This document shows, in pieces, positions 1 to 64,000 of a stretch of 64,000 nt of DNA; position 1 is the first letter of the stretch, and every line of letters begins with the position of its first letter. A program made the position numbers and the translations under genes. Below the pieces are notes generated by a model. The model did not search any database. It saw nothing but the letters and a program-made list of their open reading frames with translations, and was not told where the DNA came from. The DNA is from Daucus carota subsp. sativus (taxonomy: Eukaryota > Streptophyta > Magnoliopsida > Apiales > Apiaceae). The stretch spans positions 51,607,214 through 51,671,213 of the forward strand of contig NC_030381.2 in NCBI RefSeq assembly GCF_001625215.2. Direction: 5' to 3'.

Positions 1-1117
1 GTCTCACTGATGAAATCCAATTTTATGTGCGTATCCAAACATGTCATCTGATTAAATCCAGCATTCGAAACGAAATTCTAAGTTCTCAAACAGACACGTC
101 TAAACAATAAAAGTGAAATGAAATTGGATGCAAGACACTATCAACTAGCTCTTATCTGAAAATGCAAGTTCCTGTTTTTCTTGAATGCTTGAACATAGCC
201 AGTACTTCTGTCAAAGGTGTGCTGTGTATTAGTATATAACTACAAGCACACCATGATTGAATGACGAATATTGTTAACAGCCAGAACTGAGGAGGATAAT
301 CATATTTTGCTATATCTCATTCCCAGTTCTACACTTCTTTAACAATAATTCAGTCAAATACTCTATATTTTAAGTTATTATACTTTCATAAAAGGCGTAG
401 CAGCTAATCCATTTGTTTTGAATGGCGCAGAATTTTCTAGTTTGATGAAAGGCACATGAAAACTATGTTCAGCATGTTAATTGTAGCGTTACCAAATTAA
501 TCATTCAGAGACAGTAACTTAAGCAGCCTTTCCAATTTCTACCTATTCATCATGCGTAAATCTAGCAAGTGACTCTAGTTCAAGGATATAATAACCGAAT
601 CTGTACAGTTATTCTTTCATCCTACAGAATTGCTCAGTTTTTCAAAAGGTAGTACTAAGTAGTGTTAGGTTAGTAAATCATGTATCATGTGTTACGAATG
701 TGAGCCCTAATGTGAGCACTTTGAATCTGTACCAGAGCCGTCTTGTACAGTTAGGAGTCTCAATACAAAATTTAAAAAGCAGCTCAATAGAATTGACTGA
801 TTGCCAAACGACAGTAATGGTTGTTCCAGGTTTTGTTGCTCTGGACCCAACGGCCTCCTGTTAGCTGTCTATGCTATTTCTGCAGATGAATTTGCGAGCA
901 GTATTTTATTTCTTGTATATCAGTTCCAACAAAAAGTGCACTCACTTTGACTTAAATTTATATTACTACTGTCCAATTGCCAGCAGACATGATTAAAATG
1001 CTGCTAATCTACCAATAATATTTTTCAAATTAGGTGCAGATTAACGGTGATTCATATATTACTGAAATCTTTAAATGAATTACAAGGTGGCACAGCATTG
1101 TCTGTCTACTACTCTAC
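1..1117. other. Upstream spacer and distal promoter of the first secreted-protein gene
   Basis: No gene is recognised here. From about 150 onward the sequence matches 2545-3470 in the same orientation (for example the stretches around 160-260 and 447-560), so it is the upstream half of a tandem duplication unit. It is AT-rich without a long open frame. Confidence 0.6.
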
Positions 1118-1125
1118 TATATAAA
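1118..1125 (+). promoter_or_regulatory. TATA box of secreted-protein gene 1
   Basis: TATATAAA about 113 nt before the chosen ATG at 1238. The same box in the same context lies before the tandem paralogue (3472-3479), and the following 60 bp are conserved, which supports it as the core promoter. Confidence 0.65.
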
Positions 1126-1237
1126 GCCAGGCATCCGTCTAATACTTACCATAAGCAACCATTGGATCACTAATTAATCCTTCCCATTCTCTTCCTTGTT
1201 TACATTCTATTTTTTTTGCGTTTTCAACTCACGCATA

Positions 1238-1567
1238 ATGGGTTCAGCTAGAATTGTTTTCAGTGTCATGTTATTGTTGAGTTTGGTACTTATGATCAGC
1301 ACTTTCGCATCAGCTGCCCGTCAATTGAACGAAACTCCAAAGTTCAGGGACCAAAATGCAAATTCTGAAAAGACGAGTGGTGAAATTGGAAATGAAGCAA
1401 ATGACAAAACTCTGGATGATAAGAAATTTTTTCTTCCATTTCCATCACCAGATTCACCACTCCCTGAACTCCCTCCATTTCCATTTCCATTTCAGAATCT
1501 TCCAGGGTTTCCACCAATGTCACTCCCTGCTCTACCAAATTTCTTCACACCTCCTCCGCGGAACTAG
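1238..1567 (+). CDS. Small secreted proline/phenylalanine-rich protein, copy 1
   Basis: Encodes a 109-residue protein of unknown function. Residues 1 to about 26 form a signal peptide (basic start, long Leu/Val/Met core, small residues before the likely cut after FASA). The mature part begins with a polar Asn/Lys/Glu-rich stretch, has a KKFFLP motif near residue 67, and ends in a Pro/Phe/Leu-rich tail with repeated PELPPFPFPF- and PGFPP-like pieces and no cysteine. This fits a small secreted, perhaps wall-associated or apoplastic, protein. An in-frame ATG at 1196 would extend it, but the extension is not conserved in the paralogue at 3591, so the start at 1238 is preferred. The two copies are about 90% identical by eye. 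There is no intron. An AATAAA lies near 1780. Confidence 0.8.
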   Translation: MGSARIVFSVMLLLSLVLMISTFASAARQLNETPKFRDQNANSEKTSGEIGNEANDKTLDDKKFFLPFPSPDSPLPELPPFPFPFQNLPGFPPMSLPALPNFFTPPPRN

Positions 1568-3471
1568 AAGATTGTCCACTTATACAATTATTTGTGGTTC
1601 TCTGTAAACTTTTATCTGGTTTACAATTTGCATGTTGTGTTCTTTACTGTACTACATTTTTCTTTCTGTGCTTTCACGCATTTTGTCATGTTTGATTTAA
1701 TTATAAGATTTGCAATTTGTGTTTCTTGTGATCAATAGAAGTAATGTCAAGTATTTTTCACATTTTTTGATTCTGGCATTAATAAATATCCATAAGTGTC
1801 AAGAAATAAAGAAATCCGTACTTTATACTGTGCTACATAAAAGAATGTGTTGGTATGGTAAATGATGCAGTTAGAACATCAACAATACAAAGATGCCAAA
1901 TAATCAAAAAATTATCAAGTAATTTATTCACTCCGATATAAAAGAAGACTACTTATAATTGAGATAAAATGGATGTGAAAGTGTTTACAAATAAACATCA
2001 AAAGCCTATGCAGTAGTTGTTAAAGTTAATAAATTAATATAAAACGTACACTTCTCATTAGCGCGGACAAGGACACCATAAAGGTCCCAAACGAAGTCTC
2101 TTCTATTGCTTTGGTGCAAATTATGTCGACCAAGTCCATTGCACGAGTCCGATGCTTGAACTGGTGCACTTTGTAATTTGTATACCTGATATCTGAGAAC
2201 TAGCAGATTCTGCACTTCTATAGTTTTCAACTCAGCACAATTAGTAGCATTTCCGCACATCTCTTTACATACTAAGGAGAGGATGATAATGTATCATGTA
2301 TTACCTTCTGAAATATTATTCACATAAAGGAGATCAACGAATTGGCTTCCCTGTTATACAGATACATTGACAACGTTTCCTGCCGATTAATGGATAGGTT
2401 TTATCCGTTTTTCTTGTAGTGATCTCTTTCTGATACCTAATTAAAAATTTAAACTGTAGTCTAAGGGTAAATGAAATGACCATTAATACAATTATACAAT
2501 GTATAACCAGAATGTATCTGGCTGCAACATGACAACAATCAATCTTATCTGAAAATGCAAGCTCCTTTTCTAGAATTTCGTTGAAAATAGCTAGTTCTGT
2601 CAATGGTGGGCTACTATCATACAAGCACACCGTAATTGAATGAAGATCGTTAATAGCTAGGACTGATCGACGAGGATAACTATATATTTTCTGCTATTTT
2701 TTTGTCAGCTCAACATTTCTGTAGCTGTAATTGAGTAAAATAGACTATATTGTGAGTATCAGCCAAGCCACTTCTTTTGAATGGAGCTGACCTTATTTAC
2801 AATTGGAAAACAAAAGGGATGTATGTTAGTATGTTACAATAGAATATGATGCTGGTAAGCCCTCCTCAAAACGCCTTCAGGTTTTGGGAGAATTTGTCAC
2901 TTAACATAGTATCAGAGCTCAGTCTCGTAGGAGACTCAGGTTCAAGCACTTAAAATTTTTCCCCTTTAAGATTTCTTTAACATGTTCCAGGTGAACAGGA
3001 GTTTCACTATTTCGAGATGAAAGGCACATGGAAACTGAGTTCAATATGTTAACTGATGTATTCCGAGATATCGGTCATTCAGAAACAGTAACTTAAGCAG
3101 CCTTTTGAATCCAACAATCTACCATGTGTAAATCTAGCAAGTGTTTCTTTTCTCAGGACTAATTAATTGAACCTGTACAGATTTTCTTTTATTTCACAAA
3201 AGCTTTTGATCCTTAAGTCAAGAGGGTAGTCACTAAGTAGTGTTAGGTTAGTAAATCATGTATCATGTGTTCCTGATGTGAGCTCTGATATACATTCACT
3301 TAGACTTCCCTGTTCTCAACTTCTTATATGTATGTGTATTACTGCTCAATCGCCGGCAGACATGATTAAAATGCTGCTAAATTTGCCAATTATATTTCAC
3401 GTATTACAGGATGATACATATTTTACTGAAATCTTTGAATAAATTGTACCTTAGGTGGCGCGTCGAGTTTC
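1568..3471. other. Spacer between the two secreted-protein genes
   Basis: The part from about 2545 is the upstream half of duplication unit 2. The part 1760-2545 is outside the duplication and shows no recognisable gene. Near 2860-2990 lies a stretch absent from unit 1, so it was probably inserted after the duplication; I cannot name it. Confidence 0.5.
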
Positions 3472-3479
3472 TATATAAA
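3472..3479 (+). promoter_or_regulatory. TATA box of secreted-protein gene 2
   Basis: TATATAAA about 112 nt before the ATG at 3591, at the same spacing as in copy 1, followed by a conserved leader with the shared block ACCATAAGCAA. Confidence 0.65.
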
Positions 3480-3590
3480 GCCATTCATCTGTCAAGTTTA
3501 TACCATAAGCAAGCATTCGATCACTAATCAGTCCATCCCTTTCTCTTAATTCTCTGCATTCAACTTACTTGCCTTTCCAACTCACACATA

Positions 3591-3917
3591 ATGGGTTCAG
3601 CTAGAATTGTTTTCAGTTTCATGTTACTGATAAGTTTGGTCATGACCAGCACTTTTGTATCAGCTGCCCGTCAATTGAATGAAACTCCAAAGCTCAGGGA
3701 CCAAAATGCAAATTCTGAAAAGATGAGTGGTGAAATTGGAAGCGAAGCAAAAGATAAAACTTTGGGTGATAAGAAATTCTTTCTTCCATTGCCATCACCA
3801 GATTCACCACTCCCAGAACTCCCTCCATTTCCGTTTCCATTTCAAAATCTTCCGGGGCTTCCACCAATGTCACTCCCCGCTCTACCAAATTTCTTCACGC
3901 CGCCTCCACAAAACTAG
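3591..3917 (+). CDS. Small secreted proline/phenylalanine-rich protein, copy 2
   Basis: A 108-residue tandem paralogue of the gene at 1238. It has the same order of parts: a signal peptide to about residue 25, a polar Asn/Glu/Lys stretch, KKFFLP, then the Pro/Phe/Leu tail ending TPPPQN. Differences from copy 1 are mostly single substitutions and one lost residue in the signal peptide, with the frame kept throughout, so the protein is probably still under selection. There are no cysteines, so it is not a defensin- or LTP-like peptide. Function is unknown; a secreted structural or signalling peptide is an inference from composition only. Polyadenylation may use the AATAAA at 4039-4044. Confidence 0.8.
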   Translation: MGSARIVFSFMLLISLVMTSTFVSAARQLNETPKLRDQNANSEKMSGEIGSEAKDKTLGDKKFFLPLPSPDSPLPELPPFPFPFQNLPGLPPMSLPALPNFFTPPPQN

Positions 3918-4762
3918 AAGACAGTCCACTCAGACACTTAGTTGTGCTTCTTATTGAACTTTCATTTCATTTGCAATTAGCATATCGTATTTCTGTTTGT
4001 TCTAGTTACATGTTTGAAAATTGTAGTTTGTTGTGATCAATAAAAGTCGAACTGTAAGACGACATTTCTAAGTTATGTAGGTCATTCATTACTGTTGCAT
4101 CCGATCAGTTGTTAAAATGTACTCTGAGCAATGTAATTTGCCTTGTACACATGTAATATCAACATATCATCAATTATAATTTGATTGCTATGGATGATGT
4201 TAAATTAACTTTATTACTAGCTAGTACCCTGTCGACGGAACTAACTAAAAACTAGCATAGTACCACATAAGAACTGATATAACTACTAATTAGTGGACAT
4301 CGTCTGAAACAGCTGCAGTAAAATTGTAATCAGTGCACAAGTCTCCCGTTCAAACACATTGAGTCAAGAAACACGCGAGACTTGGATCATGGAAAGCAAA
4401 TATATAGTTGTTATTGCTTCAAACACAATGTTACAGAACATGCTCTATGATTCACTGGTTATAGCTAGCTGATCACATGTAGTGTGACTTTTAAGTCATG
4501 AAATTGTTCTGAATTTATAAAACATGCACATAAATCGGCATCAAGATTTAAATTTTCACTGAGAACTTAAACTTCAATGTATTTATTGGATGAAAATGAT
4601 AGTACCAGAATAGGTCTCGGACAATATAAATATCAACTACGAGGCCTGGCTGTATAGCTACAGTCATCAGTAAACCGCGATTCTTATATAGAATATGGTA
4701 AAGTATTACAAATGCACCATGATAATATCTCTAATGCTTGCTCGTAGTGAAATAGTTATCTT
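3918..4762. other. Spacer between convergent secreted-protein genes
   Basis: The 3' flank of the plus-strand gene meets the 3' flank of the minus-strand gene at 4763. No open frame or repeat family is recognised. Confidence 0.5.
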
Positions 4763-5203
4763 TTATGGCAGTTTTGCAATAGGCGATGAACCCTGGATAG
4801 TAGGCATGGGGGGAGGAGATACTTGATCTAAGGAACCTGGAACGGATGGCTTACTTGGCAAATTAGTGTCATCATGATTTGGTGGAAACTTAGGATAATT
4901 TGGGATAGTTGGAAAGGGAAAAGGAGGCCTAAATCTTCCAAAATGCAGAGGATAAATAACCGGGCTTAAGAAGGTTAGAAAAGAAGGCATATGCGACTCT
5001 GTTGGCATTGGCTTGTTTCCAGACAATAGTTTGGAGGAATGTGACTGTTGATCAAGATCTATAGAAGGATCCGCAGATGAGAGGTGGCGTTCCTGATGGG
5101 TGTTTAAGTCCAGCATTGGCCTAGAAACAGTAAGCGAAAAGTACATAGAAGAAAGGAGGAAGACTGCAAGGATGGGGAAGCTAAGAACTCTAGTGGAAGC
5201 CAT
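4763..5203 (-). CDS. Small secreted proline-rich protein (unrelated to or very distant from the 1238/3591 pair)
   Basis: A 146-residue protein on the minus strand. Residues 1 to about 27 are a clear signal peptide ending near SLTVS, followed by a polar Ser/His/Gln-rich part. From about residue 85 there is a Pro/Phe-rich stretch (FRPPFPFP, PNYPKFPP) and a Ser/Pro-rich tail. It shares composition and the FPFP idea with the tandem pair but no convincing alignment. A minus-strand TATAAAAA at 5246-5253 lies about 43 nt before the ATG, giving a very short leader. No cysteines and no intron. Function unknown; an extracellular location is inferred from the signal peptide. Confidence 0.7.
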   Translation of the reverse strand: MASTRVLSFPILAVFLLSSMYFSLTVSRPMLDLNTHQERHLSSADPSIDLDQQSHSSKLLSGNKPMPTESHMPSFLTFLSPVIYPLHFGRFRPPFPFPTIPNYPKFPPNHDDTNLPSKPSVPGSLDQVSPPPMPTIQGSSPIAKLP

Positions 5204-5245
5204 GACAATATGGTTGAATTGAAAAGGGAAGGTTACATGATAGAG

Positions 5246-5253
5246 TTTTTATA
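5246..5253 (-). promoter_or_regulatory. TATA box of the minus-strand secreted-protein gene
   Basis: TATAAAAA on the minus strand, 43 nt before the ATG at 5203. It would leave a leader of only some 15-20 nt if the start site is 25-30 nt downstream. Confidence 0.45.
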
Positions 5254-5529
5254 CAAGATTTAATGAATTAGAGGGTGAGTGTTAGGGCGTGCATCAGTGC
5301 ATGAATGTATGAAGAATAGCTACAACATGAGAAGTCTGCGTCCAACCTAATATATTCTAGCATGAAATTAGGTGCAATGAGGGCACTGTATGGATCAATC
5401 ATCCATGCATTTTTTGCCTATTAGCTAAATTATGTGGTTTTCTGGTACATATGATAAAATGTAAAATCAACTGAATGTATAAAAGTTTTCCAGCAGTTTT
5501 TGTTATATTGGGTTCTAATGAAGAAAAAG

Positions 5530-6235
5530 TAGGGGTGAGCATCGGTCGGTTTGGACGGTTTTGAGGGTCCAAACCGAACCAAACCATAATTATCGGTTTT
5601 CCAAAATTTCAATCCGAAACCAAACCGTTAAGTAAAAAAACCGAACCAAACCGATCCGTTTAAAACGGTTTGGTTTGGTTTGGTTTCGGTTAAAACCGTT
5701 TTTTATCGATATAACAAATTTAACAACAAAATTAAACTTGAAATTGCAAAACAAGAATTGAAAGTTTGAAATATATTATGAATTTTGTATATTAGATTTT
5801 AATTATATTTTAAAAAAGATATTAAATTATAAGAGCTTGTAAAATATAAGGAGAGAGAGAAAGATGATAAAAATGTAATTCTTATACATTTATTTATAAA
5901 AAACAAAAAGATAATACATACAAATTAGTATATTAATATTCTTTAAAAAAATATGATAATAGTTTTATATGTTTTATTTTTCACATATTTTGTAGAATAT
6001 AATTTTATTATCAATTTTTATTCACACATGTATATTATTATTTTAATATATATATTCGGTTCGGTTTGGTTATATCGGTCGGTTTGGAGGTAAAAACCGA
6101 AACCAAACCGAAAAAATTCGGTTTTTTAAATTTCAAACCGTAACCAAACCAAACCGTTAATAAACCGTAAAAATCGGTTTGGACGGTTTGGATCGGCCGG
6201 TTTAGGTCGGTTTGGAGAATTCTTGCTCACCCCTA
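5530..6235. mobile_element. hAT-type MITE with AAACCG-like subterminal arrays
   Basis: A 706-bp non-autonomous element. Ends are TAGGGGTGAGCA and its inverse TGCTCACCCCTA, flanked by 8-bp repeats AGAAAAAG (5522-5529) and AGAAAAAC (6236-6243), 7 of 8 matching. An 8-bp duplication and a TAGGG-like end are typical of the hAT superfamily. Inside each end are dense CGGTTT/AAACCG repeats in opposite orientation on the two sides; the middle (about 5700-6050) is AT-rich with no coding capacity. The repeats resemble the AAACGG motifs bound by Ac transposase. Confidence 0.85.
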
Positions 6236-6243
6236 AGAAAAAC

Positions 6244-7170
6244 TAGGCCGAAGCTACCAGCTCTCTCATATTATAAATAAATTTAAATTTAATATTTCTG
6301 GGACATCAATTGGATATTTCTGCAAGCTACTTCTATGATAATCAGAAATTCGCGTGTAATTCAAATCAAAAGAACATACATTCTCTAAAACAGTATTATC
6401 ATCCTTGCAACGATCCACATTATTCTGTGCATCAGCCATGTTCATTGATGCAAAACGTATACCCGGACTACCTGAACATCTTTTGAGGGATTTAGAACAG
6501 AGAATGACAAGGTTCATCATTTAGTGAAACCAATCTTAAAACTGCCAATGCCTATGCTTCACAAGTAACTTTTTTCCCTTGCAGTACTTCAACCAGTTTT
6601 CAACACTGCCATGGTGGGCAGTGGACATGTAGCCTCCTTTACAAGAGCGCGTTATATTTGTATGTTTTCGACATGCGGAGGGTCTGAGGAGCACTTGCAG
6701 CACGCAAAGGACAGAAGTAGATCACAGAAACATTCTCTCTCGATTGTCAATTAAAAAGTCTGTCCATCTTTTGGTATTCAGATGGACTATAAGGTGGTCA
6801 TTTCTATAAGATGGACTATAAGATGGACTATGAGGTCAGCAACAAACCATTTAAATGATAAAAAAATATCTGTAATAAACAAACAGGGAAGTTGCAGTGT
6901 TAATAGCATAACAAAATGGATGCAGATGTTAATAACCTTGCATACTTTAGAAGTAATCAGTTTTATTAGACAAGCTAGAAATTTCATAAATCAACATGCC
7001 AAAAAGGCAATGGTACGAATGCTACAAAACAACAGGAACTGGTAGGATGGTGTAGCATAGAAACTTAAGAGTTTACTTAACATAATAAGTATTTAGAACT
7101 GGTAATCAGATAACTGACTATCATCTTAAAATTTTACATTAATTGGCTGGAAAACAATTAAACGTAAGAA
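6244..7170. other. Spacer, 3' flank of the minus-strand F-box gene
   Basis: No supported gene. Near 6778-6830 a short ATGGACTATAAG-like unit is repeated three times. No copy of the array-type F-box micro-exon was found here, which suggests the gene at 7171 lacks that exon. Confidence 0.5.
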
Positions 7171-8289
7171 CTAAAATACCGAAACCTTCTCTGACGTGAA
7201 ACTCCTGAGCGTGATAAAACTTGGAACATAAACCATCGCGTCAAATGTGTCAAAGACCCCTCTTTGAAAGTTGTCAAGTATTTGCAAAGTTTTGTTCCCA
7301 GGATGATAAGTGAATAAAAAATCATTGCGGAATAACATTAGGATAGTTTCATCTTTAAATACTTTTAGAGTATGAACTATCTCATACAGCAGACCTGTAG
7401 AGTCATCCGGAATGATGATTTCTTTACTCCAACTTTCCTTCATTCCATAGTGCTTCATCACCCAAATGACAATGTCAGAGTCTGATGTGTTATCGCAAAT
7501 CGACAAGCACCCTCCAAGCATTCCCAAACTCCTATAAGCTAAATTCTCACCAGCTCGAGGAGCAGAGGCAGTCCGTTGAAATAATTCTTTCTCTAAATCA
7601 AAGGTACAAACCCACTCATTAGTGTTGTCATTTTCATCGTAAGCTAACCAATGAAGGTTACCATTGACAAATATACCATTTTGACGACCACCAAGTGAAA
7701 ATGAAACAGGTCCTAAACTTCTCCACGTGCCTGTTCCAAGCGTATAAATCTCGCACTCAGACCTATATGGGCCTTCAGCTGAAGGAAAACTTCCTTGATA
7801 AAAGCGTATGACTTTGTACTGGTTGCTGGCTTCAACAAATCCAAAGCCATAAGTTACAAGAGCATATGATTTTCTGATATACTTGTGATCCGGAAGGAGT
7901 ATGTACTCTCGTGTAATTGGATTGCATATATAAGTTGCATCAGCTTGAGAATAATGCCATAAGCAAATCAGTCCATTAACTGAACCCTGTAAGCACAGCA
8001 CACTATACTCGAAGCCAAGTGCTAGGTCAAATTTCATCAGAGGGTCATGGTGAATATCGTGCTGATCAGATTGGTCGTCTAGTTCACCCAGTTTTAGGAT
8101 GTCAGATTCACGTGTACCGCTCATTTGATGAACTATAAGGCCTTCAGGAGATCTCAATAAATGCAGATTAACAAAGTAAGGTTCTGAGATTATATTGCGC
8201 CATCTTTTGCATACACCTCTGCAATGGACTATTGTCTTGATGGGAATTCTTGATAGAATGTCGGCAACAATATCTGCTGGTAAATCCAT
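7171..8289 (-). CDS. F-box protein with F-box-associated domain, intronless
   Basis: A 372-residue protein. Residues 1 to about 45 are an F-box (LPADIVADILSRIPIKTIV, then a CKRW motif); the rest is an FBA/kelch-like domain with the usual landmarks NGLICLW, CNPITREYILLP, YGFGF and GNLHWLAY. F-box proteins bind SKP1 through the F-box and present substrates to SCF ubiquitin ligases. The open frame runs 10 codons further upstream but without an ATG, so the ATG at 8289 is used. A CAG at 8320-8322 could be the acceptor of a 5' leader intron. It differs from the array genes: it lacks the LCRLPVK signature, the Lys/Gln tail and the micro-exon. It sits head to head with the LINE at 8608, whose insertion lies about 300 bp before the ATG. 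Confidence 0.85.
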   Translation of the reverse strand: MDLPADIVADILSRIPIKTIVHCRGVCKRWRNIISEPYFVNLHLLRSPEGLIVHQMSGTRESDILKLGELDDQSDQHDIHHDPLMKFDLALGFEYSVLCLQGSVNGLICLWHYSQADATYICNPITREYILLPDHKYIRKSYALVTYGFGFVEASNQYKVIRFYQGSFPSAEGPYRSECEIYTLGTGTWRSLGPVSFSLGGRQNGIFVNGNLHWLAYDENDNTNEWVCTFDLEKELFQRTASAPRAGENLAYRSLGMLGGCLSICDNTSDSDIVIWVMKHYGMKESWSKEIIIPDDSTGLLYEIVHTLKVFKDETILMLFRNDFLFTYHPGNKTLQILDNFQRGVFDTFDAMVYVPSFITLRSFTSEKVSVF

Positions 8290-8591
8290 TGCCGGGGGAG
8301 GGGAGTTGCCACAGCACACCTGCCACCAATAAAATGCAAAATGGTTGTAGAGAGAGAACTTTCACTAATTCTTGTCAAACACCAAACAAAACAAAACAAA
8401 AAAAAAAAAACCTTACCGGATTCTTACTCCCAGAATTTTATTTTACAGTTTTTTCTTTTTTCAGTAAATGTTTTATACGATAAACTTTTAATAGGAGATT
8501 AAAAAAGTATGGTAATTTTACTACCAAAAATTTCATGAAGAGTACTTATTGTGTATGTTTCTGAAGTAATTTTATATGAAACTGTTGCAAC
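8290..8591. other. Upstream region of the intronless F-box gene
   Basis: Leader/promoter of the minus-strand F-box gene, cut off from its former upstream DNA by the LINE. It contains an A-run near 8390-8411. No gene. Confidence 0.5.
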
Positions 8592-8607
8592 AAAATATCT
8601 CTGAATT
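8592..8607. repeat. LINE target-site duplication, left copy
   Basis: AAAATATCTCTGAATT; the 12-bp core TATCTCTGAATT recurs directly after the poly-A at 14120-14131 (16 bp if the last four A residues of the tail are counted). Confidence 0.8.
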
Positions 8608-8879
8608 TAACAGTTTAGCTCATGAAAAGGGAGACAGCTACGGTGCTCAACAGTTTCTCGTCTATCATTACTAAATCGTGACTATATCATCTTTTTTCTC
8701 TCTGAATATTCAGAGTATGTCTTGTCTATATGGCAAGTTTATACGTTGATTTCTTTCATCCAAATATCTTTTTTATCATTCTCAATCATTCCTAATCATT
8801 CACGCATCTATTGTTTTAGAGCCAACCAGTTCCTGTGACAGTATTTGTAATCTTATCTTTTCGTTTATCTTCGACAATT

Positions 8880-10022
8880 ATGGAGTCTAGTATGAGTTTG
8901 GAGGAGATGTATGCACGGTTAGCAATGGAGGAAGAGGAAGGAGGAGGGGAGGTTGAAGGGGTGACGGAGAATGCACCGCAACAACCAACGTTTGTTTTGA
9001 TTGGAAGGTTTCTGACTGAGAAGAATATAAATTTCCAGGCCATGCAAAATGTTTTGGCATCTATTTGGCGACCAAGGGAGGGTATGGATATTCATGACTT
9101 GGGTGGCTCAAGGTATTCATTCATCTTTTATCATGTTCTTGATTTACAAAAGGTGACTGAGGGAGGGCCATGGACTTTCGAACAAAGTCTGTTGCTACAT
9201 CATAAATTGGAAGCAAATGAAGATGCACATACGGTTCAACTGAATGAAATGGAGATATGGGTTCAGATTTATGATCTACCTGTAGGTATGGTGTCAGGAA
9301 AGTTATTAGAGAGTGTAGGTAACTATGTTGGTACTTTTGTCAAAGCTGATCCTCAGAACACCCAGGGGGGAGGGAAAATGTTTTATCGTATCCGGGTTGT
9401 AATGGATGTAAACAGGCCGATAAAAAGGAGGATGAAACTTAAGAGGGAAGGCGGTGCATGGTCATGGATAAACTTTAAGTATGAACGACTGAGTACCTTT
9501 TGTTTTGTGTGTGGTTTGATGGGGCACTCCGATCGGGATTGTGGTATTGTCTATGCAAATCCTGATAAAACCATTGAGAGATCATATGGAACGTGGTTAC
9601 GAGCTCCTGTTAGGGGTGGGAAAAATCAGAACATTGGTGCCCGGTGGATACGTAACGGGGGTGAAGGAGGTCAGAGTTGGCAGTCGAATTCCGGTGCCGA
9701 TCAGGCGAAAAATATGGGAGCGAGATTCATGGAGGTAGATGGGCGCATTACCGAAATTTCAGGAGAGATAGGTGTAATACAGTTTAATCAGGGCAATCCA
9801 AATCTGGGTGCTAAAATCACGGGAGATACGGAGATGAGCGGGAAAGTAATTGAACATGAAACAACTGTCACGGATTCAAAACGTAAGAGGGGGAATGAGG
9901 ATACTAATGTAGACTCAAGTGGGGTAGTTAATGGGGAATCAAAAGGGCTGGATATGTCAAATATTGGGCCAAAAAACTTGCTAGAGGCGGGACCTGTTGT
10001 GCAGGCCCGCCTACAACAATGA
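8880..10022 (+). CDS. LINE ORF1 protein (DUF4283 plus CCHC zinc knuckle)
   Basis: A 380-residue RNA-binding protein of the retrotransposon. The N-terminal half is a DUF4283-like domain (from about residue 38). A CCHC knuckle spans Cys208 to Cys221 (CFVCGLMGHSDRDC). The C-terminal third is low-complexity, polar and rich in Gly/Asn/Lys. It probably binds element RNA and forms the ribonucleoprotein used for target-primed reverse transcription. An ATG at 8835 is in frame, but the ATG at 8880 begins the acidic start common in these proteins. Its stop TGA (10020-10022) overlaps the ORF2 ATG (10019-10021) as ATGA. Confidence 0.85.
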   Translation: MESSMSLEEMYARLAMEEEEGGGEVEGVTENAPQQPTFVLIGRFLTEKNINFQAMQNVLASIWRPREGMDIHDLGGSRYSFIFYHVLDLQKVTEGGPWTFEQSLLLHHKLEANEDAHTVQLNEMEIWVQIYDLPVGMVSGKLLESVGNYVGTFVKADPQNTQGGGKMFYRIRVVMDVNRPIKRRMKLKREGGAWSWINFKYERLSTFCFVCGLMGHSDRDCGIVYANPDKTIERSYGTWLRAPVRGGKNQNIGARWIRNGGEGGQSWQSNSGADQAKNMGARFMEVDGRITEISGEIGVIQFNQGNPNLGAKITGDTEMSGKVIEHETTVTDSKRKRGNEDTNVDSSGVVNGESKGLDMSNIGPKNLLEAGPVVQARLQQ

Positions 10023-13000
10023 GTCTGCTATCATGGAATTGTCGTGGGCTGGGTAAACCATGGACAATTCGTTTTTTAAAGGAGCTTACCCAACAATTAA
10101 AGCCTAGTATTATTTTTTTGTCAGAAACTCTTTCAAAACAAAAAAAAGTAGTTGATGTATGTAAAACTTTAAATTACGCTGGTTGTTGGTCAGTGGATGC
10201 ACAGGGGCGCAGCGGTGGTTTAGCCTTATTCTGGAAAAACGAAGGGGGATGCGAAGTCAAGGGTGGAAGTAAACATTATATAGACTTTGAGGTTTTCAAC
10301 GAGCAGGTTGGGAGATGGAGATATACTGGTTTCTATGGTTGTCCAGAGCGGGAAAGGAGACAAGAGTCATGGAACTTATTGCGAGAGCTAGCGAATAAAT
10401 CAGATTTACCGTGGTGTATTATTGGGGATTTTAATGACATGATGAGCGCGGATGAAAAACGAGGTGGGAGACCACATCCCTTTAATTTGCTTCAGGGTTT
10501 TGTCGAGGTTGTCAGTCAATGTGGTTTAGTTGACTTAGGCTTCGTGGGAGAAAAATACACGTGGGAAAGGTCAAGAGGTAAATGGAATTGGATTCAGGAG
10601 AGGCTGGATAGGGGATTAGCGAATCGTGCATGAAGTGATTTGTTTCCACAGGCAGAAGTGCAAGTGATGGAAGTGGCCACATCGGATCACTTACCATTAT
10701 ATTTGCATTTACACAAAAAAGTTTTCCAGCCAAAGGAACGTCGCTTTAGATTTGAAAACTCCTGGCTGCGCGAAAAGGAGTGTGAAATCGTGATTAAGAA
10801 TGGATGGAATGAAGCATCAGGTTCTGAAATTATGAACAAAATTAAGATTTGTGGCCTGAAGTTGCAAGAATGGGGAGGTGGGCTGGCTAATGAATATAAA
10901 GAGCAGGGTTGGGTATTTCGTGCTAAGCTGAGGAAGTTTCGATCTCGTCGTGATCCTTGGGGAATAAACATGTATAAGGAGGTGAGATGGCAGTATATGA
11001 ATTTGTTGGAAAAGCAGGAGATATATTGGAGGCAAAGGGCTAAAAGTTTTTGGTTACGGGAGGGAGATAATAACACACGATTCTTTCATAAATTTGCATC
11101 GGGACGGAGAAAAACTAATAATTTGGAGCGAATTCAGGATGGGAATGGGGAGTGGAAGGAGACAACCGAGGAGGTGCGTGTTGTTGTAGAGGATTACTTT
11201 AACCAGTTGTTTACTACAGCCAATCCGGGCGGTAGATTATCAGATAGAGAACTGGTTTCGCAGGTTACAACAAGGGAGAATGAGGAATTGATAGCTGAGG
11301 TGACAATGGAGGAAGTAAAGGAGGCAGTTTTTTCTATGCACCCAGATAAGTCACCTGGTCCAGATGGGCTAAATCCGGCATTTTTTCAATCATTCTGGAG
11401 TATAGTTCGGGAAGATGTATTTCGGTTTTGCCAGCAGTTCATGAGTACGGGGTTACTTCCAGCGGGTATAAATCACTCTCTTATCTGTTTAATTCCAAAG
11501 AAGAAAGTGCCTCAAACTATGTCTGATCTAAGACCTATCTCACTTTGTAATGTGTTGGTGAGAATATTATCTAAAGTAATGGCGAATAGACTGAAATTGT
11601 GTCTAAAGTCGATTGTGTCGGATAGACAAAGTGCTTTTATTGAGGGAAGACTTCTTACGGATAATGCGATGTTGGCGTTTGAAATAAACCATTATTTGAA
11701 GAGGAAAACACAGGGGAAGAATGGTTTATCAGCATTGAAAATAGATATTTCTAAGGCGTATGATAGATTGGAATGGGATTTTATACTTAATATGATGAAA
11801 AAATTCGGGTTTCATGATATATGGGTTGACCGAATCATGAGTTTCATTCAATCTGTTTCATACAGTTTCTTACACAAGGATGGGGAATTTGGTAATATTG
11901 TCCCTCAAAGGGGCTTACGTCAGGGTGATCCTATCTCGCCATACATTTATATAATGTGTGCGGAAGGTTTGAGTTCTATAATAAGGAGGAATGAGGATGT
12001 GGGACTGCTACATGGATGCAAAGTTGCAAGAGAAGCGCCAACAATTTCTCATTTGTTATTTGCAGATGATTGCTATTTTTTCTTTCGTGCAAATGCTGCA
12101 GAAGCAGGGGTAATGAAGAGAATTCTGAATCGTTATGAACAAATTTCTGGTCAAATGGTGAATTACAATAAGTCAATTGTAAGTTTTTCACCAAATACGA
12201 CTGTTGATTGTAGGAGTGCTGTTTGCCACGAGCTTGGAGTTCAAGAAGCAGACTCACCAGGAAAGTACCTTGGTATTCCAATGAATATTGGAAGAAATAA
12301 GGTGGCAGACTTCAGTTTTTTAATAGAGAAAGTCGATCAGAAATTGCAGGGATGGAATAATCAAACCATATCGAGGGCTGGTAAAGTAACATTACTCAAG
12401 ACGGCTGCTCAGTCCATTCCAAACTTCTGGATGCAGTTGCTGTTGATACCGAATGCAATTTGTGATAAATTAGAAAAGAGAATGAATGCCTTTTGGTGGG
12501 GTAAAGCAGGGACGAATGGTGGGATCAAATGGTTATCATGGGATCGAATGTGTACGGTTAAAGAAGATGGAGGTCTAGGGTTCAGGAAATTGGCGGAGTT
12601 TAATTTAGCAATGCTATCAAAGCAAGCATGGCGTTTGATCATTGAAAGCAACCCTTTGGTGAGCAAGTTTATGCGGGCACGATATTATCCTCAGTCGGAT
12701 TTTTTAAATGCATCACTTGGATCGAATCCGAGCTATATGTGGAGAAGCATCTTTGAGACCCAGCCAATAATGAAACAATGCATGCGTAGGAGAATTGGAG
12801 ATGGGATGAATACTAGGATATGGAAAGTTCCTTGGCTCCCGGACGTGAATAATGGCTATCTCACAACTGAAATTCCGGAACAGCTGCAACATGTACTGGT
12901 ACACGGGTTGTTGGATGAAAGTCAAAAGAGGTGGGATGTGGAGGTGATATCTGACCTGTTTGATGAACGAGACCAACAATTAATTATGCAAATTCCACTC

Positions 13001-14074
13001 CCTGTACGAGCAAAAGAAGATTCTTGGTACTGGGTGTTAGAAGATAAAGGGGAGTTCTCGGTTAAAAGCTGCTATAGACGTCTTCGAGGGGAAGCTGCAG
13101 GTGGGAATACACGATTCTGGAAGAAGATTTGGGGTTTAAAGTTGCCTGGCAAGATATTGAACTTTCTATGGAGAGCCTGTATTAATGTGTTGCCAACAGC
13201 TGTTGCTTTGAGAGGTAAAAGAGTTGATATTTCAGATGTATGTACATGGTGTCATACGAGCGCTGAAGATGCTATTCACACGCTGTTTAGTTGTAGTATT
13301 GCAAAGGAAGTATGGAACTCGGTTGGAATGCTTGATTTGGTCCAGGTTACTCATAATGACACTGTCATGCTAATACTCAAACGAGTATTTGAGGTAGGTA
13401 CACAGGAGCAAGCTGTGATGGTTGGGTTGTTGTGTTGGGCCTTGTGGTCGAGAAGAAACAAATGGATATGGGAAAGGGTGAACATGTCTGCTTTTGGTAT
13501 TAAGGCAATGGCACTAAATCTTGTGTCTGACTGGAAACGAGCACGACAAACGGAGGTTCTGGGTAAAACTGTTGCTCCTGGACACTACAAAATGTGGTGT
13601 AAACCGCCAGAGGGGTGGATTAAAATAAACCTGGATGCATCATTTTATGCAGGGGCTGATAAGATTGGTATTGGCTGTGTTGTGCGAGACGATAGTGGGT
13701 GCTTTCTCCGAGCGAGAACTAATGTACTACAAGGAACAACGCAGGTCCGAGAAGCTGAAGCATGGAGTCTTCGTGAGGCGTTGGAATGGATACAGGAGTG
13801 GAGAACAAACAAGTGCATTTTTGAATCAGATGCCATGCTACTGGTGGACGCTTTTCACAGAAATAGAGGTCGATCTAACTTTGATACTATAGTGGAAGCT
13901 TGTAGCGAGAGTCTTAAGAACTTTGAGGAAGTGTCTATTGTTTTTGTGAGTCGATCTGCGAATAGTGTAGCTCATAGATTAGCTCAGGCTGCATATTCTA
14001 TGTCAGGTCCTCGGGAGTGGATTGGTGCTGCTCCTGATTTTATTTCATGTAACCTTGATTTGGATAAGAATTAA
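10019..14074 (+). CDS. LINE ORF2: endonuclease, reverse transcriptase, RNase H (one internal stop)
   Basis: 1351 codons counting one internal TGA at 10631-10633, where related elements have TGG, so the change looks like a single G-to-A. Domains in order: endonuclease/exonuclease/phosphatase fold (SWNCRGLG at residue 4, GDFND, LDRGLAN, and TSDHLPL just after the stop); reverse transcriptase from about residue 430 (PDKSPGPDGL, DISKAYDRLEW, RQGDPISP, and the catalytic FADD near residue 681); a zinc-binding region near residues 1030-1095 (CTWCHTSAEDAIHTLFSC); and RNase H from about residue 1200 (INLDASF, ESDAMLLVDAF). The stop separates most of the endonuclease from the reverse transcriptase, so this copy is unlikely to move by itself. 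The 3' reading frame is otherwise open. Confidence 0.88.
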
Positions 14075-14119
14075 TATATGCAAGTACGGTTTATTCAAAA
14101 AAAAAAAAAAAAAAAAAAA

Positions 14120-14131
14120 TATCTCTGAATT
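14120..14131. repeat. LINE target-site duplication, right copy
   Basis: TATCTCTGAATT directly after the poly-A; identical to 8596-8607. Confidence 0.8.
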
Positions 14132-14169
14132 GGTTCTTGAATACGTCGGGCATCAAGGCTGTAACATTA

Positions 14170-14553
14170 GAGCATCTCCAGCAGTGTCTTAGTGTCTTCC
14201 TTATAAATATTATAAAATATTGAATCCTAGTGATTTAGGACAAGATTTTGTATTTCAACTCCAACAATGATCCTTATAATTCATTCCTTATTATTATTAT
14301 AATAATAAATTTGGAAAGAGATTGATAAAAGATGGAAAGAAGAGAGAGAAAATAAGTTACAATAAGAGAGAGAAATGATTTTTTTATTAAAGAAATCAAA
14401 TAAGGCATGGCTAGTGGTGCCTTATTAATAAGGCATGGAAGGAGTATCCTAGTGATTTAAGGCACCTCTAAGACACTGCTGGAGCACTAATTTATGTCAC
14501 ATTCCTTATAATTGGACTTAGGACATGAAATAAGGAAGCTGCTGGAGTTGCTC
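14170..14553. mobile_element. PIF/Harbinger-type MITE (GAGCATCTCC ends), copy 1
   Basis: A 384-bp element with inverted ends GAGCATCTCCAGCAG and CTGCTGGAGTTGCTC, flanked by TTA on both sides (14167-14169 and 14554-14556). A TTA target duplication is typical of PIF/Harbinger. No coding capacity. The same terminal sequence occurs at 20893 and 48776. Confidence 0.8.
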
Positions 14554-14556
14554 TTA

Positions 14557-17106
14557 GCATTATAATCTTTAGCAAATATCCAATTTTTACATCATCAGAT
14601 CATACGATAAAGGCTACACCTGGGCTAAAAAAACTATATCTTCCAATTTGATTAAAATCTTATTTTTTGTGATAAAAAAAAAGGGCGAATCTTTGATTTC
14701 TGAGAGTATCATGCAAAACATATATTCCAACTCATAAGGATCATACCCCTTTTCAACAATTTAGTTCAACTGTTCAATGGTCTATGTAAACTCTTTTAAT
14801 ATATGTTCTTGAAGGGGCAATATTTAAACAACCATTTGAAATAAATCATAACTAGGTTTACTGGGTCATCAAGATTTCGAAAGAAGCATCAGAATATTAA
14901 ACAAAGATTTGATTTTGACAACATCGATCATGCAACAAAGATTTTGAGCTATAGATACAAGTGAAAAAACAGGCTTAAAGTTGAGAAAATCAAGTGAAGA
15001 GAAAAGGGTCACCTGTGGAGATGAAATAGATGGAACTTTGGAAGAGATGAGCAGAAGCAGCAGGCCTTTTCCGTGTTGATTTCCAAGTGATATGCGGCTT
15101 TGTTTGAAAGATAGTTGAAGAAAATGGTTTGGAACGTAAAAAATTATATGTCGTCAATCGAACCTATTAACCAGTTTTCTGTGCCGATCTTTAAAATATA
15201 TATCTTCCCAATTAATCCATCATCAATCTTTAAAAATTTCACCTATTTATCAATTATATTCTGACATGATTAAAAAAATTTGATTCATCCAAAATTCTCC
15301 GATAAATCCTTATAAATCGTTAGGACAATCGACTACCGATTTCTACAACCATGATTCTTATAGAATTTGCACTAAAATAATGAGGAATTTTATATGGAGT
15401 GTATTAATTATTTGTTTATATATCAGGTTGAATACATGAATTTGAGGAATATTGCATACTTTCGAAATTAATTATCCAAAATAAACTCTGATTTTTTTTT
15501 TTGCTTGTATGATCCTTCCCCTCTCCCTTGGAATTACACTCATCCAAGGAGTATATATCCTGGTGTTGGAGAATCACCCATGTTAGCCAACATGTCCTGG
15601 ATGCAATTCAAAAATTAGCTCCTCCTGTATTGACCCTAGAGGAATACAAATAAATAAGGTGACATTTCGTTCATATGAGCTCGGTTAACGGGAATAAAAA
15701 CCTCCTCCGTCTCTCCTAGAAACTCTCTTTCGTGAAACCATCACACCAGCACTTTTTTCCTTGCAATATCTCAAGATTCACGCTTCAATCTCACTGCGAA
15801 GTGGTTATTCAGTGAGACCTGCCTCTAAAACCGGTGACCTACCAATCTACCACACACCTCAAAGAATCTAATCTGCCTGGACCACACCAACACACCATAT
15901 CCATACAGAAAGAACCTTTACTCCTTTAGTGATTCCCATTAACTTTACATAGCCCACTGCATCCATTCTGACTTCCATGTCAGCCATTCCGATCTGCTTT
16001 ATATAGACCATTATATCCACACCGACAATAGGTGTTGATATCGCCTTGTCCCTCTATCGATCATCATATCCATCACATACCACAATAAACACCCCGTGTC
16101 CATTTACATTTTTCAGGATAAAATTCTAGTGCAGAAGGCGGTGAGAGGGAAAAGACTTCAAAATCTTCTGGGAATAAGAATGTGTTTGATATCTAGAAAA
16201 TTTCATATATACACACAAAATCCCAAAGACCACATCTTAAAAACTGGCTGCAATAATATCTTGACCAATGAATGAGGATCCCCACAGAACAATACAGATT
16301 GTGACTTCAGATCTCCTATAACATCAATTAAAATGAATCCAAATTTCGTATAGGGCCTAGAACAGTTACAGAATAGGATTTATAGAAATTGTAGAGATTT
16401 AAGTAGGTATTAATATATTATCAATTAAGCGGTTAGACTACAAAAATCAGAAAAATACAACAGCAAGAAATATTCATTATGCAACAATTAGTTCATAATC
16501 ATCAATACTTATAGAGAGGTAAACAACATTCCAATGTAAAAACATTTCTGATGAACTTCCATTTCATATCTAGGATCCTAATAGTATCATGGCTCGAAAT
16601 GTATTTGCCAGCATCATCTAAAAGACTAAAACACATTGCACAACATATGAAATTATTCTGCTTGACACAAATTTTACGCATGGTATGCAATAGCCAACAT
16701 TTGTTGAGGCTTCATTCCAAACTAAAAAGAGGCTGTGGGCTACAAAAGAAAAGAGTGATATCATTAAACAAACATCAACTTTTATATACATGGATGACTC
16801 GGTCTTCAGCATTTATTGAGTCCTTCCTCCTGATTGTCATCGTTTGCTGCATTCCTCCGTCCCTCACCATCGATTTAGCACTGAACCTGTAGATACCACA
16901 GAAGAATACTTTAAGAATGAGTTGGGATTTGTGAAGATCTTAGAAAGAAAATGTAATTTCTATTCCTCGAAATTTTGCCCAATATTTTTATCTCATTATA
17001 CAACACCTATTACTAGGAAAATCATATGGTGATCATAAACTCGCCAGATGACTCTTTTTGTTTTGTCTTTTTACTAATTAAGTTGTTTTCCTTTCATAGT
17101 ATACAT
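14557..17106. other. Gene-poor spacer
   Basis: No supported coding region in 2.5 kb on either strand. Short open frames at 16502-17032 lack codon bias or recognisable motifs. The 15500-16130 part is less AT-rich than its surroundings but has no open frame. Confidence 0.5.
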
Positions 17107-17114
17107 ATTTCATA

Positions 17115-17507
17115 GAAAAAAGTTCTATGAGACCACTGTTCCAGCGGAGACCATGGAGACCATATATATTTTTTGATTTAAATATTGCTAAATTTATTCT
17201 TTTGCAGAAGATGTTATGTAAAGACCACTATTTCATTGAAAATCATAAAAGTTATGTATTTCCTATAAGTAGGACATGTTTTGTAACTTGCAAGACATGT
17301 TTTGTAACTTGCAGAACATGTTTTGTAGAACAATATGTTTTGCAATATTTTGCTTGCAAAACTTAAATAAATTTCAAGATAATTGAAATAGTGGTCTTCC
17401 TACAATATGTATAATAAGATACAACATTTTGTAATGTTTTCCTCATGGAACATACATGGTCTCTACGGTCTCCAATGAAATAGTGGTCTCCATAGAACTT
17501 AACTCAA
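17115..17507. mobile_element. Mutator-like MITE (GAGTTAAGTTCTATGG ends), copy 1
   Basis: A 393-bp inverted-repeat element. The right end, read inverted, begins TGAGTTAAGTTCTATGGAG with GACCACTATTTCATTGG following; the left end is a decayed version (GAAAAAAGTTCTATG, then GAGACCACT). Flanking ATTTCATA occurs at 17107-17114 and 17508-17515, an 8-9 bp target duplication that fits Mutator-like elements. A 21-bp tandem repeat lies inside at 17273-17327. The family is shared with 22509-22925. Confidence 0.65.
17273..17327 (+). repeat. 21-bp tandem repeat, about 2.6 units
   Basis: GACATGTTTTGTAACTTGCA repeats with period 21: two nearly identical units and a partial third. It lies inside the Mutator-like MITE. 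Confidence 0.8.
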
Positions 17508-17736
17508 ATTTCATATATACATATTTGACAATATATTTCATCGTTTCTGCAGAGTAAGTTTGAACAGATTATAACCAAAGTAACAATAAGCCGAGGCCTT
17601 TTAAGCACTCCAGTTGATCAATCTAGATAAATAAGAATTGAGAACACAATTAAAATTCAGTAAAATCAACGTAAGTTAAATATTTGCTACCTACCTCTTA
17701 TTTTCGCCTGTTTACACCAAATACACTTCTGATTCC

Positions 17737-20602
17737 TTATAGCTTCAGCTTAAATCCTTTCGACAGGAAATCATCCCTACAAGATATGAGCAGTCGACAT
17801 TATGGTAAGACAACATAATATATTAGTTATACACATCAGCACAGATACAGAGATTAGCCACAAACCATATTGGCAATAATCACTGCCATGCAACCAACAT
17901 TTATATTAGAAGATTAACAGCTGTTTACTCTATTGAATACTCAAAGTTAGAGTTCCTTTTCTTATTGCTCCAGATTCAGGTGTGCTTGTAGTTATAGAGT
18001 ATACATAAACATTGATTTCAAATATGGCTGTTTAAATTTGGGAAGGAGAGAGGTAGTACTAAATTCTTTACGGACAAGGCTACTTTTGGAACTTCTAGTC
18101 CAGATAACCTTAACTTGCTTCGAAGTCCACTTGTCTAACCATTTTGATCTATGTTCTTTCTTTATCAATTCATCTTGAAACTTCCCACCAAAGTCATCAC
18201 ATATGAAAGGGGCTTACCAACGCATTCAGATAAACAAAGGACCATGGGGCCGACACAAGGAAGCCCTTGTCGTACAATTCAATGCAAGTCATCAAGTCCT
18301 CTAAAGAATTTTATATAGTCAAAATGCAGACCCAATTAGCAAGGTACCCCTTATTTGTACAATTTTGTACTGTTGTCACAGCAGGAAATTAAAAAAAAAA
18401 AAAAAAAGAGTTAGACCAAAGTAAGTTGAAAAAAGACACTGGCAAAGTAAACTTCAAGCATCAGATTAAATCAAGAAACAAGGAAAAACCATTTGGTTGT
18501 TATCAAAGAAGAAAATGAGATAAGTAACTAATTATTAACTAAAGTAACATAACCTGGACGAAAATTTGGTACTGTCTAGTGCTTTTATTCTTAAAGTCCA
18601 ACATGAATGTTACTCCAATTGTGGGTTATGTTGCAGAAAAGGTATGTTCTTCAATTCATATGATAAAAGGTAAGTCTTCAGATTAAATGAGTGGACTAAA
18701 CCATGGTTATTCACTTCACAACTCAACCATTTCCAGGAATTCACATATACTCCAAAATACAAAAAGGTCAAAATGCAGACCATTTAGCAAGGTACTAGCC
18801 CTTATCAGTTAATTTTGTACTGTTGTCACAGCAGAAAAATAAAAATAGAAGTTAGACCAAGGTGAAAAAGACTTTGGCAAAGTACACTTCAAGCATCAGA
18901 CCAAATTATCAAACAACAAAAAACTTTGGGTTGATATCAATTAAAAAATGAGAAACATGACTAATCATTAATTACAGTAACATAGCCTGGACAAAATTTT
19001 GGTACTGTGTTGTGACTTTTATTCCTTAAAGTCCCATATACATGTTACCTAAATTGTGGGTTATGTGGCAAAAGAGATATGTTCTTCTAATAAATTTGAA
19101 TGAAAGGAAAATGCTTAGGTTGAATGAGCAGAATACACAACTCGACCATTTACTGAATATTACATAATTTCCAACTAGACAGATAATTCACAGGATATAT
19201 ATAAGCATGAAAGGGCTTGAAAACGTATATGCAATCTCTTGAAAATTAAAAGGTTCGCAACAAATTTGATGTTATAGATACAATGCAACTATGCAAGTTG
19301 GTAGCCCAAATCATAATCAATTTTAAGAGTTAACTAATTGCTAGATACTTTACATCTTGATATCAAGTAAAATTGACATAAAAATCAAGAACATACAGTC
19401 AAGCATATGTTCACAAACAGATCAAACCTTTTCCTAGTCTTCCGTGAGGTCTCCGGGATTTCTTCTTCGACGTGATGCATCTTCTTAATGGTAACAAGAC
19501 TCTCAGTATAACAAAAAGCCTTGTTAAGCTCCTTGGTGTTATCAATTCGTAAATCCTTAACTGCTTTACTTTTCGGATCGTACAAGAACAACTTAGCATC
19601 ATGATCCTCAACAACAATCTCTCCATTCTTGAAACAATGCAAAACCCTCTGCACCTCTAATGGAATCGGCCCCACAGTATAAATCTTACTCCAAACACCC
19701 GATCTATCATCCAAAACATACACATCCACCAACTTATTCACCTCCGAACCAGGCGAAAACATCATATCCGCCAACTTATCCTTATAATTGGCAAGACACG
19801 CACTCGTCCCACTATTCGATTCACACTTGGGCAAACCCAAGAACCTAAAAACCTCCTTCCTCACATCAAACGTCACACAAACCTCCTTCCCATTAGTCTC
19901 ATCGCCATTCTCAATCGAGAACCCCATCCAATACGGATTCCCCTTCACCGTCACCACGCACCACATATGAGGCATATCATACGGGAAATCCACCTTGATC
20001 TCCTTCCAGCACTCCGCATTACACGAATACACATAAAACCTTGTCAAACAAATCTCATTCGCCGTGACACGAAAAACACAAACCACCTTAAAGTCATCCC
20101 CAACCGAATCATACCCGAATCCCACAAACACCTTCTCCGCGTGCCTCTCCTTATTCGGAAACGGCACCATCTTACACTCCCGTGTAGCTGGATTCCACAC
20201 CACAATCATAAACCCCAAGCTCCTATCACACAAACAGACGAGGCCACTAATGGACCCCACCAGCTCCATCTTAAAGAAGGTCTGGGGGAAATTAAGAGCC
20301 TGTGTGACCGGGCTTTCGATATCGCCGATACGAAAGACGGTCACGACGTCGTCGTAATCATCCGACAGGCTGTGGACGATGAGGGATTCGTTGAGGGGGT
20401 CGGATTGGGTGTGTGCCAGGTGCTGTTTGATGAAATTAGGGGTGGAGATTAAGGCGCGCCAGGGCTTGCAGATGGATTTGAGGAGGGTTAGGGTTTTGAC
20501 GTCGAGGCGGGCGAGGATCTCGGCGAATAAGTCGCGGGGTAGGGTGGGGAGAGAGGAGGGAGGGAGGGAGCGAGTTGGGGTGAGCTTGCTGTTGCTGGGC
20601 AT
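17737..20602 (-). CDS. F-box/FBA protein, two coding exons with tail micro-exon (gene H)
   Basis: Exon 1 is 20602 down to 19428 and exon 2 is 17776 down to 17737, giving 404 residues. F-box at about residues 20-65 (LPRDLFAEILARLDVKTL, CKPWRALI); FBA domain landmarks GLVCLCDRS, WNPATRECKMVPFP and FGYDSVGDDFKVV follow. Exon 1 ends RKTRK plus AG at a GTTTGATC donor; exon 2 starts after TTGTAG and encodes DDFLSKGFKLKL and a stop. The 1.65-kb intron holds a direct duplication (18318-19089). A 3' UTR donor about 40 nt after the stop (near 17695) matches the array genes. It is the most divergent of the eight and lies on the opposite strand. A putative SCF substrate receptor. Without the splice the frame runs to 19385. 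Confidence 0.82.
18318..18660. repeat. Direct duplication in the gene H intron, copy 1
   Basis: Matches 18767-19089 in the same orientation with offset about 449 bp: shared blocks include AAAATGCAGACC, TTTTGTACTGTTGTCACAGC, CTTCAAGCATCAGA and TTGTGGGTTATGT. A 17-19 A-run is present only in copy 1. Confidence 0.75.
18767..19089. repeat. Direct duplication in the gene H intron, copy 2
   Basis: Second copy of the intron duplication; about 80% identical by eye to 18318-18660, with several small indels. Confidence 0.75.
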
Positions 20603-20892
20603 TTTTGGGGAAGTGGGTGAGAGAGAAAAGGGAAAGTGGGCTAGTGAAGAAGATAAAGTCAGTTGAGACCAGGGTTGACTCGATGAAATGGAGTTTCGTT
20701 GAAGGGCCAGATAGTTTTATGTGGAAATTATTGTATACACTATTTTGTTATATTATCATCTCATTGGCCGAAATTATCATAAATTCAAAAGAAAATATGA
20801 TTTTGTTGAATTTTTACAAATAAAATAGTACTACATTTCCCGCTCTTAAAAAAATGTATCTCACTAAAATCCAGCGGTTTAATTGCTTGTTA

Positions 20893-21208
20893 GAGCATCT
20901 CCGAGAATAATATCTAAACTCATTAGCTATAATGCTTATCTAAATGGATTATATAAAATTTTTGCTAACAGTAAAGGTTTTTACTCCAATGGTGTTATCT
21001 TTAATTATTATAAGCTAAAATTATACCTAATTGCATTTTTGGATCAACAAATTTATTGAATGATACTTTGTTATCTATAATTTTTTTGCTAAAGGGTGAT
21101 GGTTGGAGTACAATTTTTTGTACATATTATCTAAAATGGCCAACTAGATGACACATAGGATGACACATAAGATTTTTAGCTAACCGTTCTTAACCCTTGG
21201 AGATGCTC
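20893..21208. mobile_element. PIF/Harbinger-type MITE (GAGCATCTCC ends), copy 2
   Basis: A 316-bp element with ends GAGCATCTCCGAG and CTTGGAGATGCTC, flanked by TTA at 20890-20892 and 21209-21211. It lies just upstream of gene H (minus strand), about 290 bp from its ATG. No coding capacity. Confidence 0.8.
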
Positions 21209-21821
21209 TTATTTGACTGTTTTATTGATTTTCTCAATAAAACTTCCTTTTTAGACAAAGTTATGCTAGATCTATATTACCAAAACTATCGAATTTCGTT
21301 CTAAAAGCGAATTTTTTTCATATCCGTTTTTAGAAGGTTTTTTGGATTTGCGAGTGGATCGATTATCTTTTAGTGTAGGTTCGTGGTGCAGATCTAATCA
21401 TTTTAGTTTGCAGTTGAATTCTCACTTGTTTGTTATAATTATAATTTGATTTTTCTATCTGGTGAGAATGTGTAATTATTCTCTCTTTTTGTAAGAGTTG
21501 ATTTGGATTTATCGACAAAAATCTTCTGAGAATTGCATTTGTGATTGATAGCTCAAACGGAGTTTTTGGAAAAGATGGTGAACACAGAGTAAAAATTTAA
21601 ATTTATATAATTAAATAAACAATTTGACTCATCTGTTTATGCAATAAATTTGGATGCGCTTAACTAATATCCAACTCGGTTCAAATTATTACCCCATCCT
21701 ATCTCTTGTCATAATATGTTTGAAAAAGCAAAATCAAAAGAGAAGATATTGCTTAATTGAAAAAATTAAGAAATAATAAATCACGATCTTAACTTAAATC
21801 AAGATATATAATACAAATTTA

Positions 21822-22085
21822 GGATCTGTTTAGGATGGAATTAAACTGCTTTATTATTAAAAAAATAAAAACAGAAATTATGTTATTATAGATTGTTTGG
21901 TAATTTTTTATATTAATATTTTTTGAGTTATAATATAAAAACTAATATTTTTAGGTCTGATATTGAAATTCATGATACCTTTTCAGAAAAATTGAAAAAT
22001 AGCTTTCTGAAAAAAATATGAGGGTTAATTCTTAAATTCATCGAATAATATTTTTAAGCATAAAGCTGGCGTTCCAAACGGATCC
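21822..22085. mobile_element. Probable MITE (GGATCTGTTTAGG ends)
   Basis: A 264-bp stretch with imperfect inverted ends: left GGATCTGTTTAGG, right reads CCAAACGGATCC. Flanks are TTA (21819-21821) and TTG (22086-22088), a near-match to a PIF/Harbinger target duplication. The inside is AT-rich. Family assignment is tentative. Confidence 0.45.
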
Positions 22086-22508
22086 TTGGCAAAAAGAAAA
22101 GGAGATGAATGCCAAACTGCCGTAGTATTTGAATTCCCAACTGAGGAGAGGAGTGTATCATACAGCAGCCGGAGAGAGGTAAAGTGTAATAATTAATATC
22201 ATACGTATCTCTGTTGTCGCTACACCGGTTATGTAACTTACACACCGGGTGAAGGTGCGGATCTAGAAAAGAGGCACGAAGGACACGTGTCCTTCTAATT
22301 TTTTTTTACATTTTTTCATCATTAAATTTTACAAAATCATGGAAATGCTCTCCCAAAATTTGAAAATATATAAATGTTTTTCGAAAATTTGTTTGGTGTC
22401 TTCCTAAGATTTTGTGTGATCCGCCCCTGCCGGGTGTTATGTACTTACTGACTCTGTGTCTGTATAAAAATGCATAAGTTCACTGTCTGAAATGTGTATA
22501 CATATGTT

Positions 22509-22925
22509 TAGTTAAATTCTATGGAGTACAAAAAAAATTGGAGTATTGGAGTACAAAGTTGGATAAAATGTAATCTAATCATCTAAATTTCAATTTTTTT
22601 TGCCCAATAATATTTGTAAATATTTGACAACCTGCACATCATGTTCTGCAACATAAACATCATAATCAAATGGTAGAATAATTACTATTATAAATCATAG
22701 GACTCTATGTTCTGCAATATAACTAATAAGCAGAATAATAATTTTAAAACTTGTTAAAGTTGAAAGATATTAATGATTAATTGACAATTATGTGCAAGAC
22801 AACTTATAAATGATAGATTATATCAAAATTTGGATAATCAAAGATATTATATAGGATCAAACTAAAAAATTATGATTTGTACTCCAATACTCCAATGTTT
22901 TTGTGTACTCCATAGAACTTAACTC
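22509..22925. mobile_element. Mutator-like MITE (GAGTTAAGTTCTATGG ends), copy 2
   Basis: A 417-bp element with terminal inverted repeats of about 47 bp: left TAGTTAAATTCTATGGAG, then TATTGGAGTACAAA; right, read inverted, GAGTTAAGTTCTATGGAG. It is flanked by a perfect 10-bp repeat TACATATGTT at 22499-22508 and 22926-22935. Long inverted ends and a 9-11 bp target duplication fit Mutator-like elements. It sits about 140 bp before the ATG of the F-box gene at 23065, in its leader/promoter. Confidence 0.75.
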
Positions 22926-23064
22926 TACATATGTTAATATATATTCACAAAATTTACTACTTACTGTATGTTCTTACTGAATGTTGCAACAGATTTCTAT
23001 TTGTTCAATCCCATCGCTCGTTGAGTTAATTCACTGAACCCTAGCTAGGTTAAATTTCTGGAAA

Positions 23065-26000
23065 ATGTCGTTTCCTCACCAAATGATTGATCAAGTACTT
23101 TGTCGCCTACCCGTCAAGCCTCTCCTTCGTTTTCGATGTGTGTCTAAAGGGTGGTGCTCTCTTATTGATAGCAATGCGTTTGTTAAGAAACATCTTGAAA
23201 CTGCCCTTGAGTGTAATACTGGTTGTGGCCTTATTATTAATGATGATGCTGGAAAGATTTACTTGGCGGATTTTGATTCTTTGGATGACGGGTCTTCGGC
23301 TATTGCTGAAATAAGTGATTCACTTAAGAGTATTTTGTCTGGTGCTGAGTTTTTTGGTGCTGCAAAGGGTTTGGTTTGCGTGGCAAAGGAGGAGATGAAT
23401 GAGATTGTTCTATTTAATCCAGCAACCAGAAAAGCTAGAAAGTTACCTAGTGCCTTACCTGAGTTTCCGCGTTCTTTTCATAGTGTCGAGACTTCCATAT
23501 GTGGCTTTGGATATGATCATGTTAATGATGACTACAAGGTTGTCAAGATTGCTGAGTGTCAGATTCAGTTTCGGGGCTTTATGGTCATAGTCTACAGCCT
23601 CAAATCCAACTCTTGGACACGGGTTAGGAATGTTCCAAGTAATGTTGTTTTTTATTTAAAATGGGGCGTGTTTGCTAGTGGAGCTGTGCATTGGTTGGGA
23701 AGTAAGAATCCGGGACATGGCTTAGAGACCATTGTTGGTTTCGATCTTGGGCTCGAACGGTTCACGGAGATCCCTTTTCCTCCTCTCAATAAAAAATATA
23801 TCACGATGAACTACAGGAGTTTGGGTCCTTTTGGGGAATCCCTCTGTATTCTTGATAACTACCCCGACTTTAGTAGTGATGTGTGGCTGATGAAGGAATA
23901 TGGGGTGGAAAATCCTTGGTACAGAGCATTTAGATTTAAGCAACCCAGCCCCCTCGAATTTTGGGGTCCCAGACCTCTTGCTCTTTCTAAGAGTCGCAAA
24001 AATGTACTCCTAGAGGTGGACCACGCGAAACTTATGTGGTATGACCCGACAAGGAAGACAGTCAAGAAAGTGAGGATTCGTGGGATTCCAAATAGCTTCT
24101 ATACTTATCTATACACTGAGAGTCTTTTACAGCTTACTGAGGATAAGCCACATCAGAAGCCATCACAAGACAAGCAACCAAAGAAAGAACAAAAGAAAAG
24201 GTACTGATTATTATGTCATTTATGTGGGCTGTAGTCTTGCGTTTCTCTGATGTCTATTCTTATGTCATCTTTTTGTACATTGTAGTCATCTATAAATGAT
24301 GTCGGGTTAATCTTTTATGCGAAACATATTGTAGTACGTATTGTGAAGCCTCTACTTGACAATCACTGTAAGCAAACACTATCATGAATTTGTATGAATT
24401 CTAGTATTTGCATGGTTGTGTTGGTTCAGTAATTCAATTAAGATTCTTGTTCTTTGTGCTTAAATTTGGGTACATGTGTTTGCCTGCTTAGGTTTTGATA
24501 GTCCATGATTCATTATAGAGGGTTTTTACTTGTATCTTCTAGGTTATTTTAATACAGTAGTACCTAATATTATGGTGCTGATACAATTTCTTTTAGTTTC
24601 CTTATGCTTTTTACTTTAAAGTTGTGCACATAAAACTGATATATTCAATTACATGGTTGATGGTTTACATTTTGGTACAAATATCTAGGCTGATACACCT
24701 ATGCACTTCAATGTCAGTTATTTATCACATTTAATAATGGATGATTAATAGAGGGTGCTATACATATCGTTGCAGGTACTGTGTACTGGAGCCTATAGTA
24801 GATAAAATCAATCTTGTATAAATATGTATCGCAGTACATTTTAGGTCTTGCATCTTTTTCCTAGCTCATTGTGGGTTTTATTGTGCCCAAGCCCAACTTT
24901 TGATGCATGTGATATCCTGCTCAGTTTTTCATGCTTCATAAATTACTGTGAAGGCTTGTGTCACCTCTGTGCTAGGGGTGGCAATTTCGGATAATGGGTC
25001 GGGTTCGTGTCGGGTTGTCTTACCTGGTCCAGTTTTTGGGTCAACCCGAACCCGACCCGAACCCGAAATGGGTCGAAAATCTCAACCCGAACCCGACCTG
25101 TTCAGTACCCGATTGACCCGAAAATGACCCATTTTGACCCGAAATTTATTAAAAATTATTTGTTTTAATTATATTTAATTATAATATATTAAAAATATAT
25201 TAATAATAATTTAATAAGATTATATGTGACAAAAATATTCTTAATATTATATAAATATATCATAAATATATGTAATTTTAAAATATAAATATATATAATT
25301 AATATAATATATTTATATATAAATATTTCGGGTCGGGTTCGGGTACACTGGGTCAACCCGAACCCGACCCGAGTTTTTCGGGTAAAAAATTACCCGACCC
25401 GAACCCGACCCGAAATGTAAAAACCCCGACCCTAATTCGTATTTTTTCGAGTCAGGTTCGTGTCGGGTTTCGGGTCGTGTCTGATTTTGCCACCCCTACT
25501 CTGTGCCATGGCATAAATCATGATAAGAGTTCTTTCTAGTTTCATTGTTCATTTTAGTTACTTTGGAGTTTGGAGTTGCAATGTGAAACTTAAGAATCAT
25601 TCACACGGTGTGGCTTGCAGTGTACTATTAATTCATATGAAATGACTGTCTCCACTGTAATGTTAAAAGGTCACTTGTCCGTATACTTATTATTATTGAG
25701 GTATGTAATTTATATAAGCTCCCTTAGCTAAATTTCCTCCCTGACTCCAAATTTTAGATGCAAATCATGAAATAACGTCTTAGTTACTCTGCACCTCAAG
25801 CAAGAAAAGAAGTTAGCATGTTATTTCATATATTGCCTGTTTATTTATATTCTGTATGTGGCTATAAAGAAATTTTGTGCTCTGGAGAAGACATACTCAT
25901 TTGGGTGTGAATCTAATATAATGAATATAGTAGTTTGTGTTTAGAGCTTATTAGTCACTATTTTTTCTTATTGTCGTTTTGCTTGCTGAGTTGAGATATC

Positions 26001-26115
26001 CCTTGTTTAATTCAGTTTATAGATATTTCATCCTCGGGGCTAATATCTGCCAACTATTGACCCTATCTCTTGTAGGGATGTTTTTCTTTCCAGAGGATTC
26101 AATTTAAAGCTATAA
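23065..26115 (+). CDS. F-box/FBA protein with tail micro-exon (gene A)
   Basis: Exons 23065-24200 and 26076-26115, 391 residues. F-box at residues 3-45 (QMIDQVLCRLPVKPLLRFRC, then SKGWCSLIDS); FBA region with GLVCVAKEEMNEIVLFNPATR (residue about 106), CGFGYDHVNDDYKVVKIA, YSLKSNSWTRV, VHWLG, FDLGLERFTEIPFP and LMWYDPTRKTVKKV. A Lys/Gln linker ends exon 1; exon 2 gives DVFLSRGFNLKL then TAA. The 1875-nt intron holds the hAT MITE at 24973. A 3' UTR intron (26157-26538) begins 41 nt after the stop. Reading through the first donor stops after Tyr. A putative SCF substrate receptor; the target is unknown. Confidence 0.88.
24973..25498. mobile_element. hAT-type MITE with GGGTCGGGTT-like arrays, in the gene A intron
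   Basis: A 526-bp element, ends TAGGGGTGGCAA and TTTGCCACCCCTA, flanked by a perfect 8-bp repeat CTCTGTGC (24965-24972, 25499-25506). Both ends carry many ACCCGAACCCGACC-type units in opposite orientation around an AT-rich core (about 25140-25320). It is spliced out with the first intron of gene A. The perfect duplication suggests a fairly recent insertion. Confidence 0.9.
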
Positions 26116-26538
26116 GATATGCGGATGATAAGGAGACGGAGGAGTATGATAAAAAGGTATAATTTTATTTATTATATTTTTATGTTTTCCTGTATTATTG
26201 CAAGTTTCTTTCATCTGTTCATTTGCACAGCTTCTCTTTTGCCAACAATATGTGCAACCTTTTACAGAATGTTCACTTCTGAAGTTTTCAAATCACTAAA
26301 AGTTTGCCATTAATCAAGGAAAACGAGTAGTTGCAGGTCACTAAAAGTTTGTCATTGATCAATGGAAGTGAATAATTCAGTTAATTATTCCAGTATGAAT
26401 GTAGTTATCCAAATAATACTTAGAAATGGAACCAAGTGAACTTGTTTGATTGTAAAAATTTCTAAGAACTAGAAATATCTCTGTCTTAAATTTGATCTTT
26501 TTACTTGTTAGATGGTTTGGTTATAAGTTGTGTTTCAG

Positions 26539-27913
26539 GAATGCTTTGGAAAAGGAAGAGAAGCAGAGTACTGGATCTTTTTAGAACGAAGCGAGTTGAC
26601 CTGAGTGTTGGATATGTTGATGTTCTTGGAATTGTTTATTGCCCTCTTTTTTTCTTGTTCTTTCTGGTTAATTTAGTTGTTGCCAAGTGTTTCAGCAAAA
26701 CACATACACTTTTAATTTGAGAATCGGGAAGCAACAGATGCTATGATACAGATGTGTTATCTTCTATTACTTTCAATTGCTTGTTTAATTAAAGCTATTG
26801 CTGCCTTTATTACACATGTTGAATTCATGAACGCTATCTGTCTGTTGCTCTAGTTCATTGGGCAAAGTTATATGACAGGGTAATGCTACATAATTATATA
26901 AGCGAAATACAGAATAAGAAGCCATAAGAGATACCCTACGCTTTGGTTCTGTAGAGATGTGAATAACTCAGAGAAGGGGCCTATAGTGTGACTCTGTAGA
27001 AGCCGAAGGGCACTCTTCTTTTCATCAGAACATTCGATGTCGAGTTTTTCAAGTCAAGAAAATATAGGATACCCAGCAGTAAAATCAGGACCATTCATGT
27101 GCCATTTCAATAGTAGTATAATCCTATATACAGTCATTCTGGAAAAGAAAATCACGGTGTTTTTTGTGGGGCCAATTTTATTAAAAAATAATTAGAAAAA
27201 CTAGTTTAATATGGAACCGAAGATTTGTCAAAAATACTAATGAAATGTATTTAAATGTTTATTACAGATGACATCAATAAGTGATTGAGACCGGTTTCTG
27301 TTCTAAAAGTCGATGATTAATTTACGCAGCTCATCAAAGTGATTAAATATCTAATTTTTATTAATTATTCGATTAATTTTTATCAATCCAATCTTCGATT
27401 AATTATTGTTCCGTGACTTCCCTGGTTAAGTTCGAGTTCCGCTTTTTACAACACTTATTGATACTAATATGGATCAAGACAGAGATTATTAGCAACCTCT
27501 TGTCAGATGATTTTTTAATCTTATTGTCAAAAATTACTAGAACATTGAAGTAAATTGAAATAATTAAAATTTTTTTGTCACAGAAATAATTAAAATATTT
27601 AATAGTTAATTATGAACAATAAATTTAATAATTGTTAACAATAAATAGTAAATTGGAAAATTGTTCATTAAATTGGAATTTTTAGTGTATCTTTGCGTAT
27701 ACTAACACATGCTAACAACAATTTTTTATTGAGTTGATAGATTTTCATTCATTCTGATATCAGAAAAATCTTCACCCGATAAAACTTTTTAAGCTAAATA
27801 AAAGAATGTATTTAATTAATTGTTCCTTTCAAACAAATCAGGTCAATATGCTAGCCAAGGTGATATTTCTTTCTGTCAAAGTGAATAAAAAACATAAATT
27901 TGTGTGTGGCAAG
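26539..27913. other. 3' UTR exon of gene A and spacer
   Basis: The first part (from 26539, after TTTCAG) matches the terminal UTR exons of the other array genes (AAGAGAAGCAGAGTACTGG, GTTGACCTGAGTG). From about 26900 no gene or repeat is recognised. Confidence 0.55.
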
Positions 27914-28519
27914 TAGACCTGGCAATCGTGTCGTGTCGTGTACTTTCGTGTCGTGTACTTTCACGTTTCGTGTACTGTACTTTCACGTTTCGTGTACTTG
28001 GAGGTGAAACCCGTACCCGACCTGTTTCGGATTCGTGTACCTAATCTCAAACCCGTACCCGTTTCGAAACGTGTCGTATACTTTTCGTGTAGTTTTTGTG
28101 TACATTTAATATAAATATAATAATTAAATTTAATTAAAATATATTAAAAAAAATACATTTTTTATGTATTATTTAATGAAATATATGCATTTTTATGTAT
28201 TATATAGTGAAATATATATTAAATCTTTATATATGTATACAATTGTGTACAAATTTGTACATGTATATATATTATATATATAAATATATATATTTTTACA
28301 CGAACATATACTTATTTTTTTAAAAATATATATATATCGTGTACATTCGTGTACTTTCGTGTATATAAAATGAAAACCCAAACCCGACACTAAATTCAAC
28401 GTGTATTTTCGTGTTCGTGTACTTTCGTGTTCGTGTACCGAATATTGAAAACCAAACCCGAATTTTTCGTGTCGAGTTCGTGTCGTGTTTTCGTGTCGTG
28501 TACCAAATTGCCAGTTCTA
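27914..28519. mobile_element. hAT-type MITE with CGTGTACTTT-like arrays
   Basis: A 606-bp element with ends TAGACCTGGCAAT and, inverted, TAGAACTGGCAAT (12 of 13), flanked by a perfect 8-bp repeat GTGGCAAG (27906-27913, 28520-28527). The ends hold many GTGTCGTGTACTTTCGTG-type units; the core (28090-28330) is almost pure AT. Same plan as 5530 and 24973 but a different repeat word, so a separate hAT family. Confidence 0.9.
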
Positions 28520-28527
28520 GTGGCAAG

Positions 28528-29211
28528 TGGCAACCGGCAAGTGAAGCATGACAAGAAATATAGGACAAATTATGTGCCACGTAGATTACAACAACTCTAA
28601 AAAAAAAAATTGCTGCTATAAATGTTTTCACTTCTGTCTTTCATTTCCCGACCGAGCAGCACAGTGAAGCAAAATTAGGGCACCAAACTCAACTTGGAGA
28701 GGTTGTCTGAATTTATCTCTACCATGTTTATGTATCTCTTTACTCCTGTCTTATATCTATCATGTTTCTGTATCTCTTTGCTCATGTCTGAACTTGTATA
28801 TGTACAACACCACAATGTCTCTTACTCTCTTTATATCTGTTGTTAAATCCACGCTATTTTGTCTAGCTTAGCTTTGATGAGAATTAAATATATAGACTGT
28901 TTTTGTATGAAAATCGGAAAAAGAAAATGTACTACTCCGTTGCTAAACATTAACGATTACAAGCTGACTAAATAGATTTACACACTCACAGGTGGTAGAA
29001 ACATAATAGGAAACTACTAACTATTTCCTAGATCAAATCAACTACTCATTATTAATCCAATATTCTCCCACAATTTCTCTGACTTATCGTCTACTAATAA
29101 AACAATTACTGATTATACTAATTTATTTATTCCGAGTTTAGATTATTAGAATATAATTAATTCTAACAAGCTTTACATTTACTCAACTCTATCTAGGCTA
29201 CATTCATCACT
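28528..29211. promoter_or_regulatory. Upstream/leader region of gene B
   Basis: A block at 28641-28686 (TTTCCCGAC, then AGTGAAGCAAAATTAGGGCAC) is shared with the regions upstream of the F-box genes at 53963 (53368-53408) and 61503 (60916-60950). It probably marks the first, untranslated exon; the remaining distance to the ATG would then hold a leader intron. Confidence 0.5.
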
Positions 29212-31522
29212 ATGGTGCTTCCCTGTGAACTTATTGATGAGGTCCTTTGTCGCCTTCCTGTCAAGTATCTTCTTCGTTTTCGATGCGTGTCTAAAGGATG
29301 GTGCTCTCTGATTGATAGCAATGCATTTGTTAAAAAACATCTTAAAAGAGCCCTTGAGTGCAATGCTGGTGGGGGAAGTATTTTTATCAATAGTGGTGGT
29401 GATAAATTTTACCTGGCGGATCTTGAGTCTTTGGATGATGATGAGGCTGTTGCTGTCGAAGTAAAGGGCTCACTCAAGACTCGGCTCTCGGGTGCTGTTG
29501 TTGTGGGTGCTGCTAATGGTTTGGTTTGTGTGTCCAAAAATATGATGAATCAGATTTTGGTGATCAATCCATCAACCAGAAGGTGGAGAAAGATAGCCAG
29601 TGCGCCTGCTGAGTTTCCTCGTTGTTCCTGTTCAACTGAGATTTCCCTTTGTGGCTTTGGATATGATGATGTTAATGATGATTACAAGGTTGTCAAGATT
29701 GCAGACTGTCATGATCGTGGCATGATGGTCATTGTCTACAGCCTTAAGACCAATTCTTGGAAATGGATTCAGAATGTTCCTAGGAACGTTGATTTCTGTG
29801 GATATTGGGGAATGTTTGCAGGCGGAGCTTTGCATTGGTTAGCAACCAAGGATCCAAATGCCTCTGAGATTGTTGTTGGTTTTGATCTCGCACTTGAACA
29901 GTTCAAAGAGATCCCTTATCTTGTTGTTGAAACACCTACTGTCCCTGCCACGGGTGTGGTTTCTGATGGAGGATCCCTTTGGGTTCTGGAATACTACCCC
30001 GACAGTCATATGGATATGTGGATGATGAATAACCATTCGGGGATGGAAAATGAAAATCTTTGGTTCAAAGCACTTTCAGTGGAGCAACACTTTGTACTTG
30101 GATCTTTTAGCTTGCTGAAACCTGTTGCTTTTTCCAAGAGTGGGGAGAGTGTGCTCCTAGAGGTACACATCTCAGTGGTGGACAGAGCAGAACTTGTGTG
30201 GTATGACCTCAAAAGCAAGACAGTCAAGAATGTAAAAATTCAAGGGATTCCACATAACTTTGAATCATATGCGTACACTGAGAGTCTCGTACAGCTCTCC
30301 AAGAACAAGTTGCTGCAGAGGCCATCACTAGACAAGCCAGAGAACAAACATCAGGAAAACAGGTAAACAGTATTCTACCCTTTGTATGGTTTGCAGTTGT
30401 CTTTGTTTGGCTTTAATCACATTGTTAGCTTTTGGTCTTAGTCTTCTATAAATCACATAGCTCGGAATAGAAGGACATCAATCTTGTCTGCTGAACAAAT
30501 TGTAGTGGCATAGTTGGTATTGTGAATCCTATATTTGATAAGCATAACAACAAACACGGTCATTTATAAATAGGGAGCATTGTAAATTTTGAGTGTTTGT
30601 GTGAGTTTGGTGGTTTAGTGTTGTGGTTCAGACTTTTTACACTGTGCCTAGCTTCGGATATACCTGTATTTTTTTGCTTATTCTTCATGTTTGGTTATTT
30701 ATCCAAATTCAATCGAAATGAGATCTTTAGATTTTAGAGGCTTATCTGATTTGTCAACTTTTCTAGACTATATTGCCTCTGTGTCTTGTAAATCATGGAG
30801 CATAAGACAATTACTTCGAGCATTCCTAGTTTAGTTATTTACTTTTAAGTTGCACATATGAAACCTGGACAATTATTTACATGGTATGATATGATATGAA
30901 TTTATATATATATGACTGGCTTTAGGCTCTTTACTGTAATGGTACAAAGGTCTCATGTCTGTATACCTCATTTTTCTAATTTCATTAAGGTATGCAAGTA
31001 GTTATGGAACTGATTTACCTCTTTTCTGTTGCTAATTATATCAAAATTATGATCTCTATACTAGTAAATTTCTTTGAGCTCTTACAATCATTAATCATTA
31101 GTCTACACTCCACATGCGTTTTCTGCTCTGTCTTACAATCAGATAATAATATTTTAGGTAATCTTGTGGGTACTTCGGGAGCTACAGACTTAATTATGCT
31201 TGCTTTCTATATTCAAAAATTTAGGATACAACTACTCTGCACTTCAAGCAAAAATAGAAGTTAATATATCCTTTTGTACAGGTTGCCTAGTTTATGGTTT
31301 GCTATTTATGACAGTAAGTATTGGATGTGGGTTGTTAAAAATTGTTTGATATAGAGAAGTCATAGTTATATACTCATCTGTGTATTGCTAATGCCAAAGA
31401 TTGTTTTTGGTTTGATCAATTGTTCTCTGGACTAATGGTATGTATTTTGGCCCGTTGTTGTTTATTGACTTATCTCTTGCAGGGATGATGTTATCTCCAA
31501 AGGATTTAAACTGAGCCTATAA
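29212..31522 (+). CDS. F-box/FBA protein with tail micro-exon (gene B)
   Basis: Exons 29212-30362 and 31483-31522, 396 residues. F-box at residues 3-45 (ELIDEVLCRLPVKYLLRFRC); FBA region with AANGLVCVSKNMMNQILVINP (residue about 100), CGFGYDDVNDDYKVVKIA, YSLKTNSWKWIQ, LHWLAT, GFDLALEQFKEIP and LVWYDLKSKTVKNV. The tail linker is Gln/Lys/Asn-rich; exon 2 gives DDVISKGFKLSL then TAA. Here the donor AGGTAA itself makes a stop if unspliced. A 3' UTR intron (31564-32027) begins 41 nt after the stop. It groups with genes F and G by sequence and upstream block. A putative SCF substrate receptor. Confidence 0.88.
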
Positions 31523-32385
31523 AACACCAGGACAAGGGAAAGTTGGATGCCTATGATAACAAGGTAGAAATTTATTAATTTAAAGCTGATGCTAAGAAGT
31601 TATGTAGCAATCATGTTTTACTTCTGTAAGTTTGTACGTTTAGTCACCCCGTGGCAACCACCATGTGCTGTTGAATCAATCACTTCTGTAGTAGGAAAAT
31701 CAGCAAAAGTTTGTCATTATCTGATAAAGTTGAGTAGTTCATGAAGTTATTCGATTGCAACTGAATTATCCAACTAGAATGATATGTACTGAAACCTATA
31801 AAGCTTCATTATGTTTAAAATATCTTATTATATAGAAATAATATGTATCATAGCTTTGAATTTGAGGGTTCCCATGGGTTGTGTAACCCGATTAAACTGA
31901 CCAAGCACAGTCCTAGTTTGGGCCGACCAAATTCATATTCTATAAAACACAGTTACATCGCGTTACAAATAGTCATAAAGAATGAGCCTGTGATCTTTCC
32001 CTGACAATTTGTAACTTTGTGTTGCAGGAATGGACCAGGGCAGCAGATAAGTAGAATTATAATCGTGTTTAGAACAGCAAGGAGAATTATAATGTTCTTG
32101 TCATATAATAACTCCTCCCCGTTTGTTTGTTAATATTATTGCTGGCAAGTCTTTTAGTGAAACAAGTACACTTTTAGTTTGAGAATTCTGTGCAACATAT
32201 GTACTAATGAAGATGGTGTCTACCACTGCCACTGCCTTGTTATATTACAAGTATTACTGCCTCAGTGCACTGAGAAGAAAGTTAATTGTGATTAAACTCT
32301 CTGCACCCGAATTGATTGGTACAGTAGCATATAACCATTCCAATGGGTGGAAAAAGCTGACTATAGGATCAACTTCTGAATCATT

Positions 32386-32542
32386 GTCGATTATATTCCA
32401 CCACATCTTTCCTGAGTGCTGTCGATTATATTCCACCACATCTTCCCTGAGTGCTGTTTATATGAGTGCTGTTTATATTTGACACATCTTTTACCTGCAT
32501 GTTCAAAAGGTGTGGTTTGAGGCTTGGTGTGGTTTGAGGCTT
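32386..32542 (+). repeat. Nested short tandem duplications
   Basis: Three adjoining tandem pairs: 35 bp (32386-32420 and 32421-32455, one mismatch), 15 bp GAGTGCTGTTTATAT (32449-32463 and 32464-32478, the second continuing differently), and 17 bp GGTGTGGTTTGAGGCTT (32509-32525 and 32526-32542, exact). They lie 3' of gene B's terminal exon. Confidence 0.8.
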
Positions 32543-32590
32543 GGTTATTACTAACATTTTGTAATCTCGGCATTTAATCTTGTTAACTTA

Positions 32591-33193
32591 GGGGTCATTT
32601 GTTAAATCTAATCAAAATTTTCTGAACGGTTGGAATTTTCTGAATGATAACTAATCTGAACAGAAGCGTTGATGTTGTTTGTTAATTATTTTTTGTAAAG
32701 TTCTGAATACAAATTTATATTTTCTCACATTTTTTTATATGACATTTTTGACTTATACACGTACTTTCAGGTGGGTTAAGCGATAATAAAAATTATTATT
32801 TTTAACTGAAGTGTTTTGTGAATTAAAATTTTGATTGCATATTTTTATTAAAAAAATAATAATAATTTTAGGTCTTCATTCTATAGTGTTTCACTTTATT
32901 AAATTAATTAATATATAAATTGTGATGGCAAAATATATATTTTTTTCATTTTAAAATTATCAATAAACAAAAGTTTTGTGTTATCAGTATAAATAAAATT
33001 TATTACAAGAAGTTCAGGCAAACTCAAGGTCGTGTCATCCGATATCTGGGCGGTTCAACCAAATTTTGTAACCCCGGTCGTCTAGCTAATTCTCGGTATC
33101 GTTCAGATGCAAAAGTTTTTAACAAACAGGCTTAATCGGAGGAAATGCATCATCCAGTTCAGTTTGAAAGGTTCACTCGTTAACAAATGACAC
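32591..33193. mobile_element. Probable MITE (GGGGTCATTTGTTAA ends)
   Basis: A 603-bp AT-rich stretch with inverted ends GGGGTCATTTGTTAA and TTAACAAATGACAC. Left flank TTA, right flank TTG, so a PIF/Harbinger-like duplication with one change is possible. No coding capacity. Family uncertain. Confidence 0.5.
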
Positions 33194-33823
33194 TTGGTTT
33201 TCTAAAATTCGATGACAATAGTCCATAACTGGTGTGGGTCAGTTTGCTCCAAGTCTTATTAACTTACAGTATTTTAAAATTTGATGACAATAATCATAGC
33301 CGATAATGAATCAGATAATTAATCACTTTACAATTGAGTTCCCACGTATTCGCTCTGTTTTTAGATAAATGATCCTTAATTTTTTGATACACAATTTTAA
33401 AAATATTAACTGTATGTTGATTTCAGAAAATATAAACAATAACTGTATATTTATAATAATTATTTTCACAATTTTAAATTCTGAATAAAAATATTAAACT
33501 GATATCTAACAATTCTAATTATGAGATTAATGCATTTAAAAATATACTTTGTTTATTTGAAAATCAAACTCTATCGTCTCGTAGTACAAGTAAGCGTATG
33601 TTTGTGTTTTGGTTCCCCACACACGATCGAAAAGTGCAGTAGTGAAACTAAAGCGACGCATTGGGAGTCGTGCACAAACCAGACACAGGTAACTCCTTGT
33701 TCTTCAGTTATGTCTTCGTTGAATTCTTGTACACTTGTAAGTATACTTGTCTAATTTAGCTTTGCATATCTCAGCCCTTTAATTCACTAAACCCTAGCTA
33801 GGTTAAACCTCCATTTCCCGAAA
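33194..33823. promoter_or_regulatory. Upstream/leader region of gene C
   Basis: AT-rich promoter, then a probable non-coding first exon ending ACACAG at 33688 before a GTAACT donor (33689). The acceptor is probably TTTAG or CTCAG near 33759-33775. Leader introns at the same place are clearer in genes D and E. No protein-coding signal. Confidence 0.5.
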
Positions 33824-35334
33824 ATGTCGCTTCCCCAGGATTTAATTGATCTAGTACTATTTCGCCTCCCCGTGAAGCCTCTCCTTCGTTGTCGATGTGT
33901 GTGTAAAGGATGGTGCTCTCTTATCGATAGCAATGCTTTCGTTAAGAAGCATCATAAAAGAATGATTGAGTGCAGTACTCGTGGTGTCATTATCAGTGGT
34001 TTTGATGGCAAGTTTTACTTGACGGATTTCGAGTCGTTGGACGGAGGTGGTGATGAGGCTGTTGCTGTACCGATGAATGGTCCGGTCAAGAGTATTGTTT
34101 CGGGTGCTGAGTTTTTTGGTGCTGCAAATGGATTAGTGTGTTTGTCGAAGAATCAGATGAATGAGCTTTTTATATTGAATCCGTCGACGAGGAAGGCTAG
34201 GAAGATACCTAGTGCACCAGCTTATTTTCCGCGTTCTTTTGATAGCTCCGAGATTGGGCTCTGTGGTTTTGGGTATGATCATGTTAATGATGATTACAAG
34301 ATTGTCAAGATCGGGGAGTGTCATGTTAAGTTTCGTGGCATATTGGTCATAGTTTACAGCCTCAAAACAAATTCGTGGAAACGGATTCAGAATGTTCCTA
34401 GTAAAAACACTCAGTTTTTAGGAGATCGGGGCTTATTTGCAAATGGAGCTCTGCATTGGTTTACGATCAGTGGTATAATGGATTTTGCAAACATTGTTAG
34501 TTATGATCTTGGGCTTGAAATGTTTAAAGAGATCCCTTTTCCTCCTCACGGGACATTTGGCAGGAGTTTGGTTCCTGTTGAAGAATCCTTTGGGATACTA
34601 TATAACTACCCCAGTCGTGTGGATGTGTGGCTGATGAATAACTCCGGTGAAGGAAATCTTTGGTCTAAAGTGCTTTCGCTGAAGCAGGCTGGTCCCCTCG
34701 GGCCCTTTAGCTTTGTTAGACCTGTTGCTTTTTCCAAGTGTCACAAAAATGTACTTCTGGAGGTGGACAGAGCAAAACTTGTGTGGTACGACATTAAAAG
34801 GAAGAGAGTCAAGAATGTTAGGATTCATGGAATTCCAAACAGTTTTGAGTCTTATCTATTCATTGAGAGTCTCTTACAGATCACCAATGATAAGGAGGAT
34901 AAGCTGCTGCAGAAGCCATCTCAAGACAATCAGGGAAAGAAAGAGCAAAAGAAAAGGTACTAAATGTTCTGTCATTTGTGTGGTGTATGCTTCAATTACA
35001 TATTAGTTTTTTATGTCACGTTGGCTGGGACATTCTTAATGTGTGCTAGGCATGATGTATTAGGTATCGTATATCCTATAATAAATGAGCATTATGAAGA
35101 AAGACATTTATGTGTAGATATAGTAATATGGGAGTAATTACATGCCTGCACGGGTTTGGCAGTTCTCCACTGCAACTGCCTAAAACATTTTCTTGCTCTT
35201 TCTTGGATTTCATGTACAGTGTTATGTATTGTCATATTGATTCATCTGACTCTGTTCTAATGGCAAGTTTAAGTGTTGTCCTCGTCTCTTGCAGGGATGG
35301 TTTCCTTTCCAAGGGATTTAAACTGAGGCTGTAA
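33824..35334 (+). CDS. F-box/FBA protein with tail micro-exon (gene C)
   Basis: Exons 33824-34956 and 35295-35334, 390 residues. F-box at residues 3-45 (DLIDLVLFRLPVKPLLRCRC, CKGWCSLIDS); FBA region with AANGLVCLSKNQMNELFILNP (residue about 103), CGFGYDHVNDDYKIVKIG, YSLKTNSWKRIQNVPS, LHWF, YDLGLEMFKEIPFP and LVWYDIKRKRVKNV. The linker is KEQKK; exon 2 gives DGFLSKGFKLRL then TAA, the closest to the tail consensus. Its intron is the shortest first intron in the array (338 nt). A 3' UTR intron (35374-36022) starts 39 nt after the stop and holds a decayed Stowaway-like MITE. A putative SCF substrate receptor. Confidence 0.88.
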
Positions 35335-35683
35335 TATGTGGACAATTAACATCTGAATGAGTAAGCTAACAAGGTAAAACCTTTTTAAAATCTGAATCAG
35401 TTGTCAGAAATCTTTTTTTTTTATTTGTTTGTTGTATATTAATTAGTTATTTAGTTGGTTCTTCTGAGGCAACCTTTTTTTTTTTCATTGAAGTATTTAC
35501 TTTTGTTGGTTTGTGAACCATTAAACGTTTCTTCAATAAAACACTACTAGTACTTCATATAGTGATGAACTGCACACAAATGCATGCAACGTTCAACCTA
35601 ATTAGTTCGTATTTAAACTTTTTGAACTTGTTTGAGGCTTTCAAAAATAAATAAAAAAACAATGTTCAGAGTATTAATAATTA

Positions 35684-35941
35684 CTCCTGCTGTCCCTAAA
35701 TACATGTCTATTATGATTTTTGACTAGTCAAATTGGCTATAGTTTGACTAAAATTTATATTTATTATATAATTGGAAAAAAATAAAAAAAATCATACCAC
35801 TGAAAAGTAGATCTAGTCTATTTCAATCTATAACTTTCAGTTTCTCAAAATAACGATTGAATACTTTTTAATGTTTAGTCAAAGATTGGTCAATTCGACT
35901 TCTAGAAGATTAAATGGACATGTAATTAGGGACCGAGGGAA
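35684..35941. mobile_element. Decayed Stowaway-like MITE in the gene C 3' UTR intron
   Basis: The left end TACTCCTGCTGTCCCTAAAT resembles the common TA-CTCCCTCCGTCCC Stowaway end; the right end AGGGACCGAGGGA resembles its inverse. An internal TTTGACT/AGTCAAA pairing is visible. The right TA is not clear. Diverged. Confidence 0.5.
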
Positions 35942-36022
35942 AATAATCAATTAGCAATAGTTCTATCATAATTTTGAGGTTGTTGCCTGAGAAGATACAT
36001 TGTGTATAACTTTGTATTTCAG

Positions 36023-38093
36023 GAATGCATTTGCGATGGTAGAGGAGTTGAGCTGTTTCTATATTTTGGAACAGAAGGGAGCTGACCTGAGCGATGGATA
36101 TATTTGATGTTTGTCATTGCTTATTGCTCCATCCCCTTTTGTTTGTTAACTTTGTTGTTGGTAAGTGTTTTAGTGAAACAAGTACACTTTTAGTTTAAGA
36201 ATTTGGATCTGAATGCTTTGTTTAAGATGTTGTCTATTATTTCCAGTATTGGATTGTTTAATTAAAAGGATTATCGTCTTTATTATATATATAATATATG
36301 TTGAATTTGGATATAGAGCTGCCTTTGCATATCCACAAGGGTTATTTGTGTGTTGCTCTTATTTCTTAGACCATGTTATGTAGAGGTTATGGTAATAATT
36401 CAGTCAGTGCACTGATAAAGCAGTGATCAAACTCTCCACAATTGAATTGCACAAACAAATTACATAACAGTTTCTTAGACCAAGTGCAACGTGGAGTACG
36501 GAAATGACTTGAATTATTGTCAATTTTGTTCTATGATATCTCCCGTGGATGGGGAGTTTTCTCTAAGTCAGCAGTGGATCCTAGATACAGGAGACCCCTT
36601 TTACAGAGATTTGATATATCTTATGATGGTACTGATTCGTCTTCTCCCCCTGTAAAACAAATATTTAGTTCTCCAAATCATTTATATAGGAAAGAGATAA
36701 AGGTCATGAGGCATTTATGTTGTGCGCCAAAGTGTTTTGAGTGAAGGAGAGAAGAACGGAAGAGATGATTAGTTAATGAATTTTTATGCTGAGCTTTTTG
36801 ATATGGAGGAGAGTTTATAAATGTAATAAAAAGTGTTATACGAGACAATCTTCCTCGGTCATCCCAGAAATGGGACGAAAACTTTTGGGGAAGATTGGAG
36901 TAAGAATTTTCTCCTTCATTTCAGACTCGAGAGAATAGTGTTTGGTTTAAATTTTGTCATGTGGTTGAAAATATTTAAAATGCAAGACAGTAAAGTATGG
37001 GGATTATTTTTTACTTTTCTTATAATTTAGTCTTACATGTTATGGATGAGTATTTGTCTAAATACTTTTTTGATGAGTTACAGTCGAACTCAGAGCGTGT
37101 GTTGAATGTATTTATTTTGAGTTTTAAGAAAAGGACACACATTTTTTTTGTCATAAGACTTTCACGTTAGTGAATTATACTGAAAAAAAAATTTTATCTA
37201 ACCAAAAGATGTTGAAAAGTCCCACAAGAAATTAGATTAAGTTTTTGATGTCCGAAAAAACACTCGAAAAAAAGAGCAAAATTCGCGGAACTACGAAGAA
37301 AAGAGGATTTTAATTCAAAAAAGTGTACGGACTAAGCAAAGATCATATAAAATGGACGCTAGAATTTTGTTTTAAAAATTCTAAATTTATTAAAAATTGT
37401 TGAGTAATATTTGAATAATATTTTATCGATTATAATGAGAGAAAATAATCAAAAAAATCTCCAATTTTTTACGACTGGATTAATCGATTAATTTTTTAAT
37501 TTACAATTTTGCAACCGCCGGCCCGAGTTTTCAGGGTGATAACATCAATGTCAAAGCTACGGTTGCAATAACGAAAGGACCAATCAATCAATTAAAATCC
37601 CACGAACCCGGAGAAGTTTTTATTTTTTTGACACGAACCCGGGAAGTTACAGTACTTCTCAAAACTCAACACAATAAAATTTCAATTAAAATATTAAATT
37701 ATCTATTTAAGCTAAACTACCCCATAAGTATACAGCAACTCGTAACCTAATTTTGAAGTCGGAACTCTACAACAGCGGACACAAGTAAGTTTCTCAAAAT
37801 CCCTTCTCTTGTCTTCACAATCGCACGTATGTATAATGTCTGAATGTGTGTATATATCTTTGTCTTCGTGTGTATCTTTATTAAGATTCATCAGTTTGTG
37901 TTTGTAATATTGTGCTAGCTTATAAAACATAAGTACTTCAAGATTTTGCATGTTTAATGAAATTGATCATCAATCATTTATCACTCTGTGTTCATATTTT
38001 CATACTGCTTTGTTTACCTACTTATTGCAGATTTGTATTATTCAAAAGAATCAAAACTATATATCTCTGAAACCCTAGGCTACATTTCTTGAA
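36023..38093. other. 3' UTR exon of gene C, spacer, and gene D leader
   Basis: 36023 to about 36180 is the terminal UTR exon of gene C (after TATTTCAG). 36200-37680 shows no supported gene; frames at 36517 and 36833 have no recognisable motif. A probable non-coding first exon of gene D ends at 37784; its leader intron is 37785-38030 (GTAAGT ... TTATTGCAG), followed by 63 nt of leader to the ATG. Confidence 0.55.
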
Positions 38094-40518
38094 ATGGCGC
38101 TTATTCAAGATTTGATCGGTGAAGTTCTGTGTCGTGTACCCGTTAAGCCGCTTCTTCGCTTTAGATGCGTGTCTAAAGATTGGTGCTCGCTTATTGATAG
38201 CAATGTGTTTGCTAAGAAACATATTAGAACTGCTCTTGAGTTTGGTACTGGTGGTGGTCTTATTGTTAATGATGAGGCTGGAAGGTGTTACGTGGTGGAT
38301 TCCGAGGGTGTTGATGTTGGGAGTGATGAAGCTGTTGCGGTAGGAATAAAGGATCCGCTGATGTCTCTTATCCATGGTGCTGAAGTTCTTGGGGCTGCAA
38401 ATGGATTATGTTGTGTGGCAAAAAGTGAGATGAGTAATATTTTACTATTTAATCCAATGACCAGGAAGGGTAGGGAGATATTAGTTGTCCCTGCTCCCAT
38501 TTGTGGCTTTGGATATGATCCTGTTAATGATGACTACAAGGTTGTCAAGATTGCAGAAGGTAAGACGCAGTTTTTTGTCTTTGTTTACAGCCTCAAAACC
38601 AATTCTTGGAAGCGGGTTCTGAATGTTCCAAGTAAGGTTAGTTTCCTTTCGAAATGGGGTGTGTTTGCTGGTGGAGCTCTGTATTGGTTGGCGAGTAAGA
38701 ATCCAGGGAAGGGCTTAGATACCATAGTTAGTTTTGATCTCGGACTTGAACAGTTCAAGGGGGTTCCTCTTCCCCCCGCTGATAATAAAATTGTCAACAC
38801 CAATAGTAGGTTTATGGTTCCTGTTGGAGAATTGCTTTGTATCTTTGATAGCTATCCCAATCATAGTATTGACGTGTGGCTGATGAATAAAAACGGGTCA
38901 GAAAATCCATGGTACAAAGCATTCACTGTGAAGCAACCCAGACGGCACGGTTCTGAGTTTCTTAGGCCTCTTGCTTTTTCCAAGAGTCAGACAGTTTTAC
39001 TTCTGCAGGTGGGCAACACAAAACTTATGTGGTATGACCTTGAAAAGAAGACGTTCAAGAATGTTGGGATTCGTGGTATTCGGATGAACTTTTATGCTTA
39101 CCTATACAATGAGAGTCTCTTACAGCTCGCCGAGGATAAGCCACCCCAGAAGCCATTGCAAGACAAGACAATTCAGAAGCCATCTCAAGACGAGCAACAG
39201 AAGAAACAGCAGAAGAAAAGGTACAGAATGTTTTTGTGACACATGAAACTATTTCCTTAATTTCCCTATTATTTCGGATTTTGATTTCCACAGTTTTGGT
39301 TCTACATATATTCACTTCAAAGGCACTTACAAATGAAGTTGGCTGGAACAATAATATCGAGTGCTTGACATAATGTAGTAGGTGCTCTGAAGCCTATACT
39401 TGATAAGCAGGCTAAACAAAACCAATCTTGTACAAGTATATACTGGAGTACATTTTAAATGTTTCCATAGATTTGGTGGTTCAGTACTGTGGCTAGGTTT
39501 TCTTTTTCCATCTCAATTTGGGTTTATGGTACCTTACTGTAGATGTATGTGATTTTCTAAACAATTTTCCTTGTTCAATAAAATATAGAGTAGGTTGTTG
39601 TTTGTCACCTTAGTCTAGTGGTATGGATCATGATACAATTTCTTTCTAGTGAAGCTGTACACATGAAACTTGAATAATCATTATGCTGTCATGCGACTGA
39701 CTTTACTGTAATGTTACAAATATCACCTGTCTTTATGCTACAATTTGCTTTGTTCTTTGAGTTATACAAGTTATGGAAGTGATTAACATCTTTCTTGCTT
39801 ACCTTTATTAGAATTATGCTCTCTTCACTATAAATATTTATGGTGTTTATATTCATTTATTTTTTAGTCCGGGTTGTGTGTCAAGGTGATCTATCTTACA
39901 AGTGAGACAATCAGATGATAATGTTTTTGGTATTGAGAGAGCTCCTATCTCAGTTAGACTCTTTCTCTTTCCCTGCCTCTGGCCCCAAATTCTTAGATGT
40001 CTTCTTACTCTGCACCTGTAGCCATTAGAAGAAAACATTTTTTTTTATGTCATCTGGTTTATTCATTTATTATTTTGCTGTTTTTAAGAGTTCTTTTGTT
40101 GACTGATATTAAATAAAATTATGAAAACTCTGAATTATATATATATATATATATATAAAGAGAGAGTTAAGTAACTACATCTACAGCAAAAGATTATAAT
40201 GAGACTGAGCTTCAATCAATTGGAAAAATAAAAAAATTGCTGCCTACCTCTACATTTCTACTGCAGTAATTATAATTACAGTAGTTTCAATTGCGATAGC
40301 ATGATCATGACCTATTGTGGATGATATTTGACAAGAACTTACCCATCACTTGGAATGCTATCTTCTTTTTGTCGATTTCTTGCTGTTTTGATATAAATTC
40401 TGTTAAAATTTTGCTCCCAGGACTAATGCTTTTTTGTTGCTAGTATATTGACGAATTTTTTGACCTTGTCTCTTGCAGGGATGGTTTTCTTTCCAAGGGA
40501 TTCAATTTGAGGCTCTAA
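38094..40518 (+). CDS. F-box/FBA protein with tail micro-exon (gene D)
   Basis: Exons 38094-39220 and 40479-40518, 388 residues. F-box at residues 3-45 (DLIGEVLCRVPVKPLLRFRC, SKDWCSLIDS); FBA region with AANGLCCVAKSEMSNILLFNP (residue about 101), CGFGYDPVNDDYKVVKIA, YSLKTNSWKRV, LYWLAS, FDLGLEQFKGVPLP and LMWYDLEKKTFKNV. It lacks about 10 residues before CGFGYD that its neighbours have. The linker holds an extra DKxxQKPxQD unit, a short internal duplication. Exon 2 gives DGFLSKGFNLRL then TAA. A 3' UTR intron (40530-40725) starts 11 nt after the stop. A leader intron precedes the ATG (37785-38030). A putative SCF substrate receptor. Confidence 0.88.
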
Positions 40519-40725
40519 GATACCTGGAGGTAGATATATTTTTCTAAATCTAAATATATTGCCGTACATTTTTTTTTATTTTTTTTGCCATTTTGATAAT
40601 ATCACCTCTTTCTGTTAAAGTTTTCGCTTCATTTAAATGCAAAATTAAAAAGTCTGCATCTCAAGTCCAATCGTGTTACCTGATAAGATGGTTTATTATT
40701 ACTTTGTAATGCATGAATGTATCAG

Positions 40726-41499
40726 ATATGGGAGATAAGCAGACCTGTAGATCTTTTGGAGCAGAAGAGAGTTGACCCAGGGGGCAGATATATTGATGTG
40801 CTTGGCATAATTTATTGTCCCCTGTGCTTTTGTTTATTGTTTATTTAAACAAAACACTGTTAGAATTTTTGAATCAGGAAGTAACTGATGTTTATATCTG
40901 ATGTTATCTTCTGTTAGACTAATATTTCTGCTGGTTTGTTTGTTGAAAACAATTACTCCCATTGGTATATATTTTGAATATGGACAGAGTTATGTTGTTC
41001 ATCTAAGAGAGTTCATTCCAATTTGGTGGGCAAAGTTATATAACAGCGTTATGCTGTGTAATTTAGTGCACTTTAACGTATGGAAAAACTCTCTGGGAAT
41101 TTGTAGGGTTTTAATTCGAGACCATTGTTGATTTTGATTTGAAATCATGTATTTGGCCCCTACAATCCTTTCTTAAGCAGGAGGTAAAAAGTAGTAGCAA
41201 TCAGAAGATGTCTCAACTCAGCAAGTTAAACGGCATTATGAAAATTAGAGCATTACAAGTTATAGAGGCTGCTCTCTTTACAATAATAGATATGCACCAC
41301 CAGAGGCCTAACCAATGTATCAACAGTGGCTTTACTTAAAACCTCTGAATTTTCGAAAAGAATATAATTTTTGTATGATAATCTTTTAAAAAAAACAATA
41401 TTGTTAATAATAAATTTCAGTTTTAATCCCACTGAAAAACTGTGCTTATAGTAATAGATTTAATTTGACACTAGTGCTTGCACCTTTAGAAAGTTATAC
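40726..41499. other. 3' UTR exon of gene D and spacer
   Basis: The terminal UTR exon begins at 40726 after ATCAG and shares GCAGAAGAGAGTTGACC with other members. The rest, to the inverted-duplication border near 41500, shows no supported gene. Confidence 0.5.
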
Positions 41500-41810
41500 G
41501 GATTCAAGACAAGACAGGATTCAAAATAAAAGAAAATACTACTAACAAACTTCTCAGCTTGCATTAAGTACTGAAGAAGTAAGCCATTATCACATTTATA
41601 AGTTGAGATGTGAGAAGAGAGTTTAACAAAGGTTGGAGCATCCAAAGTAGCCACAAGATAATCATCTTAAGATAGAGCAGACCACACCAAGGGAGACTAA
41701 GTCATTCTGATTTTAACAACTATATAAAACTGTTCAACAGTAAGGAGAACGTTATGCTGATAAAGCTGTAAATCAGTAATTCTGAGGACTCCCTTTTAGT
41801 AATCAGTAAA

Positions 41811-43088
41811 TCATATGCGAGGCCTTTTAGGTCCTGCTTCTTGAGCTTCAAATGACTCCCTTTTCCCCAACATGCAACTCATGTTCTGCGTAGGCTGTTG
41901 CCATGGCTGCTGTTGCTCCTGAACATTGTTGTTGATTTGCCTCGCTTCCTCCAATATATTATCTGACCAAGAACCAGCAGCATCAAGAAAACCCTCCAAG
42001 TCCAAAGATACATCACTGTTGGGCAGTGGGGGCTCCATCATCAGCACATTGTCAATATCTGTCCAGAAATCAGCACCAAACATATCATCTAAGTCAAAAT
42101 ATAATTCGTCTTGAGAGCCTCCGTTGAAATCTGATAATACTGTCCCTGGGTTTTGAAAACCCTCAACCGTAGGTATCACAGCTGGTTGGGCGGCTTCTTC
42201 ATTGTTGAGTCTCTGATCATCGTTGAGTACTTGTAATCTCTGACCCTCTTGTTCTTCAACAGTGGTAATCCCCCATGCATTATGATATAGTGGCATGCCT
42301 TGGTTTAGGATTGACCTATCGCAGCAAAAGGCATTCATCGGGGCCAGCAGATTCTGATAGATCACCTCATTACTCTCTCCATGAAATCTCTGATTCTCAT
42401 AACTCAATCCAGAACCATGAATATTAGAGGCCACCTCCTTTCCTGAATCGCGGAAACTATCAACCAACACTGCTTTTTCCCTCTCATCCTCAGTAGTACG
42501 AGTAGTCGCTGATTTCTTGCTTGCTTTAGACTTAGTACTGCCACGTCTTGCAGAAACATCTGTGGTGCTTATAACCTTGGCAGTTTTTGACATATCAAGA
42601 GTAATCCGACAAACCACATAATCATCATTCCCCTTGAGAAGAAACTCGTGCATATTCCAATAGTACTCCTTAACTCCATTATTCTCCAATCCATGAGTAT
42701 CATTAATCTGAAAAACCAACATCCTCCTCTCCCCAATAGGCCGATTATCACCATCCATGATCGTCTTACGACCTGTTTCAACATGCCACGTACCACAACC
42801 CGCTCTCCGGACGTAGTGTCCTTCATTACCCTCACCCGATGATGAGTCCTTATCTGCCATCCTTGTCAAACGAGTAAACACATGAACAGATTTTTGATGA
42901 CCAGAAGTTACCCATGCAGTGGAGGAGTCATCGAAAATCTCCCATGGAGTGGCGTTGGGACCGTAGATGTCCTTGTCCTGGATGAAATCCCAAGAAAGTG
43001 TCCCCTGAATCTTGGGTTTCAAGTAATTCTCCAAGAGCTGTTTGTCAGTGGGGCAAAACTTAAAACCTGTGGGAAGCTTCAAGGCCAT
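41811..43088 (-). CDS. Divergent NAC-domain transcription factor, intronless (NAC 1)
   Basis: A 425-residue protein. Residues 4 to about 160 form a NAC DNA-binding domain with recognisable subdomains: LPTGFKFCPTDKQLLENYL (A), DIYGPNATPWEIF (B/C region), GTWHVETGRKTI, GERRMLVFQI (D), and KEYYWNMHEFLLKG then YVVCRITL (E). The rest is a variable regulatory tail with an acidic stretch (YFDLDDMFGADFWTDI), a Gln-rich stretch and a basic end (GPKRPRI). It probably binds DNA in the nucleus as a dimer. Many NAC genes have introns within the NAC region; none is present here. The consensus HPTDEEL is FCPTDKQL, so DNA-binding specificity may differ. A minus-strand TATATATA lies at 43199-43206. It is the inverted partner of 57978-59231. 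Confidence 0.82.
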   Translation of the reverse strand: MALKLPTGFKFCPTDKQLLENYLKPKIQGTLSWDFIQDKDIYGPNATPWEIFDDSSTAWVTSGHQKSVHVFTRLTRMADKDSSSGEGNEGHYVRRAGCGTWHVETGRKTIMDGDNRPIGERRMLVFQINDTHGLENNGVKEYYWNMHEFLLKGNDDYVVCRITLDMSKTAKVISTTDVSARRGSTKSKASKKSATTRTTEDEREKAVLVDSFRDSGKEVASNIHGSGLSYENQRFHGESNEVIYQNLLAPMNAFCCDRSILNQGMPLYHNAWGITTVEEQEGQRLQVLNDDQRLNNEEAAQPAVIPTVEGFQNPGTVLSDFNGGSQDELYFDLDDMFGADFWTDIDNVLMMEPPLPNSDVSLDLEGFLDAAGSWSDNILEEARQINNNVQEQQQPWQQPTQNMSCMLGKRESFEAQEAGPKRPRI

Positions 43089-43198
43089 GATTGATTTATG
43101 ATGCTGGAAAGTGAAAGCTTAAGAGATGGATCGACTAGTGTTAAAACTTGTGGAGGCTGTAATGAATAAAAACGTGGTGAATATGACATGAAAAGGGG

Positions 43199-43206
43199 TA
43201 TATATA
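43199..43206 (-). promoter_or_regulatory. TATA box of NAC 1
   Basis: TATATATA about 110 nt before the ATG on the minus strand; the same box in the same context precedes NAC 2 (57847-57854). Confidence 0.6.
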
Positions 43207-43821
43207 GGCTGCAGTTTGAAGCACACGAAAGCAGGAAAGATTCTCGGAGGATTTACTATATTACCGCCACCGATCGACTTGGAGGATTTTGTATATGGCT
43301 TTAGAGTTTAGATATGAACATGTTATTGACGATTGCAAGGCTTTTAGATTGCAGTGTGTCCAGTTTAGTACGTAGTAGTAACTGTTTTTTCTATCAAAAC
43401 GGGCGTGTTGGTAGTACTACTGCTGCATTTGGTTTGTGTTTAAGAATTCTAGTTCTAGTGATGATTTTGAAACCCACATTAGTTTTGATCCCTCTTCTCG
43501 TATTCATGCACCAATGCCACGTGTGTCTTTGACTTTGAATAAAAGAGTTCTTGTCAAACTGGGTTTTTTTTGAGAAAAAATAATAATTCAAACTGGGTTG
43601 ATATATTTATACCATATTTGGGATATTTCCGATTATAGTAAAATCGTCAATATTTTAATTCAGCAAAAAAAAAATTTTAAAAATAATTTTAAGTAGGTGG
43701 TCAAAAACACCTGCAATTGTGTGGAAAAAGTCTTGGTATTTTATAATAAGGACCAGGGAGTACCTAATTATCATAATTTCGACAAGTTTATAATTTTTAT
43801 TTTTAAATATTATTTAAAGAT

Positions 43822-43977
43822 ATCCGGCTGAAACCCGAAAAAATCCGATGGATTGGATATGAGTTTTACATTTTTAACCTAAACCCCCGATCCGACCGAA
43901 ATATTACGGTTTGTATATGAATTTCATGAAACCTAACCCGATCCCCGATCCGAGATCCGACCCGATTGTCATCTCTG
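43822..43977. mobile_element. Partial hAT-like MITE end
   Basis: Repeated ATCCGA/CCCGA units and a right end ATTGTCATCTCTG (inverse CAGAGATGACAAT) resemble the right half of hAT MITEs of the type seen at 5530 and 24973. No matching left end was found, so borders and family are tentative. Confidence 0.35.
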
Positions 43978-43987
43978 TCACTGTCAC

Positions 43988-44138
43988 CGGTACACAGGGA
44001 AGATTAATACAGTTTTCAGGAAATAAAATGGTACTGTGCCGGAAAAGAACCGTCTATTAATCTCCCACCCACGGCACTGGTTCGGTACACTGGGAAGATT
44101 AATAGACAGTTTTCAGGAAAATAAATCGGTACTGTGCC
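43988..44138 (+). repeat. Direct repeat in the gene E promoter/leader
   Basis: A 53-56 bp unit beginning CGGTACAC and ending GGTACTGTGCC occurs at 43988-44040 and 44083-44138. The sequence between holds an inverted piece (GTCTATTAATCTCCC) that can pair with GGGAAGATTAATAGAC in the second copy. Confidence 0.75.
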
Positions 44139-44173
44139 CTAATGCACGTTAGTCTTCGATCACACATTCACAG

Positions 44174-44310
44174 GTAACTTCTTGTTCTTTCTCTCCGGTC
44201 TTTTTATCTGTACATTGTAGTTATGAAGTACTTGTTGACTCCGCATTACTCGAATATCTTTCTGTTTTTGTGAAAAATTATATATCATTTGTGGGAAATA
44301 CTTGTTGCAG
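44174..44310 (+). other. Leader intron of gene E
   Basis: Donor ACAG before GTAACT at 44174; acceptor TTGTTGCAG ending at 44310, followed by 49 nt of leader to the ATG. It matches the leader intron of gene D in position and acceptor sequence. Confidence 0.6.
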
Positions 44311-44359
44311 ATCTGTATGTGATCAATTCCATTGAGCCCTTGTGCCACATTCCTAAAAA

Positions 44360-46421
44360 ATGAGGATTTCTCACGACTTACTAGAAGAAATACTCTGTCG
44401 CCTTCCAGTCAAGCATCTTCTTCGTTGTCGATGTGTTGCTAAAGGCTGGTGCTCTCTTATTGATAGCAATGCATTTGTTAAAAAGCATCTCAAAAATACC
44501 CTTGACTGCAATGCTAGTGGTGTGCATGTTATCAATGGGTTTGATGGAAGGTTTTGGGTGGTGGAATCTGATGATGGTTCTACTTCTGTTGTTGAAATAG
44601 ATGATCCGATCAAGATGCTTCTTAGCGATTCTGAATATTGTATTGCTGCAAATGCCTTACTTTGTGTGTTTAAATCTCAGATGAATGATATATTTCTGTT
44701 TAATCCATCAACCAGGAAGGTTAGGAAGTTACCAAGTGCCCCACCTGAGTTTCCGCGTGGTTTTAATGGTACGGAGGATTGTGTTTGTGGCTTTGGATAT
44801 GATCATGTTAATGATGATTATAAGGTTGTGAAGATTGTACAGAGTTTTGTTCAATCTGGTGGCACTATGGTCGTAGTTTACAGCCTGAAAACCAATTCTT
44901 GGAAACAAATTCAGAATGTTCCTAGTAAATATTTTTTAACAATATGGGGCATATTTGGTAATGGAGCTCTTTATTGGTTTTTGGTCAAGGATTTAGCGTA
45001 TGGCTTTGAAACCATTGTTGGTTTTGATCTTGGGCTTGAACAGTTCAAGGAGGTCCCTTTTCCTCCTGTCAATAAAAACTATATCATGGAAAATAAGAGG
45101 GGTTTGTTTACACCACCTGCTGGAGAATCCCTTTGTTTACTTGATACCTACTCCGACCTTAGTGTGGATGTCTGGCTGATGAATAACTATGGGGAGAAAA
45201 ATACTTGGTACAAAGCATTTTCAGTGAAGCAATTGTGCCCACTCGCTTTCGGAATTCTGAGGCCCCTTGCTTTTTCCAAGAGTCACAAAGATGTACTTTT
45301 AGAGTTGGACTGCCAAAAACTTGTCTGGTATAACATTGAAAGGAAGACAGTCAAAAGTGTCAGGCTTCCAAGGATTCTGGTGAAGTTTGATTCACATTTC
45401 TGCACTGAGAGTCTGTTACAGCTCACTGAGGATAAGTCGCTTCAGAGGCCATCACCAGACAAGCAGAAGAAACAGCAAAAGAAAAGGTAAAAATTTCGTT
45501 AGTTGTGTGGCTAGTTGAGTTTTCATCTGGCATATATCACTGAGTTATGATTTCGAACATCTTTGTCATGTGTAACTAATGTTGGCTGGAAAAGTAATGT
45601 TGTATGCTAAACCCTTTGTAGTAGGTGCTGTATAGCCTCTACTCTATTGTTAGTATAAACAAAAACAATCAAGTATGAATTATTAATTACTATGGCGGCT
45701 TGTGTAGTTTGTCCTCTTTTCAATTCGAGACCATATAAATTTGTTGCTAGTTTCCTATTTTTTAGTTGCCTTGGGGTTATGCACATAAAACTAGGATAAT
45801 CATATGCACGGTATTGTGTAAAATTAAAATATATATGACTCTCCTATTGCTATATAACAAAGATTACATGTCAGGACTTTGGTTGGTTTCTCCATTGAGC
45901 TGCGTAAGGAGTTATGGAAGTGATAAGTTTCTTTTGTATCGTTGTTCTTCGTCAAAATGATGTCCACTGTACTTCTGAATCTTACATATATAGTTCTCTA
46001 AGTCATATATTTGTAGTTTGGAAGTATTTCTGCTCTATCTTCCAATTCAGATTATCAGATGATAGTGGTCTAGGTACTTAAAAAAACTTCAACTTTAGTT
46101 AAAAAAATTCCCTGCCTTGAACAGTTAAACTACTTGAATGCAACGATGACTTCCTCACTCTGTATCTCAAGCAAGAAGACAATTTAACATTTAATATGAT
46201 TGCATACCTGTTATTATAAAGAGAGTGTTTAGAACTTGCATTTAACATGGTCTTCTCTTATTGTTGTTTTGCTTACTAGCTGATACACCTTTTGTTTAAT
46301 TGACGTTGATTGATAATGCATGTTGGGCTAAGTTTCCTCTACTGTTATAGTTATGCCGTTTATTGACCTTATCTCCTGTAGGGATGATTATCTATCCCGA
46401 GGGTTCAATCTGAGGCTATAA
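44360..46421 (+). CDS. F-box/FBA protein with tail micro-exon (gene E)
   Basis: Exons 44360-45486 and 46382-46421, 388 residues. F-box at residues 3-45 (DLLEEILCRLPVKHLLRCRC, AKGWCSLIDS); FBA region with AANALLCVFKSQMNDIFLFNP (residue about 97), CGFGYDHVNDDYKVVKIV, YSLKTNSWKQIQNVPS, LYWF, GFDLGLEQFKEVPFP and LVWYNIERKTVKSV. In the otherwise fixed NGL position it has NAL. Exon 2 gives DDYLSRGFNLRL then TAA. The donor AGGTAA makes a stop if unspliced. A 3' UTR intron (46464-46568) starts 42 nt after the stop. A putative SCF substrate receptor. Confidence 0.88.
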
Positions 46422-46568
46422 AATATCTGCACAATAAAAAAGATGGATGAGTAAGATAACGAGGTAAATATTTTTGTACTTAAAAAGCTGTTGCCAGGTT
46501 TTTTTTTGCTGCATCAAAATTTAATATTGTTACCTGATACGACGTTTTGATTATCAATTTACATTCAG

Positions 46569-48196
46569 GAATGCATCCGAGATGGAAGAGAAGGAGAGTA
46601 CTGGCTCTTTTGGAAATGACCTGGGTGGTGGATATTATTGTCTCTGGCACTGTTTGTTGCTTTGCTCTTCCTAATTTTGTTGCTCCATATAGTTTGAGAA
46701 ATGTGCAACAGATGCTATGATTCAGATGTTATTCCAGATTACTCTTACCTGCTTTTGTTTAATTTAAATGATTATTGCATTTGGTATATCTGTCAAGCTG
46801 AAATATATGATCGTATTTGTTTAGCTATTTGGATGCTGCTCAAGTTCTGCAGGCAAAGTTATATGGCATGGTGAATGGTAATTCCACATAATCTTGTGCA
46901 ATAACAAGGTAGTGCCATAAACTCATAATTTGCAAAAAAAATGAGGAAATATCATGTTTATCTAGCAGGCATAACTTTTGAGTTTTGAACCGTTCCTTTT
47001 GAGAATATTATTATCATCCTCTCCTTTGGGACAGAGGAATACAGTAAGTGGAGTCACAGAACAAAAAATTACCAGTCCAACTGAATTATTAAGTTTTTGA
47101 ATTAGCAGTCTTTCTTATCTTCCACGGTTGGATATGGTTGACATCATCTTTCGTTAAGTTATTTGCTGAAACAAATTCGATAGGTGCGTTTCCTTTTCAC
47201 ACTTTATATGTCAAGCGGAGGCATATTGTCTCTCCTCTGGGTTTCGGACACCAGATCCCCTGATTTGTCTTCTGTATAACATTAGTCTCGGAACAAAAGT
47301 TCATTCAAGTTGAATTAAGAAGTACTCTCTCCGTCCCCTTTGTCACATTTGGTTTTGTGCGGTGTTTGATTAAAATTTATTAATATTTATTGATTGATAA
47401 AATAAAAAAAAATCTGTTATCGGAAATAACTTTTAATCTAATTTAAGATGTAATTTTCAATTTTTTAAAATAATGAAAGAATGACTTATAAATTTTGGTC
47501 AAAAATTAGTTAATTTGACCAACAAAAATAGAAATGTAACAATTAAAAAGAGACAGATTTCTAGATATAGTGAAATATATTTGTTTTTACATAAATTTCG
47601 GTACCTTACATTGAAAAACAAAATTTCAAGCAAGATGCGGTCAATTTAATAGTCAATTTGTATAGGTGACACATGAATATATAAAAACGTGGTTTTTTGC
47701 CGGATTTTTAAGCCGGATTTCTAAGTTTATAAATCATAATTATAATTTATTCGTAATGTTTGTGTAAAAAATTCATAATTCAATTTTCGATTTATAAATT
47801 AGAATATGAAAAGTTAAATTCTTATCTCTTTTAATAATTTATTTTTATATTTAAAATTTAATTTGACAAGAATATAAAAATACATTTTAAAATATAATTT
47901 AGTATTATATCACTAATTTTTATACATGATAATTTATAAATATCAAAAAAATTATTCAAATACACAAGAAATTCCTACTTATCTCTTGCGTTTTGGAAGT
48001 AAGCCGGGCACAAAGTGATTTAGTAGCTTCTGAGACCAACGACGATGCAGGTCCACAGTACGATTAAATTCCAAATTCAATTGGGTGGGGACTTGGAGAA
48101 AGAGACAACAACAACAAGATGATGTTTTCACCATTATATGTGACGGGAACTTGGAGATAATGTTGTGAATGCAACATATTACAAACCAAACAAACC
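46569..48196. other. 3' UTR exon of gene E and spacer
   Basis: 46569 to about 46720 is the terminal UTR exon of gene E (shares GAGAAGGAGAGTACTGGCTC with gene A's). Then spacer with one decayed Stowaway-like MITE (47325-47560) and AT-rich DNA. No supported gene. Confidence 0.55.
47325..47560. mobile_element. Decayed Stowaway-like MITE
   Basis: The left end TACTCTCTCCGTCCCCTTTG matches the CTCCCTCCGTCCC class; the right end AAAAAGAGACAGA is a weak inverse. Internal TTGGTCAAA and TTTGACCAA. Borders approximate. Confidence 0.4.
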
Positions 48197-51100
48197 ATGA
48201 ACACAAACAACAAGAGACCAAACCCTGCAAATCACACACACATTAGTATCTTCATTCTTGTCAGTTTCATTCACTTGGCTTTACCAACGTTAGTATCTGC
48301 ATTGAAAGTTGAGCCACTGGTTGGATATGGGTACAAGATCGGGTCGTCGACGGTTAATCCTGGATCATCATTGACTTGTGATCTTCAGCTCATCAACAAG
48401 TCCTCTGTTTTTGGATCAGACATTCAGAATCTCAAGCTTGTTGCCAGGTCAGAAAAATGAACTCAAACTGTGGTTATTGGTAGTTTTGTTTATTGGTCAA
48501 CGCTGATAGAAGCATGTGAAAGAGTTTGTATTGTAGTTATGGGTCCGTATCTCCGGCCACACCAAAGATCTTTGCCTGCCCTCAGCAAAATTAGTTTAAG
48601 ATTACCTTCGTCTTGTCACAACTTTTAATAAAGGGCTCGGCATATATTTTAAGATTATCTTAATGTATAGTGTTTTAGAAAAAATTCTGAATAAAATTCT
48701 AAGATATAAAATTTTATCTAGAAATAAAAATTTTAGTGAAACATTATAAAACTATAACACCCTTATAATAACTTAGAGCATCTCCAAGAGTCTCCTAATT
48801 GACTCTTGTATATAATATAAAATATATGGCTCTCAGTGATTTAATACAAAATTAAGAGCATGAACCCCAACAATGCTCTCTATATTTCTTCTATATATCA
48901 TATTTTATTCATGTTAGGCTCCACTAAAACAAAGATCCAAATTCAAAAGTGGGAATGATTTGGAGGGAAAGAATTTTTTATTGATAAAAATAAGTTAAGA
49001 GCCAAGTTGTGACTCCTAGAAGAGAGGAGGGAGAATGGGCTCTTAACTTTTTGAAAAGCCTCTAAGAGTCTCTTGGAGCTCTAATTTATGCATGGCTCTT
49101 TATTTTTTCGCTTAAAAACTTGAATAGAGAGCCTCTTGGAGATGCTCTTATGTTATTTAAGTACTTGAGCTTTGGATGTTTTAAAGTTCTAATTCCACTT
49201 TCGGAATCGGATCGACCCATTTTGCACCATTTACGGAAAGTACGAATTCTTAGGATCAAACATGTAATTATCTTTTATTTCACTATATTTCCCGGAAAAG
49301 ATAATATTTTACCAAAAGAATGGATCATCTTGTGTTGTAAATTTTATACTTCATTGACAGGGTTGGTTTTGTGGTCACTGGTCGATCATATTTTCATTTT
49401 ACAGGGTTGGCTAAAAAATTATAAAAAGCAATGATGCAAGATAAATTCGCATTATCTTATGAATTCGGTGTGTGTGTGTGTGAATATTTAGTATCTAGTC
49501 TGATACTAAGTCCGGTGATTTTTGGACAAAAACACAAGTACAAGTTGATCAAAGTCTGGAACTGAATGCAGCTTTGAAACAAAAGATCGCCTAAGAATCA
49601 AGATCACTGATGCCAACCAGCAGAGGTGGGAAGTTCCACAACAAGTCCTCCACCGCAATGCACCCTCCTCCCAGGAAAGCCACTCCACCTCGTCGAAAAA
49701 GAAGGGCTACACTCTGTCCAGCCCCGCCTCTGACCTCATTTTCACCCTCCACAAGACCACCCCCTTTGGCTTCTCCATTACTCGTCGGTCCTCTGGTGAT
49801 ACCCTCTTCGACACCTCACCAGACCTCTCAAAAGCCAACACCACATTCCTCATTTACAAAGACCAGTTTCTCCAACTCTCCTCAGCTCTCCCTGCTGACA
49901 GGTCATTTCTTTATGGCCTTGGAGAGCATACCAAGAGATCATTCTTGATTGAACACAATCAAACTCTTACAATGTGGAATGCTGACATTGCCAGTGCAAA
50001 TATTGATCTTAATTTATATGGTTCCCATCCATTTTATGTGGATGTCCGGTCTCCAGACTCTGCTGGAAAAGTGGCTGCTGGGATTAGTCATGGGGTCTTG
50101 CTGCTTAATAGTAATGGGATGGATATTGAGTACACTGGTGATAGGATTACTTATAAAGTGATTGGTGGAATACTTGATTTGTATTTTTTTGCGGGAGAGT
50201 CCCCGGAAAATGTGATTGATCAATACACTGAGCTCATTGGCCGGCCTGCTCCCATGCCCTATTGGTCATTTGGTAAGTTGACATGTTTATAGATGTCAGT
50301 GTCTGTCTTTTTCATTTTTTTTCTCTTTCTAATATTGCAATTAGACATATATAATTGTTAAGTAGCATCAGGAGGGTGCATGAAAGGTTTCGACGTATGC
50401 AGTCTTACCCTTATGTTTCATGTGAACTAGCAAATTTCAAGTAGAAGATAATGCGTACATCTATGATGCTCCAAACTTTGTTTAGTTTTATCTCTTATCT
50501 CTGTTTGAAATAATATTACTCTAAAGTATCATATCATTTGTAGTTTAAATTTAATTTCTCTTATAGGATTTCACCAATGCCGCTATGGCTATGTTGATGT
50601 GAATGACCTTGAGGGTGTAGTTGCTGGTTACGCAAAGAGTAGAATCCCACTTGAAGTGATGTGGACAGATATAGACTACATGGATGGCTATAAAGATTTC
50701 ACTTTCGATCCTAATAACTTTCCTCTAGACAAAATGAGAAAATTCGTCGAAACAATTCACAGCAATGGTCAGAAATATGTGGTCATCGTGGATCCTGGTA
50801 AATTTTCTTTTCTAGCTATATTGGTGAAAATATATGCATTTATGTGTGTTTACTATCTAGAGCTGCCTTGTACTCAAGACTGATATTGTAAGTGCTCAAC
50901 TTAATCATTTTGGCAAATTTTCCATATAGTTCATGATCATTGTACTCTATACAGGAATCAGCACCAACTCAACTTATGATACCTTCATAAGAGGTATGAA
51001 AGCTGACATATTTATAAAACGTGATGGTAAGCCTTACCTAGGGAATGTATGGCCAGGTTCGGTATTTTATCCTGATTTTCTTAATCCGCGTGCTGGAATC

Positions 51101-52695
51101 TTCTGGTCTGATGAAGTTAAGCTATTCCGGGATCTTCTACCTGTTGATGGCATATGGATAGACATGAACGAGCTATCCAATTTCATATCATCTACTCCCC
51201 TTCCAAATTCTGCCCTTGATAATCCCCCTTACAAGATCAATAACTCGGGATTTGATAGGCCCATTAATGAGAAAACAGTTGCTGCAACGGCCATACATTT
51301 TGGTAATATCACCGAATATAATTCACATAACCTTTATGGATATTTGGAATCCAAAGCTACTAATGAAGCTTTGGTCAAAGCAACTGGGAAAAGGCCGTTT
51401 GTTCTTAGTAGGTCAACTTTTGTGGGTTCTGGTAATCACACAGCTCACTGGACCGGAGATAATGCTGCCACCTGGGATGATTTAGCATACACAATTCCGA
51501 GCATTTTAAGTTTTGGCATTTTTGGAGTTCCAATGGTTGGGGCTGATATCTGTGGTTTTTCTAAGAACACAACCGAGGAGCTTTGTCAGCGTTGGATTCA
51601 GGTAAAACCTCATACCCTTGCTTTATGAATGATTTTCAAGAAATGCTTCACCTTATAAAAAGGCATTTAACAAGCTTTCCACATAACTTACATTACTTTT
51701 TTTCATTATTAGAATATATAATTAATTTTGTAAAATCCCCTTTTAAAATTCTCTGTCATTGCCTGGACATAAAGAACTGCATTTATCCTTTATATGTTCT
51801 GAATTTGCAGTTAGGAGCCTTTTATCCTTTTGCACGAGACCATTCTGATAAGTTCACTATACGTCAAGAGCTATATCTATGGGATTCAGTTGCTGCAACA
51901 GCCAGGAAAGTGCTGGGCCTACGTATGAGATTATTACCATACTTTTACACACTAATGTACGAGGCACACATGAAAGGGGCCCCTATAGCACGACCACTGT
52001 TCTTCTCATTCCCTCAAAATATTGCAACTTACAGAATCAATACACAGTTCCTTGTCGGTAAAGGTGTGATGGTGTCCCCTGTGCTGAACTCTGGCGCTGT
52101 CACAGTTGATGCATACTTCCCAGCAGGAAACTGGTTCAGCCTCTTCAACTATTCAAAGTCGGTGAGTGTAGACACTGGGAAGTACATCAGGCTAGATGCA
52201 CCCCGTGATCACATAAATGTGCACATCCGAGAAGGAAACATACTGGCCATGCAGCAAGAAGCTATGACAACTCGCGCTGCTAGAAAGACACCATTCGAGC
52301 TATTGGTGATTAACAGCACTGGAAACAGTTCTGGCGAAGTTTTCTTGGATGACGGAGAGGAAGTTGAAATGGGAGGAAAAAGCAGGATGTGGAGTTTTAT
52401 AAAATTTTCTTTTAACATAAAGGGAAAAACAGCAATAATCAAATCAGAGGTGGTGAATGGAGAGTATGCTCTGAGTCAGAAGTGGATCATAAACAAGGTA
52501 ACTATACTGGGGCTGAAGAAAAGGGTTAATAGCTTGTATAACAACGAGTTCTATAGCGGCATTACCAGAAAAAGGCTGCTCAGAAACACAACAAGAAGAC
52601 AGATTGCAGATGACACTAATGGATTTGTTACAATGGAGATCTCAAATCTATCACTACTCATTGGGAAAGAGTTCAAGTTGGAGGTTACACTTTGA
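48197..52695 (+). CDS. GH31 alpha-glucosidase, five exons
   Basis: Exons 48197-48447, 49572-50272, 50567-50797, 50955-51601 and 51811-52695 give 904 residues, normal for plant family-31 alpha-glucosidases. A hydrophobic segment at about residues 17-34 is the signal peptide, so the enzyme is secreted, vacuolar or apoplastic. Landmarks: [40 protein letters not shown] across the exon 2/3 join, the nucleophile Asp464 in WIDMNE, the acid/base Asp563 in [16 protein letters not shown] at the start of exon 5, and a beta-sandwich C-terminus. It hydrolyses terminal alpha-linked glucose, for example from starch breakdown products; an alpha-xylosidase role is possible, but [17 protein letters not shown] and the short loop after WIDMNE fit the glucosidase side. 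All junctions are GT/AG and keep frame. Intron 1 holds a MITE. Confidence 0.9.
48776..49147. mobile_element. PIF/Harbinger-type MITE (GAGCATCTCC ends), copy 3
   Basis: A 372-bp element with ends GAGCATCTCCAAGAG and CTCTTGGAGATGCTC, flanked by TTA at 48773-48775 and 49148-49150. It lies in intron 1 of the alpha-glucosidase gene. No coding capacity. Confidence 0.85.
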
Positions 52696-53962
52696 CCAAT
52701 ACTTATTCACTTAACACTTGTAACGCAATTCTACTCAAATAAACTTTGAATAAGAATATTGCATCAGAAATCATGTTGAAACTCCATCTGTCTTGAAATC
52801 AAACGACTGGTAATACTAAGATAAGTTTTCTGGAGAAGAAAATAGTTCAGTGTCACATGTTTAAGAACTTTGCAAATTCAATAAAGAATCATACATCATT
52901 TTCGGTCGAAAGGGACTTGAAGCTCCCTTCCATTTCTTCACAATTTTTTTAATTGACACAATACATAACACTAGTTTCATAGCCTTTTTTTTTTTTGATA
53001 AACTTCATAGCTTATTTTTAAATTATTTTTTTCTAAATAAAAATTTTGAACATAAATTTTGTTTAGAATCATTTTTAAATAGAGATTTTTTAAAAATTTC
53101 TTTTGAAACTAAACGGATCCATACACAGAATATGTATATTATTTATATAACTAAACTATCTATAAAAATTAAATGACATTCTATGTACTCTTTTTATTTT
53201 TATTTTTAGAAAATATATCCATCACTGATTTTCATCAAAAATAATTTATTACAATTTTAATTATTTTTTTTTGCTGATATTCATTACATTATCCGGCCTT
53301 GTTTTAAATTCCCATCCCATATCGTCCACACATTTTAGCATCAAGTCAGCACTATATCTTGTTTCTCATTTCCCGACAGACTAGTGTAGTGAAGTTAAAT
53401 TAGGGCACAACTCATCTGAGGAACAAGTTCAACACAACACATCTAAGGTACATTCATCAACTTCACTTCTTCTTACCATATGTATGTATGCTCTGCTTGT
53501 TATAATGTGTGCCTCTTTTTCCGGGGACAGACACAAAATATCGCCGGAGAAATTGGTCACAATATGTCATTTTACAATCCAAAACATTAGATCGTTCAGC
53601 GTTATTCCTTATTCACTTTAAAATGCTAGATCGTCTAGCGGTTAGTAACTAAACGCTATTAAAGCCGGATCGTCTAGCGTTTTATAGTGATTTTCAGACC
53701 TAAATGTAACATGTTAGACCGCTTAGCGTTTTCCTAGTAATTTTTAGACGTAAATGAAAAATGATATAACTTTTTCTATAAAAATCAAAATGTTGGATTA
53801 TGGCGTTAATAAGTGGTAGTATTTTGGGCATTACTTATGGAAATTGTGACATATGGAGCCTTTTCTCGTGCTCTTTGTACTGTCAGATTAATTTTATCAG
53901 TTAATGCTTAGTTGCTTACTGTTACATTATCTTTGTGTCTAGTTTAGCTTTACAATTTCAAG
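52696..53962. promoter_or_regulatory. Alpha-glucosidase 3' flank, spacer and gene F upstream region
   Basis: 52696 to about 53290 is AT-rich with no gene. 53368-53408 is the CCCGAC ... TTAGGGCAC block shared with genes B and G, a probable first non-coding exon. 53588-53731 holds four copies of a TAGATCGTCTAGCGTT-like word. A TTTAG at 53945-53949 could be the leader acceptor just before the ATG. Confidence 0.5.
53588..53731 (+). repeat. Four spaced copies of a TAGATCGTCTAGCGTT-like motif
   Basis: Copies start at 53588, 53627, 53666 and 53715 (spacing 39, 39, 49 bp). Core GATCGTCTAGCG is exact in copies 2 and 3; copies 1 and 4 have 2-3 changes. An inverted AAACGCTA lies at 53650-53657. The sequence is GC-richer than its AT-rich surroundings. 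Confidence 0.7.
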
Positions 53963-56279
53963 ATGGAACCTCCTACTGATTTGTTGGATGAGATACTCTG
54001 CCGCCTCCCAGTCAAGTATCTTCTTCGGTGCAGATGTGTGTCGAAAGGATGGTGCTCCCTAATTGATAGCACCCCCTTTGTTAAGAAGCATCTCAACAAG
54101 GCCCTTGAGTGCAATGCTGGTGGTCTTATTATTAATGAAGGCGGGAAGTTTTACTTGGCTGAGGATTTTAACTCTGATTTGGATGGTAGTGATGATAATG
54201 TTGATGTGGTCGCGGCAGAGATAACTCGTCCACTCAAGACTCGTGTCTCTGGTGCTAATTTTGTGGGTTCTGCTAATGGTTTAGTTTGTGTGTCCAAGAA
54301 TAAGATGAATGAGTTCTTTATATTTAATCCAGCAACCAGGAAGTCGAGAAAAATACCCAGTGCTCCACGTGAGTTTCCACTTTCGTTTCATATGACGGAG
54401 ACTTCCTTGTGTGGATTTGGATATGATCAAGTAAATGATGACTATAAAGTTGTGAAGATTGCTGAGTGTTATCTTCAGTTTCGCGGCATAATGGCCTTTG
54501 TCTACAGTCTCAAAACAGACTCTTGGAAACGGATTCAGAATGTTCCTAGTAACACTCGGTTCACAGGAAATTGGGGAATGTTTGGAAATGGAGCTCTGCA
54601 CTGGTTGGCTATCAAGAATCCAGCAAACTGCATAGAAATTGTTGTTGGTTTTGATCTCGGGCTAGAACAGTTCAAGGAGGTCCCTTTTCCTGTTATTGAG
54701 GGCCCTTTTGTCAATTTTAATACCAGGAGTCTGGTATCGGATGGAAGTTCCCTTTGTGTTCTTGATATGTACCCTAATTCTCGTATAGATGTGTGGGTGA
54801 TGATGAATAATTCCGGGGAGGAGAACCTTTGGTCCAAAGCACTTTCTGTGGATAAACACGGGATGCCTGGGTTTTCAAGGTTTGTTAGACCTGTCCATAT
54901 TTCATGGAGTAGCCAGAGTGTACTCTTAGAGATAGACAGCTCAAGACTTGTGTGGTATGACCTTGAAAGGAAAATGGTCAAGAATGTTAAGGTTCGTGGG
55001 ATCACAAACCAGTTTGATTCACATATGTATACTCAAAGTCTCATACAGCTCGATGAGGACAATCAGCTGCAGAAGCCTTCACATGACAAGCCACCGAAGG
55101 AACAACAAAAGAGAAGGTAAAAAATGTATTGCCGTTTTTTGGCTTGTAGTCTTGTTTATTTTGCATCTGGTGTGTTGTTAGCTTTTGGTCATTTATAAGT
55201 CGCATCGACTAGGGCATCATTTTTGTGTGGTGTATATTGCATATGTATTGTTAAACTTAAGCCTATACTTGATATAACAAACAATTATGTACAGATATGA
55301 TTTGTGGTATATTTTAAGTTTTGCATGGGTTTGGTGGCTCACTATTGTGGTTAAGACTTAGGACTTCTTTTTCTATCTCATTTAAGGTTTTCCTTTTAAT
55401 TAACTTCAATTCCATGTGATATCTTGATCGGTTATTTATGTTCTGTAATCACTGAGATTGTGAAGTTTGTTTCCTCGGACTCCATTTCCTCTGTGTCCTG
55501 ACGTCCTGTCTCAGAGCATGAGATGATTCTTCGTGGTTTCCCTAAATTTTGGTTACTTTGATGTGTACACTTGAAACTGGAATAATCATTTACATAATAG
55601 AGTGAACTACTAAGCCATATGACTGTCTTTGCTGTAGTGGTTGTACAAAGTTTACATGATCTGTATATTGCACTTTACTTTAGGCATTAAGGTCTGCAAA
55701 GAGTTAGGTGAGTGATAATTGTCTTTAGTGTTGCCTACTTCTATCAGAATCACCTTCAGAGAATCAGATTACTGTCAAATTTCCTGTAGTACTTAAAATT
55801 GTTTTCTTTAATCTGCAAGTGTTGCCAGCTTTCACCAGTCAAGGAAATCAGATGACAGTATTGTGGGTACTTCGAAAGCTCCAACCTTCCTTTAACTTTC
55901 AGCAATTAGAATATAACATTTCCTATTTTATAATTTGATCGGTTTGCTATTTCTGGATTGCATGTGTTTTGTGTGGCATATGAGAAATTTGGTATTATAG
56001 TCCTTTGTTAAGCCAGTGTTATATATATTGGCGTGTATCTCTAATTATAAAGGGAGGAATCAGTGTCAAAAAAGAGTAATCAGTGTCTAGTACTCACTAA
56101 TCTGCATGCTATTTTCTTATTCCCAATTTGCTTACTGACTCGGGATATCTTTTGCTTGATTGTGGTTGACGGATAACTCATTCTGGAACCAATTTTCCTT
56201 TTTAAAATCTTTAGCAAGTGTTAACCTTATCTCTTGCAGGGATGATTTCCTCTCCAGGGGATTCAAACTGAGTATCTGA
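53963..56279 (+). CDS. F-box/FBA protein with tail micro-exon (gene F)
   Basis: Exons 53963-55116 and 56240-56279, 397 residues. F-box at residues 3-45 (DLLDEILCRLPVKYLLRCRC, SKGWCSLIDS); FBA region with SANGLVCVSKNKMNEFFIFNP (residue about 102), CGFGYDQVNDDYKVVKIA, YSLKTDSWKRIQNVPS, LHWLAI, GFDLGLEQFKEVPFP and LVWYDLERKMVKNV. Exon 2 gives DDFLSRGFKLSI then TGA; the last residue is Ile rather than Leu and the stop differs from its neighbours. A 3' UTR intron (56287-56539) starts only 7 nt after the stop. It is the closest relative of the broken gene at 61503. A putative SCF substrate receptor. Confidence 0.88.
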
Positions 56280-56539
56280 GATCAAGGTAGAACCTCTTTC
56301 TTTTGAAGTATTCACTTCTGTAGGTTGTAAACCAGTAAAAGTTTTTCATTATTCAAGAAAACATGAGTAGTTCATATAGTAATCACCTACTGCACAGAAA
56401 TACACTGTCCACAAAAATTAATTCTTATCGCAACAATATGAACTTGTTTGAGTTTATAATATATTTATCAATAGAAATAATATCAATACTTTGAACTTGT
56501 TTCCTAACTAGATGATTTGCTTACAACTTTGTGTTGCAG

Positions 56540-57782
56540 GACTGCACTAGATGAGAGAAGTAGAGTTGTAGATCGTGTTTGGAACAGAAGGGAGTTAACC
56601 TAAGCAATGCATCAGTTGGCGTTCTTGTCATTGTTCATTTCTCCTCCCCTTTTGTTTGTTAACTTTAGTTGTTGGCATTTGTTTGAGTAAACCAAGTACA
56701 ATGTTAGTTTGAGTATTGAGTTGCTTTAGTTGCTATGATTATGATGTTGAATGATACTGTTACTGGCTTGTTTGATTAATATGACTACCGTGTTTCTTAT
56801 ATGTGCTGAATTTGGATAAATAGCTTTCTTTGGTTACTAGTAGGGCTATATATCCGTCGCTTTAATTCCTTAGGAAGAGATTAACTGGACTTGCATGCAC
56901 TTTTATGTTGACAGACTACTTCAAACTTGCAGGAGACAAATTAGCTATACCAATAATTATGTTTGTTAAATTTTGTAACAAGTCAATTAATGAGATGCTT
57001 ACAGCTCATAGTATTTAAGTTAAGTATATTGTTATTTAGACGCTATCCATGAAGTATATTGTTAAGTATTATGTTGTGCAGTTCTAAGATTCACCATGCA
57101 GTATATTCCCGCGTATTTATATATGTTTCAAACAGAGATGTTTTTGTTGGGCATGCATGGCTACTGCAGAGACAGGAGCTTCAGTTTTGTCATGTCCAGC
57201 CTGTGAGAAATGAGCACTTGCTTGTAGATGCAGACTGGCTAAGCAGCAAAATGCAAATTCATTAGAACTCTCCGAGATTAATAAATTCAAATGAAACACT
57301 CATTCACCAAGCAGACGAGAAATGTGAAAATCAAACTAGGTGGTATCGAGCCAAGTAGAATTCCTGGAGAAGGCCTCTCAAGAATCAAGTAGAAAAATAG
57401 AGAAATCATGAAAGAAGCTTATAATGTGGAGTTCGACAAACAGCAGCAAAGAACAGAAACTTATCAAGAAATAATGAAAGATGCTTGTTCCCTAGGTTTA
57501 GTGCCTTTCGCAGCAAGCAGTTATAACAAGATGGTCTTTCTAGTTTGTGTCTATGGATACACACTAACAACTAATTTTAACTTGAGTGGAATATATTAAT
57601 TGGTGACTACTTTTAACTTAGGTGGAGTATTTTCATTGGTGTAGATTTTTGAGCTTGTAGTGGAACTTATCTTTATTATTAATAAGATTGGAGCCAATAG
57701 GATTCAAACACCTAACTAGAAACTGGTTAGAATATCAGATGAAAAAAATTTACAGCTGGTGCATCAATACAAGAATCTACAT
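56540..57782. other. 3' UTR exon of gene F and spacer
   Basis: The terminal UTR exon starts at 56540 (after GTGTTGCAG; shares GAACAGAAGGGAGTTAACC). After about 56700 there is no recognised gene. A 63-codon open frame at 57408 looks protein-like but has no recognisable family. Confidence 0.5.
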
Positions 57783-57846
57783 GTCGGCGGTAATATCGTA
57801 AACCTCCGAGAATATTTCCTGCTTTCGTGTGCTTCAAACTGCAGCC

Positions 57847-57854
57847 TATATATA
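57847..57854 (+). promoter_or_regulatory. TATA box of NAC 2
   Basis: TATATATA 124 nt before the ATG at 57978, conserved with NAC 1. Confidence 0.6.
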
Positions 57855-57977
57855 CCCCTTTTCATGTCATATTCACCACGTTTTATTCATTAGAGCCTCC
57901 ACAAGTTTTAACACGTTCTTCAATTACACTAGTCGATCGATCTCTCTAGGTTTCACTTTCACTATCATAAATCAGTT

Positions 57978-59231
57978 ATGGCCTTGAAGCTTCCCGCAGG
58001 TTTTAAGTTTTGCCCCACTGACAAACAGCTCTTGGAGAATTACTTGAAACCCAAGATTCAGGGCACCCTTTCTTGGGATTTCATCCAGGAGAAGGACATC
58101 TACGGTCCCAACGCCACTCCATGGGAGATTTTCGATGACTCGTCCACTCAATGGGTAACCTCTGGTCATCAAAAATCTGTTTATGTGTTTACTCGTTTGA
58201 CAAGGATGGCGGATAAGGACTCATCGGGTGCGGGTAATGAAGGACACTACGTCAGGAGAGCAGGCTGTGGTACGTGGCATGTTGAAACAGGTCGTAAGAC
58301 CATCATGGACGATGGAAATAATCCTATTGGGGAGAGGAGGATGTTGGTTTTTCAGATTAATGATGGATTGAACAATGGAGTTACAGAGTACTATTGGAAT
58401 ATGCACGAGTATCTTTTGAAGGGGAATGATGATTATGTGGTTTGTCGGATTACTCTTGATATGTCAAAAACGGCCAAGGTTATAAGCACCCAAGAGGTTT
58501 CTGCAAGACGTGGCACGACTAAGTCTAAAGCAAGAAAGAAATCTACTACTACGCGTACTACTGTTGATGAGAGGGAGAAAGCAGTGTTGGTTGATAGTTT
58601 CTGCGGTTCAGGAAAGGAGGTGGCGTCGAATATTGATGGTTCTGGTCCTTCTGGATGCAGTTATGAGAATGAGAGATGTCATGGAGAGAGTAATGAGGCG
58701 ATCTATCAGAATCTGCTGGCCCCCATGAATACCCTTTGTCACGATGGCATGCCACTATATGATTATGTAGGATGGATTCCTACTGTTGAAGAACAAGAGG
58801 GATTACAAGTACTCAACGATGATCAGAGACTCAACAATGAAGAAGCTGCCCAACTAGCTGTAATACCTACGGATGAGGGTTCTCAAAACCTGGGGACAGT
58901 ATTATCAGATTTCAACGGCGGGTCTAATGATGAATTATATTTCGACTTGGATGATATGTTTGGTGCTGATTTCTGGTCAGACATTGACAATGTGCTGATG
59001 ATGGAGCCCCCACTGCCCAACAGTGACGCATCTTTGGACTTGGTGGGTTTTCTTGATGCTGCTGGTTCTTGGTCAGATAAAATATTGGAGGAAGCGGGGC
59101 AAGTCAACAACAATGTGCAGGAGCAACAGCAGCAATGGCAACAGCCTACGCAGAACATGAGTTGCCTGTTAGGGAAAAGGGAATCATTTGAAGCTCAAGA
59201 AGCAGCACCTACTAAGAGGCCTCGCATCTGA
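57978..59231 (+). CDS. Divergent NAC-domain transcription factor, intronless (NAC 2)
   Basis: A 417-residue inverted paralogue of NAC 1, about 85-90% identical by eye. The NAC domain spans about residues 4-155 (LPAGFKFCPTDKQLLENYL, DIYGPNATPWEIF, TWHVETGRKTI, GERRMLVFQI, TEYYWNMHEYLLKG, YVVCRITL). The tail has YFDLDDMFGADFWSDI, a Gln-rich run and the basic end TKRPRI, a possible nuclear signal. Differences from NAC 1 include loss of a few residues after FQIND and extra ones near the middle of the tail, all in frame, so both genes look functional. The micro-exon of a vanished F-box gene follows 1 kb downstream. Confidence 0.82.
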   Translation: MALKLPAGFKFCPTDKQLLENYLKPKIQGTLSWDFIQEKDIYGPNATPWEIFDDSSTQWVTSGHQKSVYVFTRLTRMADKDSSGAGNEGHYVRRAGCGTWHVETGRKTIMDDGNNPIGERRMLVFQINDGLNNGVTEYYWNMHEYLLKGNDDYVVCRITLDMSKTAKVISTQEVSARRGTTKSKARKKSTTTRTTVDEREKAVLVDSFCGSGKEVASNIDGSGPSGCSYENERCHGESNEAIYQNLLAPMNTLCHDGMPLYDYVGWIPTVEEQEGLQVLNDDQRLNNEEAAQLAVIPTDEGSQNLGTVLSDFNGGSNDELYFDLDDMFGADFWSDIDNVLMMEPPLPNSDASLDLVGFLDAAGSWSDKILEEAGQVNNNVQEQQQQWQQPTQNMSCLLGKRESFEAQEAAPTKRPRI

Positions 59232-59892
59232 TTTTGACTTGATGTTCTGATTTTATTTTTGGGCTTTCTTGTATAATGACGAAGGTGCTTATTAATCTTG
59301 CTGTTTAAGTTCCATGAATACTGATGAACACTGTCACATTGTGTATATGTGATTTCTTTCTTTGTTTATCATGTAATTTGTCATCTTTTCTGGGCTACAT
59401 TACCATTGTCATCTACATGGTACCATGAACTATTAATGTGTATGACTGTTAAGACTTTTTCCATTACTGATTAATATCTCTTGGTTTACTTGCGTTCTCA
59501 GAATGACTGATTTATAGCTTGTCAGCATTACGTTCTCCTTACTGTTGAATACTTTTATATAGTTGTTTAAATCAGAATGACTTAGTTTCCCTTGGTGTTG
59601 TCTGCTCTATCTTACAAGTCAGATGATTCTCTTGCGGGTACTTTGGATGTTCCACCCTTTGTTAAAACTGTCTTCTGACATCTACAATTATAAATGTGAT
59701 AATGGCTTACTTCTTCAGTACTTAAAGCAAGCTGAGAAGTTGTGTTAGTATTTTCTTTTACTTTTATTATGGACGTCGTCTGGCTTATGGGTTTCTGTTT
59801 CTGCAATTTCATGTGTTGAGTTGAGACATCTTTTTCTTGACTCTGGTTGATGGACATTCTTTCTGCAGCTAATGTTCTTACTCATATACTTA

Positions 59893-60230
59893 GGTTGTGT
59901 TCACTTGGCATGAATGGAATGGAGGGAGAATAGAATGAATTTTGTACTCTAAAATGGTGTTGCTTAAAGAAAATGTATATATTTTTCATTCCTTCAATCA
60001 TTCCAATCATACTATTTTAACTATAATTCTAACTCACATGTTTTGGAAGGAATGCTCATTCCATCTCTACATCATGTTATCATGTTTCTTTACCTACTTT
60101 CTCACAAGAAATTTAACTACATTCATATTTTGTCCCTATTATTTCATACTTTCTTTTTTTCTCCTTAAAACTTTTATATAATTTTTCATTCCATTCTCCC
60201 CTCATTCCTTTCGATGAAGTGAACACAGCC
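59893..60230. mobile_element. PIF/Harbinger-type MITE (GGTTGTGTTCACTT ends)
   Basis: A 338-bp element with inverted ends GGTTGTGTTCACTT and AAGTGAACACAGCC, flanked by TTA at 59890-59892 and 60231-60233. The next inner parts (GGAATGGAGGGAGAA and TTCTCCCCTCATTCC) also pair. No coding capacity. It lies about 30 bp before the relic F-box micro-exon, in former intron DNA. Confidence 0.8.
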
Positions 60231-60259
60231 TTAGTAAGTGTTGATTTCATCTCTTGCGG

Positions 60260-60340
60260 GGATGATTACCTTTCCAGGGGATTCAAACTTAGGCTGTTGC
60301 CACTTGAAGGATTAAAATATGAAACAGTAAATAACCAGGT
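60260..60340 (+). pseudogene. Relic micro-exon of a lost F-box gene
   Basis: 60261-60296 would encode DDYLSRGFKLRL, the 12-residue tail of the array F-box genes, but the acceptor TTGCAG is TTGCGG and the stop (TAA/TAG) is TTG. The following 40 nt and the GTAGAAAC donor match the 3' UTR part of the broken gene at 61503 (GAAGGATTAAAATATG). No first exon precedes it; NAC 2 stands where that exon would be expected. It is therefore the remnant of a ninth array-type gene. Confidence 0.8.
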
Positions 60341-60399
60341 AGAAACTTCTCCAAATCTAACTCGGTTGCGAGGAGGTCTTCCAGAAACCATGTTTTTTT

Positions 60400-61502
60400 C
60401 TTCCCTGTTGTAAGTTTGAGTCTTCGGTTCCTTTGTGGTAACCCTCTTCTGTTGGAGTGCTCACTTCTTTAGGTTGTGAAGCAGTTAAATTTGTCATTGC
60501 ACAATAGAATGTGAGAAGCATTTAGTAATCACCTGCACACAAATAAACTATCAATCTTAATTAATATTTTTATTAATTATTTTTAAATTTTTATATATTA
60601 ATTTAATTCTGTTGAAAAAATAACATAGATTTAAAAAAATTAATTTTTAAATTATGAAATTTAATAAATCTTAAAAATATATGATACCCTTTAAATCCTA
60701 AAACTTAAAAGATATCATTATACACACCCTGTTTTAAGAAAACTTTTCTTATATATATTTTCTATTAAGCTAAAATCAAAATCATGTTCAAATTTAATAA
60801 TCCAAATACCAATATGTGAAATTACATTAAGTTGAGACCCAAAAGTATAATTTTGCCATTAGTCAAGGGCAGACACAATACTTTAATTTTTCAGTCCCCA
60901 AAGCGTTCTCCGAGTCTCCGACCGAATTGAGTTAAGCAAAATTAGGACACAAAGCAACTAAAGACAGCAGTCAGAGAACAATCTGTTGTGGAATGAGATG
61001 TTATAGTTTAAACACACACACATTATTGTTAAAACCCTAGGAAACATGGTATGTTGTGAATTCATGCTTGTAGTTTTGTCTGTGTAATTGATCTTGTTGT
61101 TTTTAAATTAACTTGTATTGTTGTTGTTTTTTTTTGATCAAAGGTATTGTTGTTAGTTATGTGTAATTAATGTCATTCGATTCGTGATGTTTAGGTAGCA
61201 TTAGGAAGTCATAATTGGGTTAATGATGTGCAATTAGTACTAGCAACTCAAATTAACGAAGTGAATATTATTCGCATAATGAAATTCAATATGTAGAAGA
61301 TTATAAGGTTGTCAAAACTTGAGGTTACAACAACTGGGGTAGTTGCTGGATGTGTGTGTGTGTATTATCTTCACTCGTGCTGTAAGAATTACAGCTCACG
61401 TTTTTGAGGTATGTAGATCAAGAAATGTGTGCTTGTTTTACTCACAATATTCCACTGTGTTTCTGCGTAGATTAGCTTTTTACTCCCAGATTAGATACAT
61501 TA
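60400..61502. promoter_or_regulatory. Spacer and upstream region of the broken F-box gene
   Basis: AT-rich spacer, then at 60916-60950 the CTCCGACCG ... AAAATTAGGACAC block shared with genes B and F (probable first exon). A GT repeat lies at 61349-61364. No coding region. Confidence 0.5.
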
Positions 61503-63707
61503 TTGAAGATGGAACTTCCTTCCGAATTGTTGGATGAGATACTCTACCGCCTTCCAGTCAAGCATCTTCTGCGGTGTAGATGTGTGTCTAAAGAATGGTG
61601 CTCCCTAATCGATAGCACCCCATTTGCTAAAAAACATCTCAAAAGGGCCCTTGAGGGCAATGAAGACGGTCTCATTATAAATGAACGCGGAAAGTTTTAC
61701 TTGGCAGAGGATTTTAAGCCTAATTTGGATGGTGGTGATAGTCATGAAGTTGTTGCTGTAGACATAAACGATCCCCTCAAGACTCTTATCTCTGGTGCTG
61801 ATTTTGTTGGTTCTGCCACGTGCCAATGGTCTAGTTTGTGTGTCCAAGAATATGATGAATGAGTTTTTTGTATTCAATCCATCAACCAGGAAGTCAAGAA
61901 AGATACCTAGTGCCCCTGCTGAATTTCCTCATTCTTTTCAGAGGACTGAGACTTCCCTTTGTGGCTTTGGATATGATTCTGTGAATGACGATTACAAGAT
62001 TGTCAAGATTGCTGAATGTTATTTTCAGTTTCATGGCAAAATGGTCATTGTCTACAGCCTCAAAACCAATTCTTGGAAACATATTTTGAATGTTCCAGCT
62101 CATACCACGCGTTTCTTTGGCGATTGGGGAATGTCTGCAAGTGGAGCTTTGCATTGGTTGGCCATCGATAATCCAATTAATGGCTCCCACATTATTGTTG
62201 GTTTTGATCTTGGGCTTGAACAGTTTAAAAAGCTCCCTGCTCCTGCTCTTGAGGGCCCTATTAATACCAGGTGTGTGGTTTCTGTTGGAAGTTCCCTTTG
62301 GATTCTTGATGAGTACCCTGATTCTCATAGAGATATGTGGGTAATGCTGAATAGTTCAGGGGGGGAAATTTCTTGGTCCAAAATACTCTCTAAACGCAGT
62401 GCACTTACATATTTAAGGTCTGTTAGACCTGTTTATATTTCAATGAGTGACCCGGGTATACTCTTCGAGGTGGACAGCTCACAACTTGTGTGGTATGACC
62501 TTGAAAGGAAAATGTTGAAAAATGTGAGGATTCGCGGGCCCACGGATAAGTTTGATCACATTGTACACTCAGAGTCTCATACAGCTCAACAAGGATAGTC
62601 CACCACTGAAGCCCTCTCAAAAAAAGCCACATAAGGAACATCAAAAGAGAAGGTAGAAAAATATTTCCGTTTGTTTGGTTTGTAGTTGTATTTCTCTGGC
62701 ATTCATTTTCATTTGACCTTTTGGTTTTTTAAGTTTTAATAAATGACATTGGCTTGTACATTAATCTTTTTTTTTGGGGTGATTTGTTAATGTATTTTGA
62801 AACCTATATTTGATTTCTTGACTAGTTTTTTGTGTAAACTGGGGCTTGCATAGCTTTTCTTCTTTTCTGGGCTATATTACCCATATGTCCTGTCACAGAA
62901 TGGGAGTTTGTTGGGTTTGCCTAATTGTTAATGACTCTTAAGCTGTACACTTACATCTGGAATAATCATTTACACGATACGGTGAACTTTAATGCGTAAT
63001 AGTGTTCATACAATTCGGATCAAAGTGTCGAAGGAGTTACTGAACTGATTGATATCTTTTGGTTTGCCAACCTATATAGCTTTTTTCATTAGAATTACCT
63101 TGTTTTTACTGTTGAATATTTTTCTAGTTCTTAACATCTCAACTTAATTTGTTCTTGTACTTGATTTTTAGTGATTAAGTCGAAAAACCCGAATTGCCTA
63201 TGTCTAAATCTAATGGTAAAAATCCCCAATACTGTTGATTCTTTTTCCAAAACTTAACAGAGTGATATATATAGTGATTTGAGTACTTTAAATGAGTCCC
63301 CATAGAGATCGGGTAGCTTGGTGAGATATTTTGACGATAATGGTGACCACTTTGATATAAAAACCCAAATTATAAATGCGATAGTGGCTCACTTAATCTG
63401 TGCTTTATGCAAGCAAAGAAGTTAATATATCCTTTTTCATGGGTTGTATGGCTTATAGTGTGCGGTTTACATATGATATACTAGTGGCGCGTATATATTA
63501 TTGTAAATAGAGGAATTAGTGTCCAGAAATCGCAATGCTCTTTTGTTAATGCCATTTCACTTGCTGAATTAGGATATCTTTTGCTTGACTCTGGTTCATG
63601 GACATTTCTTTCTGGAGCAAATATCCTTACTAATATCTTTACCATCTGTTGATTTCATTTCTTGCAGCGATGATTTCCTTTCCAAGGGATTCAAACTGAG
63701 GCTATAG
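61503..63707 (+). pseudogene. Broken F-box/FBA gene (gene G)
   Basis: Same architecture as gene F: exon 1 61503-62652, exon 2 63668-63707 (tail DDFLSKGFKLRL then TAG), 3' UTR intron 63748-63894. The F-box (ELLDEILYRLPVKHLLRCRC, SKEWCSLIDS) and FBA landmarks are all present, but exon 1 has two frameshifts relative to gene F. One is a 7-bp insertion near 61818-61824 (TGCCACGTGCC against GC in F). The other is a net loss of 2 bp near 62547-62560, just before the SLIQL region. Splice sites survive, although the base after the acceptor is C instead of G (Arg becomes Ser at the join). An intact FBA domain cannot be made from this allele. The lesions look young because the rest is well conserved. 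Confidence 0.85.
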
Positions 63708-63894
63708 AATACTAGAAGGATTAAAATATGGATGAGTACATAACAAGGTAGAAACTTTTTCAAGTCTCACTCAGTTGCTAGGAGGTCTTAGTAAATTTGA
63801 GTCTTCTGTTCCTTTGTGGCAACCCTTTTCTGTTGGAATAAAAATAATTGCACCATACCTAATATGATGGTTTGTGTATATCTTTATGTTGCAG

Positions 63895-64000
63895 GAACTA
63901 GATGGGATAGTATTAGACTTCTGTATCATGTTTGGAGTAAAAGGAATTTCTCCTTAGCGATTGACATATTTATGCTTTTTTCCTTGTTTATCACCCCTCC
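63895..64000 (+). other. 3' UTR exon of gene G, running to the window end
   Basis: Begins after TTATGTTGCAG and shares ATCATGTTTGGAG and following words with gene F's terminal exon. Its end lies beyond the window. Confidence 0.55.

Follow-up and report, generated by a model that had tools for sequence, protein, structure and literature searches.

Tandem F-box genes raise a simple question in a 64,000-nt stretch of the Daucus carota subsp. sativus genome (contig NC_030381.2; "the window" below). What is the purpose of a twelve-residue C-terminal tail that these genes encode on an exon of its own? A preliminary description of the window had listed eight such genes and proposed that the tail is a short C-terminal signal.

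Eight F-box genes end in a 40-nt coding exon

All eight listed tail exons are 40 nt long and read in the described phase as 12 residues and a stop codon, with the consensus D-D-F-L-S-K/R-G-F-K/N-L-x-L (Table 1). The acceptors before the eight exons end in TTGCAG, TTGTAG or CTGTAG. In each of the seven genes with an open exon 1, a phase-2 donor ending AG/GT lies directly after a K/Q-rich linker, and the introns of these genes measure 338-1875 nt. The phase-2 joins and the distance of 0.34-1.9 kb between exon 1 and tail were thus described correctly. The term "micro-exon" is to be replaced, since the 40 nt are not an internal exon: they are the coding portion of the last exon, which must run on as 3′-UTR.

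Table 1 Coordinates of exons in the window. A slash marks the exon-intron border of each donor.
Feature	Position	Strand	Remarks
g17m terminal coding exon	17737..17776	minus	tail DDFLSKGFKLKL; acceptor ATCTTGTAG; 14-tail matrix score 48.4
g17m exon 1	19428..20602	minus	F-box + FBA, non-array lineage; donor GAAAAG/GTTTGA; intron 1651 nt
g26 exon 1	23065..24200	plus	donor GAAAAG/GTACTG
g26 terminal coding exon	26076..26115	plus	tail DVFLSRGFNLKL
g31 exon 1	29212..30362	plus	donor AAACAG/GTAAAC
g31 terminal coding exon	31483..31522	plus	tail DDVISKGFKLSL
g35 exon 1	33824..34956	plus	donor GAAAAG/GTACTA; intron 338 nt
g35 terminal coding exon	35295..35334	plus	tail DGFLSKGFKLRL
g40 exon 1	38094..39220	plus	donor GAAAAG/GTACAG
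g40 terminal coding exon	40479..40518	plus	tail DGFLSKGFNLRL
g46 exon 1	44360..45486	plus	donor GAAAAG/GTAAAA
g46 terminal coding exon	46382..46421	plus	tail DDYLSRGFNLRL
g56 exon 1	53963..55116	plus	donor GAGAAG/GTAAAA; structure modelled
g56 terminal coding exon	56240..56279	plus	tail DDFLSRGFKLSI
Ninth tail-exon copy, decayed	60260..60299	plus	acceptor AG changed to GG; stop lost (TTG); no exon 1
g63 exon 1, aligned part	61509..62577	plus	two frameshifts, one internal, one close to the end
g63 terminal coding exon	63668..63707	plus	tail DDFLSKGFKLRL, intact

Scanning both strands of the window with a 14-tail matrix (the eight window tails, which score high by construction, and six from elsewhere), we found the eight tails at 39.8-48.4, a ninth copy at 45.3, and nothing else above 21.5. 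A chance origin of the tail matches is excluded, as judged from the sequences. The ninth copy had been overlooked, and no exon-1 match lies between g56 and this copy. The claim that every F-box gene of the region bears the tail holds for all eight listed genes; it fails for an F-box gene of another lineage at 7171-8319 on the minus strand, which shows no tail in the 7.2 kb that separate it from the edge of the window.

The F-box model PF00646 scored above cut-off in g26, g31, g35, g40, g46, g56 and g17m. FBA_1 or FBA_3 did so in g17m and in five of the six open array genes, g35 being the exception. In g63, two overlapping matches in different frames, confirmed by three-frame reading, revealed the exon-1 frameshifts; because of these, g63 is probably a dead gene in this assembly.

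A fossil copy, in which exon 1 is fused directly to a degraded tail, bears on splicing. Comparing it with five tails, we found no shuffle out of 5000 as good for three of them, and 6/5000 and 204/5000 for the other two. This joined copy looks like the relic of a splice, and the tail exon looks coding and spliced on; to two of the five compared tails the resemblance is only weak.

The tail recurs behind related F-box genes

Sought downstream of F-box/FBA exons in this 441-Mb genome, a tail-type 40-nt phase-2 coding end was found at 19 of the 28 places best matching g56 (g56 included; seven lie in the window). Counting the best-matching places with an open exon 1, it stands behind 17 of 22. For the remaining five, the ~8 kb read downstream holds no tail that belongs to them; therefore, some copies have lost it. 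A matrix made from the eight window tails alone was applied to 20 other loci; downstream of 12 of these it detected tails, with scores of 36.5-51.1, and the one antisense match among the matches listed scored 19.8.

Beyond the window, we considered 94 F-box/FBA places after merging fragments, of which 27 were read individually and 67 through two patterns only. Pattern 1 with up to two mismatches gave 48 matches vs 43 for its reversed control, and pattern 2 with up to one mismatch gave 20 vs 11; these looser matches appear to be mostly chance. With 0-1 mismatches, pattern 1 gave 20 matches: 17 at F-box genes or their remains, one at the decayed window copy, one at a transposon copy and one at C4:41685176, where the 401 nt around the match hold no F-box-like sequence.

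Arabidopsis CPR1 presumably bears the same tail

CPR1 sets the levels of plant immune receptors, and its FBA domain is credited with substrate recognition. Like the tail genes, CPR1 combines an F-box with an FBA/kelch propeller. We take Arabidopsis CPR1 (CPR30, At4g12560) to bear the tail, with the presumed C-terminus RRDDFLSKGFKLVL; the last ten residues of this presumed sequence are identical to those of L018, a C6 gene. The single intron of CPR1 is presumably the homologue of the intron that precedes the tail exon. When the presumed CPR1 protein was compared with 39 proteins, in one direction, its 25 best matches coincided with the 25-row tail clade (27-34% identity), which includes seven tail-less members. 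The two systems differ in that the family has multiplied in arrays here, where introns across the tail family range from 128 nt to 1.9 kb. Our best explanation is that the tail forms the C-terminal end that splicing adds to CPR1-type F-box/FBA proteins; taken as a whole, with the docking mechanism proposed below, we give it a probability of about one in two.

The passages of CPR1 papers considered here agree with the presumed sequence at G61 and I247, place a tryptophan one residue off (W286), and conflict with it at "Gly182" (PMC6265325), if this is a residue number. They treat the F-box and the FBA domain, not the tail. In line with the preliminary description, the open-access literature that we searched yielded no described function for the tail.

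Two reports are nevertheless informative. According to passages of PMC4508093, the CPR1 gene has one intron, and cpr1-j2928, a recessive loss-of-function allele, is mutated in the last base of this only intron. If the introns are homologous, this literature suggests that CPR1 cannot function unless its last exon is joined on, and that the tail is perhaps lost in this known splice mutant; the abnormal splicing could instead destroy the transcript. In passages of PMC6265325, pCPR1:CPR1-eYFP, comprising the gene body without stop codon and eYFP after the last codon, rescued the mutant fully, the rescued allele being suspected by its authors to be weak.

Divergence points to purifying selection on the tail peptide

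Performing a comparison of nonsynonymous and synonymous change over 171 pairs of 19 genes, we find a pN/pS of 0.223 for the tail, 0.654 for the propeller region and 0.324 for the F-box. Seven sister pairs, compared separately, gave 0.221 for the tail vs 0.601 for the propeller region. Among the 274 windows of twelve codons that follow the F-box, 4 are as low as the tail in pN/pS and 7 in pN, which upholds the earlier remark that conservation of the tail exceeds that of most of the FBA domain. Amino-acid identity is 0.73 in the tail vs 0.44 in the propeller region, and 26 of 361 whole-protein windows, the tail's own region among them, equal or exceed the tail. G7, F8 and L10 are invariant in 19/19 genes, and the last residue is L, I or M in all of them. 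By these measures, purifying selection is acting on the tail peptide, with synonymous sites free. We hold it very probable that the tail is real, selected and spliced.

Synonymous divergence led us to reject two explanations of this pattern. The tails might be alike simply because the genes are young: the array genes are tandem duplicates, and in some pairs, e.g. g63 and L009 (93%), the introns resemble each other as well. Against this, tail pS is ~0.69 across all pairs, and ~0.9 when the array group is set against the C6 group, and the likeness of g17m to other genes is limited to some 50-75 nt around the tail exon, so that the chance of this explanation is close to nil. Alternatively, the exon might be kept at the RNA level, because it serves splicing, formation of the 3′ end or protection from nonsense-mediated decay. 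The intron falls in phase 2 in all tail genes, and intron read-through hits a stop few codons past the donor in several of them; yet synonymous divergence is at least as fast in the tail (pS 0.687) as in the propeller region (0.529), which makes an RNA-level constraint extremely unlikely.

A tethered docking motif is the favoured function

The structure model of g56 exon 1 consists of an F-box and a propeller whose last strand spans residues 352-357, and it already looks like a complete beta-propeller. In Foldseek it matches kelch-domain and other propellers best, with TM-scores of at most ~0.6. Searching the sequences of solved structures with exon 1 returned one weak unrelated match (E 0.4), and no Pfam model covers the tail of spliced g56. 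Residues 367-385, in the linker, are modelled with pLDDT <50. Linkers are ~20-30 residues long, and their net charge over the last 25 residues ranges from 0 to +12; the tail, by contrast, is fixed. This model agrees best with a short docking motif carried by a disordered tether. Better conserved than nearly all of the FBA domain and placed on its own exon, the tail points to a second functional contact in CPR1-type proteins.

We propose that the tail would act as a tethered short linear motif behind a flexible basic linker and the complete modelled propeller. DDFLSKG may form a capped helical turn, followed by an amphipathic strand (F-K-L-x-L). The docking site of the tail would lie on a constant partner of these SCF ligases or on the ligase itself; recognition of variable substrates, e.g. 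NLR immune receptors, would fall to the fast-evolving propeller. The function of the tail would be independent of the free carboxyl end. Docking in trans, taken alone, falls a little short of even odds in our judgment.

Of the signals proposed in the preliminary description (docking, localisation or stability), docking is favoured here; a signal that depends on a free C-terminus is disfavoured. A C-degron, peroxisomal or PDZ-type signal would suit a tail that is the extreme C-terminus and always ends in L, I or M. Because CPR1-eYFP rescues fully (passages of PMC6265325), we favour tethered docking over such a signal, which is very unlikely if CPR1 bears the tail. The K/Q-rich linkers could instead form, with the hydrophobic tail, a nuclear, membrane or export signal, and passages of PMC11630581 report that CPR30-mCherry and a viral movement protein were seen together at the plasma membrane. 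Such targeting is rather improbable, as the linker charge varies while the tail stays fixed, and the invariant G7 and F8 would be left unexplained. The tail may also fold onto its own propeller or F-box, stabilising it or gating substrate access. The linker would be long enough to reach, and docking at a propeller edge would be in keeping with a short helix-strand motif. RBBP5 (6km7), an unrelated propeller protein with an internal interaction according to its title in the Foldseek list, offers a precedent for this contact only. In RBBP5 a distal segment folds back. We consider a clasp in cis possible though doubtful: the modelled propeller looks complete before the tail, and the disparity in identity between propeller and tail would be unexpected for a co-evolving contact.

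g17m and a transposon carry the tail outside the array lineage

The tail had been called specific to this family, a view that we abandon: g17m is a member of another F-box/FBA lineage, and transposon copies exist. g17m exon 1 groups with five tail-less relatives (support 99/95), outside the 25-row tail clade (100/99). Wider plant F-box/FBA families, such as the lineage of C1:5763906 and C1:5739967, share their domain order with the tail genes. Three of the five relatives examined have an AG/GT donor at the linker end, and no tail motif occurs in the 2.1-2.8 kb read downstream; two of them may end instead in another short exon (DASDAMMS... / NASNAMMS...). That g17m lies outside the tail clade and that its examined relatives are without tail suggests that g17m acquired the tail by transfer.

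We also considered whether the intron sequence that directly precedes the g17m tail is array-like, and dropped the idea. Gapped comparisons of this sequence were suggestive, with 0/1000 shuffles as good for L010, 5/1000 for g63 and 9/1000 for L009; but L025, a C6 gene, did as well (3/1000). Nor did an ungapped matrix of the array set g17m apart: over 32 nt, 3.4% of the 9429 decoys matched its score, and in the part away from the acceptor 62% did so.

Copies of the tail exon are held by a transposon. The tail could be a portable phase-2 "plug-in" docking exon, spread by transposons and tandem recombination and captured by the g17m lineage, giving access to the partner of CPR1-type ligases; we regard this scenario as unlikely, if worth stating. 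If the exon is mobile, a linear motif would have spread as a ready-to-splice unit. The element appears to be a non-autonomous, hAT-like transposon: an 8-bp target-site duplication points to hAT, and by eye we found perfect 8-bp duplications at three insertion sites, together with inverted ends of ~115 bp.

The tail exons of the F-box array

The 12-residue tail of CPR1-type F-box proteins (D-D-F-L-S-K/R-G-F-K/N-L-x-L type) is real and selected and, judging from the sequence, is evidently spliced on as the C-terminus. We confirmed all eight 40-nt exons of the preliminary description to the base (acceptor, codon-completing base, 12 codons and stop). All seven genes whose exon 1 is open show the phase-2 AG|GT donor directly behind a K-, Q- and E-rich linker. 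The introns of these seven genes (338-1875 nt) agree with the claimed spacing of 0.34-1.9 kb, and their spliced proteins have 388-404 residues. Exon 1 of the 63668 tail (gene g63) carries two frameshifts. The tail had been ascribed to every array F-box gene; the eight listed exons stood, but the F-box gene at 7171-8319 is without a tail in the matrix scan of the window.

A 14-tail matrix that included these eight, run over the two strands of the window, scored the eight at 39.8-48.4, a further (ninth) copy at position 60260 at 45.3, and everything else at 21.5 or less. The ninth copy shows GG for the acceptor AG and TTG for the stop, and sits behind a short repeat-like insertion. A genome search with exon 1 of g56 (the array gene with its tail at 56240) gave no exon-1 match in the interval from g56 to this copy. 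By eye, this relic contains a MITE-like insertion at 59890-60230 whose inverted ends read GGTTGTGTTCACTT / AAGTGAACACAGCC. The relic is preceded by a gene at 57978-59231 (+), which by eye is closely like the gene at 41811-43088 (-), a NAC gene by Pfam; the two lie on opposite strands inside the array. LINE-type retroelement frames (endonuclease, reverse transcriptase, RNase H), also recognized by eye, adjoin the array at 8835-14074 (+).

Genome-wide distribution of the tail

Exon 1 of g56 gave 110 matches in the 441-Mb genome (11 contigs). A tail exon lies downstream of 19 of the 28 best-matching places (E down to 6e-65, g56 included), seven in the window and 12 outside. The proportion is 17/22 once six broken or truncated places are dropped (g63 and, among the F-box/FBA places elsewhere, L009, L014, L017, L024 and L028). 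Nine of the 28 have no tail of their own downstream (L014, L016, L017, L020, L021, L022, L024, L028 and C3:63840417), a tail beyond a second exon 1 being credited to the nearer gene (L021 to L027, L022 to L023); L020 and L022 among them keep a good donor. Few tail exons beyond these genes turned up in a genome-wide search with two DNA patterns; of the 94 non-window places, 27 were read individually and 67 were covered through the patterns.

The six genes of the contig 6 (C6) group have introns of 128-175 nt, and in five the tail ends GFKLVL. The L027 donor, CAAAT|GTAAGA, is our pick from five candidates. L018 (C6:39451130), L019 (C6:39439142) and L027 (C6:36771333) have no in-frame ATG before the F-box, and therefore likely possess an upstream first exon.

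Selection on the tail and its predicted setting

We compared 19 genes (171 pairs): 17 open-exon-1 genes, g17m (minus strand, exon 1 at 19428-20602, tail at 17737-17776) and L009, with its F-box out of frame. The tail had a pN/pS of 0.223, against 0.324 in the F-box and 0.654 in the remaining domain; seven sister pairs gave 0.221 for the tail versus 0.601. As had been proposed, the tail is better conserved than most of the FBA domain, only 4 of 274 twelve-codon windows having a ratio as low. Since tail pS was 0.687, the low ratio places the constraint on the peptide, not the RNA. G7, F8 and L10 are invariant, and D1 and L4 are each kept in 18/19 genes.

AlphaFold2 modeling of the g56 exon-1 product (tail excluded; alignment of the window's own eight proteins) gave a mean pLDDT of 79.6 and a pTM of 0.82, with four N-terminal helices followed by propeller strands, the last at 352-357; residues 367-385 had pLDDT <50. 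The Foldseek matches of the model, at TM-scores of ~0.3 to 0.6, were kelch-domain proteins (KLHL, KEAP1, KBTBD4) together with further propellers, some of them designed. From the strand order we infer a six-bladed propeller whose ring would close within exon 1, and this would put the tail on a flexible tether. A tethered docking motif is our best reading of its role. The view that no function has been described for the tail agrees with the open full texts searched, in which no account of it turned up; the strings SKGFKL and FLSKGF gave only an unrelated leech-peptide match.

Origin of the g17m tail

In the exon-1 tree, g17m sits with five tail-less relatives (support 99/95; 2.1-2.8 kb read downstream), three of which retain a linker AG|GT donor, while the other 18 tail genes all fall inside a separate 25-row clade (100/99). 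The g17m tail exon shares a mean DNA identity of 79.6% with the array and 67.1% with C6 (array versus C6, 65.0%), and is nearer the array in 98.8% of 5000 site bootstraps. Tail pS was 0.68 for g17m-array, 0.99 for g17m-C6 and 0.91 for array-C6. Exon 1 of g17m is equidistant from both (0.729, 0.725). An array-near tail on an equidistant exon 1 favors transfer after the array/C6 split, and from these sequences we give transfer a probability of about 0.55. Old retention of the tail in g17m, which we hold at slightly under even odds, gains from the shortness of the exon, 40 nt being little sequence to judge by, and from slow change in array tails, which could mimic the likeness. A search for an array-like intron upstream of the g17m tail failed to support one.

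Two g17m relatives with the linker donor, L034 (C1:5763906) and L036 (C1:5739967), may end in another short exon of their own type (DASDAMMS / NASNAMMS, with 80% likeness across 65 nt). This hints that spliced tails peculiar to each lineage may be a general feature of FBA genes.

Relation to Arabidopsis CPR1

For the immune regulator CPR1 (At4g12560) we used an assumed 413-residue sequence. When 39 proteins are ranked by their match to it, the 25 rows of the tail clade fill the first 25 places (27-34% identity); g17m ranks 29th. Its last ten residues are those of L018, and Arabidopsis CPR1 probably also bears the tail. G61 and I247 of the assumed sequence agree with PMC4508093. Its tryptophan is at position 286, one off from PMC5615928, in which CPR1 translation ends after 286 residues. 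'Gly182' of PMC6265325 conflicts with the assumed sequence as a residue but would fit as nucleotide 182, in codon 61.

According to PMC4508093, j2928 alters the final base of CPR1's only intron, causes mis-splicing and is a recessive loss of function, as are a missense and a T-DNA allele. Should this intron be homologous to the one before the tail, either the tail or the end of the transcript is essential. PMC6265325 reports full rescue of cpr1-4 aba1-8 by stop-less CPR1 genomic DNA fused to eYFP, so the CPR1 end need not be free; in the view of that paper, cpr1-4 may be one of the weaker alleles.

Joined and transposed copies of the exon

In the pseudogene L017, the linker AAGAAACAACAGCCGAGAAGAAG continues directly into GGATGATTTTCT and a degraded tail, the intron missing at the join. 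Shuffles scored as high as this tail in 0/5000 against the tail exons of L012, L013 and g17m, 6/5000 against g56 and 204/5000 against L018. We read L017 as a cDNA-derived or intron-loss copy, a presumptive fossil of splicing; no poly-A tract was seen in the stretch examined.

Coordinates of the joined copy and of the exon-carrying elements
Feature	Position	Strand	Description
F-box pseudogene L017	C1:51069518-51070621	minus	exon 1 directly joined to degraded tail
Exon-carrying element	C9:37959985-37960856		
Exon-carrying element	C9:36067485-36068356		
Exon-carrying element	C7:23658368-23659276		
Exon-carrying element	C6:28221700-28222839		

A hAT-like non-autonomous transposon (~0.9-1.1 kb, ~115-bp inverted ends) carries the tail exon together with ~60 nt of the intron and a 3'UTR piece; 8-bp target duplications mark three insertion sites. 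The two C9 copies are probably one insertion, because their flanks are shared (99.6% identical over 2 kb). A related element at C4:44054102 is without the exon part. The captured piece is closest to the decayed copy in the window (84%), followed by L009 and g63 (82%). The tail reads GFKPRL in the C9 and C6 copies; in the C7 copy the acceptor, frame and stop are all intact.
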